Below are positions 1-64,000 of a DNA stretch of 64,000 nucleotides, piece after piece. The DNA is from Thuidium tamariscinum. Its lineage: Eukaryota; Streptophyta; Bryopsida; Hypnales; Thuidiaceae. The position numbers and the translations under genes are program-made. The stretch's first letter is position 1. Every line of letters begins with the position of its first letter. The notes under the pieces are model-generated. The model was not told the origin of the DNA. It saw nothing but the letters and a program-made list of their open reading frames with translations, and did no database searches. The stretch covers positions 25,737,052 to 25,801,051 of the forward strand of contig OX344755.2 in NCBI GenBank assembly GCA_947034885.2, read 5' to 3'.

Positions 1-3000
1 AACTTATTCATTACTGAGGTCCATAGCGCTTCTAAGCCTATTCATTGTTACTCCTCCAAAAAACAATATCTGATTACAATTTCATCTCGCTATACAAAGT
101 ATTGAAATTAAACACAATCGTGTGGGCAGTACTCTACAATTCAACACTACTCAAAGGTCCACGATGCTCAGTGCTGCTCACTACTTTGCGACGCACCTCT
201 CTACAAGACTCATTGGACTCATTAGGCAACCAGCACCGGAGGCAATGACATGAAGACAAACCCTAAAAACAACCGCAAAAAAAACTTCACATAGTCCTTC
301 GACGTCATCACTCTCTAATTTCGCCAACCTCAATGAATTGCAACTTCTGTCTTTCATTTGAAGACAAAATTCCTCCACCTACATCGGAAAAGAACTAGTA
401 AATGCAGCCGTCAATTCGTGGAAGAAGGCACACATCTATTATTCAAAAAGTATCCTCATTCGGACTTTCTGCACAATCTATTTCAGGGCATAGGTCGCAC
501 ATCGTGCACATGCAAGGCACAAATGCGCTTTCCTTAAAGAGATGCTATAGTCACAAAATGAGTAAATGACTCCAAATCAGTTGCTACATAACCCCGCCGA
601 CTCAGTCATTCACAAGGGCATAGGGCCTGCTCCTTACCAGAATAAATGGCAAAGGAGTTTACAGCAAGCAATCCCGGCCGGTGGTGAAGTAGCCCCCTTT
701 CTCGGCCCCTGAGGCAAACGGTGAATTTTTTTTTCATGCATGATGATATTTGCAACTTTTAAGTTGACACTTGCAATTAGAAGCCCCACACTCACTAGGT
801 GGGGTGTTGAAGGTAAATTAATGAAGCACAATATAGGAGGCTTATTTTTTTAATTTGCACCCTTGGAATGATTGAGCAAGGGAGCCATTTCACTCCAACC
901 CCAATCACAATGATTTGAAAATTTATAGCTTTGCTAGTGCAAGGCTAATAAATGTTTGTATCCACACCCTCCTCCCCCCCCCCCGTGGATGTATATTGTA
1001 TACCAAGTCAAAGGCCAAATATAACTAGGAGTGCATCGTACTCTTGCCACTACAATTAGTTGTTATTTTTGCCCCATAGATGAATGGAAATCCATAAATA
1101 TATATATTATAAAAATATTAGAAATTGAGATTTTTTCAGGGGGATTTTCAAAGTTCGGAGTAATAGAAACTTGAAACTATAAACTAGATGCATGTTTGAA
1201 GTATATGAAAAACATTCAAAATCATTCACTCAAAATTTTCTTATTTTACAATCATGAAACATTTTATGTAAGTAGGAGACATTCAAAGCAAATTTGATAG
1301 TCTACTTTAATTTTGTATCATCTATTTTAACATAATTTGTCTACCAACCATTACTAAGTGTTATGGAACTCTCACTTCTTAATCACATAAAATATATTGG
1401 AAAGTTGAAAATTGGATTCAATTTAAGAATGCCACTACTATACAATGTCTAAAAGATATGAAGTTGAAATGATTGTATATTGAATGTCTGTGCACTAATT
1501 TCAAGATCATGAAGTTAAAGACTATACAGAAAGCATTCACCTCAATTTTTCTTTAGATTTTGTAAAACAAGTAGTCGAGAATATACTAAGAGTTGGATGA
1601 TCCTAGTCCTTTAGCAATTTTTGGGTTGTAAGATACTTCTAAGTGTTAAAAAAAATTCATTAGTTAGAACTAATAGTTTCATGTAATAGAAGTTGGAATT
1701 CTTTGAGCTCTCAAAAAATTATTTATTTTCAAGTAGAAATTCCATGAAAATTTTATAAACATCTCCACCTTGATATATTTGCAATAAGTGTTGGGACTAA
1801 TAATTGAAGGATGCAAGATGTATTTTTATAATAGAAAACAATTTCAAAGTCTACATTATTTTAGCATATCCTATTTTTTTAGTCATTCAACTTCTCAACC
1901 AATAATATGAGGATTGCTATTATGTGAGCCCAAGAGTATGAGCCCATGAGCTTAGAAGACTATACAGTATATACCTATGATATAGATGTTTGTATTAAAG
2001 AATCCTTCTATAATTACAGTATAATTATATTATATATCTATTATTTAGGTGTTTAAGTTATAAGCACCTTCAATGGTTGTAGTATATTTAGTTATATATT
2101 TACTCAAGGCTCACATGCTCATATACTATATATATTGGCAACAATATGACACCTTTTTTAATTTGATTTAAGTTGCACATTTCATTTAACCTAAAGTACC
2201 ACATTTTTGTATTGTTTAAACTTTTGAAGTTGAATAATATTTTATCTAAGTACCTTTTCTATATTTTTAGATGAATATTCTTAAAATTTTATCTTAAGGT
2301 TCAAAATAAATATGAAAAAAAAATTGCTTTCTCTAAAAAGATTATATGCAAGGATGTTCATTGCAAATCTTAATTTCTAATATTAGGGACTCTTGCAGTT
2401 GAGCGTCAATATACTAGATCTTGGAAGGGAAATTGCACTAGAATTTTTATTTAAAAAAAGTTGTAAGTAGATTTTGAGAAGTTGTAAATTGTTTGTCATT
2501 ATACATGTTATATCCTTGAACCTTCATTTTTTTCATCACTACAATTTTACACTTGACATGTATAAAGGGAATTGAAAGACTTCAAGGGACTTTCAAGAAT
2601 ATATCAACTTCTTGATAGCATCTTACTCAAACATAATAATCTTTCAATCCATAAGTGATATTGTTATATTTTCTTTTCTTATTTGATTTATAACACATTT
2701 AGTTTGGATTCATAAGGTTAAATTATTTTTAAATGTTCATTAACGCTTAGAAGATTGTTTGATGAAATTGCACTTCAAATACAACCATCAAAGAGTGTTT
2801 GAATATGCATTTTCAAAATAGTTTTTATTTAAGCTATTTTTTGGAGGATCCTGTTGGCAATTACAAAACACATCAAGTACAAATTGGCAAGTAAGGTTTT
2901 GGACATTGTTGTAAATATTGTAAAATTTCAAGACATTGATTCTTGATGTATATAAAATTTATCCTAAAGACACATATTTTGAAGTTATAAATTTTTTTAT

Positions 3001-6000
3001 TAGCTTTGTTATAAGATTTGAACAAGCACTTAAAAGATAATCAAAACCCACAATATTCCCAAATTAAACCAAAAGTAGAATTGACAAGGAAATCAAGCTT
3101 TAGGAATTTAGACATTTGATTAGAAGTAGAAGTAGAAAGTTAAAACCCAAAAGTACTTCCAAGGTTAAAACAAGCAATAGGTAGATTTTGGAGAACCGGA
3201 TAATGGTCAAAATCTACTTATAATTCATTTTACCCAAGGATCAAAAAAGTGAATATTGAATTGGGATTAGAATTAAGGAAAGTAAAAGTAAGTCAAAACA
3301 AATATTGACACTTATATAAAAAATGATTTAACTAGGTAAAATTTGATGAATCGGTTAACGGTCAAAATTTACCATAGAAAATTCACATTTATCTCAAAGT
3401 CAAAAGTTGAGGTTTTACTTTCGGAATGATAAAATTATTCCTTTTGGATTAAACTCAATTCACTTATTCTGGTATTTAGCCAAAATAGTCAAGATTAGTT
3501 AAAACAAACATTAGTTAAACCAAAAAGCAATCAAAGAACAAATTAGGAATAGAATTATGCAGAAGATATCTTAGAATGAAAAAAATCCAAGACCACTTTG
3601 AACTTGATAAAATCATAAAAAACCAAAGAAAGAAGCTTAGTAAAAGAGTTAGACCCTGAAAGAATAGAAAGTAATCAAAAATCACTCATTCAATTTCAAT
3701 AGATAAACCTTTGTTCATCATTTAACACTGCTTAGTCAGAAGTGTGGTAGCCAAGCGGCTAACACTTAAAGTACCAGGTTATTTAACTCAGCATTTGCGA
3801 GTAGACTAATTAAGAGTAGGAATTAGAAAGATCCATTTCTTGGAAGGCGTAATTGGATTACACGAAGGTTAGGCACCCACTAGAAATTGTTCACCAAATA
3901 GTAGAACCTAGTTGTGTACACTTTATTCCAAGGGTGGGAATAAAGCACCCACATCCACTCAGATAAAATGCTGTAATTTTTAAATTTTTCACACAAATTT
4001 TTTTTGCAAATTCTGAATTCATATTTGCAATCAGACACCCCAAATTTGCTATGGAGTGAAGAAATTATGGGTGACCACAGCTCAAACTAGGGAGGCTTTT
4101 TGTTTTGATTGCACCTCTAGTAAAACATGGTAAGGCCGAATGAGGGAGCCAATCCACCCGGATCGTCCACAAAGGCTCCATACAACGCGTTAGTTATTAC
4201 ATTAGTTCCTCCAGTGGATCCTCCATCGTTTGCAATTAAATTCCGTTTCATTTGTTTTCACAACAACATAGTAAAAATTGAGGCACTCTGGCAAGTGTGA
4301 ATGCAAACTAAGTTTACTCGATACTATGCGTCGCTATTTGTGGAAATCCTAAATTAACTTTTTATTTTAATCTTAGACATGGAGGAGGTTCATCGAGAAA
4401 GGAAAATTTTCTGAAAAGCAAAGACCAACATCTTGGCATTTTTTCTTTACGCATTTTCAAAATTAGAAATGTAGCCCCTTTTTTTTCCATTTCAACATCA
4501 CAATACTCAAAACGAAAACCCAACCTCGCCAACACCAAGGGAGTTTAAACTAGACTAAGAGGCAAGATGCCTCTCAGACTTTCAATGACATGGCTATCGA
4601 TTCTGAAATCCATATTACATTTCAACAAACTCTTTTTAAAACCTGAAGGGCCAAATTACGATTTTTAAAAACATAGTAATTTCCAGCAAATAACTAGAAT
4701 ATATATTTTTTAAATTCTTTGAAGTTTTCTCAAAACATGAGTGCCTAGAGTACCATTGAAGCACAACAATTTTCATACTACTTCACACTACATGGTTCAA
4801 CAATTGTTGTATGATATATACTTTTCTTTGCTCAATTGGCACTGCGGTCAACAATTTTTCTTAGTTATACAATGAATTAGTTTTCTATTTCTAAATTTTG
4901 GATTTGTTCTTCCGATTCATATCTAATTGGAAAACTTTGAATCATTCCATCTTGATTTATGAAATTTACGGTTGCAGAATTACAGCTCCAGTTATAAGCC
5001 ATGACAATGAACAGCCGTAACGACAAATGCACAAACGGAAGTGCATGAACATTGATACTGTTCACATATGGCACACCAAATTGCATTGACCCCGTAGCCT
5101 CCGTCATTTCAACAGTACGGTTTTAAGTAATTTCTTTCCGAACTGGTAGAATCAGTCAGTTCCACGACCAGCTCCTTCAAATTTAAGCAAGCTCTAAGAA
5201 ATTTTGAATGAAAACGAAATTCCGTAGTCCATTTCATTTATCAGCAATGCAAGTGGGTCCCCTTTCCTTCCTCTGAAACGGAGAGCCCCCCAACAATGCT
5301 GCTTCTGCTAATTATTACATATCTCGTCACAGTCCCAATGTGGGTAGACCATCTCGCTAATGCAATCAATCTAACCACTCCAGTACATACTCCACTTTTT
5401 CCATTATAATTAAATTATACCAAGGTAAGTTGGACAACATGATAGCTCCACCGCCGAAAAAAGCATCCACTCAGAGAACAATTGAATTTTGAAATCATAA
5501 TGCAAGATTCCTGGACATTGGTCACAGTTCACTGTTAAAATCTTTCCAAAATTGTAACATGCCTTAACTTGGTGCGGCATATCTTCCACTCTACTATATA
5601 GAAGCAATAGCTGTCAACATCCTGTTCATTTAGATTCATAGCAATTGTAGAGTACATGGAAAGCGAATGTAGACATGGTGAATGGAAGAAAAACAGTCAA
5701 CAATGAATACCATTCATTGTGCACAATGGCTTCCAAAGTAGAGTTAATATGAGAGTTCCAAAAGAGGTGACTAAGTTTTAGAGAGGTTAATCGAGGATCA
5801 ATAAGGGATGTAACTGATAGAATGAAAGACTAACTCTGAAGTAAATCACTATTAGTTTTCGATAAATTTTAAAAGGGAAATTCCAAAATTCCTTCTAATT
5901 CAATTACAAGCAAAATATGTTGATATAATTAACTTCTTCTAGGTTGTTTTCTCCCTAACAAGTTTACTTGTAAACTTTACTTTTAAATGAAGGGATGCTT

Positions 6001-6898
6001 AAAATTGCTTGAAAGCGTCTTCGTGTCTCTCTCGATTGTGAAAAAATACCCAAACCAAAACCCCAGTATCCTCGTCCGTCAACTGTCAGCGAGCTGATCT
6101 GTAAACTTCTCAAAGAAAAAACACTAAATCCCGATGAATCAAACTAGCAAATGCACAACGTCTCTCTACAATACCTTCACAAATTTAAGATGTTCACTAT
6201 TGTCTTCGGCAATTGTTGAGACAAAATCACAAAATAGAAGGGATGTCTTCAGGACCCTCCAATACGGTATAAAGGCATTAAAACTCATTATATTCAGGGT
6301 TCATGTCTGGAAAACCTAAATTTGGCGACAAGTGGCTAACATTGTTTACACTGTTTGCAGAACTCATGGAATCAAACATTGACGGCCGTAATTGCAAGGT
6401 AATTTTTGAGCTCGAGAAGAGTGGTGAATGTGCACATTAGTAACAAAAATAGACCTCAATTTGAACTCCAAAATTTAGTGTCTTTGTTCTCAAAACGCCA
6501 TATTGTCTGTTGTGTCCTATTTCTGGTGGGTTTAAAAAAAAAGTAAACCATTGACGAACTCTGAGAAACGTAAATTCAAATATGTATAATACCTCGAACA
6601 CACTACAATTGATTAATAGCCGATGAGTATTTCTTATTGTACAGGAATTCATGAACATCGCAGTAGCCTGTCATCGTTTTTTTCCTGAAAAAGGTTTTAG
6701 CGTATAACACCCATCCACCTCCATTTGCGCTTGGACCCCAATGTGCTTTACCGGAACCATGGCTTTGTCAGCAAGTCCTGCATTTTGTATGCTTCGTCCA
6801 ATTACATACCACGCAAACGTGAAGATTAACGATTAGCATGCACCTGTTGGTTGGAGGTGCGCGCTTCCTCGAATGCGGCGTTTCTTATTCAAGAGACT
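1..6898. other. Long AT-rich stretch without a recognisable gene
   Basis: I read both strands and found no reading frame with a recognisable domain. Open frames here are under about 80 codons and low in complexity. A run of C (about 970-983) is the only simple-sequence tract that stands out. It is most likely old, decayed repeat DNA, but I could not match it to anything else in the window. Confidence 0.5.
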
Positions 6899-7123
6899 TC
6901 AAAAATAGACATTCGCGATAGGGTAAATTCCAAGCTCTCCCTTTGAAATAGAATACCAACGCATGAACTGCTTCCATCTCGTGCCGAAATAAACATGTAG
7001 CTGGTCCTTCATGAAGTAGACGTTAACTTTCACTTTAAACATTACCGTGCCCCTGACCATCTTCACTTTAACTTCTGACTTGAAGTGGTCCCCATATTTC
7101 CGCATGAATTCAATTGGAATAGT
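6899..7123 (-). pseudogene. B3 DNA-binding domain relic (VRN1/REM type)
   Basis: A minus-strand frame of about 74 codons reads like a plant B3 domain of the VRN1/REM kind. It starts with IPIEFMRKYGDHF (B3 usually has a P..F segment here). It continues with a G..MFKVKV strand, then GTRWKQFMRWYSISKGELGIY, which matches the family pattern GW..F...YSI..G.L..F, and ends NVYF before a TGA. The likely exon start (7123) directly follows an AG acceptor-like site, and the frame is open across it. B3 domains bind DNA in plant transcription factors. No intact upstream exon or second B3 domain is visible: a short open stretch at about 7395-7480 on the same strand (SREIVCEEDDEVIAEMFG) ends at a GT donor-like site and might be a neighbouring exon. 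I call it a fragment or relic; a gene with long introns is possible but less likely. Confidence 0.5.
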
Positions 7124-8210
7124 CTAGCAACAATCAACAGTAAGATATACTATAACTAATTCATCAACATTATGAACCCGAGGGTCACACATACTTACTT
7201 ACAGGTGCTACAGTTCTAAACTGAAAACAATGAGCTCACCCTCTCCAATATGAGGATTACAACCTGTTCTTCCGACAACATTCTATCGATCCTTTCAATT
7301 CCAATTCTCGGTGGACACGATCGATGATAAATTGAAGTTCTTGCAAAAATGAGAGGTACGGACTACGGTCGGCAACTACTCACCAAACATTTCGGCGATG
7401 ACTTCGTCATCTTCCTCACAAACGATCTCCCGACTACCATTTAGAAGCGATGGAACTTCAAGATTTTCTACAAGAAGGAGAGGAAGGACTTGATGCAAGT
7501 GCTATGAACTCGCAGAGGAAGCGCAGCGGCAGCGATAGTAGAGGACATAAAATGTGGCTATGGCTGACATATGAGGAGAAATTTGTTTATGTATTAGGCA
7601 ATTCACGAAATCCAGATTGACAAGGGGGCACAATGTCTACTTCGTGAGAATTCACCAGATTTTCTTCTAATGAAGCAATTAATCTTTAATCTTCTCCGAT
7701 CTTCTATGATCTAAAAATATTAAAGATACCAATTTGTTGTTCGTCAGAAAAAAGGAAGTAACATTTGCTGAATTTAAGAAAATCACAACACACAATTCTT
7801 ATGATTGGGAAAATCAATTAGAATTGACAAGACAAGTAGATGGACTTCTCCAGCACTTCTTTTGAACTGTAGAGTCGACGCTAGCGCTTGATAACTTTGA
7901 GTTAAAATCAACACACTCACAGTTTTCGCTTAACGTCGACCACTTCCTATGCATTGTGGGAATTCAGTGATGTAAGGGTCGACATACTAAACAAGGCCCT
8001 AATACTTCTCCTTCTCTCTGGAGAAAATCACTTGAACATAATGTCCTCACGTTGAGCCAACCACGATCACTGTGAAGAGGGTAAGTAGTGCCTGCTCACC
8101 TAAAATGAGTTGTTTTAGTTAGGTCAATGAAAAGTAATTCATTCAAATTTTCAGTATTATAGTCGATTTCCTTAAAAAACTTAAAATCAAAACTTAAAAA
8201 TCAAGATAAT
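7124..8210. other. No gene recognised
   Basis: Apart from the possible short upstream exon of the B3 relic (minus strand, about 7395-7480), I see no coding signal. The stretch is somewhat more GC-rich around 7260-7560 than its surroundings, which would suit the remains of a gene 5' region. Confidence 0.35.
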
Positions 8211-8294
8211 GGTCCGTACACACCAGCACTGAGCTACTTTGATTGTTAAGAGACAATTGTATAAAAGTGAGCACAAACACGAAGAAGCCCTTAA
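8211..8294 (+). repeat. Left arm of an 83-84 bp inverted repeat pair
   Basis: This segment starts GGTCCGTACA and contains AAGAGACAATTGTATAAA followed by GTGAGCACAAACAC. It reappears in inverted orientation at 13206-13288, about 5 kb away, with roughly 85 percent identity by eye. Both copies start at GGTCCGTRCA and similarity stops outside it. They may be long terminal inverted repeats of an old 5.1 kb element, or two members of a dispersed family in opposite orientation. No target-site duplication is evident. Confidence 0.55.
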
Positions 8295-9374
8295 TCCCTC
8301 ACCGCCCAAGCCCCAACCATATCAAAAAACAACCCTACTTTTCATGTGTTATAAGTCTAAATGTGAGTAATGTATGAAAATCTGAACCATACAATCTTGC
8401 AGTGTGCATGTAAAAGATGTTGTAGATCAAATTTGGAGTCATTTGACCGTATAAATTGAAAGATTATAATGTTTTAGTGTTGAAAAAAGATGCTGAAATT
8501 TTCTTAAAACACATTTATTGGTGAAATTTGATTTCTAAACCTACTCAAATGAAAAAACTTTAAACTACAAAATGATTTAAAAGTAAAAGAAAAACACTTT
8601 GGCGGAAAAAAATATCATTAAATAGACTCATTGTGTTTGCAAAATTGTTAAGAAATGTCAAAAAACAGTGAAAAAAGGAGCAAGAAATCACATCTATGGC
8701 TGAATCTCTCTTTACTAAAATGCTTCTGAGTCACTCATTAGTTCTTGGATTGAAACGAAATTTGAACCACAAAAAGTAGACTACAATACTCAATTTTTCC
8801 AACAAAAATTGTTATAAATGGACCATGTAAGAAGAAGTTATTTTTTGCCAAAGTTCTTTGAACTCCAAAAATGGCAGGATTTTGAACTTCAAATTACTCC
8901 CAAACAGTCAAAACATCTTGGATAGATATGAAAGTTTTACAACGATAACTAGACTTCCCGAAAAACACAACCCATTGAATTTGATTGAAATCTAGCATTG
9001 AATGAAAAAGATACAAGCCCCCAAAGTTATAGTCCTAAAATGCAGTTTGGTGAACACAAATTGAACCTACAAGCTTTGATTGGCTACCAAAGATTCAATA
9101 CAACTTGAATTGATCTCAAAATTTTAACATAGAAACTAAACTTTTGTGCGCAACTTTATTAATAAGTTTGATTGAATTTGGACATTAAATGCAAAAATTA
9201 CAACACTTTGAAGTTGGATGCTAGAAATGTGTGAGGACACTTTTGGTCCCCTTGGGCAATGAGGGGTTAAGCACATATCTACAGCAACAACAATTTAGGA
9301 ATAATTTTTTAAATAAAATATTTTAATGCAATTAGAATATTGGATGTATTTTCGATGTTCATTGCATTCCAATC
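8295..9374. other. No gene; AT-rich repeat-like DNA
   Basis: No coding frame is recognisable. At 9250-9267 the sequence TGAGGGGTTAAG resembles the TTAACCCC terminus seen at five other places in the window, in the right-end orientation. Confidence 0.35.
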
Positions 9375-9457
9375 ATGAAGGCAAAACACCCATTCCCGCA
9401 CCTATTCCTTGCAATGGACAGTAGATTCACCTAAATGTGTTAGTAGAGTTCCCTTAA
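9375..9457 (+). repeat. Dispersed repeat, occupied copy (left flank of the TTAA element)
   Basis: About 83 bp resemble 57207-57288 in the same orientation (shared AAACACCCATTCCC, then CTTGCARTGGAC, then GTTCCCTTAA). Similarity ends exactly at TTAA (9454-9457), after which this copy enters the 3.0 kb element while the other runs on as TTAATGGGG. This copy looks like the filled site and the other like the empty site. Confidence 0.6.
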
Positions 9458-10989
9458 CCCCTCAAGGACTAAGAAGACACAATGTGTCTTCACCAAAGTT
9501 TTCAATGGCAAAATCTTGGAAGAGTGAAACAAATCTCAATATTTTGGGAATTAAGATCTTGTACAAAAAGAAGTTTACATACTTTTTCATTTTCTAATTC
9601 TTTAGTTTTGAATGTCAGAAGTAGTTAAAAATTCATCTACGAAATGTCGTCAAAAATGTAGTCTAGTAGGAAAAGAGAGCAAGTATAATGTTTTTTTATG
9701 AAAAGAATAGTAGAGATGGAAGAAAAATATTTTCTTACACAATTCTATTCTATAATACACACAAACAAAAAAAATTTGAACTTTTTTTTTTGGAAATTCT
9801 TATTTTTAACAATTTTTTGAATAAAAGGTTCAAGCAAGTGTAATTAATGACACAAAATAATTAAAATGATTTCAAATTTTCTTAAGATCATATTTCAAAA
9901 AATATGATAATAACATTTATTGTAAAATTTCAAAATTTTATCCATATTAAAAATTTTAAGAGTTTTGTAGGATCCAATTTGCTTGGAATTGATTTTCTAG
10001 TCTTCATGTTTGAAAATGTGTACAAATTTAAGAGATTGTTTTTTCTTCAAATTTCAAATACAAAAATACAAAATTTTCCTTACATTCCAAATAAATTTTT
10101 TAGGGGGGTTAAAAAATATTTATTCATCTTTTTATTGGTTTTTTTCTCTAAAACTTACAGTTGAGGCCTGTGAAGTTAATCCAAAATTGTTATAATCTAA
10201 AGATCTAACGGTCCAAATTTCCTAAAATTCATTCCATAAATACTAGATAAAGTAATCTTTACTTTGGTAAGGTTAAAATTCTAAAAAAATTTCACATCTA
10301 TGTGAAAAAAAATATCAGAGTGCTAGAATTCATTGAAAACCTACATTGTCGAAACCGTTGTCGTGATGTAAATGCATACATTATTTAAAATGTATACGTA
10401 TTTTATATTCAAATTAGATTTTAAAATTCAAGTTCTAGTTTGAAGTTCAACACTAAAATGTTGAGCTGGAGGGTTTTTATGAAGTCATGAGATTTAGAGT
10501 TTTAGGATTCTTCTTTGACTTTAGTTTTTACCTCCATTTAGTTTAGTTGAAGTTTAATATCTCATTTTAATCTTAAATTTTATCCATATGTTTAGAAGAT
10601 AAGATTATGAGTTAGAATTAGTTTATTTTTTAGTTTGATCTTGAGTTTCATTGGCTTTGGAGAGTAAACTTGAACTTATGTTCTTGTTCTTTTCCTTTGG
10701 GCAATAGTTGTTTGGAGATCCATTTGGGCATCTCCCACTTAACTTAGGGTTGGTGAGTGATCTTCTTCCTCCTCTTAGGGGGGTTTGGAGAGTTTTTCAG
10801 GAGGAGTTTTTTGGTTAGTTGGTGTGTGGAGAGAGAGAAGTGTGTGTGTGTTTTGGAGAGTTTTGGCCAAATTTGGGTTGATGTAGCTCATTGAGCATGA
10901 AGAATTGAGTAATGAAATTTTGGCATGACATTCTTTGTATTTAGAGCTTCTCAAAGAGTGTTCACAAGTTGAATTTAGACTTATGAATA

Positions 10990-11760
10990 AAAAGTTATAG
11001 AGTTTTGAAGTTGAGAGGACCTGAGGCCTTCCATTGAGAAGAGCAAAGGCTTAGACTTTGAGTCATAACTTTTGAAATATTCTTCATCTTGTCTTGAGAT
11101 TTGGAGGGATTGTATATCATTGTAGTAGCTTTTCAAAAAGTCATCACCCATCTGGTTTGGAGTTTGGAGGAGAAAGTTATGAGGAGTTGAAGGTCTAGAG
11201 GAAAATTGGAGTTTGGAGGAGAAAGTTATGAGGAGTTGAAGGTCTAGAGGAAAATTGGAGTTTGGAAGGAGAAAGGCCGTAACTTGAAACGACCACAACT
11301 TTGGGTGTGTATTTCATATGTCTTTGAAATTTCTTATGGAGTTAGTTTGTAGAATTTACTATCCATAATGAGTTCATTCACTTCATTTGAACTCTTATTG
11401 AAGAAGTTATAGAGTGTAGAAGATAGGAAGGAGTGTTGCCTTTATAGTTTAGAAACCCAAGACTTTGTTCCTTAATAACTTTTGGACAGAGTCTTAGTTT
11501 ATTATGAAACTTTCTGAGATTGTGGATATTAGTTTGAGGATTCTAAATTGCTATCACACTTGCAATTTGGATTTGTAGTTCAAAAGTTATAGAAAAATAT
11601 AGAGGCAGTAGTTGGTTGCAAAGGGATTTTGAGGAACCTCTACTTTGCACTCTAATAACTTTTGGACAGTAGTTTAGATAGAATTGAGATTTGGAGGGTG
11701 TTTTCCTTGTAAAGTTATCTTTCCAAAATGCTATTACACTAAGTATTTGGAGACTTAAGC
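10990..11760 (+). repeat. Cryptic ~180 bp degenerate tandem repeats
   Basis: The phrase AAGTTATRGA recurs at about 10992, 11172 (with a second local copy at 11221), 11405 and 11584. In the middle of each interval lies a diverged ATAACTTTTG(GACAG) phrase. The spacing is close to 180 bp, apart from one 49-bp local duplication. Divergence is high, so this is an old array. Confidence 0.45.
11159..11270 (+). repeat. 49-bp tandem duplication
   Basis: A unit starting GGAGTTTGGAGGAGAAAG and ending GAGGAAAATT occurs twice in direct succession without mismatch. A third, partial copy starts at the end. Confidence 0.8.
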
Positions 11761-11815
11761 CATCTGTAGCACTAGAAAAAAGGTCGCAGCTATTGAGAGG
11801 AAGAGTTTTCTAGTG

Positions 11816-11912
11816 TTCTTTGGAGTTCTTTGGAGTTCTTTGGAGTTCTTTGGAGTTCTTTGAAGTTCTTTGAAGTTCTTTGGGGTTCTTTGGGTTCTTT
11901 GGGTTCTTTTGA
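11816..11912 (+). repeat. 10-bp minisatellite TTCTTTGGAG
   Basis: About nine to ten head-to-tail units follow each other: four exact, then variants TTCTTTGAAG, TTCTTTGGGG and TTCTTTGGG. Confidence 0.9.
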
Positions 11913-12549
11913 AGACTTGAAGATTCGAAGGCCGTACATACCGAGGACCTAGCCTTGTGTTGTGGCTTGTGGCTCGTTTTCATTTCTGTTATTCCCAACC
12001 GGTTTTGGAGGCTAGTTGAAAATTCAATTTCTGCGTTGTAAAACTGTTGCGAGCCGTGGTTATCCAGTAAGCGCTCCATTTTGTGTTTGTGGCGACGAAG
12101 TGGGGTTAATGGCCCACATGGTCGATCTTTTCGTTGTTCCCATTGATGAAAGGCGCTTCCTGGTCATCGTGGGTTTGAAATTTAGGGGCCCATCATCCGG
12201 ACGGTCACTCGTGTTGGCCGTCCCGTTTTACCCGTCCGAAATCTTGTTTCTTATTACACACCCTTACCTTTGGCCCCATAGAGCCACCACAGGATAAGCC
12301 TATAGAAGATTGAAGTGAAGATTGAAGTGAAGATAGAGTGAAGATTCGAGTTTTCAACATTACCTGTCACTGACTCAACGACTTGCAGCCAGGCACCCCG
12401 CGTGTTCCCTAAGCGCGCTCCTCTCTACCCGACACCGTGTTAGTCCTTAAGGGGTTAATGTGTTGGCCACATATGTGACCTTAATTTGCTAACACAATTG
12501 GAGGACAAATTAAGTTGGTTGAATGTTGATTTTTGCAGTGTTCAATTTT

Positions 12550-12735
12550 GGGGGCATCTATAGGACGGTTTCACAAGTCTAGAAAGTCAACATTTTAAAA
12601 ATTTATAGAAATTACATATTGTATCCGAAAAATCTAATTTTTTTTAATATTAATGATTTCCACTCGCTAATGCTAGAAAAATATCATTTTTAGAAAACAC
12701 TGCCTCCAACTATGCTGAATTCCTTATTTTGACGG
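12550..12735 (+). repeat. Dispersed repeat, copy 1
   Basis: About 185 bp match 57843-58035 in the same orientation. They share a TATAGGACG phrase, then AATTTATAGAAATTACATAT, a poly-T tract, and CTGCCTCCAACTATGCTGAA near the end. Identity is high enough to see by eye over the whole length. It belongs to the same older repeat as 9375-9457, since the second copy has both parts in the same order. No coding capacity. Confidence 0.75.
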
Positions 12736-13205
12736 TTTTGGGTGTTTCCACTGTAGAAGGACCCGGAATTGAGTTTGCACCATGATGACTATGACTACAA
12801 TATACACCCATGGTGGAATTTTCAGATTTGTGGAATTAATTTTCTATTTGAAATGATTTTTCTTTATTTTTTCTTAAAAAATTGTCTTAGACATTAGTGT
12901 TCGTCTAAACAAAATCTAAACTTTTTGTGAAATAAAAGAAACATGTAGTTTCATCTTTGAAAATTAAATAGAAAAAATTTCACACTTCATTACAAAATGA
13001 CAACAATTTCGGATGAGGGCCATTGAGATTCTCAATAACAATGTTTGGGTTTGTTCATTAAGGCTTACTTCTTGTAGCTTATGTCATGGATGTATGAGAT
13101 GTATGAGTCTCACATCTCAGAAAAAAGAGTTCCACCCATTTTACTTCTTGAGAGACCCATCATCCAATTTACCAAGCTTTAAATGGATTTCTTATAAATA
13201 AATAA
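12736..13205. other. No gene recognised
   Basis: AT-rich sequence with no coding signal on either strand. Confidence 0.35.
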
Positions 13206-13288
13206 AAAGGGCCTCTTTGTGTTTGTGCTCACTATTATACAATTGTCTCTTAACAATGAAAGTAGCTGAGTCCAGATTTGCACGGACC
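13206..13288 (-). repeat. Right arm of the inverted repeat pair
   Basis: This is the inverted partner of 8211-8294. Read on the minus strand it starts GGTCCGTGCA and carries the same TTAAGAGACAATTGTATAA phrase. The two arms enclose the 3.0 kb TTAA-flanked element together with about 1 kb on each side. Confidence 0.55.
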
Positions 13289-16224
13289 ATAAGTAAAGCA
13301 ATTTGTTATGAATCTCCCTAGTGACTAAAAGAGAAGATTCATTGTTTGGATGTTAGTTGATAAACACAATACTATCTTCCACAAATCATGGTTTTCCAAT
13401 GTCCAAAAAAAATCCACTTATCTTAGATACAGAGGACTTATAAGCAATTTATGTACATATAACCTAAACCAATTTAAAAAATTATATTTTCAAAGAAATT
13501 GTTTTTAAGAAATTTGCTGGACAATCCATTAACAGATTATACAACAGGCAGACAGCTAGTGTATAAAGTGTAGTAGCTTTTGGATGGAGGCTAATTTGCT
13601 TTCATTGAAGTGATGGGGCCAACATATAGAGGCTAGGCTATGGAGTTTAGAGATTTGCTTGTGGTTGGGCCAGATTGTACCAGTCTATACATGTTTAGCT
13701 GCATCCAAAAATGAAATGGAAATTTAACATTTTATTAGGAGGTTGTTGTAGGATCTTGAACTTCAAGAGCATATGGTAATAATTTCATTAAATTCTAAAT
13801 GGAAGTCTCATTTTTCACCATCAACATTCTTGAACTATCATATGTCGTACAAGTAGAAAATTTTGCATGTTCAAACAATTTTGGACACATGTAAATGAAA
13901 AATCTTGTATTGTAGTGGTTAGAGAAGATGTAGAGGAAATTTTTTAAATGTCCACCATATACATTGCATGATATTATTGCTTGATGTGACATCCCAAGTG
14001 GTGGTTCTTTTCTTAATTCTTTCTTTCATGTATAGATTGCAAAATATTATTGCTTGATTTGACATTCACAGTGGTGGTGTTTCTTTAATCCTAAAAGGAC
14101 AGACCTTTCACCACTGGTTGAAAGCTTCCTTGCCAACCACTCACTTTATTAACATTGTCAAACCAAATATGTTTGAATTTTTTTTCTAGAGATTAAAGTA
14201 CATGTCTTGTATACTGCATAAAAAATTTAGATTCTTTTGAGGAAAACTGTTTTTTTATGTGAATTTTTGAAGAAAAGTAAAGAAAAAACATATCAAATAG
14301 AGAATTATCTCAAAGAATATGAAATTTTCACCATGTGTGTACATTGTAGTGACAAACATCATAGTAGAAACTCAATTCCGTGGACTTGTATACATAGGAT
14401 GCAACATACATTAAAAATATACCCAAAATGAAAACTACAAGAAAATATTTAGTTCTAGAAAGTTTTCCAAAATTTCAATTGGAGTAGGAACTAGAGTGGA
14501 GGACATTCATTGCATTAGTTGGGCTCAAACTCAAAAGATGTTATTTTCAAGGATAAATTTCAGATTCAATCATTTTTTCAAAGTACACTAAAATGGCAAA
14601 TTCTACAATCCGTTTTTTCTAATTACTTCTCAACTACATGAAACAAATAGTAGTTTGACTAAAAACTCAATTGGAGATGATTTACAACTCAACGTGAAAG
14701 GTCATTAAAAGAAAGTGAATGAGAAAACTATTGTTCAGATGTTCTATCCCCGCAAAGTCATCAGAATGCCAAAAAATGGTGTCAACGTTGCTTAGGGGTT
14801 AAATTCATTCCTTTGTGTAAGTTGGACACATCCTTGAAACATTTTAAATCATTTACAATTGTGCAAAAGAAATGTAGAAAATAGTATGTAGATAAAATAG
14901 AGATTATTCATAATGAAAAATTTATTGATGCACTTGCAGAATTTCAAGATTAGTGCTAAGAAAAGTCATAGTTAATAGTTTACTCCTCGTAGCCCTATAA
15001 TTTTCCAAGAAATTGGAAATTGATTAAAATTAAGTAGTTCAGAGTTTATTAAAGGTTCAAAGCTTTCAATGTCTATAGAAATCTATAAAACCAATTTAGA
15101 GTTATTATTTTGAATAAAGTGTTTCCAATGAAAGTTTGTGATCTATATTTTTTTAGTCATGTAGTCATAAGTTTTAGAAATTGTTGTGCTATGAAATACT
15201 CATTGGGCACATGTTCAATGAGAATTGTGGGCAACAAAAAAAATTCATTTGTAATTACGTATGCAAGGATTATGTTTCATCAAAAAGATTGGAGTATATA
15301 GCATATGACCATAATTTTGAAGGATGTTCTTTAGGAAGTTTAGAGTACTTTAACCTTCGTTTGTAGAATTTTTATTGGCATAAACATTTAATTAAAATTA
15401 AAATTTATTGAAAAAAACATTGTAGACTAATGGTGTCAAATCTTGGTTTTATGCATTGGCAAAAATTTGGGAAGGAAATCTTTTATTTTTGTTTTTCAAG
15501 TAGTGTAATTATTATTCATATAAAGACTAAATGTCAAATTTCACCAACGACTTGTCTCCTATTGATATAGATATCATTGAGTATCATTTAATTATTGCAT
15601 ATGAATTGAATAAATTACAACTAATTGTTGAAAATGATGAAAAACTAATAGCCACAATTTCTATTTTCTTTTTTAGATAAGTATTGAAGTAAAAACACAA
15701 AAGGAAATGGTATAGTGACATATTGTAGTATTCCTCTATATTGTCAATAGAACTATCTTTGAATCCACATATTTGGATGAACTCTATTAAAATTGGTAAT
15801 ATCATCCAAATTAATTTGAAATATTGAATTGTGCTTGACATGTACTGGAAGAGTGTTTAAGGTCAATTTGAAGTACAACTGAAGTAAACCTAAAGCAAAC
15901 CATAACCGACATGTAGGCTATTTTTGAATCAATGAACAAGATAGAATTTTACTATGTAAAACAAAATGCAGTTATTCATCCTCCAAATTAGAGGTGGAAA
16001 GGGAGTTCTTGTAGAGTGCTTTAACTTCCAACGTAGAGATTTTGATTTTTTTTAAATCAATGATTCCCACAGTATCCAAATTTATGATTTCCTCAAGCAT
16101 TATCTTGTTATTCAAGGGTTATGCAAATCCTAAAAACCCAAAAAAATTTCCAGTGAATTCGAGGAGGAATAAATAGTTGTGCTACAAGTCAAGGTTGTGA
16201 GGACTCTACGTATTTTGTAAAATT
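13289..16224. other. No gene; AT-rich repeat-like DNA
   Basis: No recognisable domain on either strand. A right-end-type TTAGGGGTTAA terminus lies at about 14793-14803. The rest is AT-rich sequence with short open frames only. Confidence 0.4.
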
Positions 16225-16560
16225 ATGTCCAAAATCCGGACGTCCGGATGCAGCGGGCTCAGCGGACATTGGGTAAAAATGGCGAACGGCCTAATTACCA
16301 TGGCGGACGACGATTTTACCGGCGGACAGGCTGTCGAACGGCGAGTTTACTGGCGGACGGGGAAGCGGGACGGACGGGGGCGAATGGATTTTCACGGACG
16401 ATGGGCGGATGGCGGGTTTTTTGGCAGACGCAGTGCGGACGGGGCATGCGTACACGGACGGCACAACGGACGGGAGGACCGACTAGCGGACGGGATGGCG
16501 GACGGGCGGTTCGTTGGCGAACGGGATAGTGGAATGGGCGGACGGCAAACGACGGACTCC
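16225..16560 (+). repeat. GGACGG-rich GC island
   Basis: Within otherwise AT-rich DNA, about 335 bp are built from irregularly spaced GGACGG, GCGGACGG and GGCGGACG words (well over a dozen). The plus-strand frames stay open for 90-146 codons, but the translations are arginine- and glycine-rich repeats of the word itself and not a recognisable protein. The same word and its complement CCGTCC appear at about 12190-12235. It reads as a degenerate short-word repeat inside an old element. Confidence 0.6.
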
Positions 16561-16635
16561 TTTTTATTTTTCAACCCTCAACCTCGGGTCTTAGGGGGGC
16601 TCATAGTATCCTTGAACATTCACATATTTTTTGGG

Positions 16636-16815
16636 ATTCAGGTTTGTGTACCTACAACGTCCTAAGCAAATATTTAAACATTTCAATGTTTCTTTAGGTT
16701 CCCATTCATGAACCTACAACCCCTTAACTACACATTTAAACATTTCAATATTGAAATTGAATTACGATTTGTGAACCTACAACCTCTTAGGGCTTAGGTA
16801 AATATTTAAACATTT
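16636..16815 (+). repeat. ~70 bp tandem repeat, about 2.5 units
   Basis: The phrase GAACCTACAACC (first unit GTACCTACAACG) followed by CCTTA/CCTAA and TTTAAACATTTYAA recurs three times with moderate divergence. It ends at TTAACCCCTAAAGGACC (16817), which resembles the left terminus of the 9458-12454 element. Confidence 0.6.
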
Positions 16816-17624
16816 TAACCCCTAAAGGACCAACATGCGTTTTTTGGCCGTATAGAAATTTTGGGCAGGTACGTGTGATTGGAAATTTGAATATTTTGGG
16901 CTGAAATTTTAATAGAAGGTGGGGGCAAGGAATATCTTCATGTGTACCAAATTTCATGACATTTGGAGATATGACTCAAAGTTATGGCCTAATATGTTAC
17001 TTTTTTTTGTAACTGGGTAGTTCGACCAGATAAAAAGAAATCACTTTTTTAAAAAATGAAAATTTTTAACTGGTTTTCTACATTTATATATAAGTGGAAA
17101 GCTTTGAATCATTCCATTTCAATCCAAGAGTCAAAAGTTATGAGGTTTTTTTGTTTACGGGCAGTAATGGATTCTCCACTATCAAAGAAACTTCGAAGTT
17201 GTTTATTTCACTCAATTTTCAATATTTTTGTAAAAAAATAAAACCCTAGGATGTAGATTGATTATTACAACATTACAACCATTGGGATTGTCATTTTTTA
17301 ATTCTATAATTAAATTCTTAACAATTTAGTATTATGAATCATTCTCTATTTCTTTTTATTTACTATTTTTTTCCTACAATTCCAAATGACATGAATTTTT
17401 TGAGCATATCTCCATCTTGTTTAGGAAACTGAATTCAAAGAGGCACCACCATTTTCAACATTTTTTCCTTGAGAAGTGAGCTTGTGAAGTGTAGCTACCC
17501 GATTTTTGGGAGGATTGAAAAAATGGTTTTGGTGAATTTGAATGATTATATCTTTTGATCCACATGGTGCAATTTTTCTGAAATTTTTACCATATGTTTT
17601 TTAGACATTATACTACAAGATCCT
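16816..17624. other. No gene; left flank of copia element A
   Basis: It begins with a TTAACCCCTAAAGGACC terminus-like motif and continues as AT-rich sequence with repeated AAAGTTATGG/AAAGTTATGAG phrases. No coding frame is recognised. Confidence 0.35.
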
Positions 17625-17935
17625 TATTGAGATTACAATGTTATGAATGGATGAAAGGCTTTACTTAGATGGTAGGAAGATACCAAGCCACATGAGTGGG
17701 CTGAACTTAAGCTAGAAGCCTTTCTCCAGTTATCCACAAACCATGTGGGATAACTACCTTTCATGGGCTGCCTTTGACTACGAGCAATACCCAATGGACT
17801 CTAAGACTAACCTAGTGTCTAATGCTACACCTAGGGCTGAATGTACATGGGCTACACTAATATGTACATGTTCTTCCACATACTCCTAAGGCTGTATGTA
17901 CATGGTCTACGCTAATATGAACATGATCTTCAACA
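17625..17935 (-). repeat. 3' LTR of element A (311-bp form)
   Basis: On the minus strand the LTR starts TGTTGAAGATCATG right after the polypurine tract and ends CTCAATA. It is 55 bp longer than the standard 256-bp LTR because its first ~55 bp are duplicated. The same 311-bp form occurs as a solo LTR at 52253-52563. Confidence 0.9.
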
Positions 17936-17946
17936 CTCCCACTTTG
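17936..17946 (-). promoter_or_regulatory. Polypurine tract of element A
   Basis: CAAAGTGGGAG on the minus strand directly precedes the 3' LTR start TGTTG. It is the plus-strand primer site of LTR retrotransposons. The same sequence precedes the LTRs of C, D, E, F and G. Confidence 0.85.
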
Positions 17947-18020
17947 AGAGTGGTCAAAGGTGCAATGAATTATCATTGCAATCAAGTTTGGGTTGGTGGC
18001 TTACCAAGTATGCCATAAAA

Positions 18021-20342
18021 CTATCTCAACACTCTCTTGACCGTTGCCCAATACTTTGGGCCATACTTAGACATGGATTCACATACAACACTCACCGATA
18101 ATGCCAAATCAGCCCTTGTGGCTTCCATGGCATGCTTCAAACAACTCACTGCTACCTTATAAGGCACACCTTGCATTTCAGCCCTCACCTCCTCAAATTT
18201 GTCATCTATGAGCTTGGGCAACTCCTCATGAGTATTAAGTGGTGTACCTAGGGCTTTGCACTCCATTTGCATAGCCAACTCCCACTTGCTTGCATCTTCA
18301 CAACCCAACACTTCTCTAAGTGTGGTTGCATCTTCACAACCCAACACTTCTCCAAGTGTGGTTGCATCTCCAAAGCAAGCTACATTGGCTTCTTCTTCAC
18401 GTTGTGGGGGAAGAATGTGATTCAGCCACCAATCTCCTAGAGGCTTACGAGTCCTTGTTGGATAACGTGGCTCCTCTTGCTCCTCCAAGGGCTGGTCTTG
18501 CTCCTCCAATGGCCGATCTTGCTCTTCCAAGGGCTGATCATGCTCCTTCTCCCTTGGTGAAGATCTTGGAGAAGGGGCTGATGGTTTCTTCCCTTGGGGT
18601 GTGGCCACCTTCTTCTTGGGCTCCACCCACTCTTCATCTTCTTCATCTTCATCTCCATCATCTTCCATGTGCACTCTTGGAGTTGTGCCCACCACATGGG
18701 CTGGTCCTCCATTTCTCCCACTTGGGCTCATCTCCAAGAGCTTGGGATCAGCACCTCCATCCTCCAAGAAGGTCACATCTCTACTCTTGATGATTTTCTT
18801 GCTCTCCACACACATCAGCATATAAGCCTTGGTTCCCTCACAATAACCAAGGAAAAGGCACTTGATGCCTTTGCCATCCAACTTGGTCCTCTTGGCACTT
18901 GGGACCAATGCATAGGCCATGCACCCAAAAATCCGCATGTGAGACACATGGGGCCTAATCCCACTCCAAGCTTCTTGGGGTGTCATGCTTGTCAAGGCTT
19001 GGGTGGGGCAATGGTTCCTTGTATACACCGCTGTAGACACCGCCTCCCCCCAAAGCTCATACTTCAGCCCTTGGCCATGAATCATAGACCTTGCCATCTC
19101 CACAATGGTGCGATTTGCATGCTCCGCTACATCGTTTTGTTGAGGAGTGTAAGGTGCTGATGTGTGGTGCTCAATGCCATGGGCCTTCAAGTACTCCTCA
19201 AAGGCCTTGGACACATACTCTCCTCCATTATCCGACCGCAGTACCTTCACCTTGCAATCAGATTGGGCCTCCACAAGGGCCTTCCAAGTCTCAAAATGCC
19301 CAAATACCTCACTCTTGCACTTCAACATATACACCCACACCTTGCGAGAGAAATCATCAATGAAGGTCACAAAATACCTTGCTCCTCCTATGGTTGTGGT
19401 CTTCATCGGCCCACACACATCTGAATGCACAAGCTCCAATGGCTTGGTGGCTCGGGTTGCCCCATCCTTGGGGAAGGGCTGTCTTGCTTGCTTGCCCTCA
19501 ATGCACCCCTTGCACACCATAGAACTCCAATGATGCTTGCAAGAAGAGAGGTTCAGCCCCTTCACAATGTGTTGGAGACTCTTCATGCTCTTCACATTCA
19601 AGTGCCCAAACCTCCTATGCCAAAGCTCCACAAGGTCTCCATGAGCTGATCCATGGGCTGATCCTTGGGCAACACAAGCCAAGGAAGTACCATTCACCTT
19701 GGTGAAGTGGAGGGGGTACAAGTGGCCCTCACGAGGGGCTGATGCTATCAAAACTCCACTTGGTGCCCTCACAACACACCCCACCATGTGGAAATGTACC
19801 CTCAAACCCCCCAAAGACAATCTACTCACCGAAAGCAAGTTGGCATGCAACTTGGGTACATGGAGCACTTCTCGGATCTGGATCCTCTTGGTCAGCCCCT
19901 TCACTTGCACCTCCACAAGGATCTCCCCCTTGCCAAGGGCCTCCACCATGCCATCGTCTCCCAAATAAATCTTCTTCCCCGAAATGGGCTGATAGGTGCG
20001 GAAGGCATCCCGATGGCTAGTCATATGTTGCGTGGCCCCCGAGTCCACAATCCAAGTGAACATGTTGGCCTTCTCCCCTCCTCCATCGGTGGCAAAGGCA
20101 ATCTCCTCCTCCTCTTTGGAGGCTTGGTGTGCACTTTGCTTGTCTTTGGCTTGGCTGCCCTTGCAATCCCTAGCAATGTGGCCTGGTTTTCCACACTTGA
20201 AGCACATCCTTGTCTCCTTGAACGCCTTGGTGTTGCCTCCTCTCCCATGTCTTGAGACAAGGGCTGATCCCTCCCCTTGGGACTCATTCTCCTCATCAAA
20301 CTTGTCAATGATGCGCACGCCTTCTCCTCCACTTGATGCCAT
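18021..20342 (-). CDS. Copia gag-protease-integrase polyprotein lacking RT core (element A)
   Basis: The frame is uninterrupted for 773 codons from the ATG at 20342, in a good context (ACCATGG). Visible in order: a remnant of the Gag start (MASSGGEGVRIID); a zinc knuckle CFKCGKPGHIARDC (about residues 47-60); the aspartic protease site WIVDSGATQHM (D near 100); the integrase HHCC region (LWHRRFGHLN ... C..C) and DDE residues in HSDVCGP, RSDNGGEY and VAEHANRTIVEMAR; then an SH3-like segment and an acidic linker rich in PLEEQD. After ECKAL the frame jumps in phase to GTPLNTHEELPK. This removes about 243 codons that D has, including the YVDD motif. It ends VKRVLR with a stop where RNase H should begin. 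The capsid part of Gag is missing between RIIDKF and NESQGEG. G-to-D and R-to-H changes lie next to the integrase catalytic Glu. Confidence 0.9.
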   Translation of the reverse strand: MASSGGEGVRIIDKFDEENESQGEGSALVSRHGRGGNTKAFKETRMCFKCGKPGHIARDCKGSQAKDKQSAHQASKEEEEIAFATDGGGEKANMFTWIVDSGATQHMTSHRDAFRTYQPISGKKIYLGDDGMVEALGKGEILVEVQVKGLTKRIQIREVLHVPKLHANLLSVSRLSLGGLRVHFHMVGCVVRAPSGVLIASAPREGHLYPLHFTKVNGTSLACVAQGSAHGSAHGDLVELWHRRFGHLNVKSMKSLQHIVKGLNLSSCKHHWSSMVCKGCIEGKQARQPFPKDGATRATKPLELVHSDVCGPMKTTTIGGARYFVTFIDDFSRKVWVYMLKCKSEVFGHFETWKALVEAQSDCKVKVLRSDNGGEYVSKAFEEYLKAHGIEHHTSAPYTPQQNDVAEHANRTIVEMARSMIHGQGLKYELWGEAVSTAVYTRNHCPTQALTSMTPQEAWSGIRPHVSHMRIFGCMAYALVPSAKRTKLDGKGIKCLFLGYCEGTKAYMLMCVESKKIIKSRDVTFLEDGGADPKLLEMSPSGRNGGPAHVVGTTPRVHMEDDGDEDEEDEEWVEPKKKVATPQGKKPSAPSPRSSPREKEHDQPLEEQDRPLEEQDQPLEEQEEPRYPTRTRKPLGDWWLNHILPPQREEEANVACFGDATTLGEVLGCEDATTLREVLGCEDASKWELAMQMECKALGTPLNTHEELPKLIDDKFEEVRAEMQGVPYKVAVSCLKHAMEATRADLALSVSVVCESMSKYGPKYWATVKRVLR

Positions 20343-20404
20343 GGTGAAGCATCTCCCACTTGTTGGCAGCACCGAATGTGTCTCCAAGAGTTGAAAAACT
20401 CAAT

Positions 20405-20590
20405 TCAGCCTCCAAACACTCCCTTGGCAGCCAATGGGGCTGAAATGGCACAATTCAGCCCTCACAAGGACCTCCCAAGATCCTCCAAGCTCCAAGATCG
20501 ACCAAACATTCCCTTGGCAGCCAATAGGGCTGAAATGGCACCAATCAGCCCTCACAAGGACCTCCAAAGATCCTTTGAACACCAAGGACG
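20405..20590 (-). repeat. 90-bp tandem duplication in the leader of A
   Basis: Two adjacent 90-bp units share CTTGGCAGCCAATRGGGCTG and ACAAGGACCTCC. C has two units (47220-47405) and E has one, so the number varies between copies. Confidence 0.8.
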
Positions 20591-20880
20591 GCCAAACACT
20601 CCTCACATGTGCATCACCTCCTCTCAACACCAATATAGATCCTAATCAAGCTCAAGTCCAACACATGAACATCATGAGCTAGTGCTACTTCAATTCAGCA
20701 AGTCCTCCTCCCAAAGAGGGTACTCCACACTCCAAGGAGCTCTAGGCTTCCAATCAGCCCTAGATGGAAGCTGCTACTCACAATCAGCACCTCAAGGACA
20801 ATAATGGTCTCCAACAACCCTAGTTGGATCACCAAGCCACCAAAGAATCCTACTTTGCTCTCAATGGCTCCACAAGGCTC

Positions 20881-21200
20881 ACAAGGGCACAATTCAGCCC
20901 TCTTGGGTTCACAAAACCCACTAATTCACCTCTCTCACTCACAAGAGCTCAAATCAGCCCTCTAGGGTTTGCAAATTCCACTAATTCACCTCACTCACTC
21001 ACAAGGGCACAAATCAGCCCTCTAGGGTTTGCGAAATCCACTAATTCGCCTCTATCACACACAAGGGCACAAATCAGCCCTCTAGGGTTCACAAATTCTA
21101 CTAATTCGCATCACTCACTCACAAGGGCACTAATCAGCCCTCTTAAGTTCACCAAGTCCACAAATTCGCCTCATTCACTCACAAGGGCACTAATCAGCCC
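20881..21200 (-). repeat. 60-bp tandem repeats in the leader of A (about 5 units)
   Basis: Exact 60-bp periodicity with the core AATCAGCCCTCTAGGGTT and CACTCACTCACAAGGGC. Because 60 is a multiple of three, the antisense strand stays open through the array as a 20-residue repeat. C has six units and E about three. Confidence 0.9.
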
Positions 21201-21714
21201 TCAATGGATGGCAAATGCCTTAAGCATCTCAAACATGCTTCCAAGGCTCACAATGGGTTCTCACTAGATTGCTTCCAAGGCTCACAATCACTCTCAGCAA
21301 TGCACCTAAGTGCACAATCAGCCTCAAAGCACTCTCACTCTAGTGCAATTGGCACAATCTCACTCATCAATGCACCCAAGTGCACAATTCAGCCTCAAAT
21401 GGCTCTCAATGCACACTTCTAAAAGCAAACTCAAACTAGGAGCATGCAACCAGCCCTAACTAGGTCTGATTACTACCATAAGCAACCTCTCCACCAAAAT
21501 GTACTCAAAACCTCACAAACCAGCCAATGAGAAAGCAACAAAACTTTCCTCTTCCCTTTTTTTAAAAAAAAATGCACTCAAAGTGTGTTTTTCCAAAGAA
21601 TACTCACACCATATGGTTTGTAGTTGAGAAGACACAAAAGGCTGATTGCTCCTCCAAGCTCCAAAATCTCCTCCAAATGATTTGAATTTCACCCTCAAGC
21701 GCAACTCCAAGTGC

Positions 21715-21728
21715 GTGGGCCCATAACC
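21715..21728 (-). promoter_or_regulatory. Primer-binding site of element A (half-tRNA type)
   Basis: GGTTATGGGCCCAC on the minus strand abuts the 5' LTR. It is complementary to GUGGGCCCAUAACC, the anticodon arm (with CAU anticodon) of plant initiator tRNA-Met. The usual plant copia site TGGTATCAGAGC is absent. Confidence 0.85.
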
Positions 21729-21988
21729 TTTTGAAGAAACAAAGGTATTGTTGGATGAAAGGCTTTACTTAGATGGTAGGAAGATCCAAAGACCCATGAG
21801 TGGGCTGATCTTATGCTAGAAGCCTTTCCCTAGTTATCCACAAACCATGTGGGATAACTACCTTTCATGGGTTGCCTTTGACTACGAGCAATACCCAATG
21901 GACTCTAAGACTAACCTAGTGTCTAATGCTACTTCTAGAGCTGTATGTATGTACATGGTCTACACTAATATGTACATGATCTTCAACA
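21729..21988 (-). repeat. 5' LTR of element A
   Basis: This 260-bp LTR starts TGTTGAAGATC on the minus strand. Its 3' end has drifted (TTTCTTCAAAA where other copies have TAATCTCAATA), which suggests age. Confidence 0.9.
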
Positions 21989-23587
21989 GAAACTACGTTT
22001 GAAAGATCCTGCTCAATGTATGATGAGGTGTGTTGAGAAGTCAAGTTAGAGGAAGTTCTAATCAGCCGTCACAAAGAAGGATAATTAAACCTAAGTCCTG
22101 GTATAGTATTGCAATGTCTAGATGTTGCTAGGGTTATTTATCTCAATTGTTTCTTTTTTGCTTGAGATTGACACCCTTCGTGTACGACAACAGATTAGTG
22201 TTGGATATGTTCGACCTGACTAATGATCTTTCAAGTCTATACGACAAGTGGAAGTGGAGTGGGAATACCTATGAAAATGCGTTTTATTTTGTGGAATTTT
22301 GGCGTCATTTCTGAATGTGAGGATTTTGGGATGCAAGAAGCATTGAAATTGCTATTCTAACTGACATGTATCCTTTGGAAAGTGTTTTTCTTCAACGTCA
22401 ATCGGGAGATGAATTGTGCCTCTATTGCTGGTGATCAATATGTTGGTTAAGTACGTCGTGTGATTAAGTATGGCGACAAGCTTTGTAATTTCTTTAGAGA
22501 CTAGATGAGGACTTTATTTGAACTTCACGGTGATATTGAATTTGTGTACGCCAATATCTTTTGCTACCATCATCGTACGATAGAGAACCACCTTGTTTTT
22601 GGAAATTGTGAACAAGCCGACGGAATTGTTGACTACGGTCAAATCCATGCTTGACCAAATTGAGGGCTATCGACAAGAGGGGGTTCAGTTGGTTGTAGGA
22701 TGGGAAGTTCATGGTTGCAAGATTGCGTGCCTTCCACTAGATCTCTTTGAAATATCTCGACAAATATGGGCAATAGCAAGCCTTTAGATCAAATCTCCTG
22801 AAGAATATCATCTTTGCGCTGATGACATGAAGAAATGTTTGCTACAAATTGCCAAGGACACTTCTGATCATGAATTGGAATTTCAGGTTTGTTGTACTAA
22901 ACAGAATCTAATCACAACTCATTTTGATTGTTCGACTTATGACATCTTGCAAATAATAGCGGTATATATTATGTTCCTATGTTGTGCCCTATTATCATAA
23001 TTATAAGAAATTTATAGTATTTATATTTTAAATTGATGCATTTAATGGTGTTGATTTTTTCTATTAGTGTTGATCAGTCTATTGAAAACTTACTTTTGGG
23101 AGCATAGTTTTACTAGTGATTGGACTAATATTGATGCTAATTGTGGTGCATGCAATTGTGTAGATATGGTGAAGAGAACAAGATTTTCAACTAGCTTGAT
23201 CTATAAGAAGGCATGTTAAATTCAAATTTGCACCATTTCTTGGAGTCTGTTAATGAAGCACTTGTGAAATACTATCTGAGTAGTGATTTGGCTTCAAAAT
23301 GGGAGTGTTTTTGTGAGAGGCAAGAACTGTTACTTGATTTTAGTGTAGCTACAAGAAATTGCCAATTGACTGCCAAATTTTTTGAGCAATACTGAATCAC
23401 GCTTGCTGAACACTCCTATTTCTTCAAAAAATTGTTAAAACAAGATATCCACTATGTCCAAGAAGCTTCAACATCAGAATTTGGAAGCAACGATGTTTCT
23501 CAAGGTCTTGGTGATTTTGATGCTCAAGATCCCATACGGAATCTATGGCTAAAAGAAGGTACAAAGATGCTCACTCGATCGTGAGAT
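21989..23587. other. Decayed coding-like DNA of unknown origin
   Basis: Several plus-strand stretches look like broken protein-coding sequence: mixed codons, few low-complexity runs and frames open for about 60 codons between stops (22593-22787 and 23213-23580). I do not recognise a domain. The base composition is more balanced than the surrounding AT-rich DNA. It is probably the relic of a transposase or other gene into which element A inserted. Confidence 0.3.
23213..23583 (+). pseudogene. Unrecognised broken reading frame
   Basis: A frame starts MLNSNLHHFLESVNEALVKY. It runs 60 codons to a TGA (23393-23395) and continues in the same phase for about 60 more codons to a TGA (23581-23583), ending RNLWLKEGTKMLTRS. 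The amino-acid mixture is protein-like, but no family is evident. The LTR fragment at 23588 begins 4 bp after the last stop. Confidence 0.25.
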
Positions 23588-23646
23588 TATTGAGATTACA
23601 AAGTAATGTATGGAAGAAAGGCTTTACTTAGATGGTAGGAAGATAT
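23588..23646 (-). repeat. LTR fragment of the copia family (59 bp)
   Basis: TATTGAGATTACAAAG followed by GAAAGGCTTTACTTAGATGG matches the 3' end of the family LTR on the minus strand, then similarity stops. No other part of an element adjoins it. Confidence 0.8.
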
Positions 23647-26519
23647 TCTCATTGCTCTTCAAATGATCCATTTTTTTTTCAATTTAAAAAAAATTTATTT
23701 CAAAGGGTCATAAGACTTACAGGACTCACTAATTTTGAGCCATTTTGAGACAAAACCAGTAAGTGTTTCTTGTAATGACCCTAATTTAGAATTGAGGATG
23801 AAATCTCCACCAAATAATCTATGGGAATACAAGTAGACTTTTTAAGCAATAAAGAAAATATTTTAACTTTGTGCCACTTGCATACAAGTTGTAGAAGAAT
23901 AATAGTAATCTAAAATACCTAGCAATTTAGGTGGATTAGTACATGCTCAAATCCACAAGATTTAATGGTTGTGTACTTGTTGCACCTACACACACAATCA
24001 TAGGAAGATACCAACACCAAATTGATGTCAAAATGTGAAAATACCACATTTCCACACATACATGTAAATACTTTATTGTATTCACTCCTAAATCCCTAAG
24101 GCCTTTTTTGAAATTCTAAGAGTTCACTCCAAATTGAACAAAAAGCAACCATCTTGATTTGTTGTATCAATTTTTTCGAATTATAATTGTACAAATTCAA
24201 ACTAGACATATTAGAGATCGTGTTGGAAAAGAAAATACAACAATATTACTTACAGATTGAAGGATTATAATATTTGATCATGAAGGTCTTAATAATTATT
24301 GCAAAGTCATGCAAAGTCTTTAAACCCTGTTTTTAGAAGTCAAATCTAAAAAGTTGGTCAGCAAAAAAATATGAGATTAAAGGGCCTAATAAGCACAAAT
24401 CTAATCAATTAATTTATAGCTTATCAAAATCTACTCTCCAATTTTTTTAAATGAACTTCCAATATGATTTTTTCTTTAAGATCTAGTGTATTTGAAGCTT
24501 GTTTCCAAAATCACTTGATACCACAAAAAGTCAAGGTTGCAATCGACACCCTTGCATAAAATCTTGAATAGAAAAAACATAATCAATGACTTTCAAGATT
24601 GAATTTTTGATGCTAAAATTAGACTTCAAAAAAAGTTTCAAAAATATAAACCAATAAAGATAGCAACTTGGTTAGATTTTATTTAACTTCAAAGTATTAT
24701 TGACATCAAAATTTGGTACCTTGGGCATTTAGGGGTTAAAACAATAGATTTCTATAATATTTGGTGTAGTATTATATTTTTGGTTGCCCAATTGAACTCC
24801 CACTCAACTTTAGAGCTCTAAAACATGTGATTATAATATACATATATGATTTAGTATATGAACTTTCTAGATTTTTTCACCTATTTGGAATTGAGATTAA
24901 CTTATACAAGAGAAAATACAATTAAAGAATGCTAGAACTAGCATAGGATATGAACAACAAAATTTCTAGCAATTTTTGTCAAAAATTGGCCTACATTATG
25001 AGGAATGGCTAGGTATTGCTCAAGATAATCCAAGCATCAACACCCACAATTCCTTGACAAATGTGTAGCTCCAAAAACATCCAAAGCACTTAAGGTGGTC
25101 AATTTAGAACTAAAAAACACAAGAATTGATTGAAGGTATTGTAGACTAGAGGACCTCCAATCAAGCAAATTAATGATGGAAACTTCAACTTTGTTGCATG
25201 TAGACCATTCTCCCTTCAAGTTTTCTCCCAACATGTGTAGTGATAGAGCAATAGTCCAATGCAATTCACAAATGCATATTAATTTCTCCCATTAGATGTT
25301 TTTTGAGGGATTAGAAGACTATTTTAGACTTATTTACAATGTTGGGAATAGTTAGAATAATAAATAATAATATATTTTTTTAAATTTGGAAAAATAATAA
25401 TTGTTCAGTTTTTAAAATATTATTATTTGACATGGCAGTTTCTCGCCCATGTCAAATCGCATATGTGGCAGTTTTCCATAGTGTTCTTACAATCGGGAAC
25501 TCATAGTCTTCTAATGGGCAGAAAAAACATCTAATGAACTAAGCTAGCCATAGGGTCCCATGAACTTTTGATTAGGCTAGTCTAAGACATGCATAAGTTC
25601 ATCCCTATATTATAAGTTACTCTGAAGCCATTTGCAAGCTATCTTGCAATAAAACTAGGGAAAAAAAAAGTAGAAAATAAAGAAAATTGCATCAATCTCA
25701 GTGGTATGATCAAGAGCACAAGTGTATAGGATGATTCAATATTTCCAAGCAAACTTACTTTCATTGATAGGCATAGCCCTCCACCACAATGTCAACACAA
25801 AGTTTAAACTTGCCCACTAGCAACAAATTTGAGTGGGCTAGATCTATTATTCAAACAAAAGTACAAGAAGGTAGCAATTCTAAGATTGGACAATGCATCA
25901 ATTACCCTAGAAGTTCTTTCTTTGCCTCTTATTTAATGACAAGATTGCAAAGCTATCATAGACCAGATAAACATGGAGACAATAGTGTGGTGAAGATCAT
26001 TCCATCTATACCAAAAGAAAATTGTTGTATTAAATTGCAAGCCTTTGAGTTTTGTTGCCTTTGGGTTGAATATTGGGCCAAGAAAAATCACTAGAGTTGA
26101 TTGAAATGTTCTTGATGTTTTATACCTACTGTACAATCCATGAAGTACTATTGTTAGGAGTGTATTGTGTAAATTTTCAAACTTGCCATAAGGCATTTAC
26201 CAATAGAAAAAATTGCATAATTTCTTGGTTCTTAGTCAACAAACAAGTTTCTAATCTAAGAATTATTGATGTTTCAAGAAACTTACACCATTAAAGTAAG
26301 CACATCTTATTATACTAGGTACCCTAAGATGCCACTTGATGAGGTGCTCACACTATCTACATCTCCTAATCCAATTAGTTCCTATATTTGAAGAAGTGGA
26401 TTCACAAGTTTTACCAAGAAAATTTATTCTTCAAATGTTTTGCATTGGTATCTACACGGATGCATTGAGATTTCCTATCACTTGCAATCACTTGCAATTA
26501 GAAAATTAATAAAACCCAC
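23647..26519. other. No gene; AT-rich repeat-like DNA
   Basis: No coding frame with a recognisable domain. A TTTAGGGGTTAA terminus-like motif lies at about 24729-24740, in inverse orientation to the one at 16817. Confidence 0.4.
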
Positions 26520-26713
26520 TACACTAAAGATGATATTTAGTATTTAGTGACATTTAGTGTTTTTACCCCCTACTAGTTACAACACTAAATCTAAACTTCT
26601 CCACAATTAGTGTTAGACTTGAATGCGCTGCCTTCTCCTTCCCTAGAATTGCTTGGATTCTCAACTCCATTGCACCGCCTTCTTCTTCCCTGGCTTTCTT
26701 TGCTTTCTCGTCA

Positions 26714-26870
26714 AGTTCTCAATTCAGTTCTCAGTTCAGTTCAATCAGCCCAAGTTTTCAGTTCAGTTTCAGTTCGATTCAGCCCGCGGTCTCCAGTTCA
26801 GTTCAGTTGGAGTTCAGTTCAGCCGGAGTTTGGTTTAGCCGGAGTTGCATCCGAAGTTGAATTCAGTTGG
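26714..26870 (+). repeat. CAGTTCAGTT-type low-complexity tract
   Basis: The pentamer CAGTT and its variants recur many times (TTCAGTTCAGTT, GTTGGAGTTCAG) in the 5' region of the pogo-like element, upstream of the transposase. Confidence 0.75.
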
Positions 26871-27169
26871 AGTTGGGAGGTTTTAGCTCAGCCCGAGTTC
26901 CTTCCTGCCCCGACTATCGGGCTTTTTTCGGGAGGGGGGGGTTGGTTTATAGTCCGCCGTTCCCGCCCACCAGCACATTTCGAATTTTCCGCCTCCGCAC
27001 ATCTTCTCCTTCACAACTCCGTTTTCAGGCCCTCGCATCTTCTCACCAACAGGTTCATTTTAGGTATTAGCGACACCATTGCAATCGTCTTGTTGTCCTC
27101 TACATTATATCAAAAATTGTTTTTTTTTGTCAACATTTTTTGATTTTTTTCACGTTGTGGTTCAGGCTC

Positions 27170-28671
27170 ATGGCGGAAATCCCCCGACGTCTCCAGCAAG
27201 TTTCCACCATTGCCACGCGAAAGCCGATCATCACATAGATGGTGCAAAACGAATCAATCGATGGTCTCCCGATCTCTACAACCGCACCATCCATGCTTTC
27301 CCCGAGCATTTTCGAGGTCAACGAAGCTCCAATTTGATGCATGCATCGCGTTGGTGGACACTCCGTAATCGATATTGCAACGAAGGAGAAGAGCCGCAAG
27401 AGCTTCCACCAATTTCATGCACCTACAGCCGATCTAGAGGACAAAAACAGCTTCGTACAAAGGCAGCACCTAGTCGTGGTCACAAACGCTCCGAATGGGT
27501 ACAGTGGTTCTACCCGCTCTTACTTGATACATTCGAGCATTACAAAAAAACTGGTGTGAAATTCTCTCCCCGTTTGCTCATTGAGTTAGCAAAAACAATC
27601 CTAGTGGACCCTACATCCCCTTATACAACCCAATCCGTAGATTCTAAGGACAATGTTTTATTGCTTGAAAAAATGACCCACTGTTGAATCCAACAATTTA
27701 TGCATGTCCAAAATATTGTCCTCTTATCTCAAAGAAGTCGTCTCACTTGCAGTCCTGAAAAAGAACAAGAAATTGAGATGCAAGTTGCATACCATCTAGG
27801 AGTCTTAAATCGAGGATTTCAGGATGGCACCTTTGATGAAAATCTAATGGAGAATATAGACGAAATCCATTTTGTTCTAAACATGAACAATGATAGAACA
27901 TTAGGCTTCCGTGGTGACACAACTGTCAAATATGCCGAGGTAGTATCGGGTGGAGATTCAATGACAATGGTCATTAGAATCTCAGGGGGGCGACGATCCA
28001 TGATCGAAGCTCCTATATTGATATTTACAAATCCGAACAGTAGTTATCCAATTTGAGGATTGGATGACAACATCCCAGGGGTATGTTATCGTACAGGTTC
28101 TAAAGGGTGGATGAATCAAACTCTATTTTCAGATTATTTTGTAGAACCACGAGCCTTCCAATCTGATGTCCATGGCCGCTCAAAATTTATTTGGGTAGAT
28201 AATTGTACCGGTCATAACATGACCCCAAGACTTACCACTGTTTTGAAAACCAAAAATGCCATCTTGAAATACTTGCCACCTTGTTCGACCCACCTTTGCC
28301 AACCAGCAGACACGTTCATTATTTCTAAGGTGAAAGATGCATGGACCAAAAGATGGAAGGCAAAGAAAACAGACTTAATAGCATCGAATGCTTGGCAGAA
28401 TATACCTCGAGTGGATGGTGGCTGATCAGGAAAACTCTCAAATCCGGATAAGAGGTTTTTCTTACAGTTAGTTGCTGATTCTGTTGAAGATGTCAACCGG
28501 GAACTTGATTGTGACAATATCAGCTATGCTAGAAAAGCCATGATCAGATCTGGTATGTCTTTAGCTCTAGATGGCAGTTGGAGTGTGGAGCAACTTTTCC
28601 CACATTTGCAGGAGATAGTACGAAAGTATGGGCAGATTTTTCTAGGGCAACATGTGCCTCCAAGAATCTAA
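27170..28671 (+). pseudogene. Pogo/Tigger-like DDE transposase, broken
   Basis: The likely start is ATG 27170 (MAEIPRRLQQVSTIATRKPI). That frame hits TAG, and the coding signal moves to another frame by about 27265 (RWSPDLYNRTIHAFPEHF), so a frameshift is present. The main frame then runs to a TAA at 28669-28671, broken only by three in-frame TGA codons (27685, 28054, 28423). Visible parts: an N-terminal DNA-binding region, then the DDE_1 catalytic core with D in ENIDEIHF, D in FIWVDNCTGHN and D in YLPPCSTHLCQPADTF. These are the three catalytic acidic positions of pogo/Tigger cut-and-paste transposases. A TGA from CGA by cytosine deamination is likely for at least the second stop. The element cannot move by its own enzyme. 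Confidence 0.85.
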
Positions 28672-29010
28672 AATTTGTACTTCCATGATTTTCAGAAATT
28701 ACAATGTACATTCCATCTTCTTTATGTTATAAACCACTCTTTCATTGATAATGCTTGTTGTATACTTTTAATTAATCACTTCTAACTTCCTACGCTTTGA
28801 ATGTCATTGTTTTACATGTATTTCCTGAATTTTCTAAATTCACCAACACTAAATTCAAACATGTCACTTTTTGGCAAGTCTCTCAAATCACCATAGTTCA
28901 CATTTAGTATTTGAATTGACATTTAGTGTTTTTACTTTCATAGGGTAATTAGCTTTTAGTGTATGCCTTCGTATTTAGTGTACAAGACACTAAATATCAT
29001 CATTAGTGTA

Positions 29011-30060
29011 GCTATTTAACAATAGAAGTGGTCCAAGTTGAAAATGTGGCACTTTACCGAAGTTGATCAATGATGTCTTGAATGATTGTATAGATAAGGC
29101 CTTAATTTGAACATATAAGGTAGAACCACCCATCTCCAACCAACACCCAATAATAGCCAACTTGTAGATTGACACATTTCCAACCAAGGTTATATGAAAT
29201 ATGTTTTTCTCCATTAGAGGATTTTTGAGCTCTAAAGAGAGCTTCTAAAAGGGGTAGTTGGAAGGGTGCTTTTGTATTTAAATATTGTCCTTGAGAAAGA
29301 CTATTTCCCTATATCCACTCATTGGAAAAGAAAAAAAAATGTACTTTTGTGGGACAATAGCTAGGTCACGGAGACCATGATGAAGCTTTGTCATTTAAAA
29401 TTTGGGTTTAGGATATGAGGATGACACATGTACTATCCAATCATGAACATTATATTCTACAACCACTAAGATAATAAAATAGTATTATACATCCACTCCA
29501 CTAATAGATTCTTCTTTGACAACCATCAATATAATTTTATACTATTCAAATTTAATATTTGATAATAGTACCTTGTTGGTTTGTCATCTATTGTAGTCCT
29601 TACTTGTACTTCATACAAGATAACAACAAGCAAGTAGATACTTGTGCTACTAATTTTGCTCTTCATTAAATAGGAGTGCATTTCAATCTTTGGAGGCCTT
29701 CTATACACCTGAAAAATCCTCTAATGCCTTTCCAAAGCTCGAACTAAAAGTTCATGACACAAATTCTAAAGTAATGTGCAAGAAAAAAGGAAGCATAAAT
29801 TGGGAAAATAGTTTGAATGATCAAAATTAAAAGAGTCCATAGATTGGCTATAGGTTTGATACACTAGTTGCCTTCCAATATCAATAATATTTTCAATTCA
29901 TACAATAAAATTACCACAATTTTTACAATCCCCATCATTTCTATCATTGCACCTCTAAAAATATTTGCTTTGCCTTGCACTACACCATACAATGACTAGA
30001 GTACCTTAAATGATCACTTACAGGAGCTTCTATCATAGGTCAAGATTTGAGAGCATAGAA
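29011..30060. other. No gene; contains a diverged TA-flanked TIR repeat copy
   Basis: At 29116-29130, TA followed by AGGTAGAACCACC matches both ends of the TIR element at 56757-57175. The stretch 29780-30060 matches 32895-33165 in direct orientation (shared AAAATTACCA and AAATATTTGCTTTGCCTTGC) and the middle of 56757-57175 in inverse orientation. No coding signal. Confidence 0.5.
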
Positions 30061-30701
30061 CAGTCCGTTTCTGAAGGACAGAAAAAATCGAAACAAATCA
30101 CTTTCGCTGGCTGACTACGAAGCTCATGAATGCCACCAAACCTAACTAATTCAGGTTATCAAGTAGAGTTACATCAAAAGAAACTCTAGAGTCCACACAA
30201 AGGACTATTTCTGAACAAGTGCCAGATACGAATATAATGGCAGGAAAATGACTTCGTTCAAATCCTTAAATGACATCTTTGAATGTTGCATTCATAGAAG
30301 ATACATTCAAATTGAATTCTAGAAATTAGGCAGACGCTCAAAATCTAGACCAACCATGCCGGATAACAATAAAATTCCCAGTCAGCCCACTACATCGTGG
30401 TGTGGTGGAACACAACATGCACCGAAAGGACCCAAGTGCTTCTACTCTAGCCATCATCATTCACAGCCCATTGGTGTGGAAGCCACCCCCAGGGCAGAAG
30501 TGTATGGAAAGCTAGAAAAACGCAGCAGTCATGTCACAGGAGCTTCAAAGCAGCACAACGGAAATACCGCGAACTCTTACATATTGTGCACTGCTCAAAT
30601 TGTTCACCTTCGGGAAGCACAGACGTCTGCAGAAAAAATAGAAAATGCCTCAGCTACCCCCCAAAACGGTCCGTTTCCGATGGTCTCTAAGATTCATGCA
30701 T
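30061..30701 (-). other. Downstream region (probable 3' UTR) of PAF1
   Basis: This region follows the PAF1 stop codon on the minus strand. The first several hundred bases have a balanced composition unlike the AT-rich DNA beyond, which suits a 3' UTR, but I see no clear AATAAA to place the end. A plus-strand frame of 121 codons here has no recognisable product. Confidence 0.35.
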
Positions 30702-32294
30702 TCAAGTCTCCATGTCTGTAGGACCTTCACCTTCAGCACCAACCCCAGCATCTCCTCCGCCCGGAACCTCCTGTCGCTCAACAACGACAGCACTGCTTTC
30801 CTCCTCTGCTTCAACCTTAGCCGCTTGGTCATCCTTGCCACCTTCCAACGAATCGATATGCGCCTGAAGAGTCTTCGGGTCAAGGATGACAAACGACTCT
30901 CCGATACCGACTATGGCAACTCCACAGTTGCCGCTGCTAAGCTCCTCATCTTGAAGTGACTCCTTCACAGCGTGAAGAGCATGACGAACCAACTCCTCTT
31001 TGGAACAGTCCATAAAAGTCTCAAACTTACGTTCCAAGTAGGTCTTCGCCGCCTGTGACCGGGATCCAATAGCGAACGCCGTGAATTCGAGGTAGTTGCC
31101 AGAAGGGCAGTTCTGGTAAAGGTGAGGTCCAGTTTCATCTAGTCCTGCGACTAGAAGACCTACGCCGTAAGGCCGTCTGGATGACCGCTGCGTACACACC
31201 TGCAGAATCGCATTGGCAGTCACTCAATAAACACATGCTTTTAACACAGGCACGCTTCAGTGTCTCATAGTTCAAAAAAACCACAGATAAGCGCGAGCTC
31301 AGACGAGGCCAAAAGACGCAGGGGGGTTCTGGACACAATGAGTCGCTCGCGAAGATAAACCCTAACGCCGAGCAAAAACAGATTCAGGGAACACTCAGAA
31401 GCATAATTTGCGTCCACTTGAAAGCACACATTCGAAATCGTAAATGCATTTGAGGGTCACCACACATAATTAGAGATGCATGATGAAGCTGTATGTTAAC
31501 CCCGTATCCTCACTACACCACTAACTTTGAGGAGCTATATAGAGGAACTTGAACATTTCGGACCACCTCAGGTATACAATTCTAGGCGCTCTCCATGGCC
31601 TTTGCATAGTACCGGCGTCTGATATCCGAGGAGCAACAAACCCACTCAGTGACGCGTCCTTCGACCCGGTGCTAAATCCACGTCCACTTATCTCATTGGG
31701 ACCGCGCCTACCATTCGAGTGAGATTCCTCGAACCCTAAACAGCGCGACGAACTGGTATACCCTACATCCTTCCAAGTCTTTCAGACCCTTCTGAAACCT
31801 AATTCCTTGAAATGGGAGTACTCGTGATTATACACGTACGACGCGTGTTCAAAACGCCCTGTACTCTGGCCACATTTGAGCTCAAACCTAGAAGTGAATC
31901 CGATCTGAAACAATCAAAAGAGGCGACAAGAATGCTCACATACCTGAGCTTTATCTGCAACTTGGACCACCAACCGGCCAACAGGGAGAGGCGACTCGTA
32001 AACAAAATGGTGATTGATACACTCCGATCGCATGTACCGAGACAAGACACGCCCATCGGCAGTGAGGCCTGCCATGGCAATCCCGATGTGATTGTCAATC
32101 TTGAACAGCTTTTTCTGATACGCAGAAAGCTCCGACGAGGACTTGTTGACGGTCGCTAGCACCACATGCGTCTTCGACCGCACCCCGATCACGGCGCTGC
32201 CCTGCTTCACGGCCTCCATGGCGTACTCCACTTGGTGCAGGCGCCCCGCAGGACTCCATGTCGTCACATCCGTATCGTACTGGTTCCTAAACAT
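30702..32294 (-). CDS. PAF1: 20S proteasome subunit alpha (PAF1/PSMA1), two exons
   Basis: This subunit forms part of the outer alpha ring of the 20S proteasome, the protease core that degrades ubiquitin-tagged proteins in cytosol and nucleus. Exon 1 is 32294-31944 (117 codons, [19 protein letters not shown] ... VVQVADKAQ). The intron is 31943-31200 (744 bp, CAG|GTATGT donor, CTGCAG|GT acceptor, phase 0). Exon 2 is 31199-30702 ([16 protein letters not shown] ... TDMET stop). The 282-residue product is close to the ~278 residues of Arabidopsis PAF1. It has the alpha-type N-terminal signature [21 protein letters not shown], the [14 protein letters not shown] and CPSGNYLEF segments, and an acidic, variable C-terminal tail typical of this subunit. 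No lesion is visible. It is the only intact conserved host gene in the window, and two copies of one dispersed repeat flank it. Confidence 0.97.
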
Positions 32295-32308
32295 CCTTCA
32301 CACCCCGC

Positions 32309-32316
32309 AAACCCTA
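32309..32316 (+). promoter_or_regulatory. Telo-box in the PAF1 5' region
   Basis: AAACCCTA lies 15 bp upstream of the PAF1 start codon. Telo-boxes are common near the transcription starts of plant genes for ribosomal proteins and other growth-related housekeeping functions. The surrounding 400 bp (to about 32650) are GC-rich, with a CCCCTCCCCTCCC-type tract on the coding strand (about 32555-32585), as in a promoter plus 5' UTR. No TATA box is obvious. Confidence 0.55.
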
Positions 32317-32724
32317 TTACCGCCTCGTGGTCCCTCTGCAGAGCGCCCCAATCGTTTCAATCGTTACAATCGAGCGCAACTTGAAGCTCCTGAAACACTC
32401 AACAATCCGAACCGCAAATGGCCTCCTTCTTCTCGCCCCAGCCGCACGAATTGAATTGCGATTCGGTAACAATTCGGCGATGGCAGCGAGCTGAAGCCTT
32501 GATGTCCAAGTTCGAAGCCGAAACCGAAAGCAGGCAAGGCAGACTCGGTGCTTCGAGGGAGGGGCGGGAGGGGAGGGGAGGGCGGGTATAGATTTGTCCG
32601 GTTCTCTTCCTGAGCCCCAGAATACACAGTTGGGATCTCGGGAACACTCTGTTGAGCAGGCCCTAAGCAGTGTTTTTTTAAGGCGATAAAAAGACTAAAA
32701 GCACCCAAAAAAATTCCTTTGCAC

Positions 32725-33165
32725 TATGGTAGAGGTACCTATTGTTGACACCCCATCCATTAACAACAAATAGAGTACCCTATTCCAAAGAAGATTGGAG
32801 TAGATTTTCATTTTCTCCTTGGAATGTGTGTCTTTGTACTTTTCGAAGATTTGGACCAATAAGTTAATGACACATAAGTGAGCATAAATGTAGGAAGTAA
32901 TTAGTAGGAAAGTATTCTTGAATGATTGAAATTGGATGGCTTTAGATGTTGGTTGCAAATCAAGCCCAATTTTTGCCTTCCAAAATTCATAGTAATTTCA
33001 ATTCAAGAGATAAAATTACCAATTTTTTTGCAATCCTCATTATTTTTGTCAATGCATCTTTGAAAATATTTGCTTTGCCTTGCACTACCCTAGATTATAT
33101 CCAAATGTGCTTATTTTATTGGTTATGGATACTTCTATCATAAGCGCTTGGAAAGATTCAGAGAT
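32725..33165 (+). repeat. Diverged copy of the TA-flanked TIR repeat
   Basis: It starts TATGGTAGAGGTACCTATT, a diverged form of the terminus at 57175 (read inward). It shares the AATTCATAGTAATTTCAATT and AAAATTACCA phrases with the middle of that element. From 32895 it also matches 29780-30060. No coding capacity. Confidence 0.55.
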
Positions 33166-33817
33166 AAAAATATTTAAAAAGCCAAATGTATATCTTCCAG
33201 CACATTCTGACTGCCACTATTTTGACTATATTTCTTGATATTCACTGCCTTGTCGCCACTTGTCTCAAAGTTGCTTCGACAACATTTAATCTGAAGTTGT
33301 CTAATATACACCAAAATTGGAGGGTTGAATAGAGCTTGTAGCCACATGTCTCTTTGTTGTCTGTACAAGTACTATTACTATTGCAGGTGTCTATGTGACC
33401 TAAAAAAGGTAGCTAAAATTCTAAAATTCTTTTATTGTAGCTGTTTGTAGCTATTTAACTCTCCAAGTGGGAGTGAACTCAATGAAGAGTAAGACTTTGC
33501 GACTCAAACTTAGTTGTAAAGGACAAAAAGTAGGTAGATTGCTTGCCCTAATGCAATCGTTGTTATCCTAGAAAAGCACTTAAATTTGTAATCTTTCGAA
33601 AAGAAATAGTAGCCAAGCTCGTATGCACTTCCTTCATTCTAATTTATCAGTAGATTTTGTTTGCACACTACAGCCTATATATGCTTGCAAATTTGTGTCC
33701 AATTTGTTCATTTTCTTGTTTAATTTAAGTTTTTTGTTGTAAAATTATAATTAGGATTTCGAAGAAATTGTACGTTTGATTCATTTGTAATTGATTATTT
33801 ACTAAATTTCTGTCAAT
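33166..33817. other. No gene; upstream part of the hAT relic
   Basis: AT-rich sequence leading into the hAT relic. It probably includes its 5' end, but terminal inverted repeats could not be placed. Confidence 0.35.
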
Positions 33818-35565
33818 ATGGTGTTATTTGAGGCATCGAGGAGCGAACATGGCTCTACGTCAACATCAAAGTTGGGACATAAGGCTGCAAATGACGCACT
33901 ATTGTGAAAGCAGAGAAGGAGAAGCATATCCAAAAAGCTACCAAAGTTGAATGAGAAAGCAGAAGCAAGAGCGTCAAATTTCAGAGGAGCAAGGGAAGAG
34001 GAGGGCCAAAGATCAAGCCACTCTTCGAAGCTTTTACACAACTTCACGGAATTCTAAAAATCGAGGCCCACTTGATCTATTTGATCCACTGAAGCCCACC
34101 TCGATGCCTTCTTTTGCTAGAAGGAAGAGAAGTACGTCACTACTACCTCGTCAAGTCAAGTTGCCGACATCAAGACCTATGTCTCTCGACACAAATTTTG
34201 CTGGAATATCAAATGCACAGGTAGAGCGAGGTAGTTGTGTCATTTTGAAGTCTGCTCCACCTATCCCTATAGTCTCTATGTCAACGGACTCTCCAAGCTA
34301 TGTCTATAGCAAAGATGATCCAGACTTCAATGTAATTTATGCCTTCTTGAACAGTAGTAATTTGTCAAGTGACGATACGGATGATGGAGAGGAAGTAGAG
34401 CCTCTTATTCGGTTTGGAAAGCCAAATTATGACTTGACACAAAAATTTCAGATGGAGTGGAGTATAAAGTGCCCTTGGGCTAAGATGGTATTCACAACTA
34501 ATGGATTATTCCACATGGTTGAGTGTTGAGTGTACTTAGATTTGGGAAAAAAACCTCAATTGATGGCACCAAAGTGGGACACTATAAGCAAACATGGTCA
34601 TCATAAGGTACATAAAGCTAACTTGTTGCTCTACGCTGCTAAACACCCTACCTTTATCCTCCAGCAAATCAACAGTTGCACTACAGGAGAAGCACAGCAA
34701 AAGTAAGTTCAACTTGCAACTCTATTCCAACTCTTATGTATTGGTTGTCCAATGGTTGACTTCGAGTCTAAATTTTAGTTGTACCGTTTGCTGGAGACTC
34801 CAAATTGCCCCTCCATACACTGGAGTGCAAGTGCTAGATGGATAATGGTTGAGCACATGTATTCTTTCATGCAAGAACACATGAAAGCCATGATAAAATC
34901 TGCAAAATATATTGCAATGATATGTGATAAAACATCTAGGATTGACAATTGTTCTTACATTGATGTACACATTTATATTTTGCAAGATTGGATTCGAATG
35001 CCATTGCTCATAACCCTCCAAAAACTTGAGTCTAACGGAGCAACAATTGATAGTTTGATAGCCCTTTTGATGGATGTTCTTGAAGTTTGTGGAAATCTTG
35101 ATCTCTTCAAAATAGCTACAAAGCTTGTCTACTTTGGTGCAGATGGTGTTTCTGCATTTCATAGCTGTAGAACAGGGGTGACAGTCCAGTTGAAGGCAAA
35201 GTTTGTACCACATGTGGTAGCCGTACATTCTATAGGACCCCGACTTAACTTGGCTATGAAAACATTGAGTGGACTGGATTTGTTCCATATAATTGAGGAT
35301 CTCTGTAAACTTTACCACACTTACTCTGTCCACTCTTCCAAACGGCAAGTAGAGTTCCGAGCGTTGGCATAATTACTTGATACAAAAGGCTTGAAGTTGT
35401 TGAAAAACATCACAATAAGGTAGATCTCTTTGATTTCTTGATTGCAGTGGCTTCTCAGCGAGTATAGAAGTGTAGCTTCATGAATTCTACAAACAAGGTT
35501 GAGAAGGTACAATTCATCAATTAACCTCAATAGCTATTTTTTAGGGTTCCATGTTATCCAATCAA
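33818..35565 (+). pseudogene. hAT-type transposase relic 1 (DUF4371/ZMYM-like)
   Basis: The main frame from 33951 encodes a basic N-terminus (RAKDQATLRSFYTTSR). It then has a segment FQMEWSIKCPWAKMVF ... MAPKWDTISKHG, which resembles the TTF/BED-like zinc-finger region of this hAT group. It continues with MICDKTSRIDNCSYIDVHIY and KLVYFGADGVSAFHS ... GVTVQL, the catalytic-core phrases of DUF4371-type transposases. In-frame stops lie at 34527-34529 and in the 34700-34778 stretch, and the 3' end (DTKGLKLLKNITI ... LLSEYRS) is broken by more. An upstream ATG at 33818 is in another frame. The DE pair of the first catalytic motif reads DK here. This is an old, dead transposon. Confidence 0.75.
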
Positions 35566-35787
35566 GGAATTAGAAATTGGTATAATAGAAATTGCTTAAC
35601 AAACACATTTGGAATTCTTTGTCATCATGATTTGTTCGTCTCTGAAATTTCTTAGTACAACAACATATTTATGCTAGATGTATAGAATAAGAATCACCTT
35701 AGTTGCATTAAATATCACCTTAAGTTAGGCATCTTCAAGAGTGAGCAAAAAGTTGGTAAGGGCTCTCTGATGTGCCTTTGTCAGTTC

Positions 35788-36043
35788 TATTGAGATTACA
35801 AAGGTATTGATCGATGAAAGGCTTTACTTAGATGGTAGGAAGATACCAAGCCACATAAGTGGGCTGAACTTAAGCTAGAAGCCTTTCTCTAGTTATCCAC
35901 AAACCATGTGGGATAACTACCTTTCATGGACTGCCTTTGCCTACGAGCAATACCCAATGGACTCTAAGACTAACCTAGTGTCTAATGCTACTCCTAGGGC
36001 TGTATGTACATGGGCTACACTAATATGTACATGATCTTCAACA
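35788..36043 (-). repeat. 3' LTR of element E (256 bp)
   Basis: The standard 256-bp LTR, preceded on the element strand by CAAAGTGGGAG (36044-36054) and ending CAATA at 35788. The outer flank is AGTTC. No matching duplication exists because the other end of E is lost. Confidence 0.9.
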
Positions 36044-36128
36044 CTCCCACTTTGAGAGTGGTCAAAGGTGCAATGAATTATCATTGCAATCAAGTTTGGA
36101 TTGGTGGCTTACCAAGTATGCCATAAAA

Positions 36129-38402
36129 CTATCTCAACACTCTCTTGACCGCTGCCCAACACTTTGGGCCATACTTAGACATGGATTCACATACAAGACT
36201 CACCGATAATGCCAAAGCAGCCCTTGTGGCTTCCAAGGCATGCTTCAAAGAACTCATCGCTGCCTTGTAAGGCACACCTTGCATTTCAGCCCTTGCCTCC
36301 TCCAATTCGTCATCTATGAGCTTGGGCAACTCCTCATGAGTGTTAAGTGGTGTACCTAGGGCTTTGCACTCCATTTGCAAATCCAACTCCCACTTGCTTG
36401 CATCTCCACAACCCAACACTTCTCCAAGTGTGGTTGCATCTCCAAAGCAAGCTATGTTGGCTTCTTCACGTTGTGGGGGAAGAATGTGATTCAGCCACCA
36501 ATCTCCTAGAGGCCTACGAGTCCTTGTTGGATAACATGGCTCCTCTTGCTCCTCCAAGGGCTAGTCTTGCTCCTCCATTGGCTGATCTTGCTCTTCCAAG
36601 GGCTGATCATGCTCCTTCTCCCTTGGTGAAGATCTTGGAGAAGGGGCTGATGGCCTCTTCCCATGGGGTGTGGCCACCTTCTTCTTGGGCTCTACCTGCT
36701 CTTCATCTTCATCAACATCAACTTCCATGTGCACTCTTGGAGTTGTGCCCACCACATGGGCTGATCCTCCATTTCTCCCACTTGGGCTCATCTCCAAGAG
36801 CTTGTGATCAGCACCTCCATCCTCCAAGAAGGTCACATCTCTACTCTTGATGATTTTATTGCTCTCCATACACATCAGCCTATAAGCCTTGGTTCCCTCA
36901 CAATAACCAAGGAAAAGGCACTTGATGCCCTTAGCATCCAACTTGGTCCTCTTGGCACTTGGGACCAATGCAATGGCCATGCACCCAAAAATCCGCATGT
37001 GAGACACATGAGGCCTAATTCCACTCCAAGCTTCTTGGGGTGTCATGCTTGTCAAGGCTTGGGTGGGGCACCGGTTCCGTGTATAAACCGCTGTAGACAC
37101 CGCCTCCCCCTAAAGCTCATGCTTCAACCCTTGGCCATGAATCATAGACCTTGCCATCTCCACAATGGTGCGATTCGCACGCTCCGCTACACCGTTTTGT
37201 TGAGGAGTGTAAGGTGCTGATGTGTGGTGCTCAATGCCATGGGCCTTCAAGTACTCCTCAAAGGCCTTGGACACATACTCCCCTCTATTATCCGACCGCA
37301 GCACCTTCACCTTGCAATCAGATTGGGCCTCCACAAGGGCCTTCCAAGTCTCAAACCGCCCAAACACCTCACTCTTGCACTTCAACATATACACCCACAC
37401 CTTGCGAGAGAAATCATCAATGAAGGTCACAAAATACCTTGCTCCTCCTATGGTTGTGGTCTTCATCGGCCCACACACATCTGAATGCACAAGCTCCAAT
37501 GGCTTGGTGGCTCGGGTTGCCCCATCCTTGGGGAAGGGCTGTCTTGCTTGCTTGCCCTCAATGCACCCCTTGCACACCATAGAACTCCAATGATGCTTGC
37601 AAGAAGAGAGGTTCAGCCCCTTCACAATGTGTTGGAGACTCTTCATGCTCTTCACATTCAAGTGCCCAAACCTCCTATGCCAAAGCTCCACAAGGTCTCC
37701 ATGAGCTGATCCATGGGCTGATCCTTGGGCAACACAAGCCAAGGAAGTACCATTCACCTTGGTGAAGTGGAGGGGGTACAAGTGGCCCTCACGAGGGGCT
37801 GATGCTATCAAAACTCCACTTGGTGCCCTCACAACACACCCCACCATGTGGAAATGTACCCTCAAACCCCCCAAAGACAATCTACTCACCGAAAGCAAGT
37901 TGGCATGCAACTTGGGTACATGGAGCACTTCTCGGATCTGGATCCTCTTGGTCAGCCCCTTCACTTGCACCTCCACAAGGATCTCCCCCTTGCCAAGGGC
38001 CTCCACCATGCCATCGTCTCCCAAATAAATCTTCTTCCCCGAAATGGGCTGATAGGTGCGGAAGGCATCCCGATGGCTAGTCATATGTTGCGTGGCCCCC
38101 GAGTCCACAATCCAAGTGAACATGTTGGCCTTCTCCCCTCCTCCATCGGTGGCAAAGGCAATCTCCTCCTCCTCTTTGGAGGCTTGGTGTGCACTTTGCT
38201 TGTCTTTGGCTTGGCTGCCCTTGCAATCCCTAGCAATGTGGCCTGGTTTTCCACACTTGAAGCACATCCTTGTCTCCTTGAACGCCTTGGTGTTGCCTCC
38301 TCTCCCATGTCTTGAGACAAGGGCTGATCCCTCCCCTTGGGACTCATTCTCCTCATCAAACTTGTCAATGATGCGCACGCCTTCTCCTCCACTTGATGCC
38401 AT
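36129..38402 (-). pseudogene. Copia gag-protease-integrase frame of E, two stops
   Basis: It starts at ATG 38402 (MASSGGEGV) and carries the same zinc knuckle, protease (WIVDSGATQHM) and integrase motifs as A. The frame is intact apart from two in-frame TAG codons: one at 37110-37112, replacing the W of ELWGEAVS just after the integrase core, and one at 36561-36563, replacing a Q in the acidic linker. Its integrase keeps GVAERANRTIVEMAR. The RT core is deleted at ECKAL/GTPL as in A. Bases 37366-38411 are identical to 19306-20351 of A. Confidence 0.9.
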
Positions 38403-38851
38403 GGTGAAGCACCTCCCACTTGTTGGCAGCACCCAATGTGTCTCCAAGAGTTCACAAACTCAATTCAGCCTCCAAACACTCCCTTGGCAGCCAATAGGGC
38501 TGAAATGGCACCAATCAGCCCTCACAAGGACCTCCAAAGATCCTTTGAACACCAAGGACGGTCAAACACTCCTCACATGTGCATCACCTCCTCTTAACAC
38601 CAATTCAGATCCTAATCAAGCTCAAGTCCAACACATGGATGTCATGAGCTAGTGCTACTTCAATTCAGCAAGCCCTCCTCACAAAGAGGGTACTCCACAC
38701 TCCAAGGAGCTCTAGGCTTCCAATCAGCCCTAGATGGAAGCTCCTACTCACAATCAGCACCTGAAGAACAACAATGGTCTCCAACACCCCTAGTTGGATC
38801 ACCAAGCCACCAAAGAATCCCACTTTGCTCTCAATGGCTCCACAAGGCGCA

Positions 38852-39056
38852 CAAGGGCACAATTCAGCCCTCTAGGGGTCACAAAAACCCACTAATTCAC
38901 CTCTCTCACACACAAGGGTTCAAATCAGCCCTCTAGGTTTCACAAAGAATCCACAAATTCGCCTCATTCACTCACAAGGGCACTAATCAGCCCTCTTAAG
39001 TTCACCAAGTCCACAAATTCGCCTCACTCACTCACAAGGGCACTAATCAGCCCACA
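38852..39056 (-). repeat. 60-bp leader repeats of E (about 3 units)
   Basis: The same 60-bp unit as in A and C (ACAAGGGCACTAATCAGCCC core), in fewer copies. Confidence 0.85.
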
Positions 39057-39102
39057 ATGGATGGCAAATGCCTCAAGCATCTCAAACATGCTTCCAAGGC
39101 TC

Positions 39103-39300
39103 ACAATCACTCTCAACAATGCACCCAAGTGCACAATCAGCCTCAAAGCACTCTCACTCTAGTGCAAGTGGCACAATCTCACTCAACAATGCACCCAAGT
39201 GCACAATCAGCCTCAAAGCACTCTCACTCTAGTGCAATTGGCACAATCTCACTCAACAATGCACCCAAGTGCACAATCAGCCTCAAAGCACTTTCAATGC
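39103..39300 (-). repeat. 70-bp leader repeats of E (3 units)
   Basis: Three nearly identical 70-bp units contain AATGCACCCAAGTGCACAAT and TCAGCCTCAAAGCAC. A (21290-21400) and C (46440-46560) carry about two units. Confidence 0.85.
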
Positions 39301-39388
39301 ACACTTCTAAAAGCAAACTCAAACTAGGAGCATGCAACCAGCCCTAACTAGGTCTGATTACTACCATAAGCAACCTCTCCTCCGAAAT

Positions 39389-41690
39389 GCGTTTGAGGGA
39401 GGAATTCAAAGCATTTGGAGGAGATCTTGGAGCTTGGAGGAGTAATCAGCCCTTTGTCACTTTTCACCTACAAACCATATGGTGTGAGTCATTTTTCAAA
39501 TATCAAAAACTTTGGAGTGCATTTTTTAAGAAAAGGGAATTTTTTTTAGGAGCTATTGTTGGCTGGTTTGTGAGGTTTTGAGTACATTTTGGTGGAGGGG
39601 TTGCTTATGGTAGTAATCAGACCTAGTTAGGGCTGGTTGGAAGCTCCTAGTTTGAGTTTGTGCTTAGAAGTGTACATTGGGAGCCCATTGAGGTTGATTG
39701 TGCATTTGAGTGCATTGTGGATTGTGATGGTGCCAATTGCAATCTAGTGAGAGTCCTTTGGAGGCCTTGGAAGCATATTTGAGTTGCTTGAGGTGTTTGC
39801 CATGCAAAGAGGGCTGATTAGAGCCCTTGTGAGTGAGTGAGGCAATTCATGGATTTCTTGATCCTTAGAGGACTGATTTCTGCCCCTTGTGAGCCATTGA
39901 GGGCCAAGTAGGGTGCTTTGGTGGATTGGTGATCCAATTAGGGCTGTTGGAGGCCATTGTTGTCCTTGAGGTGCTTATTGTGAGTAGTAGCATCCATTTA
40001 GGGCTGATTGGAAGGCTTGAGCGCACTTGGAGATTGGTGGCTGAATCACATTCTTCCCCCACAACATGAAGAACAAGCCAATGTGGCTTTCCTTGGAGAT
40101 CCATCCACACTTGGAGAGGTGTTGCGTTGTGAGGATGCAAGCAAGTGGGAGTTGGCCATGCAAGAGGAGTACAAGGCCCTCATTACCAAAGGGACATGGG
40201 AGCTTGCTGCCCTTCCTTCCAAGAGATCAAGTGTGGGCTGTAAGTGGGTTTTCTCCACCAAAAGGGATGCTTTGGGTCATGTTGTGAGGTACAAGGCAAG
40301 GCTGGTTGCTAGGGGGTTTTCCCAAGTGGAGGGGGTGGATTTTAATGAGACTTTTGCTCCCGTTGCCAAGTTTAGCACCATCCGGTGTGTTGTGACTCTT
40401 GGGGCAGCCATGGACTTGGAGATGCACCAAATGGATGTGAAGACGGCTTTTCTCAACCCCAAGCTCAAGGAGGTCATCTACATGGATCAGCCCCAAGGCT
40501 TTGTGCAAGAAGGCCAAGAGCATCTCAAGTGCAAGTTGAAGAAGGCCCTTCCCGGGTTGAAGCAATCGGGGAGAGCATGGTATCAAGATATTGATGCCAT
40601 GTTTGTGAGGAAGGGCTTCCTAAGAAGCCATGCTGATCACTCATTGTACACCATGCAAAGTTGTGAGTTTTTGGTGATTGTGATCTTATATGTGGATGAT
40701 CTGATCCTTCTTGCAAGTAGCATGACCAAGATGCTTGAAGTGAAGGCCATGCTCAAGGAGGAGTATGAGATGACTGATCTTGGAGAGCTGAACTATTGCC
40801 TTGGAGTGGAGTTCAAGAGGGATAGGGCAGCCCGCACCATCACCATGAGCCAACGCAAGTACCTTGAAGAAATTCTCAAGCCCTTCAAGATGGAGGGGTG
40901 CAAAGCCATAGGTACACCACTTGAGACTCGTGTGAAGTTGCCCAAGCTCACGGATGCTGAATTTGGAGAGGTGAGGGCTGAAATGCAAGGTGTGCCTTAC
41001 AAGGCAGCAGTGGGTTGCTTGATGTATGCCATGGTGGCCACAAGGCCTGATTTGGCCTTTCCGGTGAGTGTTGTGAGTCAACACATGTCCAAGTATGGCC
41101 CAAAGCATTGGGCTGCGGTGAAGAGGGTGATGAGGTACCTTCAAGGCACACTTGGGCTGGAGTTGCAACTTGGAGGTGCCCATGTGACTTTGCATGGCTA
41201 TTGTGATGCGGATTGGGCGGGTGATGAGGCGGATAGGAGATCCACCACCGGCTACGTGTTTAAGCTTGGATTGGGTGCCATTACTTGGAATTCCAAGAGG
41301 CAGCCCACCATAGCTCTTTCTACAACGGAGGCTGAATACATGGCCATGAGCCAATGCACCAAGGAGGCCATTTGGTTGCGGCAACTCTTGGCTGATGTTG
41401 GCCTTGTCCAAGAGGGGAGCACACCCATTTGGTGTGACAACCAAGGGGCCATTGCTTTGGCCAAAAATCCCACCCACCACTCTCGGACGAAGCACATTGA
41501 TGTGCAACACCATTTCATTCGTGAACGAGTGGAGGCTGAGGTGATTGAGCTCAAGTATGTGCCTACCCAAGCTATGGTTGCTGATGTGCTGACCAAGGCT
41601 CTTGGGAAGCCACAACACCACAACTTGATTGAGAAGATGGGCCTTCGAGCCTTTGACCACTCTCAAAGTGGGAGTGTTGGAATCTCAATA
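39389..41690 (+). mobile_element. Copia-type retrotransposon D (keeps RT-RNase H, lacks gag-PR-IN)
   Basis: D has a leader of the B type (39389-40022), then a direct jump to the linker just before reverse transcriptase (LGDWWLNHILPP), an open RT-RNase H frame, and the polypurine tract CAAAGTGGGAG (41664-41674). Its 5' LTR and PBS are lost at the head-to-head junction with E. Its 3' LTR is reduced to 16 bp carrying only the two termini (TGTTGGAATCTCAATA). Confidence 0.85.
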
Positions 41691-41705
41691 CATGGTCTAT
41701 ACTAA
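40158..41705 (+). CDS. Copia reverse transcriptase-RNase H (element D)
   Basis: No stop interrupts the frame from 40008 to 41705. The first in-frame ATG is 40158, giving 515 residues that start right at the RT domain. Upstream in-frame codons from 40008 belong to the former linker. Visible: RT motifs KWVFSTKRDALG, YKARLVARGFSQVEGVDF, MDVKTAFLN and the catalytic ILYVDDLIL; the connection GCLMYAMVATRPDL; RNase H with YCDADWAGD, STTEAEYMAM and WCDNQGAI acidic residues; and TKHIDVQHHFIRE near the end. The polyprotein normally supplies gag, protease and integrase ahead of this; here they are deleted. Whether it is expressed is unknown, since its LTR promoter is gone. It is the only complete RT-RNase H in the window. 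Confidence 0.9.
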   Translation: MQEEYKALITKGTWELAALPSKRSSVGCKWVFSTKRDALGHVVRYKARLVARGFSQVEGVDFNETFAPVAKFSTIRCVVTLGAAMDLEMHQMDVKTAFLNPKLKEVIYMDQPQGFVQEGQEHLKCKLKKALPGLKQSGRAWYQDIDAMFVRKGFLRSHADHSLYTMQSCEFLVIVILYVDDLILLASSMTKMLEVKAMLKEEYEMTDLGELNYCLGVEFKRDRAARTITMSQRKYLEEILKPFKMEGCKAIGTPLETRVKLPKLTDAEFGEVRAEMQGVPYKAAVGCLMYAMVATRPDLAFPVSVVSQHMSKYGPKHWAAVKRVMRYLQGTLGLELQLGGAHVTLHGYCDADWAGDEADRRSTTGYVFKLGLGAITWNSKRQPTIALSTTEAEYMAMSQCTKEAIWLRQLLADVGLVQEGSTPIWCDNQGAIALAKNPTHHSRTKHIDVQHHFIRERVEAEVIELKYVPTQAMVADVLTKALGKPQHHNLIEKMGLRAFDHSQSGSVGISIHGLY

Positions 41706-41725
41706 TATGTACATGATCTTCAACA
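41675..41725. repeat. 51-bp chimeric mini-LTR
   Basis: Sixteen bases join the first 5 and last ~11 bases of the family LTR in plus orientation (TGTTG|GAATCTCAATA). They are followed by 35 bp that are the first 35 bp of the LTR in minus orientation, ending GATCTTCAACA. The polypurine tract of D precedes it, and internal sequence of F follows. Confidence 0.75.
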
Positions 41726-42129
41726 CTTTGGAGATGCAACCACACTTGGAGAAGTGTTGGGTTGTGAAGATGCAAGCAAGTGGGAGTTGGCTATGCAAAC
41801 GGAGTGCAAAGCCCTAGGCACACCACTTAACACTCATGAGGAGTTGCCCAAGCTCATAGATCACGAGTTGGAGGAGGCAAGGGCTGAAATGCAAGGTGTG
41901 CCTTATAAGGCAGCAGTGAGTTCTTTGAGGCATGCCATGGAAGCCACAAGGGCTGATTTGGCATTATCGGTGAGTCTTGTATGTGAATCCATGTCTAAGT
42001 ATGGCCCAATGTGTTGGGCAGCGGTCAAGAGAGTGTTGAGATAGTTTTATGGCGTACTTGGTAAGCCACCAACCCAAACTTGATTGCAGTGATAATTCAT
42101 TGCACCTTTGACCACTCTCAAAGTGGGAG
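41726..42129 (+). pseudogene. Fragment F: 3' end of the RT-deleted copia frame
   Basis: About 105 codons (GDATTLGEVLGCEDASKW to AAVKRVLR stop at 42044) are followed by the post-stop remnant and polypurine tract. The RT deletion point ECKAL/GTPLNTHEEL and the RNase H deletion point are the same as in A, C and E. No start and no upstream domains are present. Confidence 0.85.
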
Positions 42130-42385
42130 TGTTGAAGATCATGTACATATTAGTGTAGACCATGTACATACAGCCCTAGGAATAGTATTAGACACTAGAT
42201 TAGTCTTAGAGTCCATTGGGTATTGCTCGTAGTCAAAGGCAGCCCATGTAAGGTAGTTATCCCACAATGTTTGTGGATAACTAGGGAAAGGCTTCTAGCA
42301 TAAGATCAGCCTACTCAAGGGTCTTTGTATCTTCCTACTATCTAAGTAAAGCCTTTCATCCATCAATACCTTTGTAATCTCAATA
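42130..42385 (+). repeat. Shared LTR between fragments F and G (256 bp)
   Basis: A standard LTR, TGTTGAAGATC to CAATA. It is the 3' LTR of F (polypurine tract directly before) and lies where the 5' LTR of G would be. No PBS follows; instead the sequence enters G at GGAACTAAGGC. Confidence 0.9.
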
Positions 42386-43220
42386 GGAACTAAGGCTTAT
42401 AGGCTGATGTGTGTGGAGACCAAGAGGATCATCAAGATTAGGGATGTGACCTTCTTGGAAGATGGAGGTGCTGATCCCAAGCTCTTGGAGATGAGCCCAA
42501 GTGGGAGAAATGGAGGACCAGCCCATGTAGTGGGAACAACTCCAAGAGTGCACATGGAAGATGATGAAGATGAAGATGAAGAGCAAGGAGGGGAAGATGA
42601 GGACTTGGTGGAGCCCAAGAAGAAGGTGACTACTCCCCAAGTGAAGAGATCAGCTGTTCCTTCTCCAAGCACTTCACCAAGGGAGCAAGAGCATGATCAG
42701 CCCTTGGAGGAGCAAGAGGAGCCATGTTACCCAACAAGGACTCGTAGGCCTCTAGGAGATTGGTGGCTGAATCACATTCTTCCCCCACAACGTGAAGAAG
42801 AAGCCAACCTAGCTTGCTTTGAAGATGCAACCACACTTGGAGAAGTGTTGGGTTGTGGAGATGCAAGCAAGTGGGAGTTGGATTTGCAAATCGAGTGCAA
42901 AGCCCAAGGTGGACCACTTAACACTCATGAGGAGTTGCCCAAGCTCATAGATGACGAATTGGAGGAGGCGAGGGCTGAAATGCAAGGTGTGCCTTATAAG
43001 GCAGCGGTGAGTTGTTTGAAGCATGCCATGGAAGCCACAAGGGCTGATTTGGCATTGTCGGTGAGTGTTGTATGTGAATCCATGTCTAAGTATGGCCCAA
43101 AGAGTTGGGCAGCGGTCAAGAGAGTGTTGAGATAGTTTTATGGCGTACTTGGTAAGCCACCAACCCAAACTTGATTGCAATGATAATTCATTGCACCTTT
43201 GACCACTCTCAAAGTGGGAG
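42386..43220 (+). pseudogene. Fragment G: post-integrase to stop of the RT-deleted copia frame
   Basis: It starts within the SH3-like segment (TKAYRLMCVETKRIIK), continues through the acidic linker (DEDEEQGGEDEDLVEPKKK) and the RT-deletion junction (KAQGGPLNTHEE), and stops at 43133-43135. Then come the usual remnant and CAAAGTGGGAG. PBS, leader, gag, protease and integrase are missing. Confidence 0.85.
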
Positions 43221-43497
43221 TGTTAAAGATCATGTACATATTGATGACTAACATGTACATATTAGTGTAGACTATGTACATTCAGCCCTAGGAGTAGCAT
43301 TAGACTCTTAGTTAGCCTTAGAGTCCATTGGGTATTGCTCGTAGTCAAAGGCAGCCCATGAAAGGTAGTTATCCCACATGGTTTGTGGAGAACTAGAGAA
43401 AGGCTTCTAGCTTAAGTTCAGCCCACTCATGTGGCTTGGTATCTTCCTACCATCTAAGTAAAGCCTTTCATCCATCAATACCTTTGTAATCTCAATA
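43221..43497 (+). repeat. 3' LTR of G (277-bp form)
   Basis: It starts TGTTAAAGATCATG and contains a 21-bp partial duplication of its first part (ATGACTAACATGTACATATT). It ends CAATA at 43497, next to the broken RT piece of element B. Confidence 0.9.
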
Positions 43498-43523
43498 GGC
43501 TCATGGTGATGGTGCAGGCAGCC

Positions 43524-45369
43524 CTATCCCTCTTGAACTCCACTCCAAGGCTCATACTTCAGCCCTTGGCCATGAATCATGGCCCTTGCCATCTCCACAA
43601 TGGTCCGATTGGCACGCTCCGCTACGCCGTTTTGTTGAGGAGTGTAAGGTGCTGATGTATGGTGCTCAATGCCATGGGCTTGCAAGTACCCCTCAAAGGC
43701 CTTGGACACATACTCCCCTCCATTATCCGACCGCAACACCTTCACCTTGCAATCCGATTGGGCCTCCACAAGGGCCTTCCAAGTCTCAAAACGCCCAAAC
43801 ACCTCACTCTTGCACTTCAGCATATACACCCACACCTTGCGAGAGAAATCATCAATGAAGGTCACAAAATACCTTGCTCTTCCTATGGTTGAGGTCTTCA
43901 TTGGCCCGCACACATCGGAATGCACAAGCTCCAATGGCTTGCTGGCCCTTGTTGCCCCATCCTTGGGGAAGGGCTGCCTTGCTTGCTTGCCCTCAATGCA
44001 CCCCTTGCACACCATAGAACTCCAATCATGCTTGCAAGAAGAGAGATTCAGCCCCTTCACAATATGTTGGAGGCTCTTCATGCTCTTCACATTCAAGTGT
44101 CCAAGCCTCCTATGCCAAAGCTCCACAAGGTCCTCATGAGCTGATCCTTGGGCCACACAAGCCAAGGAAGTGCTATTCACCTTGGTGAAATGGAAGATGT
44201 ACAAGTTGCCCTCACGAGGGGCTGATGCAATCAAGACTCCACTTGGTGCCCTCACAACACATCCCACCATGTTGAATTGCACTTTCAAACCTCCCAAAGA
44301 CAACTTGCTTACCGAAAGCAAGTTGGCATGCAACTTGGGCACATGGAGCACCTCCTCAATTGTGATCCTCCTAGGCTGCCCCTTCACTTGCACCTCCACA
44401 TGGATCTCCCCCTTGCCAAGAGCCTCCACCATGCCATTGTCTCCCAAATAAATCTTCTTCCCCGAAATGGGCTGATAGGTGTGGAAGGCATCTCGATGGC
44501 TGGTCATGTGTTGGGTAGCACCTGAATCCACAATCCAAGTGAACATGTTGGCCTTCTCCCCTCCTCCATGGGTGGCAAAGGCGAAATCCTCCTCCTCCTC
44601 CTCCTCTTTGGAAGCTTGGTGTGCACTCTCCTTGTCTTTGGCTTGGCTGGTCTTGCAATGCTTGGCAATGTGGCCTGATTTGCCACACTTGAAGCATGTC
44701 CTTGTCTCCTTGAACGCCTTGGTGGTGCCTCCCTTGCCATGCCTTGACACAAGGGCTGATCCCCTCCCCTTGGGGCTCATTCTCCTTGCGCTTTGTCACC
44801 TCATGCATCAAGCGGGCTGTCACAAACTCCAAGGTCAGATCCTTGGTGGCCCTTGTCTCCAAGGCGGTGATGAGGAACTCATAGAATGGTGGCAAGCTCT
44901 CCAACAATGTCATCACCACATCTCCCTCCGTCACGGGCGCCTCCAAACAAGCCAACTCATCAGCAAGAGCCTTGATCTTGTTGACATGGTCCAACATGTC
45001 GTCCTCCTCTTGCATCTTGCTAGTGAAGAACTTCCGCCGAAGGAAGAGGATGTTGGAGAGGCTCTTGGTCTCATGGATGTTGCAAAGGGTGGTCCACGCA
45101 TGGGCTGGTCCCTTGCAATGGCGGATGTGTGCAATCTGCCGGTCCGCAAGGTTGATGGCAATGAGGGCAAAGGCCTTCTTCTCCTTCCTCTCAAATGCCT
45201 TCTTGGTCTTTGGATCAGCATCCTCACTTGGAGGCTCTTCACTCCCATCCACCACATCCCACAAGTCCTTCTCCGCAAGAATCATCTCCATCTTGAACTT
45301 CCACATGCCAAAGTTCTCCCCATTGAACCTGTCAATGATGCGCACGCCCTCTCCTCCACTTGTTGCCAT
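43524..45369 (-). pseudogene. Copia gag-protease-integrase of B with full-length Gag, frameshifted
   Basis: From ATG 45369 (MATSGGEGVRIIDRFNGENF), about 202 codons encode a copia-type Gag (UBN2-like: MWKFKMEMILAEKDLWDVV, LADRQIAHIRHCKGPAHAW, LLESLPPFYEFLITAL). One extra base in a C run at 44761-44764 shifts the frame. The next frame then has the zinc knuckle CFKCGKSGHIAKHC, protease WIVDSGATQHM and integrase (HRRLGHLN, HSDVCGP, RSDNGGEY, GVAERANRTIVEMAR). At KYEPW it fuses to a few RT residues in the wrong phase and ends. A, C and E lack both the extra base and most of this Gag. Confidence 0.85.
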
Positions 45370-45864
45370 GGTGAAGCACCTCCCACTTGTTGGCAGCACC
45401 CCAAGTGTCTCCAACTGAATTCAGCCTCCAAACACTCACTTGGAAGCCAATTGGGCTGAAATGGCAACAATCAGCCCTTCCAAGGACCTTCCAAGCTCCT
45501 CCCAATCCAAGGAAACGACCTAAACACTCCACACAAGTGCCTCACCTCTACTCCATACCAAATCAGACCCTAATCAAGCTCAAATTCACCACATGAATGT
45601 CATGGGCTAGTGCTCCTTTAATTCAGCAAGCAATCTCACAATGCTCCTCACAAATAGGGTACTCCACACAACAAGGCGCTCAAGCCTTCCAATCAGCCCT
45701 AAATGGATGCTACTACTCACAATAAGCACCTCAAGGACAACAATGGCCTCCAATAGCCCTAATTGGATCACCAATCCACCAAAGCACCCTAATTGGCCCT
45801 GAATGGCTCACAAGGGGCAGAAATCAGTCCTCTAAGGATCAAGAAATCCATGAATTGCCTCACT

Positions 45865-46120
45865 TGTTGAAGATCATGTACATATTAGTATAGACCATGT
45901 ACATACAGCCCTAGGTGTAGCATTAGACACTAGGTTAGTCTTAGAGTCCATTGGGTATTGCTCGTAGTCAAAGGCAGCCCATGAAAGGTAGTTACCCCAC
46001 ATGGTTTGTGGATAACTAGGGAAAGGCTTCTAGCATAAGATCAGCTCACTCATGGGTCTTTGTATCTTCCTACCATCTAAGTAAAGCCTTTCATCCATCA
46101 ATACCTTTGTAATCTCAATA
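45865..46120 (+). repeat. 5' LTR of element C
   Basis: 256 bp, TGTTGAAGATC to CTCAATA. ATGTACAT, an 8-bp palindrome with a GTAC core, occurs twice in the first 50 bp. Confidence 0.97.
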
Positions 46121-46134
46121 GGTTATGGGCCCAC
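46121..46134 (+). promoter_or_regulatory. Primer-binding site of element C (half-tRNA type)
   Basis: GGTTATGGGCCCAC begins at the first base after the LTR. It pairs over 14 bases with the anticodon arm of initiator tRNA-Met. The fit implies a primer ending near position 40 of the tRNA, i.e. a cleaved 5' half. Confidence 0.87.
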
Positions 46135-46580
46135 GCACTTGGAGTTGCGCTTGAGGGTGAAATTCAAATCATTTGGAGGAGATCTTGGAGCTTGGAGGAG
46201 CAATCAGCCTTTTGTGTCTTTTTCACCTACAAACCATATGGTGTGAGTATTCTTTTGAAAAACACACTTTGAGTGCATTTTTTTAAAAAGGAAGAGGAAA
46301 GTTTTGTTGCTTTCTCATTGGCTGGTTTGTGAGGTTTTGAGTACATTTTGGTGGAGTGGTTGCTTATGGTAGTAATCAGACCTAGTTAGGGCTGGTTGCA
46401 TGCTCCTAGTTTGAGTTTGCTTTTAGAAGTGTGCATTGAGAGCCATTTGAGGCTGAATTGTGCACTTGGGTGCATTGATGAGTGAGATTGTGCCAATTGC
46501 ACTTTAGTGAGAGTGCTTTGAGGCTGATTGTGCACTTGGGTGCATTGTTGAGTGAGATTGTGAGCCTTGGAAGCATGTTT

Positions 46581-46940
46581 GTGAGTGAGTGAGGCGAATT
46601 TGTGGACTTGGTGAACTTAAGAGGGCTGATTAGTGCCCTTGTGAGTGAGTGAGGCGAATTCGTGGATTTTTGTGAACCCTAGAGGGCTGACTTGTGCCCT
46701 TGTGTGTGAGAGAGGAGAATTAGTGGATTTTGAAAATCCTAGAGGGCTGATTTGAGCCCTTGTGTGTGAGAGAGGCGAATTAGTGGAATTTGTGAACCCA
46801 AGAGGGCTGAATTGTGCCCTTGTGAGTGAGAGAGGTGAATTAGTGGGTTTTGTGAACCCAAGAGGGCTGAATTGTGCCCTTGTGAGTGAGAGAGGTGAAT
46901 TAGTGAGTTTTCTGAACCCAAGAGGGCTGAATTGTGCCTT
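46581..46940 (+). repeat. 60-bp leader repeats of C (6 units)
   Basis: Six head-to-tail 60-bp units with the core AGAGGGCTGAATTGTGCCCT and GTGAGTGAGAGAGG. The minus strand remains open through the array because the unit is 20 codons long. Confidence 0.92.
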
Positions 46941-47472
46941 GTGGAGCCATTGAAAGCAAAGTAGGATTCTTTGGTGGCTTGGTGATCCAACTAGGGTTGT
47001 TGGAGACAATTGTTGTCCTTGAGGTGCTGATTGTGAGTAGGAGCTTCCATCTAGGGCTGATTGGAAGCCTAGAGCTCCTTGGAGTGTGGAGTAACCTCTT
47101 TGGGAGGAGGGCTTGCTGAATTGAAGTAGCACTAGCTCATGATGTTCATGTGTTGGACTTGAGCTTGATTAGGGTCTGAATTGGTGTTGAGAGGAGGTGA
47201 TGCACATGTGAGGAGTGTTTGGCCGTCCTTGGTGTTCAAAAGATCTTGGGAGGTCCTTGTGAGGGCTAATTGGTGCCATTTCAACCCTATTGGCTGCCAA
47301 GGGAATGTTTGGTCGTTCTTGGAGCTTGGAGGATCTTGGGAGGTCCTTGTGAGGGCTGAATTGTGCCATTTCAGCCCCATTGGTTGCCAAGGGAGTGTTT
47401 GGAGGCTGAATTGAGTTTGTGAACTCTTGAAGACACATTGGGTGCTGCCAACAAGTGGGAGGTGCTTCACCA

Positions 47473-49734
47473 ATGAAGGAGCTGACCATGGAGTTTGTGA
47501 CGGCCCAATTGATGCAAGAGGTGACCAAGCACAAGGAGAATGAGTCCCAAGGGGAGGGATCAGCCCTTGTCTCAAGACATGGGAGAGGAGGCAACACCAA
47601 GGCGTTCAAGGAGACAAGGACGTGCTTCAAGTGTGGCAAACCAGGCCACATTGCTAGGGATTGCAACGGCAGCCAAGCCAAAGACAAGGAGAGTGCACAC
47701 CAAGCCTCCAAAGAGGAGGAGGAGATTGCCTTTGCCACCCATGGAGGAGGGGAGAAGGCCAACATGTTTACTTGGATTGTGGACTCGGGAGCCACCCAAC
47801 ATATGACCAGCCATCGGGATGCCTTCCACACCTATCAGCCCATTTCGGGGAAGAAGATTTATTTGGGAGACAATGGCATGGTGGAGGCCCTTGGCAAGGG
47901 GGAGATCCTTGTGGAGGTGCAAGTGAAGGGGCTGACCAAGAGGATCCAGATCCAAGAAGTGCTCCATGTACCCAAGTTGCATGCCAACTTGCTTTCGGTG
48001 AGTAGATTGTCTTTGGGAGGTTTGAAGGTACATTTCAACATGGTGGGGTGTGTTGTGAGGGCACCAAGTGGAGTTTTGATAGCATCAGCCCCTCGTGAGG
48101 GCCACTTGTACCGCCTCCACTTCACCAAGGTGAATGGTACTTCTTCGGCTTGTGTTGGCCAAGGATCAGCCCAAGGATCAGCTCATGGAGACCTTGTGGA
48201 GCTTTGGCATAGGAGGCTTGGACACTTGAATGTGAAGAGCATGAGGAGCCTCCAACACATTGTGAAGGGGCTGAACCTCTCTTCTTGCAAGCATGATTGG
48301 AGTTCTATGGTGTGCAAGGGGTGCATTGAGGGCAAGCAAGCAAGGCAGCCCTTCCCCAAGGATGGGCCAACAAGGGCCACCAAGCCATTGGAGCTTGTAC
48401 ATTCAGATGTGTGCGGGCCGATGAAGACCACATCCATTGGAGGAGCAAGGTATTTTGTGACCTTCATTGATGATTTCTCTCGCAAGGTGTGGGTGTATAT
48501 GCTGAAGTGCAAGAGTGAGGTGTTTGGGCGTTTTGAGACTTGGAAGGCCCTTGTGGAAGCCCAATCTGATTGCAAGGTGAAGGTGCTGCGGTCGGATAAT
48601 GGAGGGGAGTATGTGTCCAAGGCCTTTGAGGAGTACTTGAAGGCCCATGGCATTGAGCACCACACATCAGCACCTTACACTCCTCAACAAAACGGTGTAG
48701 CGGAGCGTGCGAATCGCACCATTGTGGAGATGGCAAGGTCTATGATTCATGGCCAAGGGCTGAAGTATGAGCTTTGGGGGGAGGCGGTGTCTACAGCGGT
48801 TTATACAAGGAACCGATGCCCCACCCAAGCCTTGACTAGCATGACACCCCAAGAAGCTTGGAGTGGAATTAGGCCCCATGTGTCTCACATGCGGATTTTT
48901 GGGTGCATGGCCTATGCATTGGTCCCAAGTGCCAAGAGGACCAAGTTGGATGCCAAAGGCATCAAGTGCCTTTTCCTTGGTTATTGTGAGGGAACCAAGG
49001 CGTATAGGCTGATGTGTGTGGAGAGCAAGGCCATCATCAAGAGTAGAGATGTGACCTTCTTGGAGGATGGAGGTGCTGATCCTAAGCTCTTGGAGATGAG
49101 CCCAAGTGGGAGTAATGGAGGACCAGCCCATGTGGTGGGCACAACTCCAAGAGTGCACATGGAAGATGATGAAGATGAAGAGCAAGGAGGGGAAGATGAG
49201 GACTTGGTGGAGCCCAAGAAGAAGGTGACTACTCCCCAAGTGAAGAGATCAGCTGCTCCTTCTCCAAGCACTTCACCAAGGGAGCAAGAGCATGATCAGC
49301 CCTTGGAGGAGCAAGAGGAGCCACGTTATCCAACAAGGACTCGTAGGCCTCTAGGAGATTGGTGGCTGAATCACATTCTTCCCCCACAACGTGAAGAAGA
49401 AGCCAACCTAGCTTGCTTTGAAGATGCAACCACACTTGGAGAAGTGTTGGGTTGTGGAGATGCAAGCAAGTGGGAGTTGGCTATGCAAACGGAGTGCAAA
49501 GCCCAAGGTACACCACTTAACACTCATGAGGAGTTGCCCAAGCTCATAGATGACGAATTGGAGGAGGCAAGGGCTGAAATGCAAGGTGTGCCTTATAAGG
49601 CAGTGGTGAGTTCTTTGAAGCATGTCATGGAAGCCACAAGGGCTGATTTGGCATTATCGGTGAGTGTTGTATGTGAATCTATGTCTAAGTATGGCCCAAA
49701 GTGTTGGGCAGCGGTCAAGAGAGTGTTGAGATAG
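47473..49734 (+). CDS. Copia zinc knuckle-protease-integrase frame lacking RT (element C)
   Basis: 753 codons, uninterrupted, from the first in-frame ATG (MKELTMEFVTAQLMQEV). The N-terminus is the last part of Gag, joined directly to the former start region; this Gag deletion is larger at the 5' side than and different from that of A/E. Then come the zinc knuckle CFKCGKPGHIARDC (about residues 50-63), protease WIVDSGATQHM, and integrase with HRRLGHLN, HSDVCGP, RSDNGGEY and GVAERANRTIVEMAR, all key residues present. The SH3-like segment and acidic linker follow. At ECKAQ/GTPLNTHEEL the RT core is removed in frame, and the frame stops after VKRVLR. Integrase and protease look functional by motif. 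Confidence 0.93.
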   Translation: MKELTMEFVTAQLMQEVTKHKENESQGEGSALVSRHGRGGNTKAFKETRTCFKCGKPGHIARDCNGSQAKDKESAHQASKEEEEIAFATHGGGEKANMFTWIVDSGATQHMTSHRDAFHTYQPISGKKIYLGDNGMVEALGKGEILVEVQVKGLTKRIQIQEVLHVPKLHANLLSVSRLSLGGLKVHFNMVGCVVRAPSGVLIASAPREGHLYRLHFTKVNGTSSACVGQGSAQGSAHGDLVELWHRRLGHLNVKSMRSLQHIVKGLNLSSCKHDWSSMVCKGCIEGKQARQPFPKDGPTRATKPLELVHSDVCGPMKTTSIGGARYFVTFIDDFSRKVWVYMLKCKSEVFGRFETWKALVEAQSDCKVKVLRSDNGGEYVSKAFEEYLKAHGIEHHTSAPYTPQQNGVAERANRTIVEMARSMIHGQGLKYELWGEAVSTAVYTRNRCPTQALTSMTPQEAWSGIRPHVSHMRIFGCMAYALVPSAKRTKLDAKGIKCLFLGYCEGTKAYRLMCVESKAIIKSRDVTFLEDGGADPKLLEMSPSGSNGGPAHVVGTTPRVHMEDDEDEEQGGEDEDLVEPKKKVTTPQVKRSAAPSPSTSPREQEHDQPLEEQEEPRYPTRTRRPLGDWWLNHILPPQREEEANLACFEDATTLGEVLGCGDASKWELAMQTECKAQGTPLNTHEELPKLIDDELEEARAEMQGVPYKAVVSSLKHVMEATRADLALSVSVVCESMSKYGPKCWAAVKRVLR

Positions 49735-49808
49735 TTTTATGGCGTACTTGGTAAGCCACCAACCCAAACTTGATTGCAATGATAATTCATTGCACCTTTG
49801 ACCACTCT

Positions 49809-49819
49809 CAAAGTGGGAG
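49809..49819 (+). promoter_or_regulatory. Polypurine tract of element C
   Basis: CAAAGTGGGAG ends one base before the 3' LTR start at 49820, the position expected for the plus-strand primer. Confidence 0.87.
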
Positions 49820-50075
49820 TGTTGAAGATCATGTACATATTAGTATAGACCATGTACATACAGCCCTAGGTGTAGCATTAGACACTAGGTTAGTCTTAGA
49901 GTCCATTGGGTATTGCTCGTAGTCAAAGGCAGCCCATGAAAGGTAGTTATCCCATATGGTTTGTGGATAACTAGGGAAAGGCTTCTAGCATAAGATCAGC
50001 CCACTCATGGGTCTTTGTATCTTCCTACCATCTAAGTAAAGCCTTTCATCCATCAATACCTTTGTAATCTCAATA
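49820..50075 (+). repeat. 3' LTR of element C
   Basis: 256 bp, nearly identical to the 5' LTR. Differences seen are two in the GGTAGTTAYCCCAYATGG segment and one in CAGCYCACTC. Confidence 0.97.
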
Positions 50076-50540
50076 TCACTCACTCACAAGGGCTCTAATC
50101 AGCCCTCTATGCATGGCAAACTCCTCAAGCAACTCAAATATGCTTCCAAGGCCTCCAAAGGACTCTCACTAGATTGCAATTGGCACCATCACAATCCACA
50201 ATGCACTCAAATGCACAATCAGCCTCAATGGGCTCCCAATGTACACTTCTAAGCACAAACTCAAACTAGGAGCTTCCAACCAGCCCTAACTAGGTCTGAT
50301 TACTACCATAAGCAAACTCTCACCCAAAATGTACTCAAAACCTCACAAACCAGCCAACAATAGCTCTTAAAAAAAATTCCCTTTTTTTAAAAAAATGCAC
50401 TCCAAAGTTGTTGATATTTGCAAAATGACTCACACCATATGGTTTGTAGGTGAAAAGTGACAAAGGGCTGATTACTCCTCCAAGCTCCAAGATCTCCTCC
50501 AAATGCTTTGAATTCCTCCCTCAAACGCAACTCCAAGTGC

Positions 50541-50554
50541 GTGGGCCCATAACC
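50541..50554 (-). promoter_or_regulatory. Primer-binding site of element B
   Basis: GGTTATGGGCCCAC on the minus strand directly follows the 5' LTR of B; same half-tRNA site as in A and C. This shows the priming mode is shared by both subfamilies. Confidence 0.85.
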
Positions 50555-50810
50555 TATTGAGATTCCAATGTTATGAATGGATGAAAGGCTTTACTTAGAT
50601 GGTAGGAAGATACCATGGCCCAAGAGTGGGCTGAACATAAGGGAGAAGCCTTTCCCTAGTTATCCACAAACCATGTGGGATAACCAAACACCATGGGCTG
50701 CCTTTGACTACAAGCAATACCCAAGGGACTCTAAGCCTAACTAAGAGTCTACTCCTACTCCTAGGGCTGAATGTACATAGTCTACACTAATATGTACATG
50801 ATCTTCAGCA
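50555..50810 (-). repeat. 5' LTR of element B (256 bp)
   Basis: On the minus strand it starts TGCTGAAGATC (one change from TGTTG) and ends CTCAATA before the PBS. The outer flank is TAAGG; the other end of B is lost, so no duplication can be tested. Confidence 0.92.
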
Positions 50811-51127
50811 TAAGGTTGTAACTACGAACCTACAAAGCCACCAAGTTTGAGCAAAAATAAATGAGACTACCATAACTAATATCCTATACACAATTGATTT
50901 GACCAAGAAAAAATTAGAAAAATATATTAGGCCACTGTAACTAACCCTACAAGCGACCGAACCACGTGAAAAGAATTGTAGAGATTTATCAAGTCCATGA
51001 AACTGAGACCTTCAAGTCACCAAATCAAAGCATAAGAATTGCAAAGATTGATTAAGCCAAACGAAACTAAGACCTACAAGCCATTGAAGCAAAACAAAAG
51101 AATTGTAGAGATTGAACGAGTCCATTA
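50811..51127. other. No gene between B and a solo LTR
   Basis: Host or older repeat DNA, AT-rich, with repeated short phrases (AAGAATTGYARAGATT, GACCTACAAGCC). It ends with the CATTA target duplication of the next solo LTR. Confidence 0.4.
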
Positions 51128-51383
51128 TGTTGAAGATCATGTACGTATTAGTGTAGACCTTGTACATACAGCCCTAGGAGTAGCATTAGACACTAGGTTA
51201 GTCTTAGAGTCCATTGGGTATTGCTTGTAGTCAAAGGCAGCCCATGTAAGGTAGTTATCCCACAATATTTGTGGATAACTAGGGAAAGGCTTCTAGCATA
51301 AGATCAGCCCACTCAAGGGTCTTTGTATCTTCCTACCATCTAAGTAAAGCCTTTCATCCATCAATAACTTTGTAATCTCAATA
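51128..51383 (+). repeat. Solo LTR of the copia family (TSD CATTA)
   Basis: 256 bp, TGTTGAAGATC to CTCAATA, with CATTA at 51123-51127 and 51384-51388. The duplication proves the LTR ends at ...CAATA and that this LTR is the product of LTR-LTR recombination at one insertion. Confidence 0.95.
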
Positions 51384-51388
51384 CATTA

Positions 51389-52252
51389 AAAGTGAGATCC
51401 TAAAATACCAAACGGACACAAAAGAAAATGGGGAATTAACAAGGCCACTATCGTTGATAAGTGAGAATTTGCAAACCATTAAGCCTAAGATAAAAAAAAT
51501 AATGGGGAATTAACGAGACCATCGTCATTGAGATGGTGAAAACTTGCAAACAATTGAGCTTGAGATTAAAAAATGGGGAAATATAACAAGACTCTTCCAT
51601 CGCTTAAATTCAACTAACCACCAAGAAAACTTGTTGCCATCGGAGGCCCCTGCTACAGCAGTGCAACACCTACATGAGAAAAAAAAATACAAAGACAATA
51701 GGGAGGGTGTTCAAAGCCAAGTAGTGCCACAAGAAAATCAGAGGAAAGAGGATAGACCCAATCCAAAGAATGTAGAAAACAACGGAAGACAAAAGAAACT
51801 TGAAAAAAAGATATGTGAAAGAACTTGCTTGAAAACTAGTGTTGAATGTTGTCTTGCAACCTGTTGTATTCTTCTTAAGAGCCGAACAGGTTTCCCATTT
51901 GCTTATCATGGAAACAGGCATACACATGAGTGTACTCAAAATCAAAGAGAAAGTATAAGATACCACTATCTCTAGGCAACGACCGCCAAACCATAGGGAT
52001 TTCATTACAGGACAGTGAAATCAGCTCACTATAATGCCAAAAATCAACTCATTATAATACTGGAAATCACCTTTAGAATACGCAATAGATGAATCAAAGA
52101 ACATTTGGGCAAGCTCACTCTGGCATATCTTTACAGCTTAATTGCATGAAATTGCAAATGAATATATTATGAGCTTAGAATAGCTTAATTAAGCAATGCA
52201 TAGTATTGACCAAAGGAAGGAAGATTGATATTGATAAGAGCAACTCAACATT
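51389..52252. other. No gene recognised
   Basis: AT-rich. A plus-strand frame of 143 codons (51544-51975) is lysine- and glutamine-rich and matches no family I know. Confidence 0.4.
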
Positions 52253-52563
52253 TATTGAGAAAACAAAGGTATGAATGGATGAAAGGCTTTACTTAGATGG
52301 TAGGAAGATACAAAGACCCATGAGTGGGCTGATCTTATGCTAGAAGCCTTTCCCTAGTTATCCACAAACCATGTGGGATAACTACCTTTCATGGGCTGCC
52401 TTTGACTACGAGCAATACCCAATGGACTCTAAGACTAACCTAGTGTCTAATGCTACACCTAGGGCTGAATGTATATGGGCTACACTAATATGTACATGTT
52501 AGTCAACATGCTCCTAGGGCTGTATGTACATGGTCTACACTAATATGTACATGATCTTCAACA
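52253..52563 (-). repeat. Solo LTR of the copia family, 311-bp form (TSD ACATT)
   Basis: Minus-strand LTR from TGTTGAAGATC (52563) to TCTCAATA-equivalent (52253), with the first ~55 bp duplicated as in the 3' LTR of A. ACATT flanks both sides (52248-52252 and 52564-52568). Confidence 0.93.
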
Positions 52564-52589
52564 ACATTAACGTGTATGTCAAACTTATC

Positions 52590-53360
52590 AATCACTGTAA
52601 ACAATTTGTAACCAAGACCACCAATCATGTCAATTCCCATTTTACCATTCAAGTGTGGTACTCAAACAAAATTCAAGAAACTAGACTCCTCATAGAAATC
52701 CACCTTGTGTCCACATTTCTTACCATTTTGTTTCCTTTAGTTTCTATGAGATCAACAAGCCTCTCAAATTCAATATGACGATGGTTGTTGCAGCAGAAAT
52801 AAGCGTATATAGATTGGAATAGTCCCTCCAAATGAAAGACCATGAAAAATTTGGACATTATCACAACCACAAGATTGAAGTAGTGACTCACATAGCTAGC
52901 TCCAATAAAAAAGAAGCCCATTTCTCAGGAATCTAGGTTGTTATATCCATCCTTGGTCCCTGAAATGTGTTGATTCCATCAACACCAAAATATACTAACT
53001 TTGAAGCTATTTCCTCACGAGATAAGCCTCCATTCCCCATGGATGCATGCATAATTGCATTTGTTAAATGATCTACAGTACCACTTTCTGATATACAAGA
53101 AAGATGAAATAGATGGAGCACCTTCTCCCAACTCTCCATTGCATAAATACAAACACCTACCTAGGATGTGTTATCCATAGTTGTGACTTCATCAACACTG
53201 ATTGAAATTATGTTGGCAGTTTGGACAACAGCCTTAAGGTTGCAAAGAATAGACTCATGCAAATGCTCGCTCATTTTCCAACCCATAGTTTCGAACCAGT
53301 GCTTTTGGAAGAGGTTTTTTTACCTTAAGCTATTATAGCAACTGTTGTCGGCGCTTGTAG
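52590..53360 (-). pseudogene. hAT-type transposase relic 2 (DUF4371-like)
   Basis: On the minus strand the translation gives HLHESILCNLKAVV ... ISVDEVTTMDNTS, then MESWEKVLHLFHLSCISESG, GGLSREEIASKLVYFGVDG ... TFQGPR, and SIYAYFCCNNHRHIEFERLV ... ETKGNKMVRNVDTRWISMRS. These are consecutive segments of the catalytic core of DUF4371-type hAT transposases. They are interrupted by stops and at least one frame change near 52930. It is the same broad family as 33818-35565 but a different copy, with the DE pair of the first motif intact. The 311-bp solo LTR lies at its 3' end. Confidence 0.72.
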
Positions 53361-56288
53361 TCACACATTGAACAACCATAACTAAATACATGAAAAAAGA
53401 TTGAGAATTGAACCGCTTTTTTTTGTGTCTCCTTCTAGGCTTCTAAGTAATTGCTCAAACACTAAACCCACATTCTTCTGGTTGGTCTACAGTTTGTAAA
53501 GTTGGGTGGCTGCAAGAAACACTTGCCACTTTTTGTAGTGTTTTATTGGGGACTGCATTTTTGCCGCATAGTACTACTAGTACTACGAGTACCATCAGCA
53601 AACTACCAATGTACTGTGCTTTTGACACGTGTACTGGAATCAAGAGTTAATGTGGCCATTGAATGACATTATCTTACAAATTGTATCATTTAAAAAGTTT
53701 GACAAGTAGGCAAATGTGGGATTAAAGTTAGACGTGGGAGTACTATGTCCACGTAGCAATACCATCCTTTTTTTACTTTTTGAGAAAGTGCCAAGATGGC
53801 AATCACTTCAAATTTGGTGAAGCATTGTATTTTTATATTCATCCATCTTTTGGACTTAAAAACACTTTTTAGTCATATTCATACACTTTTTCATCCGAAT
53901 TTGGCAAATTCATCCATAATTCAAAGAAAACTAGAAAATTTCTGGTGAAAAAATATTACTTTTATCTAGCGAAAAAAAGACATTTATTTTGAAATGGTGT
54001 AATTTGGCCACACGGTGTTGGAAAAAAAAAGGTTGAGCAATACTTAGGAATAGAAGATTGCAATTTTTTTCAGAAAATATGGTGATCTAATTTTAATTCA
54101 TAAAAAATCAAAAGTGATTTATTTATTTATTTTTATTTATGGCCATTTTTCCAAATCTCCTTATCATCACTTTCATCAAAAAAATTAGAGTCACAATATT
54201 TTTAGAATTTGTAAATGTGCGTGCCATTGAGCTATATTATGTAGCATACACATCATCCAAAAATAACTAAAAATCGGATTCCAAACCATATTCATAAGTT
54301 TACTAGGTGGAGGAACACTCTACCAAAATATCAACTTAAAAGCATTCATTTTGATTACTATGAATGTGGTGAATCTTTGTTCACCTAATGTGTGACGAGT
54401 GGACAAAATTAATTTTTAAATACAATTTTTTTTTTCCAAAATTTAAAAAAAAAATGGAACCTTTAAGCATAAAGTTAATAAAAATTTCAAGGTCAAAGCT
54501 TTTTGGATTCAAAAGTTATACTATAAGAGAAGAAAGTCGTTTTCATTGTGATAACAAATAAGACTGGTGTTTTTTGCAATGACCCACTACAAATGCCTGC
54601 ATTCACGTTTGATAAAAAATTTCTTTTTCTTCAATTGCGGCTCATGGATGCCATCTTTTTGGCAAATGCGCTTTCCCTTGTGTTTTTCTAAGTTATCCAA
54701 CTTTGGCACTATGACTTTCCGCCTCCTTATAATAGTGATACAACTATGGCATAAAACTCCAACTAAATCGCCTTTGGAGTTAAACTCCCCTTCTACCCAT
54801 GCAAACTTTTAAGACCACATCTCCTACCAATGCTAAGTTATTGTACTAGGGGTAGTCTTCTTTTTCTTTTACACCGTCACTACCTCTGATCTGCTCCTCT
54901 TCCTCGACACAAAAGCTTCACACTCACTAGTAGTTGCAAGCATTGGATTGATCAAAGAAACAACAATGAGTCCCGATGCGAGGCAATTAGAGGGCGCCAT
55001 CGGAACAGGCTCTTCAAATTGCATTTCAAAAATGTAAGTGATGCTTGGCATCACATACTTACCCACATTGCTTGAATTCCGGCTGGACCCAAAAGTGCCA
55101 ATATGGAAGTTGTCTAGCAACTTTAATTAGGGTGCCATTGATCGAAACATCAACTGACACCACCCTAATGATCTTGCACCCAAAAAATAGCAACCCCAAA
55201 TACCACCAAAATCCAAGTGCTACACCCAAACACTCTACCCAAAAATACTGTCCAAAGCTTCTAATCTTGTACTTGAACAAAAAAAATCCACAACACAACA
55301 AGTCCGAAGCTGAAATCAAGTAAACTAAAGGCAGATGAATTTCAACAATGCAAGGCATACCAGAGTTGCCAATCGCTAAAAACTAGCAACAAGATCACCA
55401 AGCAAAACTCAAACTTCAAAAACACAAGTTGAAGCATTGGTGCAAGGTGAGAAAAAACAACCATTTATATTTGTAATTTTGTAGTGACAACTGACAACTG
55501 AAACAAAGGCTTGTAGGTTTAAAAGTTGCCTCCATTCCAAGTTGTAGTAATTACAAGACTAGAGTCAAAACCTCCAAATTTTGTAGAATTGTACTACAAC
55601 AAGGAATTGGTGCAACATTTTGAAATGCCACCAAGGAAGAAAATTGTGTTAAAAAAATGATCATAAATGCTTGAATTGAAGGCACGCATTTCAAGAGTAT
55701 GAAGGGCCAAGGGAGGGCAACAATGCAATTCCAAAAACCCAATGACAATCACCATTAAAGCTAAACAAGGAGCATCATTAGGGAGAATTAATGCTAAAAC
55801 GATTCCTCAGACCAAAGAAGACAATGCTACCTAGTAGGTTTCTAAAAGTCATCAGAACTCTTGTACCTGCTAATTGAGGCTTTTAGATCTAGCCACCTTG
55901 TAATTACATCAACGGCCTAGGAGTGTTGGGGCTACTAGATGAAAACTAAAAAGCAAATGGATGTTATCCCGTATTTGGATGAGTAGCCCGAATTGTGACA
56001 TGTTCAGGCTGCGGCTTGAAGATTTGGCGATTTTTATTTCCTAGAGTCATTTTTCAAATTTACATTTAGCATATGTTGTCATTACATAGAAATCTAGTGC
56101 ATATTAGCGAGTTTTGAGATCACTAGAGCAGTCTTGATAGGAAAATGGGATTCCACAACCTTAGATGAATGTGTCAGCTCTGGATGAATGATCAGTCATG
56201 GACAAAGCTCGATTGATTGAACAACTGAATCAATGAATTCTTCTTGTAGAAATTATCCATGTCCACTCTTGCACCTAAAGTTTGAATA
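53361..56288. other. No gene; AT-rich with small repeats
   Basis: No recognisable coding sequence. A short TAGTACTACTAGTACTACGA tract occurs at about 53570-53592, and poly-T/poly-A runs are frequent between 53700 and 54500. The stretch 54540-55740 is less AT-rich, with open frames up to about 100 codons on both strands, but none carries a known motif. Confidence 0.4.
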
Positions 56289-56291
56289 ATG

Positions 56292-56661
56292 CACTATAAC
56301 AAAACATGGTAAAAAAAAACCGCGCAGAAATTTTTTTGTGGTTTTTTTTGCCATGTTTTTGTGCGCGTTTTTCTTTGCGCGTTGCGCGTAGTGAACAGCC
56401 AACTTTGGCAGCAATTTCCCACTGCAATTTTTGGAGTTAGGAAGTGAGTCATATATCAATGGAAAGGTATATGGAAAGGTATATACCTTTCCATTGATAT
56501 ATGACTCACTTCCTAACTCCAAAAATTGCAGTGGGAAATTGCTGCCAAAGTTGGCTGTTCACTACGCGCAACGCGCAAAGAAAAACGCGCACAAAATCAT
56601 GGCAAAAAAAACCACAAAAAAATTTCTGCGCGGGTTTTTTCGACCATGTTTTGTTATAGTG
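56292..56661. mobile_element. 370-bp foldback MITE, CACTA type (TSD ATG)
   Basis: Termini are CACTATAACAAAACATGG and its inverse at 56661. ATG repeats outside both ends (56289-56291 and 56662-56664). CACTA termini with 3-bp duplications define the En/Spm superfamily. The two halves are near-perfect inverted copies of each other (about 180 bp per arm, centre near 56477), with GCGCGTTGCGCGTAGTG in each arm. A transcript would fold into one long hairpin. No coding capacity. Confidence 0.88.
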
Positions 56662-56756
56662 ATGGGTCAGGATCCAAGAAAGATGGATCCAACTGAAGCT
56701 TTTGATTTTCCAACAAGACCGACTTCAGTTGTTTAAACTCCAAACAGCCTAACTTA

Positions 56757-57175
56757 AGGTAGAACCACCCACATCCAATCATGTAAACAATTTAGAACAC
56801 ATTGTGAGGAGTATGAGGCTATGCAAACTTTTCTCATATGGCAAAATAGGAAATATTGGGATTGCAAATTTATCATAATTTTATTCCTAAAATTGAAATT
56901 ACTATGATTTTTTAAAACTAAAAAGTGTTTTGAACCTACAACCAATGTCTAGATTCTTCTAATTCCAATCATTCAAGAGACTACTTTCTTGATTGGTACT
57001 TCCAACACACTTTATGACACTTTGGGACAAGTGTCATGACCTTATTAATTCCAACCTTGAAAATTAGGGAAAAGTACATTCCAAGTTTTGATTGGAAATC
57101 TCTTCTAGCCTTAGTTGGAAATAGGCGCATCCTACAAGTATATAGATCCTTGGTCAAGAATAGGTGGTTCTACCT
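56757..57175. mobile_element. 419-bp TIR element with TA flanks (mariner-like MITE)
   Basis: Both ends are AGGTAGAACCACC (inverted, 13 bp, no mismatch) and TA lies outside each (56755-56756, 57176-57177). Diverged relatives occur at 29116-30060 and 32725-33165. Length, TA duplication and lack of coding suggest a Stowaway-like non-autonomous element, though its terminus is not the usual CTCCCTCC. Superfamily assignment is inference. Confidence 0.6.
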
Positions 57176-57206
57176 TACTCCGTAATCCATAACTAAGGCT
57201 TAAGCT

Positions 57207-57288
57207 TAAGGGTGAAACACCCATTCCCAAACCTATCCCTTGCAGTGGACTATAGACTCATCCAAATGCGTCAATAGGGTTCCCTTAA
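57207..57288 (+). repeat. Dispersed repeat, empty TTAA site copy
   Basis: It matches 9375-9457 up to and including TTAA (57285-57288), then continues TGGGGTGCACATG without the 3.0 kb element. This is the basis for calling the other copy an insertion. Confidence 0.6.
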
Positions 57289-57842
57289 TGGGGTGCACAT
57301 GAGCTAATAGGAGCCACTCAAGACATGGGCTTGTTCCTTTTGGAGGGTCCTTTTGAAATTTTGATGAAATGTTTTAATTAAAAACATCATCAATTTCATC
57401 AAAATTAGTTCTAAAAATTATCCAAAGTTGTCAACAATGACAAAATCTATTCAAAAAATCATCATTTTCATTAGAAAAGTTTCTCAATATATTCTAGTTT
57501 GAAATTCAACAAAGGAGTAAAAAGCACTGGTTACATGTGCTTTTTTGTGCTTAATTAAGATAACATGATGACATAATAAACTATGCAATGTTTGAACATG
57601 ACACTATAACATTTATAATCTATGAAATGTCTTTATTTTAGACAAATCTAAGAAAATGTGAATTCTATAATCAAGAATAGTTCCAAAAAGGAGTGGTTAC
57701 GATAAAAGTGGCTCATATTATCTCATTCTTACCCAATGTGTTTGCCACATGCTTGATTTTAATTGGCTGATGCATTTCAAAGACACTTATAAATATCTGA
57801 TTGGCTCAATACTGATTTCAGTAGAGTTCAGTTCAGTGTACA
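57289..57842. other. No gene recognised
   Basis: AT-rich spacer between the two parts of the dispersed repeat. In the first copy the corresponding distance (excluding the inserted element) is only about 90 bp. Confidence 0.35.
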
Positions 57843-58035
57843 CCTATAGGACGCTTCCAGTGGTCTAGGGAGCCAACACTTAGAAAATTTATAGAAATTA
57901 CATATTGTATCCAAAAAATCTATTTTTTTTTAATATTCATGATTTTCACTCACTAATACCTAGAAAATATTGTTTTTAGAAAAAGCTGCCTCCAACTATG
58001 CTGAATTCCTTATTTGGACGGCTTTGGTTGCTTCC
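57843..58035 (+). repeat. Dispersed repeat, copy 2
   Basis: Matches 12550-12735 (AATTTATAGAAATTACATAT, poly-T, CTGCCTCCAACTATGCTGAA, then TTATTTGGACGGCTTTGG). Confidence 0.75.
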
Positions 58036-58287
58036 ACCGTGCAACCAGCGAACCAAAAGTTTAGGTCTGTCTCCATTCGATCCTGTCACCATCATGTCAG
58101 TAATGGAGATTTGGTGCCAGGGAGGGCACCCAGGGTGGGCACGCCACAAGTGGTGAACTGGTGATGTTACTGGACCACACGACTGGACTAGATCACTGTA
58201 GACTTCACTTCCAACTAAATGACTCCATCAGTATTCTCATCCAAACACGTTCATCCAACACACAGGCCTGGAAGGGTGGCCAACAGC

Positions 58288-58386
58288 CACTAGAAGAAAA
58301 GCCTCAAAATCTGCGTTTGTTTCAACATAACTCACTTGACGCATTATGTTGAAACAAACGCAGATTTTGAGGCTTTTCTTCTAGTG
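58288..58386. mobile_element. 99-bp perfect-hairpin MITE, CACTA type (TSD AGC)
   Basis: Two 43-bp arms are perfect inverted copies (start CACTAGAAGAAAAGCC) around a 13-nt loop CTCACTTGACGCA. AGC repeats outside (58285-58287 and 58387-58389). The size and perfect pairing resemble a small-RNA precursor. No coding capacity. Confidence 0.9.
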
Positions 58387-58389
58387 AGC

Positions 58390-59896
58390 GATTCCAGGAC
58401 TAATTTTGCCAGAATCGCTTCAGGGCTATTTCCGTGCTCTACCGTGGGGTTTGTATTGCGAGACCTATTTCCATGTGTGGAAATGCAGCTCTAAACTCGC
58501 TTGAGAGTTGTCAAATTTTGGATATTTTTTTTTTCAATAGTAGACTGTGTTTTGCAACTTCAGAGTTGTTAACATAGAAGACATTAGACTAAATTTTTTT
58601 TGGCTATATTTGGAATGGCTAAGTCCTAGAAAACAATGTTGCATTTTGGCAACTTCAAGTTGGAAACAGTGTAAAGTAATTTTGATCATTTACTAAAAAT
58701 TGGAAAGTAATACAACAATGTCTTGCATACTTGCTCATTTACAGATGCAAAAGTGACACATTTTCTCTTCAATCTTCAATGCCTCTGAAACTAATATGAA
58801 ACTAACTCTGAAACTAACTTTGAAACTAAGCACTAAACTATGAGAAAAATTCCATTGACAAGGGAATTGAACCCTCTAAGACTGCCCAATTTGCAGTATC
58901 AATGCTCTGCATACACCACAAAACACACAACACACATTAGGAAGTTAGAAAAAACCCAAATAGGTCCCACATGCCACACAACTCCGCTCTAGCATTCCCG
59001 CTGCTCAACCGAGAGCCCCGCTGCTTCACTGACGGCATTGAGAGCCACGCTGCCACAGCACTCAGAGCCCCGTCCTCCATTGAGAGCCCCATCCTCCATC
59101 AAGAGCCCCAGAGGCCCCAGCTTGAAATTTCAGCTAATCAAGTTAGCCTAAGCACCAGAAGGACATGCACCACTGCACTACTAAACTTTGGTCAAGTAAA
59201 ACTTGAGCTCAAGAGTAAGCTAGATCTCATGAAAACTAAGGAAATGAGATGATGAACATTAAGGATACTGCGCCAATGCTCCTACTCTCCTACAGCAACT
59301 TTAGACGTCCCCTTGTCGGCCAGACTTCACGGCAGTTTTCCAGGACTCAATTGCATCCTTGTATGGGAAATTGTCAAGTGAATAGTATTTCTGTCCAAAC
59401 ATGTGCACAACAAGGGGCAAGTAGACACCAAACTCAAACGCCACCAAATGAGAGTGATGACCCTTCCTTCAGCTAAGACCCCTTATTTCTCGGAACTAGC
59501 CGTTAACTGGCCATTTTGTGATTTCTAGGGAGTTCCAGCCGTTAGGGTTCTATCCATTGGCTCCCAGTAGGGTCGATAAGTCCTGCTAGGGTTTCGTTGG
59601 CTCATGGATGACTACTGGTGGACCCTGGATGACATCTTGGACCCGTCAGTGATCTTAGGGCTGACCCCACATCCTATATCCGGTTCCGGATTTCTCGGTT
59701 AGGTTAGGGTTTCCAATTCCCTTCCTTAACCTTATTATTTCAATTGGATATCTCCAATTCCCACCTATATCTAATCCCACTAATTCTTCTTATTCTTGAT
59801 CAAAGAATTGAAAACTTTGTGTAAGATTAGTCTCCATGTTCCTAATTCTATCCTAAATATTAAAAACCTATATTCTAGGTTCCTATACACTTCACA
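58390..59896. other. No gene; upstream region of a broken frame
   Basis: A GAGAGCCCC/AGAGCCCC phrase repeats six or so times at about 59008-59112. The part from 59460 to 59740 is GC-richer, with GTTAGGGTTT at about 59700-59712, and looks like a promoter or leader for the frame that starts at 59897. No gene otherwise. Confidence 0.35.
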
Positions 59897-60426
59897 ATGG
59901 CTTTTGGAGGCAGCAAGAGTACGTCCTTTATAGACGATGTAGTGCCAACCTTGATGGAAGGTCCATTCAGGGATTTGAATTCGAAGTTCTTTTTAAGCAC
60001 GTAGTCGAGTAAACACTGTAATTTCTAAGATGGAAGAGATGGACCATCTATGTTGTGTAGAAAGAATTTATCAAAAGTTTATACAGTGTGGCCCCAATTT
60101 AACACAAGGAACACAATCTTCACAAATAGTAAACATTGTAGCATAGCATGCAATCCTGCAACGAATGTTATAGTAAATTCGCCATTCTATGTTGCAAATA
60201 TGCCAACATTGGCTAACGACAAGGAATACTTGAAGTGTTACTTGTGGTCGCTATTATAGGCGCTCTACAAATGTCCAAGGGTGACTGCCTTTCATTCCAA
60301 GTTTCCGTTACTAGTGCCCAAATTGGCTGATGACATGATTGCTAAGCGCCAGCATGGTTCACCATATGAATTTCTCGATGTTGTCGAAGATGAAGGGACC
60401 TATATACCACGTGGTTGCAGTCTTTG
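59897..60426 (+). pseudogene. Unrecognised broken reading frame
   Basis: From ATG 59897 (MAFGGSKSTSFIDDVVPTLM) one frame runs for about 176 codons and is broken by TAG, TAA and another TAG (60257-60259) before TGA at 60424-60426. Between stops the translation stays protein-like in the same phase (KVYTVWPQFNTRNTIF; ALYKCPRVTAFHSKFPLLV; YEFLDVVEDEGTYIPRG). This argues for a decayed gene and not chance. I do not recognise the family. It may be a transposon-encoded protein. Confidence 0.4.
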
Positions 60427-60637
60427 AATGTCCCCTCAGCTCACTTAAGCAACATCTTGACTTCTTTGTTTGGGAGAAGCAAATGCAACGGGAGACAAGG
60501 TCTTAAGGCTCCAATGGGGACAGAGAAGAAGGAAGCATGGTCTAAAAAGGTGCTTCACTACACAATGAACTTTTGTGGCAAGGCATATTTTTTATTTTTC
60601 TAATTACCTAGTATTTGGAATGGAAATCAGAAAGTAG

Positions 60638-60877
60638 CACTAGAAGGAAAACCCTGAAAACGCTGTTAATTTCAACGTAGTACGTCAGGTAGATTGTGTT
60701 GAGACTATGTTGCTGAAAACCTAGGAAAACCTTGTAAACGCTGAAAAAACGCTGAAAAACACAGAAAACGCGTTTTTTTTTGTGTTTTTTTGTGTTTTTC
60801 CCGCGTTTTAAGCAACACGGCTCCAACACAATCTACCAAATGTGTTGTGCTAAAAATTACAGGGATTTCTTCTAGTG
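60638..60877. mobile_element. 240-bp MITE, CACTA type (TSD TAG)
   Basis: The left end is CACTAGAAGGAAAACCCTG. The right end read inward is CACTAGAAGAAATCCCTG. TAG repeats outside (60635-60637 and 60878-60880). It shares CACTAGAAGRAA with the 99-bp MITE. The interior is partly palindromic with poly-T and AAAACGC-type words, more diverged than in the other two. Confidence 0.85.
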
Positions 60878-60880
60878 TAG

Positions 60881-61895
60881 GTATTCAGATCTGTTTAGAA
60901 TATGGAAAAGATCTAGGAATAGAAACGGAAAATGTTGTAATGAACCGAATGGATCTAATTTGGTTCGAGGTAGTAGCGGATTGGAATGGAATCCCATCCA
61001 TACTAGAGTTTGCACTTCACATGTGTCATATGACTTCAATATTTTGGCGCCGTCACTTCTTGAAATTTGAAAATAGCACTGCCTGAAGAAAGTTGAGAAG
61101 ACAACGCCACCAATGACAGTAGAAGTACTGATTTGCACATTCAATGAGATATGCTGGAGGCGTTTCTAAGGAGTCGCCAAGATAATAATCATAATGTGCG
61201 CTAGAGATCCAATGATAGAACATCTAAGATTAGAAGCTTCTATAAGTATAAAATAATTTTATAATCAAAAATCTAATTACTGAATAGGAGAATTACCAGC
61301 GCTACAACTAACTACACCATAGTAATGATAATATGGGATTGTACTATATACTTTGTAATCACTAATTCTAATGTAACGGTCACCTTTGAAATGATTACTT
61401 AGGTTTATAGCACATGTATAGTACATGCCGTCAATGCTAAATTTCAAAGCCATATTGTCCTTGCCGCCATCATTCACAAGTAATCATTGCACCCTTGAGA
61501 AGCCTATATAAACCCATACGTTTTTATTTCACTCTCTAAGGCCATCTCTACCCTCATTTTATCTTATACTAGATTGCGAGCAACATAGCAAGCGTTTGCG
61601 TAGACAATCATGAGGTTCCTTTAGTATTTCCTTTAGACCTAGGAGGTCATGCTACTATATTTTCATCCACTTGCTTCACGTTTGATTCAAGTTTGTAGAG
61701 TCATCTATCTATGTTGAAGAAGAGCGTCGTTTTGAGTTTGGTGAATTACTTCAATCAATCCCACTTCCGAAATGCCTCTCTAATGAAGGGCACTGTTGGT
61801 ATCTAGGTCTTAGGAACTATAGGGCTTACGGTCTCCCTTTATCTTTATTAGCTTTATCCATTGAGATAGCAAGTTGCCAATTCAATAATTCTACA
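60881..61895. other. No gene recognised; leads into the Mutator-like relic
   Basis: Mixed composition with a plus-strand open frame of about 98 codons overlapping the MITE, without a recognisable domain. The last 300 bp may be the promoter or 5' end of the transposase relic. Confidence 0.35.
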
Positions 61896-64000
61896 ATGAA
61901 CAAACCTTCTGTACCTAAGAGTGCTAATCATACTACTCCTGTAGGATGCTTCCCATAATTTGCACAAAATGAAATGTCTATTGAAGCAAAAGCAGAGTTG
62001 TTAGGGACCATTGTAGAACTATTTAGTGAATCAAAAGGGCAGTCCCCTTCCTTGACTCTTGATATGGAACCTTCCTTGGTCGAAAAGGAGTCTAATGACA
62101 TGAAACTAAGTATATACTCTATACAAAACACCTCCACTAGTACTTCTGAGCAACATACCTTCTCACAACAAGTTTGTCATCCTAGTGTGGCCAATACAAC
62201 CAATATAATGAAATGCTTGAAGGGACTTTCTAGTCTTCACCGTTCAAAAAATTAATTGTCAGCATTAGACATGAGCGCCATGAAATACCACGAAGTGGAA
62301 TTTTTGCCACCTACTTACAACGGAGATGTCATTTTTGAACTACCACCATATTAGGCTTCTTCTTCTTTGTTTGCAGCAAATAACTTGGAAGGAATGGACA
62401 AGCAGTACGATGGATACAGGTGGTGCAAGTTAGTGACAACGAACATCCACAACACGAATAATTTAAAGTTTCGTAAGTCCTTATGTATTGGCTATCTTAT
62501 TTGTGAAAACCCTAGTTGCAAGTACTTGTCTAGGACTTCTAGGAAAAATGAAACAAAATGGACAAATTCTATAATATTTCCTTTTGCAGTAGGAGTTGTT
62601 CCACCAAAAGATTGCAAACTCATTTGTAAAGTTTGCAAAACAATACCTACATGCCTCAGCACCTGTGTCCTGTGATGTTAGAATTTATTACTACTACAAT
62701 GATTACCCAAATATGACTAGGGCTGCTATTCACCTAGAAAATCACTCTCACCCGGTAGCAAAAAGCATGTATAGAGATTGTGCAAAAGAAATCACCAAAC
62801 TCATAGCAAAACAAGTTGCTAGAACCCCTTCAGCTACAAACTCCGCCATAGCCTTATCTGCTAGCAAAGACTTCCTTACAATCCACCTTTTTCACCACGG
62901 AGAAGGAGAGAAGAAGATATTGAAGGGAGAGGAAATGGAAGAGTTCATGGATCGCTTCCACTTTTTAAGTAGTCCTAGTATATAGAATATCATCTCTTCA
63001 TTCCGCTCAAACAACCAAGGAAGGGTCATTGACAACATTATGACTATGAAGAAGGAATCGAAGTTCGTATTCATACACGATACCCAAAATCCAGGCCAAG
63101 GCAAAGAGAAGGTTTATATCTTCAAAATGCTCATTGAAGGGCCTGGAAGTGGAGTAGACTTGGTAAGGCGCATGCAACCTGAAGGTGATCTACAAAATGC
63201 GTGGATGATGTTCGACCACGTGAAGTGCGTGAAGGACTGGACGACCATGGCATGCCATGTGTACGACTCTCAATACAAGAAGGTCATGACCATTGCAGTG
63301 TGCGATATGCAATCAAAAGATATAAAAATTCAAGTACAGTCCTGGAGGTCACTAAATGCTATAGTAGAGAAACGCGGAGTGGCTAAGCCAAATTTTAAAG
63401 GATTTATGGCAGATAGCGCAATAGACAATTGGAATGCAATTTGCATTGTATGTGATAGTAGCTCTGTGAATGACATTATGAAGAATTGTAAGGGAACATG
63501 CCTACTGCATTGGAGTAATTTTCTTCAGAAGCACACACAGAAACACATCAAGCAAAGATTACAACACCAATACATTGCACTATGTAAACAATACAAAGAA
63601 TCCAAGACTTTAGATGAAGTGGAGGTACACTATCTTGCAATTCGGTCATGGTGGTTATCATCTGGAGCTACAACAAAAGACTTACTTCATTACTTGGAGC
63701 ATTGGTTGGCATTTTGGCATTTTCATTATTTACAGTGGGGAGGCTTCATGACAATGGTACGTGGATCTTATTTTGGTTTAAAAATTATATTTTGTATTCT
63801 TATTTAATTAGACAATTGTTCATTTGAATTATCTAGAAGAAATGATTTTTTAAACTTTTAATGTCTTTGTAATTAAAAATTTGAATACAAATAATTTTAA
63901 ATTTTTGTAAAGATAATTTATAGTAGAAATTTGAAAGGTTTTCTTAAAGGAAGTAGTGTAGGGAATCAATGAAGCACTTGTTGCATCCAATGGCTATAAG
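61896..64000 (+). pseudogene. Mutator-like (MULE-type) transposase relic, runs off the window
   Basis: From ATG 61896 (MNKPSVPKSANHTTPVG), a frame with stops at 61956, 62253 and 62352 enters a cysteine-rich segment: CIGYLICENPSCKYLSR, then CKLICKVCKTIPTC. A frameshift near 62650 continues as TRAAIHLENHSHPVAKSMYRD. An in-frame TAG lies at 62983-62985, and the frame then runs to 63807 with MTIAVCDMQSKD, NFKGFMADSAIDNWNAICIV and TCLLHWSNFLQKHT. The D..N..A pattern followed by C..HW fits the second catalytic D and the CxxH motif of Mutator-like transposases; the SWWLSSGATTKD and WHFHYLQWGGFM segments are typical of one plant lineage. At 63757 ATG|GTACGT looks like a donor site, and GGAATCAATGAAGC (63962) could start the next exon. 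Family assignment is by motif only. Confidence 0.55.

What the first reader, a model, noticed from the sequence alone, without database searches (positions are those of the whole stretch)
17625..50810. A copia family split into complementary defective elements: integrase carriers without RT, and an RT carrier without integrase
A, C, E, F and G share two in-frame or near-frame internal deletions at the same points (ECKAL/GTPL, about 730 bp; after VKRVLR, about 465 bp) that remove the RT core and most of RNase H. A and C keep open frames for zinc knuckle, protease and integrase. D lacks exactly gag-protease-integrase but has an uninterrupted RT-RNase H frame; B has the only full-length Gag. C has clean target duplications and near-identical LTRs, so a copy without RT moved recently. 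Sharing of deletion points by five copies means the deleted form itself was copied. Known: non-autonomous copia elements mobilised in trans exist (e.g. barley BARE-2). Inference: a division of labour in which deleted members still supply integrase and protease.
Basis: partly seen in the sequence, partly recalled or inferred. Interest (0 to 1): 0.85.

Follow-up and report, generated by a model that had tools for sequence, protein, structure and literature searches.

The report
Clustered copia elements keeping only integrase
These are jumping genes that lost their copying enzyme and, in most copies, their shell protein, yet spread within one spot on each chromosome of a plant-like genome while their cut-and-paste enzyme stayed under selection, which suggests that defective elements still contribute one working protein to a shared pool.

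Summary
Genome-wide (363 Mb) the RT junction occurs 101 times, the intact RT breakpoint 48; 89 of 100 listed deleted and 44 of 48 intact places lie in one 61-158 kb cluster per chromosome, 11 of 11. 26 of 26 readable 3' flanks of 30 deleted loci differ, so the deleted form was copied. In 34 deleted copies the protease end-integrase-SH3 part is constrained (omega 0.28) while the RT remnant of the same frame drifts (0.98); variants private to the class agree. Protease alone shows no such sign. So RT-less, mostly Gag-less elements moved in trans yet kept integrase. D is no usable helper (no 5' LTR, no primer site, almost no 3' LTR); long open full-length frames exist elsewhere. The layout matches moss RLC5/tRLC5 putative centromeres; homology, host and CENH3 were not testable. 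New: selection on integrase in an RT-less class.

The parts
45865..50075 (+). Element C: complete RT-less and Gag-less copy inserted in B
   Evidence: LTRs 3 of 256 sites apart, target duplication TCACT; domains
45865..46120 (+). 5' LTR of C
46121..46136 (+). Primer binding site of C, identical in A and B over 29 bases; resembles the complement of the initiator tRNA-Met anticodon arm (tRNA recalled)
46548..46968 (+). 60-bp tandem repeats in the leader of C
47461..47497 (+). C-type gag-deletion junction with a new in-frame ATG at 47473; 29 places genome-wide
47473..49734 (+). Open frame of C: zinc knuckle, protease, integrase, SH3, linker, RT remnant
49495..49529 (+). RT-core deletion junction (deletion 1, 729 bp) in C; 101 places genome-wide
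49747..49751 (+). RNase H deletion junction (deletion 2, 450 bp) in C, at a CTTGG repeat
49820..50075 (+). 3' LTR of C
17625..21988 (-). Element A: RT-less and Gag-less copy with an open frame; LTRs not sisters
18021..20399 (-). Open frame of A (792 codons)
18226..18260 (-). Deletion 1 junction in A
20280..20318 (-). A-type gag-deletion junction in A; 75 places genome-wide
19306..20351 (-). Tract identical to E (37366-38411), covers the gag junction
35788..39389 (-). Element E: RT-less and Gag-less, two in-frame stops, 5' LTR and primer site lost
36334..36368 (-). Deletion 1 junction in E
38340..38378 (-). A-type gag-deletion junction in E
39388..41690 (+). Element D: B-like leader joined to RT-RNase H; gag-protease-integrase and nearly all LTR sequence missing
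40008..41705 (+). RT-RNase H open frame of D, first ATG at 40158
41726..42385 (+). F: RT-less 3' fragment with LTR; deletion 1 junction 41805-41839
42386..43497 (+). G: RT-less 3' fragment with LTR; deletion 1 junction 42896-42930
43538..45864 (-). Element B, main part: full gag, frameshift, then zinc knuckle-protease-integrase, truncated before RT
50076..50810 (-). Element B continued beyond C: leader and 5' LTR
51128..51383 (+). Solo LTR, target duplication CATTA
52253..52563 (-). Solo LTR of 311 bp with the partial duplication, target duplication AATGT

Best explanation
A semi-autonomous copia subfamily that lives with its full-length relative in one cluster per chromosome, probably the centromere. 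An ancestor lost the RT core and most of RNase H; gag was lost by two separate in-frame deletions. Shown: the forms are widespread at different insertion sites, and the integrase-SH3 part of their frame is under purifying selection while the RT remnant is not. Inferred: their RNA, with LTR ends and primer site much like those of gag-bearing B, is packaged and reverse transcribed by Gag and RT from full-length copies, and the protein that they still encode supplies integrase to the same particles, so that copies with a working integrase leave more offspring. Inferred also: this integrase steers insertion into the cluster.
For: RT junction 101 places, reversed-pattern control 0. 26 of 26 readable 3' flanks of 30 deleted loci differ. 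Two gag junctions, 75 and 29 places. Omega in 34 deleted copies: protease end-integrase-SH3 0.28 (0.21-0.38), RT remnant 0.98 (0.58-1.72), 0 of 1000 bootstraps reverse the order; in 27 intact copies 0.34 and 0.40. Shared variants in the deleted class carry fewer amino-acid changes than singletons in that part (67 S, 58 N, 0 stops against 64, 119, 8; P 3e-4) but not in the RT remnant (12, 38, 1 against 12, 41, 3; P 0.49); variants absent from the intact class agree (P 0.005). All three shared or convergent deletions that were sized are in frame. 15 of 21 near-complete deleted copies show neither stop nor frameshift in the stretch seen. Primer site identical over 29 bases in B and C; last 8 LTR bases identical, first 8 with one difference.
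Against: Integrase core has been exchanged between classes (between-class dS 0.126 against 0.26-0.29 in protease end, SH3 and RT remnant; mixed loci), so part of the constraint may be borrowed. Protease end: omega 0.65 in the deleted class. In the window the contrast integrase against RT remnant is only P 0.07 for A-C. Only A-C-E-G and the first 30 listed copies (chromosomes C1-C5, exact junctions) were read, 34 of 101, which favours well-kept copies. The leader of C has 12 upstream ATGs in 1,352 bases. No RNA or protein evidence. A and E carry changes next to integrase catalytic residues.
Confidence: 0.62

Rival explanations
1. Pure parasites with borrowed integrase: the deleted elements contribute nothing, and their integrase looks constrained because template switching and gene conversion with full-length copies keep refreshing it.
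For: Between-class dS is low and patchy in the integrase core (0.07-0.19 by window) against 0.26-0.29 in neighbouring parts; mixed loci L020, L042, L065 and L047; A/E exchange tract.
Against: Variants private to the deleted class are still depleted of amino-acid changes (P 0.005 against singletons, P 0.001 against the RT remnant); SH3, with between-class dS 0.29, has omega 0.27 within the deleted class.
Confidence: 0.25
2. Selection for an open frame as such (for example escape from nonsense-mediated decay), not for the protein.
For: No stop among 125 shared variants of the integrase part against 8 of 191 singletons; ORF indels between A, C, E and G are multiples of three.
Against: It does not predict depletion of amino-acid changes in integrase but not in the RT remnant of the same frame.
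Confidence: 0.06
3. The host has taken over the truncated elements, for example as transcribed centromere DNA, and selection acts for the host.
For: One cluster per chromosome; tRLC5 of Physcomitrium is transcribed where meiosis takes place and has been proposed to serve the centromere (PMC7466625, passages).
Against: A centromere role needs DNA or RNA, not a conserved integrase; many dispersed copies rather than one fixed gene.
Confidence: 0.04
4. The deletions are retrocopied splice products, made again and again, so that shared junctions do not mean shared descent.
For: Identical junctions in many copies; BARE RNA is known to be spliced (PMC3735527, passages).
Against: No best-scoring placement of the five deletions tested has GT-AG ends. 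The RT remnant of the deleted class has 41 near-fixed differences from the intact class in 113 codons, so the deleted form is an old lineage.
Confidence: 0.03

Closest known systems
RLC5 / tRLC5 of mosses (PMC7466625: passages and section 15; PMC9946827: passages)
   Same: Copia family with full-length and truncated members in one cluster per chromosome, proposed centromere; truncated form transcribed and recently mobile in Physcomitrium.
   Different: What tRLC5 lacks is not stated in the text I saw, and selection on its integrase is not discussed there; host and sequence homology of the present family were not testable.
Wheat RLG_Quinta, RLG_Sabrina and RLG_WHAM (PMC11302176, PMC9744471: passages)
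   Same: Non-autonomous LTR elements with a retained coding frame, moved by a full-length partner with the same primer site and LTR ends; called semi-autonomous or mutualistic.
   Different: Gypsy elements that keep GAG (or GAG-protease) and lack RT and integrase; here integrase is kept and Gag and RT are lost.
BARE2 of barley (PMC3735527: passages) and Tos17 of rice (PMC3977881: abstract and results section)
   Same: Copia elements without Gag, moved in trans.
   Different: Both keep RT; BARE2 cannot make Gag for another reason, and neither has the RT deletion.
CoLT of Phytophthora sojae (PMC7082073: passages)
   Same: Copia-like element concentrated in every centromere, shown there by CENP-A binding.
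   Different: Oomycete; no RT-deleted amplified subclass in the passages seen.
Hemiviruses such as Drosophila copia, Ty5 and Osser (PMC1181622: passages)
   Same: Primer site that looks complementary to an anticodon arm of initiator tRNA.
   Different: Here only compared with a recalled tRNA; the elements are deletion derivatives.

Membership tests
Ty1/copia LTR retrotransposon | Domain order gag, protease, integrase, RT (RVT_2), RNase H between LTRs | tested here: met
   Pfam gag, zinc knuckle, protease, integrase and SH3 in B, A, C and E, and RVT_2 in D; no single window copy holds all, but the genome has RVT_2 matches in open frames near 1,400 codons at the same clusters
Ty1/copia LTR retrotransposon | 5-bp target duplication | tested here: met
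   C TCACT, solo LTRs CATTA and AATGT; A has none clean
RLC5/tRLC5 | One dense copia cluster per chromosome | tested here: met
   89 of 100 deleted and 44 of 48 intact places in one cluster per chromosome, 11 of 11, with bounds drawn from the data
RLC5/tRLC5 | Full-length and truncated forms side by side | tested here: met
   101 deleted and 48 intact places
RLC5/tRLC5 | Sequence homology to RLC5 of Physcomitrium or Ceratodon | not testable with these tools
   No RLC5 sequence held; Lang 2018 not held
RLC5/tRLC5 | Moss host | not tested
Centromeric retrotransposon | Coincides with CENH3 chromatin | not testable with these tools
   No ChIP data
Semi-autonomous element of the Quinta/Sabrina kind | Keeps GAG, lacks RT and integrase | tested here: not met
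   65 of 67 deleted places with a gag pattern upstream have a gag deletion, and integrase is kept
BARE2/Tos17 kind (Gag-less) | Gag missing, RT kept | tested here: not met
   RT core deleted; 4 of 48 intact-RT places at about 2.0 kb from a gag-deletion pattern may be of that kind
Hemivirus | Primer site complementary to the anticodon arm of initiator tRNA-Met | tested here: inconclusive
   Match of 14 bases to a recalled plant tRNA; the genome's own tRNA search did not complete

The most novel reading that the evidence does not exclude
Integrase donors: a retrotransposon class that shed its polymerase and, twice over, its shell protein, yet is selected for its own integrase, which it contributes to particles built by full-length partners and which steers all of them into one cluster per chromosome, so that defective elements help to maintain the likely centromere.
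Probability: 0.42. Interest if true: 0.78.

Novelty: new variant of a known kind. Interest (0 to 1): 0.62.

Why it matters
The semi-autonomous elements in the papers I saw give Gag to the common pool; this one would give integrase, the part that chooses where copies land. It shows within single reading frames that one domain is conserved while its neighbour decays, and so offers a test of whether retrotransposon proteins act in cis or are shared. If the clusters are centromeres, their DNA would be kept up in large part by elements that cannot copy themselves.

Tried and rejected
Rejected: D as helper (no 5' LTR or primer site, almost no 3' LTR). Rejected: splicing as source of the junctions. 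Rejected: one gag loss shared by A, C and E (two junctions). Rejected after the domain split: selection on protease. A codon shuffle of the GGGCTGA motif was first run in a wrong frame and repeated in frame. No tRNA by ARAGORN and no Rfam match at gathering score in the window. Global alignment of truncated loci gave false indels; stretches under 78% identity to C were masked before counting. Dropped from mean between-class and within-class distances: L020, L042, L047, L065; from omega of the intact class: L042, L047, L065; from the reduced deleted set: L010, L020, L025, L026, L037. Paper searches aimed at LTR elements that keep integrase but lack RT listed none that I recognised as such from title and abstract; most listed papers were not opened, so this is weak. 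The one search for tRLC5 listed one paper. Lang 2018 is not held.
Full report
What is there. The window is AT-rich DNA with plant-type copia domains and lies at C7:25737052-25801051 of a 363-Mb assembly with 19 contigs. It holds a nest of short-LTR copia elements. Element C (45865-50075, +) is clean: LTRs differ at 3 of 256 bases, target duplication TCACT. It sits in element B (-, 43538-45864 and 50076-50810), and D carries the matching empty site. A (17625-21988, -) and E (35788-39389, -) are further copies; F and G (41726-43497, +) are fragments arranged in tandem; two solo LTRs have duplications CATTA and AATGT.

The deletions. Against D, the five copies A, C, E, F and G lack 729 bp of RT and 450 bp of RNase H at the same points. 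Both lengths are multiples of three, so the frame runs from the zinc knuckle through protease, integrase and SH3 into the RT remnant and ends with a stop codon next to the second junction. A and C are open; E has two stops. Gag is also gone in A, C and E, but not by one event: C lost 525 bp from the start codon on and has a new in-frame ATG at the junction; A and E kept the start and 16 codons and lost about 537 bp. A and E share an exact run of 1,046 bp across this point while their leaders differ at 66 of 993 sites, so that tract was exchanged recently. No best-scoring placement of the five deletions tested has GT-AG ends.

Genome-wide. With up to 3 mismatches the RT junction occurs 101 times (66 of the 100 listed are exact), the intact RT breakpoint 48, the A-type gag junction 75, the C-type 29 and intact gag 49; all five reversed-pattern controls are 0. 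Joining positions (100 of 101 RT junctions were listed; a gag pattern was sought 1.7-2.8 kb upstream on the same strand): 44 RT-deleted places have the A-type gag deletion (two at odd spacings of 1.75 and 2.65 kb), 21 the C-type, 2 intact gag, 33 none; of 48 intact-RT places 25 have intact gag, 8 a gag-deletion pattern (4 of these at the spacing of about 2.0 kb expected for one element), 15 none. The two gag-bearing RT-deleted places fit an intermediate.

Place. 89 of 100 deleted and 44 of 48 intact places lie in one cluster of 61-158 kb per chromosome on 11 of 11 chromosomes; the bounds, 1.48 Mb in all, were drawn after seeing the places. C5 has a second group at 27.96-28.24 Mb, and a few places are isolated. 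Clusters are well inside some chromosomes (13.5 of 29.1 Mb on C6, 5.0 of 32.5 on C4) and near an end of others; lengths were seen for C1-C8 only. That fits centromeres better than subtelomeres, but centromere identity is inferred.

Copies, not duplications. Of 30 deleted loci, 26 have a readable 3' LTR end; 26 of 26 flanks differ, and 16 of 26 lie directly inside another copy of the family (one of these, L011, continues into a primer-site region and may be a tandem; no chance expectation was computed).

Selection, window. A against C has 27 synonymous and 28 nonsynonymous changes from zinc knuckle to SH3, where 23% synonymous is expected from the leader's mutation spectrum (P 3e-5); the RT remnant has 5 and 14. 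The direct contrast of the two parts is P 0.07 for A-C and 0.009 for C-E. Outside the A/E tract the excess holds (P 0.004 for A-C, 6e-4 for C-E, 0.02 for A-E). By domain, integrase carries it (15 S, 8 N for A-C); protease (6, 9), zinc knuckle (2, 4) and SH3 (4, 7) are not significant for A-C.

Selection, genome. I used 34 deleted copies (30 loci, the first listed, from C1-C5 and with exact junctions, plus A, C, E and G) of 101, and 30 of 48 intact loci, over codons 180-753 of C's ORF; zinc knuckle and most of the protease were not covered. Within the deleted class omega is 0.28 (95% 0.21-0.38) for protease end-integrase-SH3, 0.52 for the linker and 0.98 (0.58-1.72) for the RT remnant; in a reduced set of 29 it is 0.30, 0.53 and 0.91; in 27 intact copies 0.34, 0.34 and 0.40. 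The protease end alone has 0.65 in the deleted and 0.27 in the intact class, so protease is not shown to be kept. Variants shared by copies, which mostly passed through replication, are depleted of amino-acid changes against singletons in the integrase part (67 S, 58 N, 0 stops against 64, 119, 8; P 3e-4) but not in the RT remnant (12, 38, 1 against 12, 41, 3; P 0.49). Variants absent from the intact class behave alike (23 S, 24 N against 37, 96, 5; P 0.005; against the RT remnant, 4 S and 26 N, P 0.001). In the intact class the same private test shows no depletion (2 S, 13 N against 15, 40), with few variants. Of 21 near-complete deleted copies 17 have no stop in this stretch, and 15 have neither stop nor frameshift.

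Exchange between classes. Mean between-class dS is 0.27 at the protease end, 0.126 in the integrase core, 0.29 in SH3, 0.20 in the linker and 0.26 in the RT remnant. FastTree trees, midpoint-rooted and without support shown, separate the classes apart from L020, L042 and L065 for integrase and L047 for SH3-linker; L047 and L015 overlap in the genome. So integrase has been exchanged at times, and part of the constraint could be borrowed. The SH3 result (omega 0.27 within the deleted class) and the private variants speak against this as the whole story.

How it probably works. The RNA of the deleted elements keeps LTR ends and a primer site like those of gag-bearing B (last 8 LTR bases identical, first 8 with one difference, primer region identical over 29 bases). 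Copies with long open frames exist and would supply Gag and RT (inferred). Selection on the remaining integrase suggests that the deleted copies' own product is used, either because the protein prefers its own RNA or because the pool is short of integrase (inferred). Against easy translation, the leader of C has 12 ATGs in 1,352 bases. The primer site resembles the complement of the initiator tRNA-Met anticodon arm, as in hemiviruses (PMC1181622, passages; tRNA recalled; genome test not answered).

What is known. In Physcomitrium the copia family RLC5, with full-length and truncated (tRLC5) members, clusters at a single place per chromosome that could be the centromere, and tRLC5 is transcribed and its family has polymorphic insertions (PMC7466625, passages and section 15); clusters found with Ceratodon RLC5 occur on each Sphagnum chromosome (PMC9946827, passages). 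The present case is most likely the same kind of system, but homology and host were not testable. Wheat Quinta, Sabrina and WHAM keep GAG and lack RT and integrase (PMC11302176, PMC9744471, passages); BARE2 and Tos17 lack Gag (PMC3735527, passages; PMC3977881, abstract and results). I found no report of an RT-less class that keeps integrase under selection, within the listings and the passages read.

Verdict. A real, copied, RT-less and mostly Gag-less copia class with a conserved integrase; the division-of-labour idea survives in changed form, with full-length copies, not D, as the likely partner.

Noticed in passing
17625-21988 and 35788-50810: The heptamer GGGCTGA/TCAGCCC is scattered on both strands through LTR, leader and coding parts: TCAGCC 5.6-6.9 per kb in the element stretches against 0.2-0.6 outside; 10 TCAGCCC in C's ORF against a mean of 0.9 and a maximum of 5 in 1000 synonymous shuffles, 11 against 1.1 in A's; none in B's gag. 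Unexplained.
   Followed up: partly
46548-46968 and 20850-21254: 60-bp tandem repeats with a GGGC...GCCC core in the long leader, copy number differing between A, C and E.
   Followed up: no
19306-20351 and 37366-38411: Exact 1,046-bp match between A and E within diverged copies, a recent gene-conversion or recombination tract.
   Followed up: partly
17625-17935, 52253-52563, 43222-43497: LTR variants with a partial duplication of the first 55 bases or a shortened form of it.
   Followed up: no
30702-31223: Open frame with a proteasome-subunit domain (E 3e-28) between A and E, so gene sequence lies inside or at the edge of the cluster.
   Followed up: no
41690-41725: Thirty-six bases of an inverted LTR start between D and F, a trace of a complex rearrangement.
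   Followed up: no
56292-56661: A 370-bp palindromic stretch, 96% self-complementary.
   Followed up: no
41726-43497: Tandem pol-LTR-pol-LTR arrangement of F and G; tandem LTR retrotransposons are described in PMC11899658 (passages).
   Followed up: no
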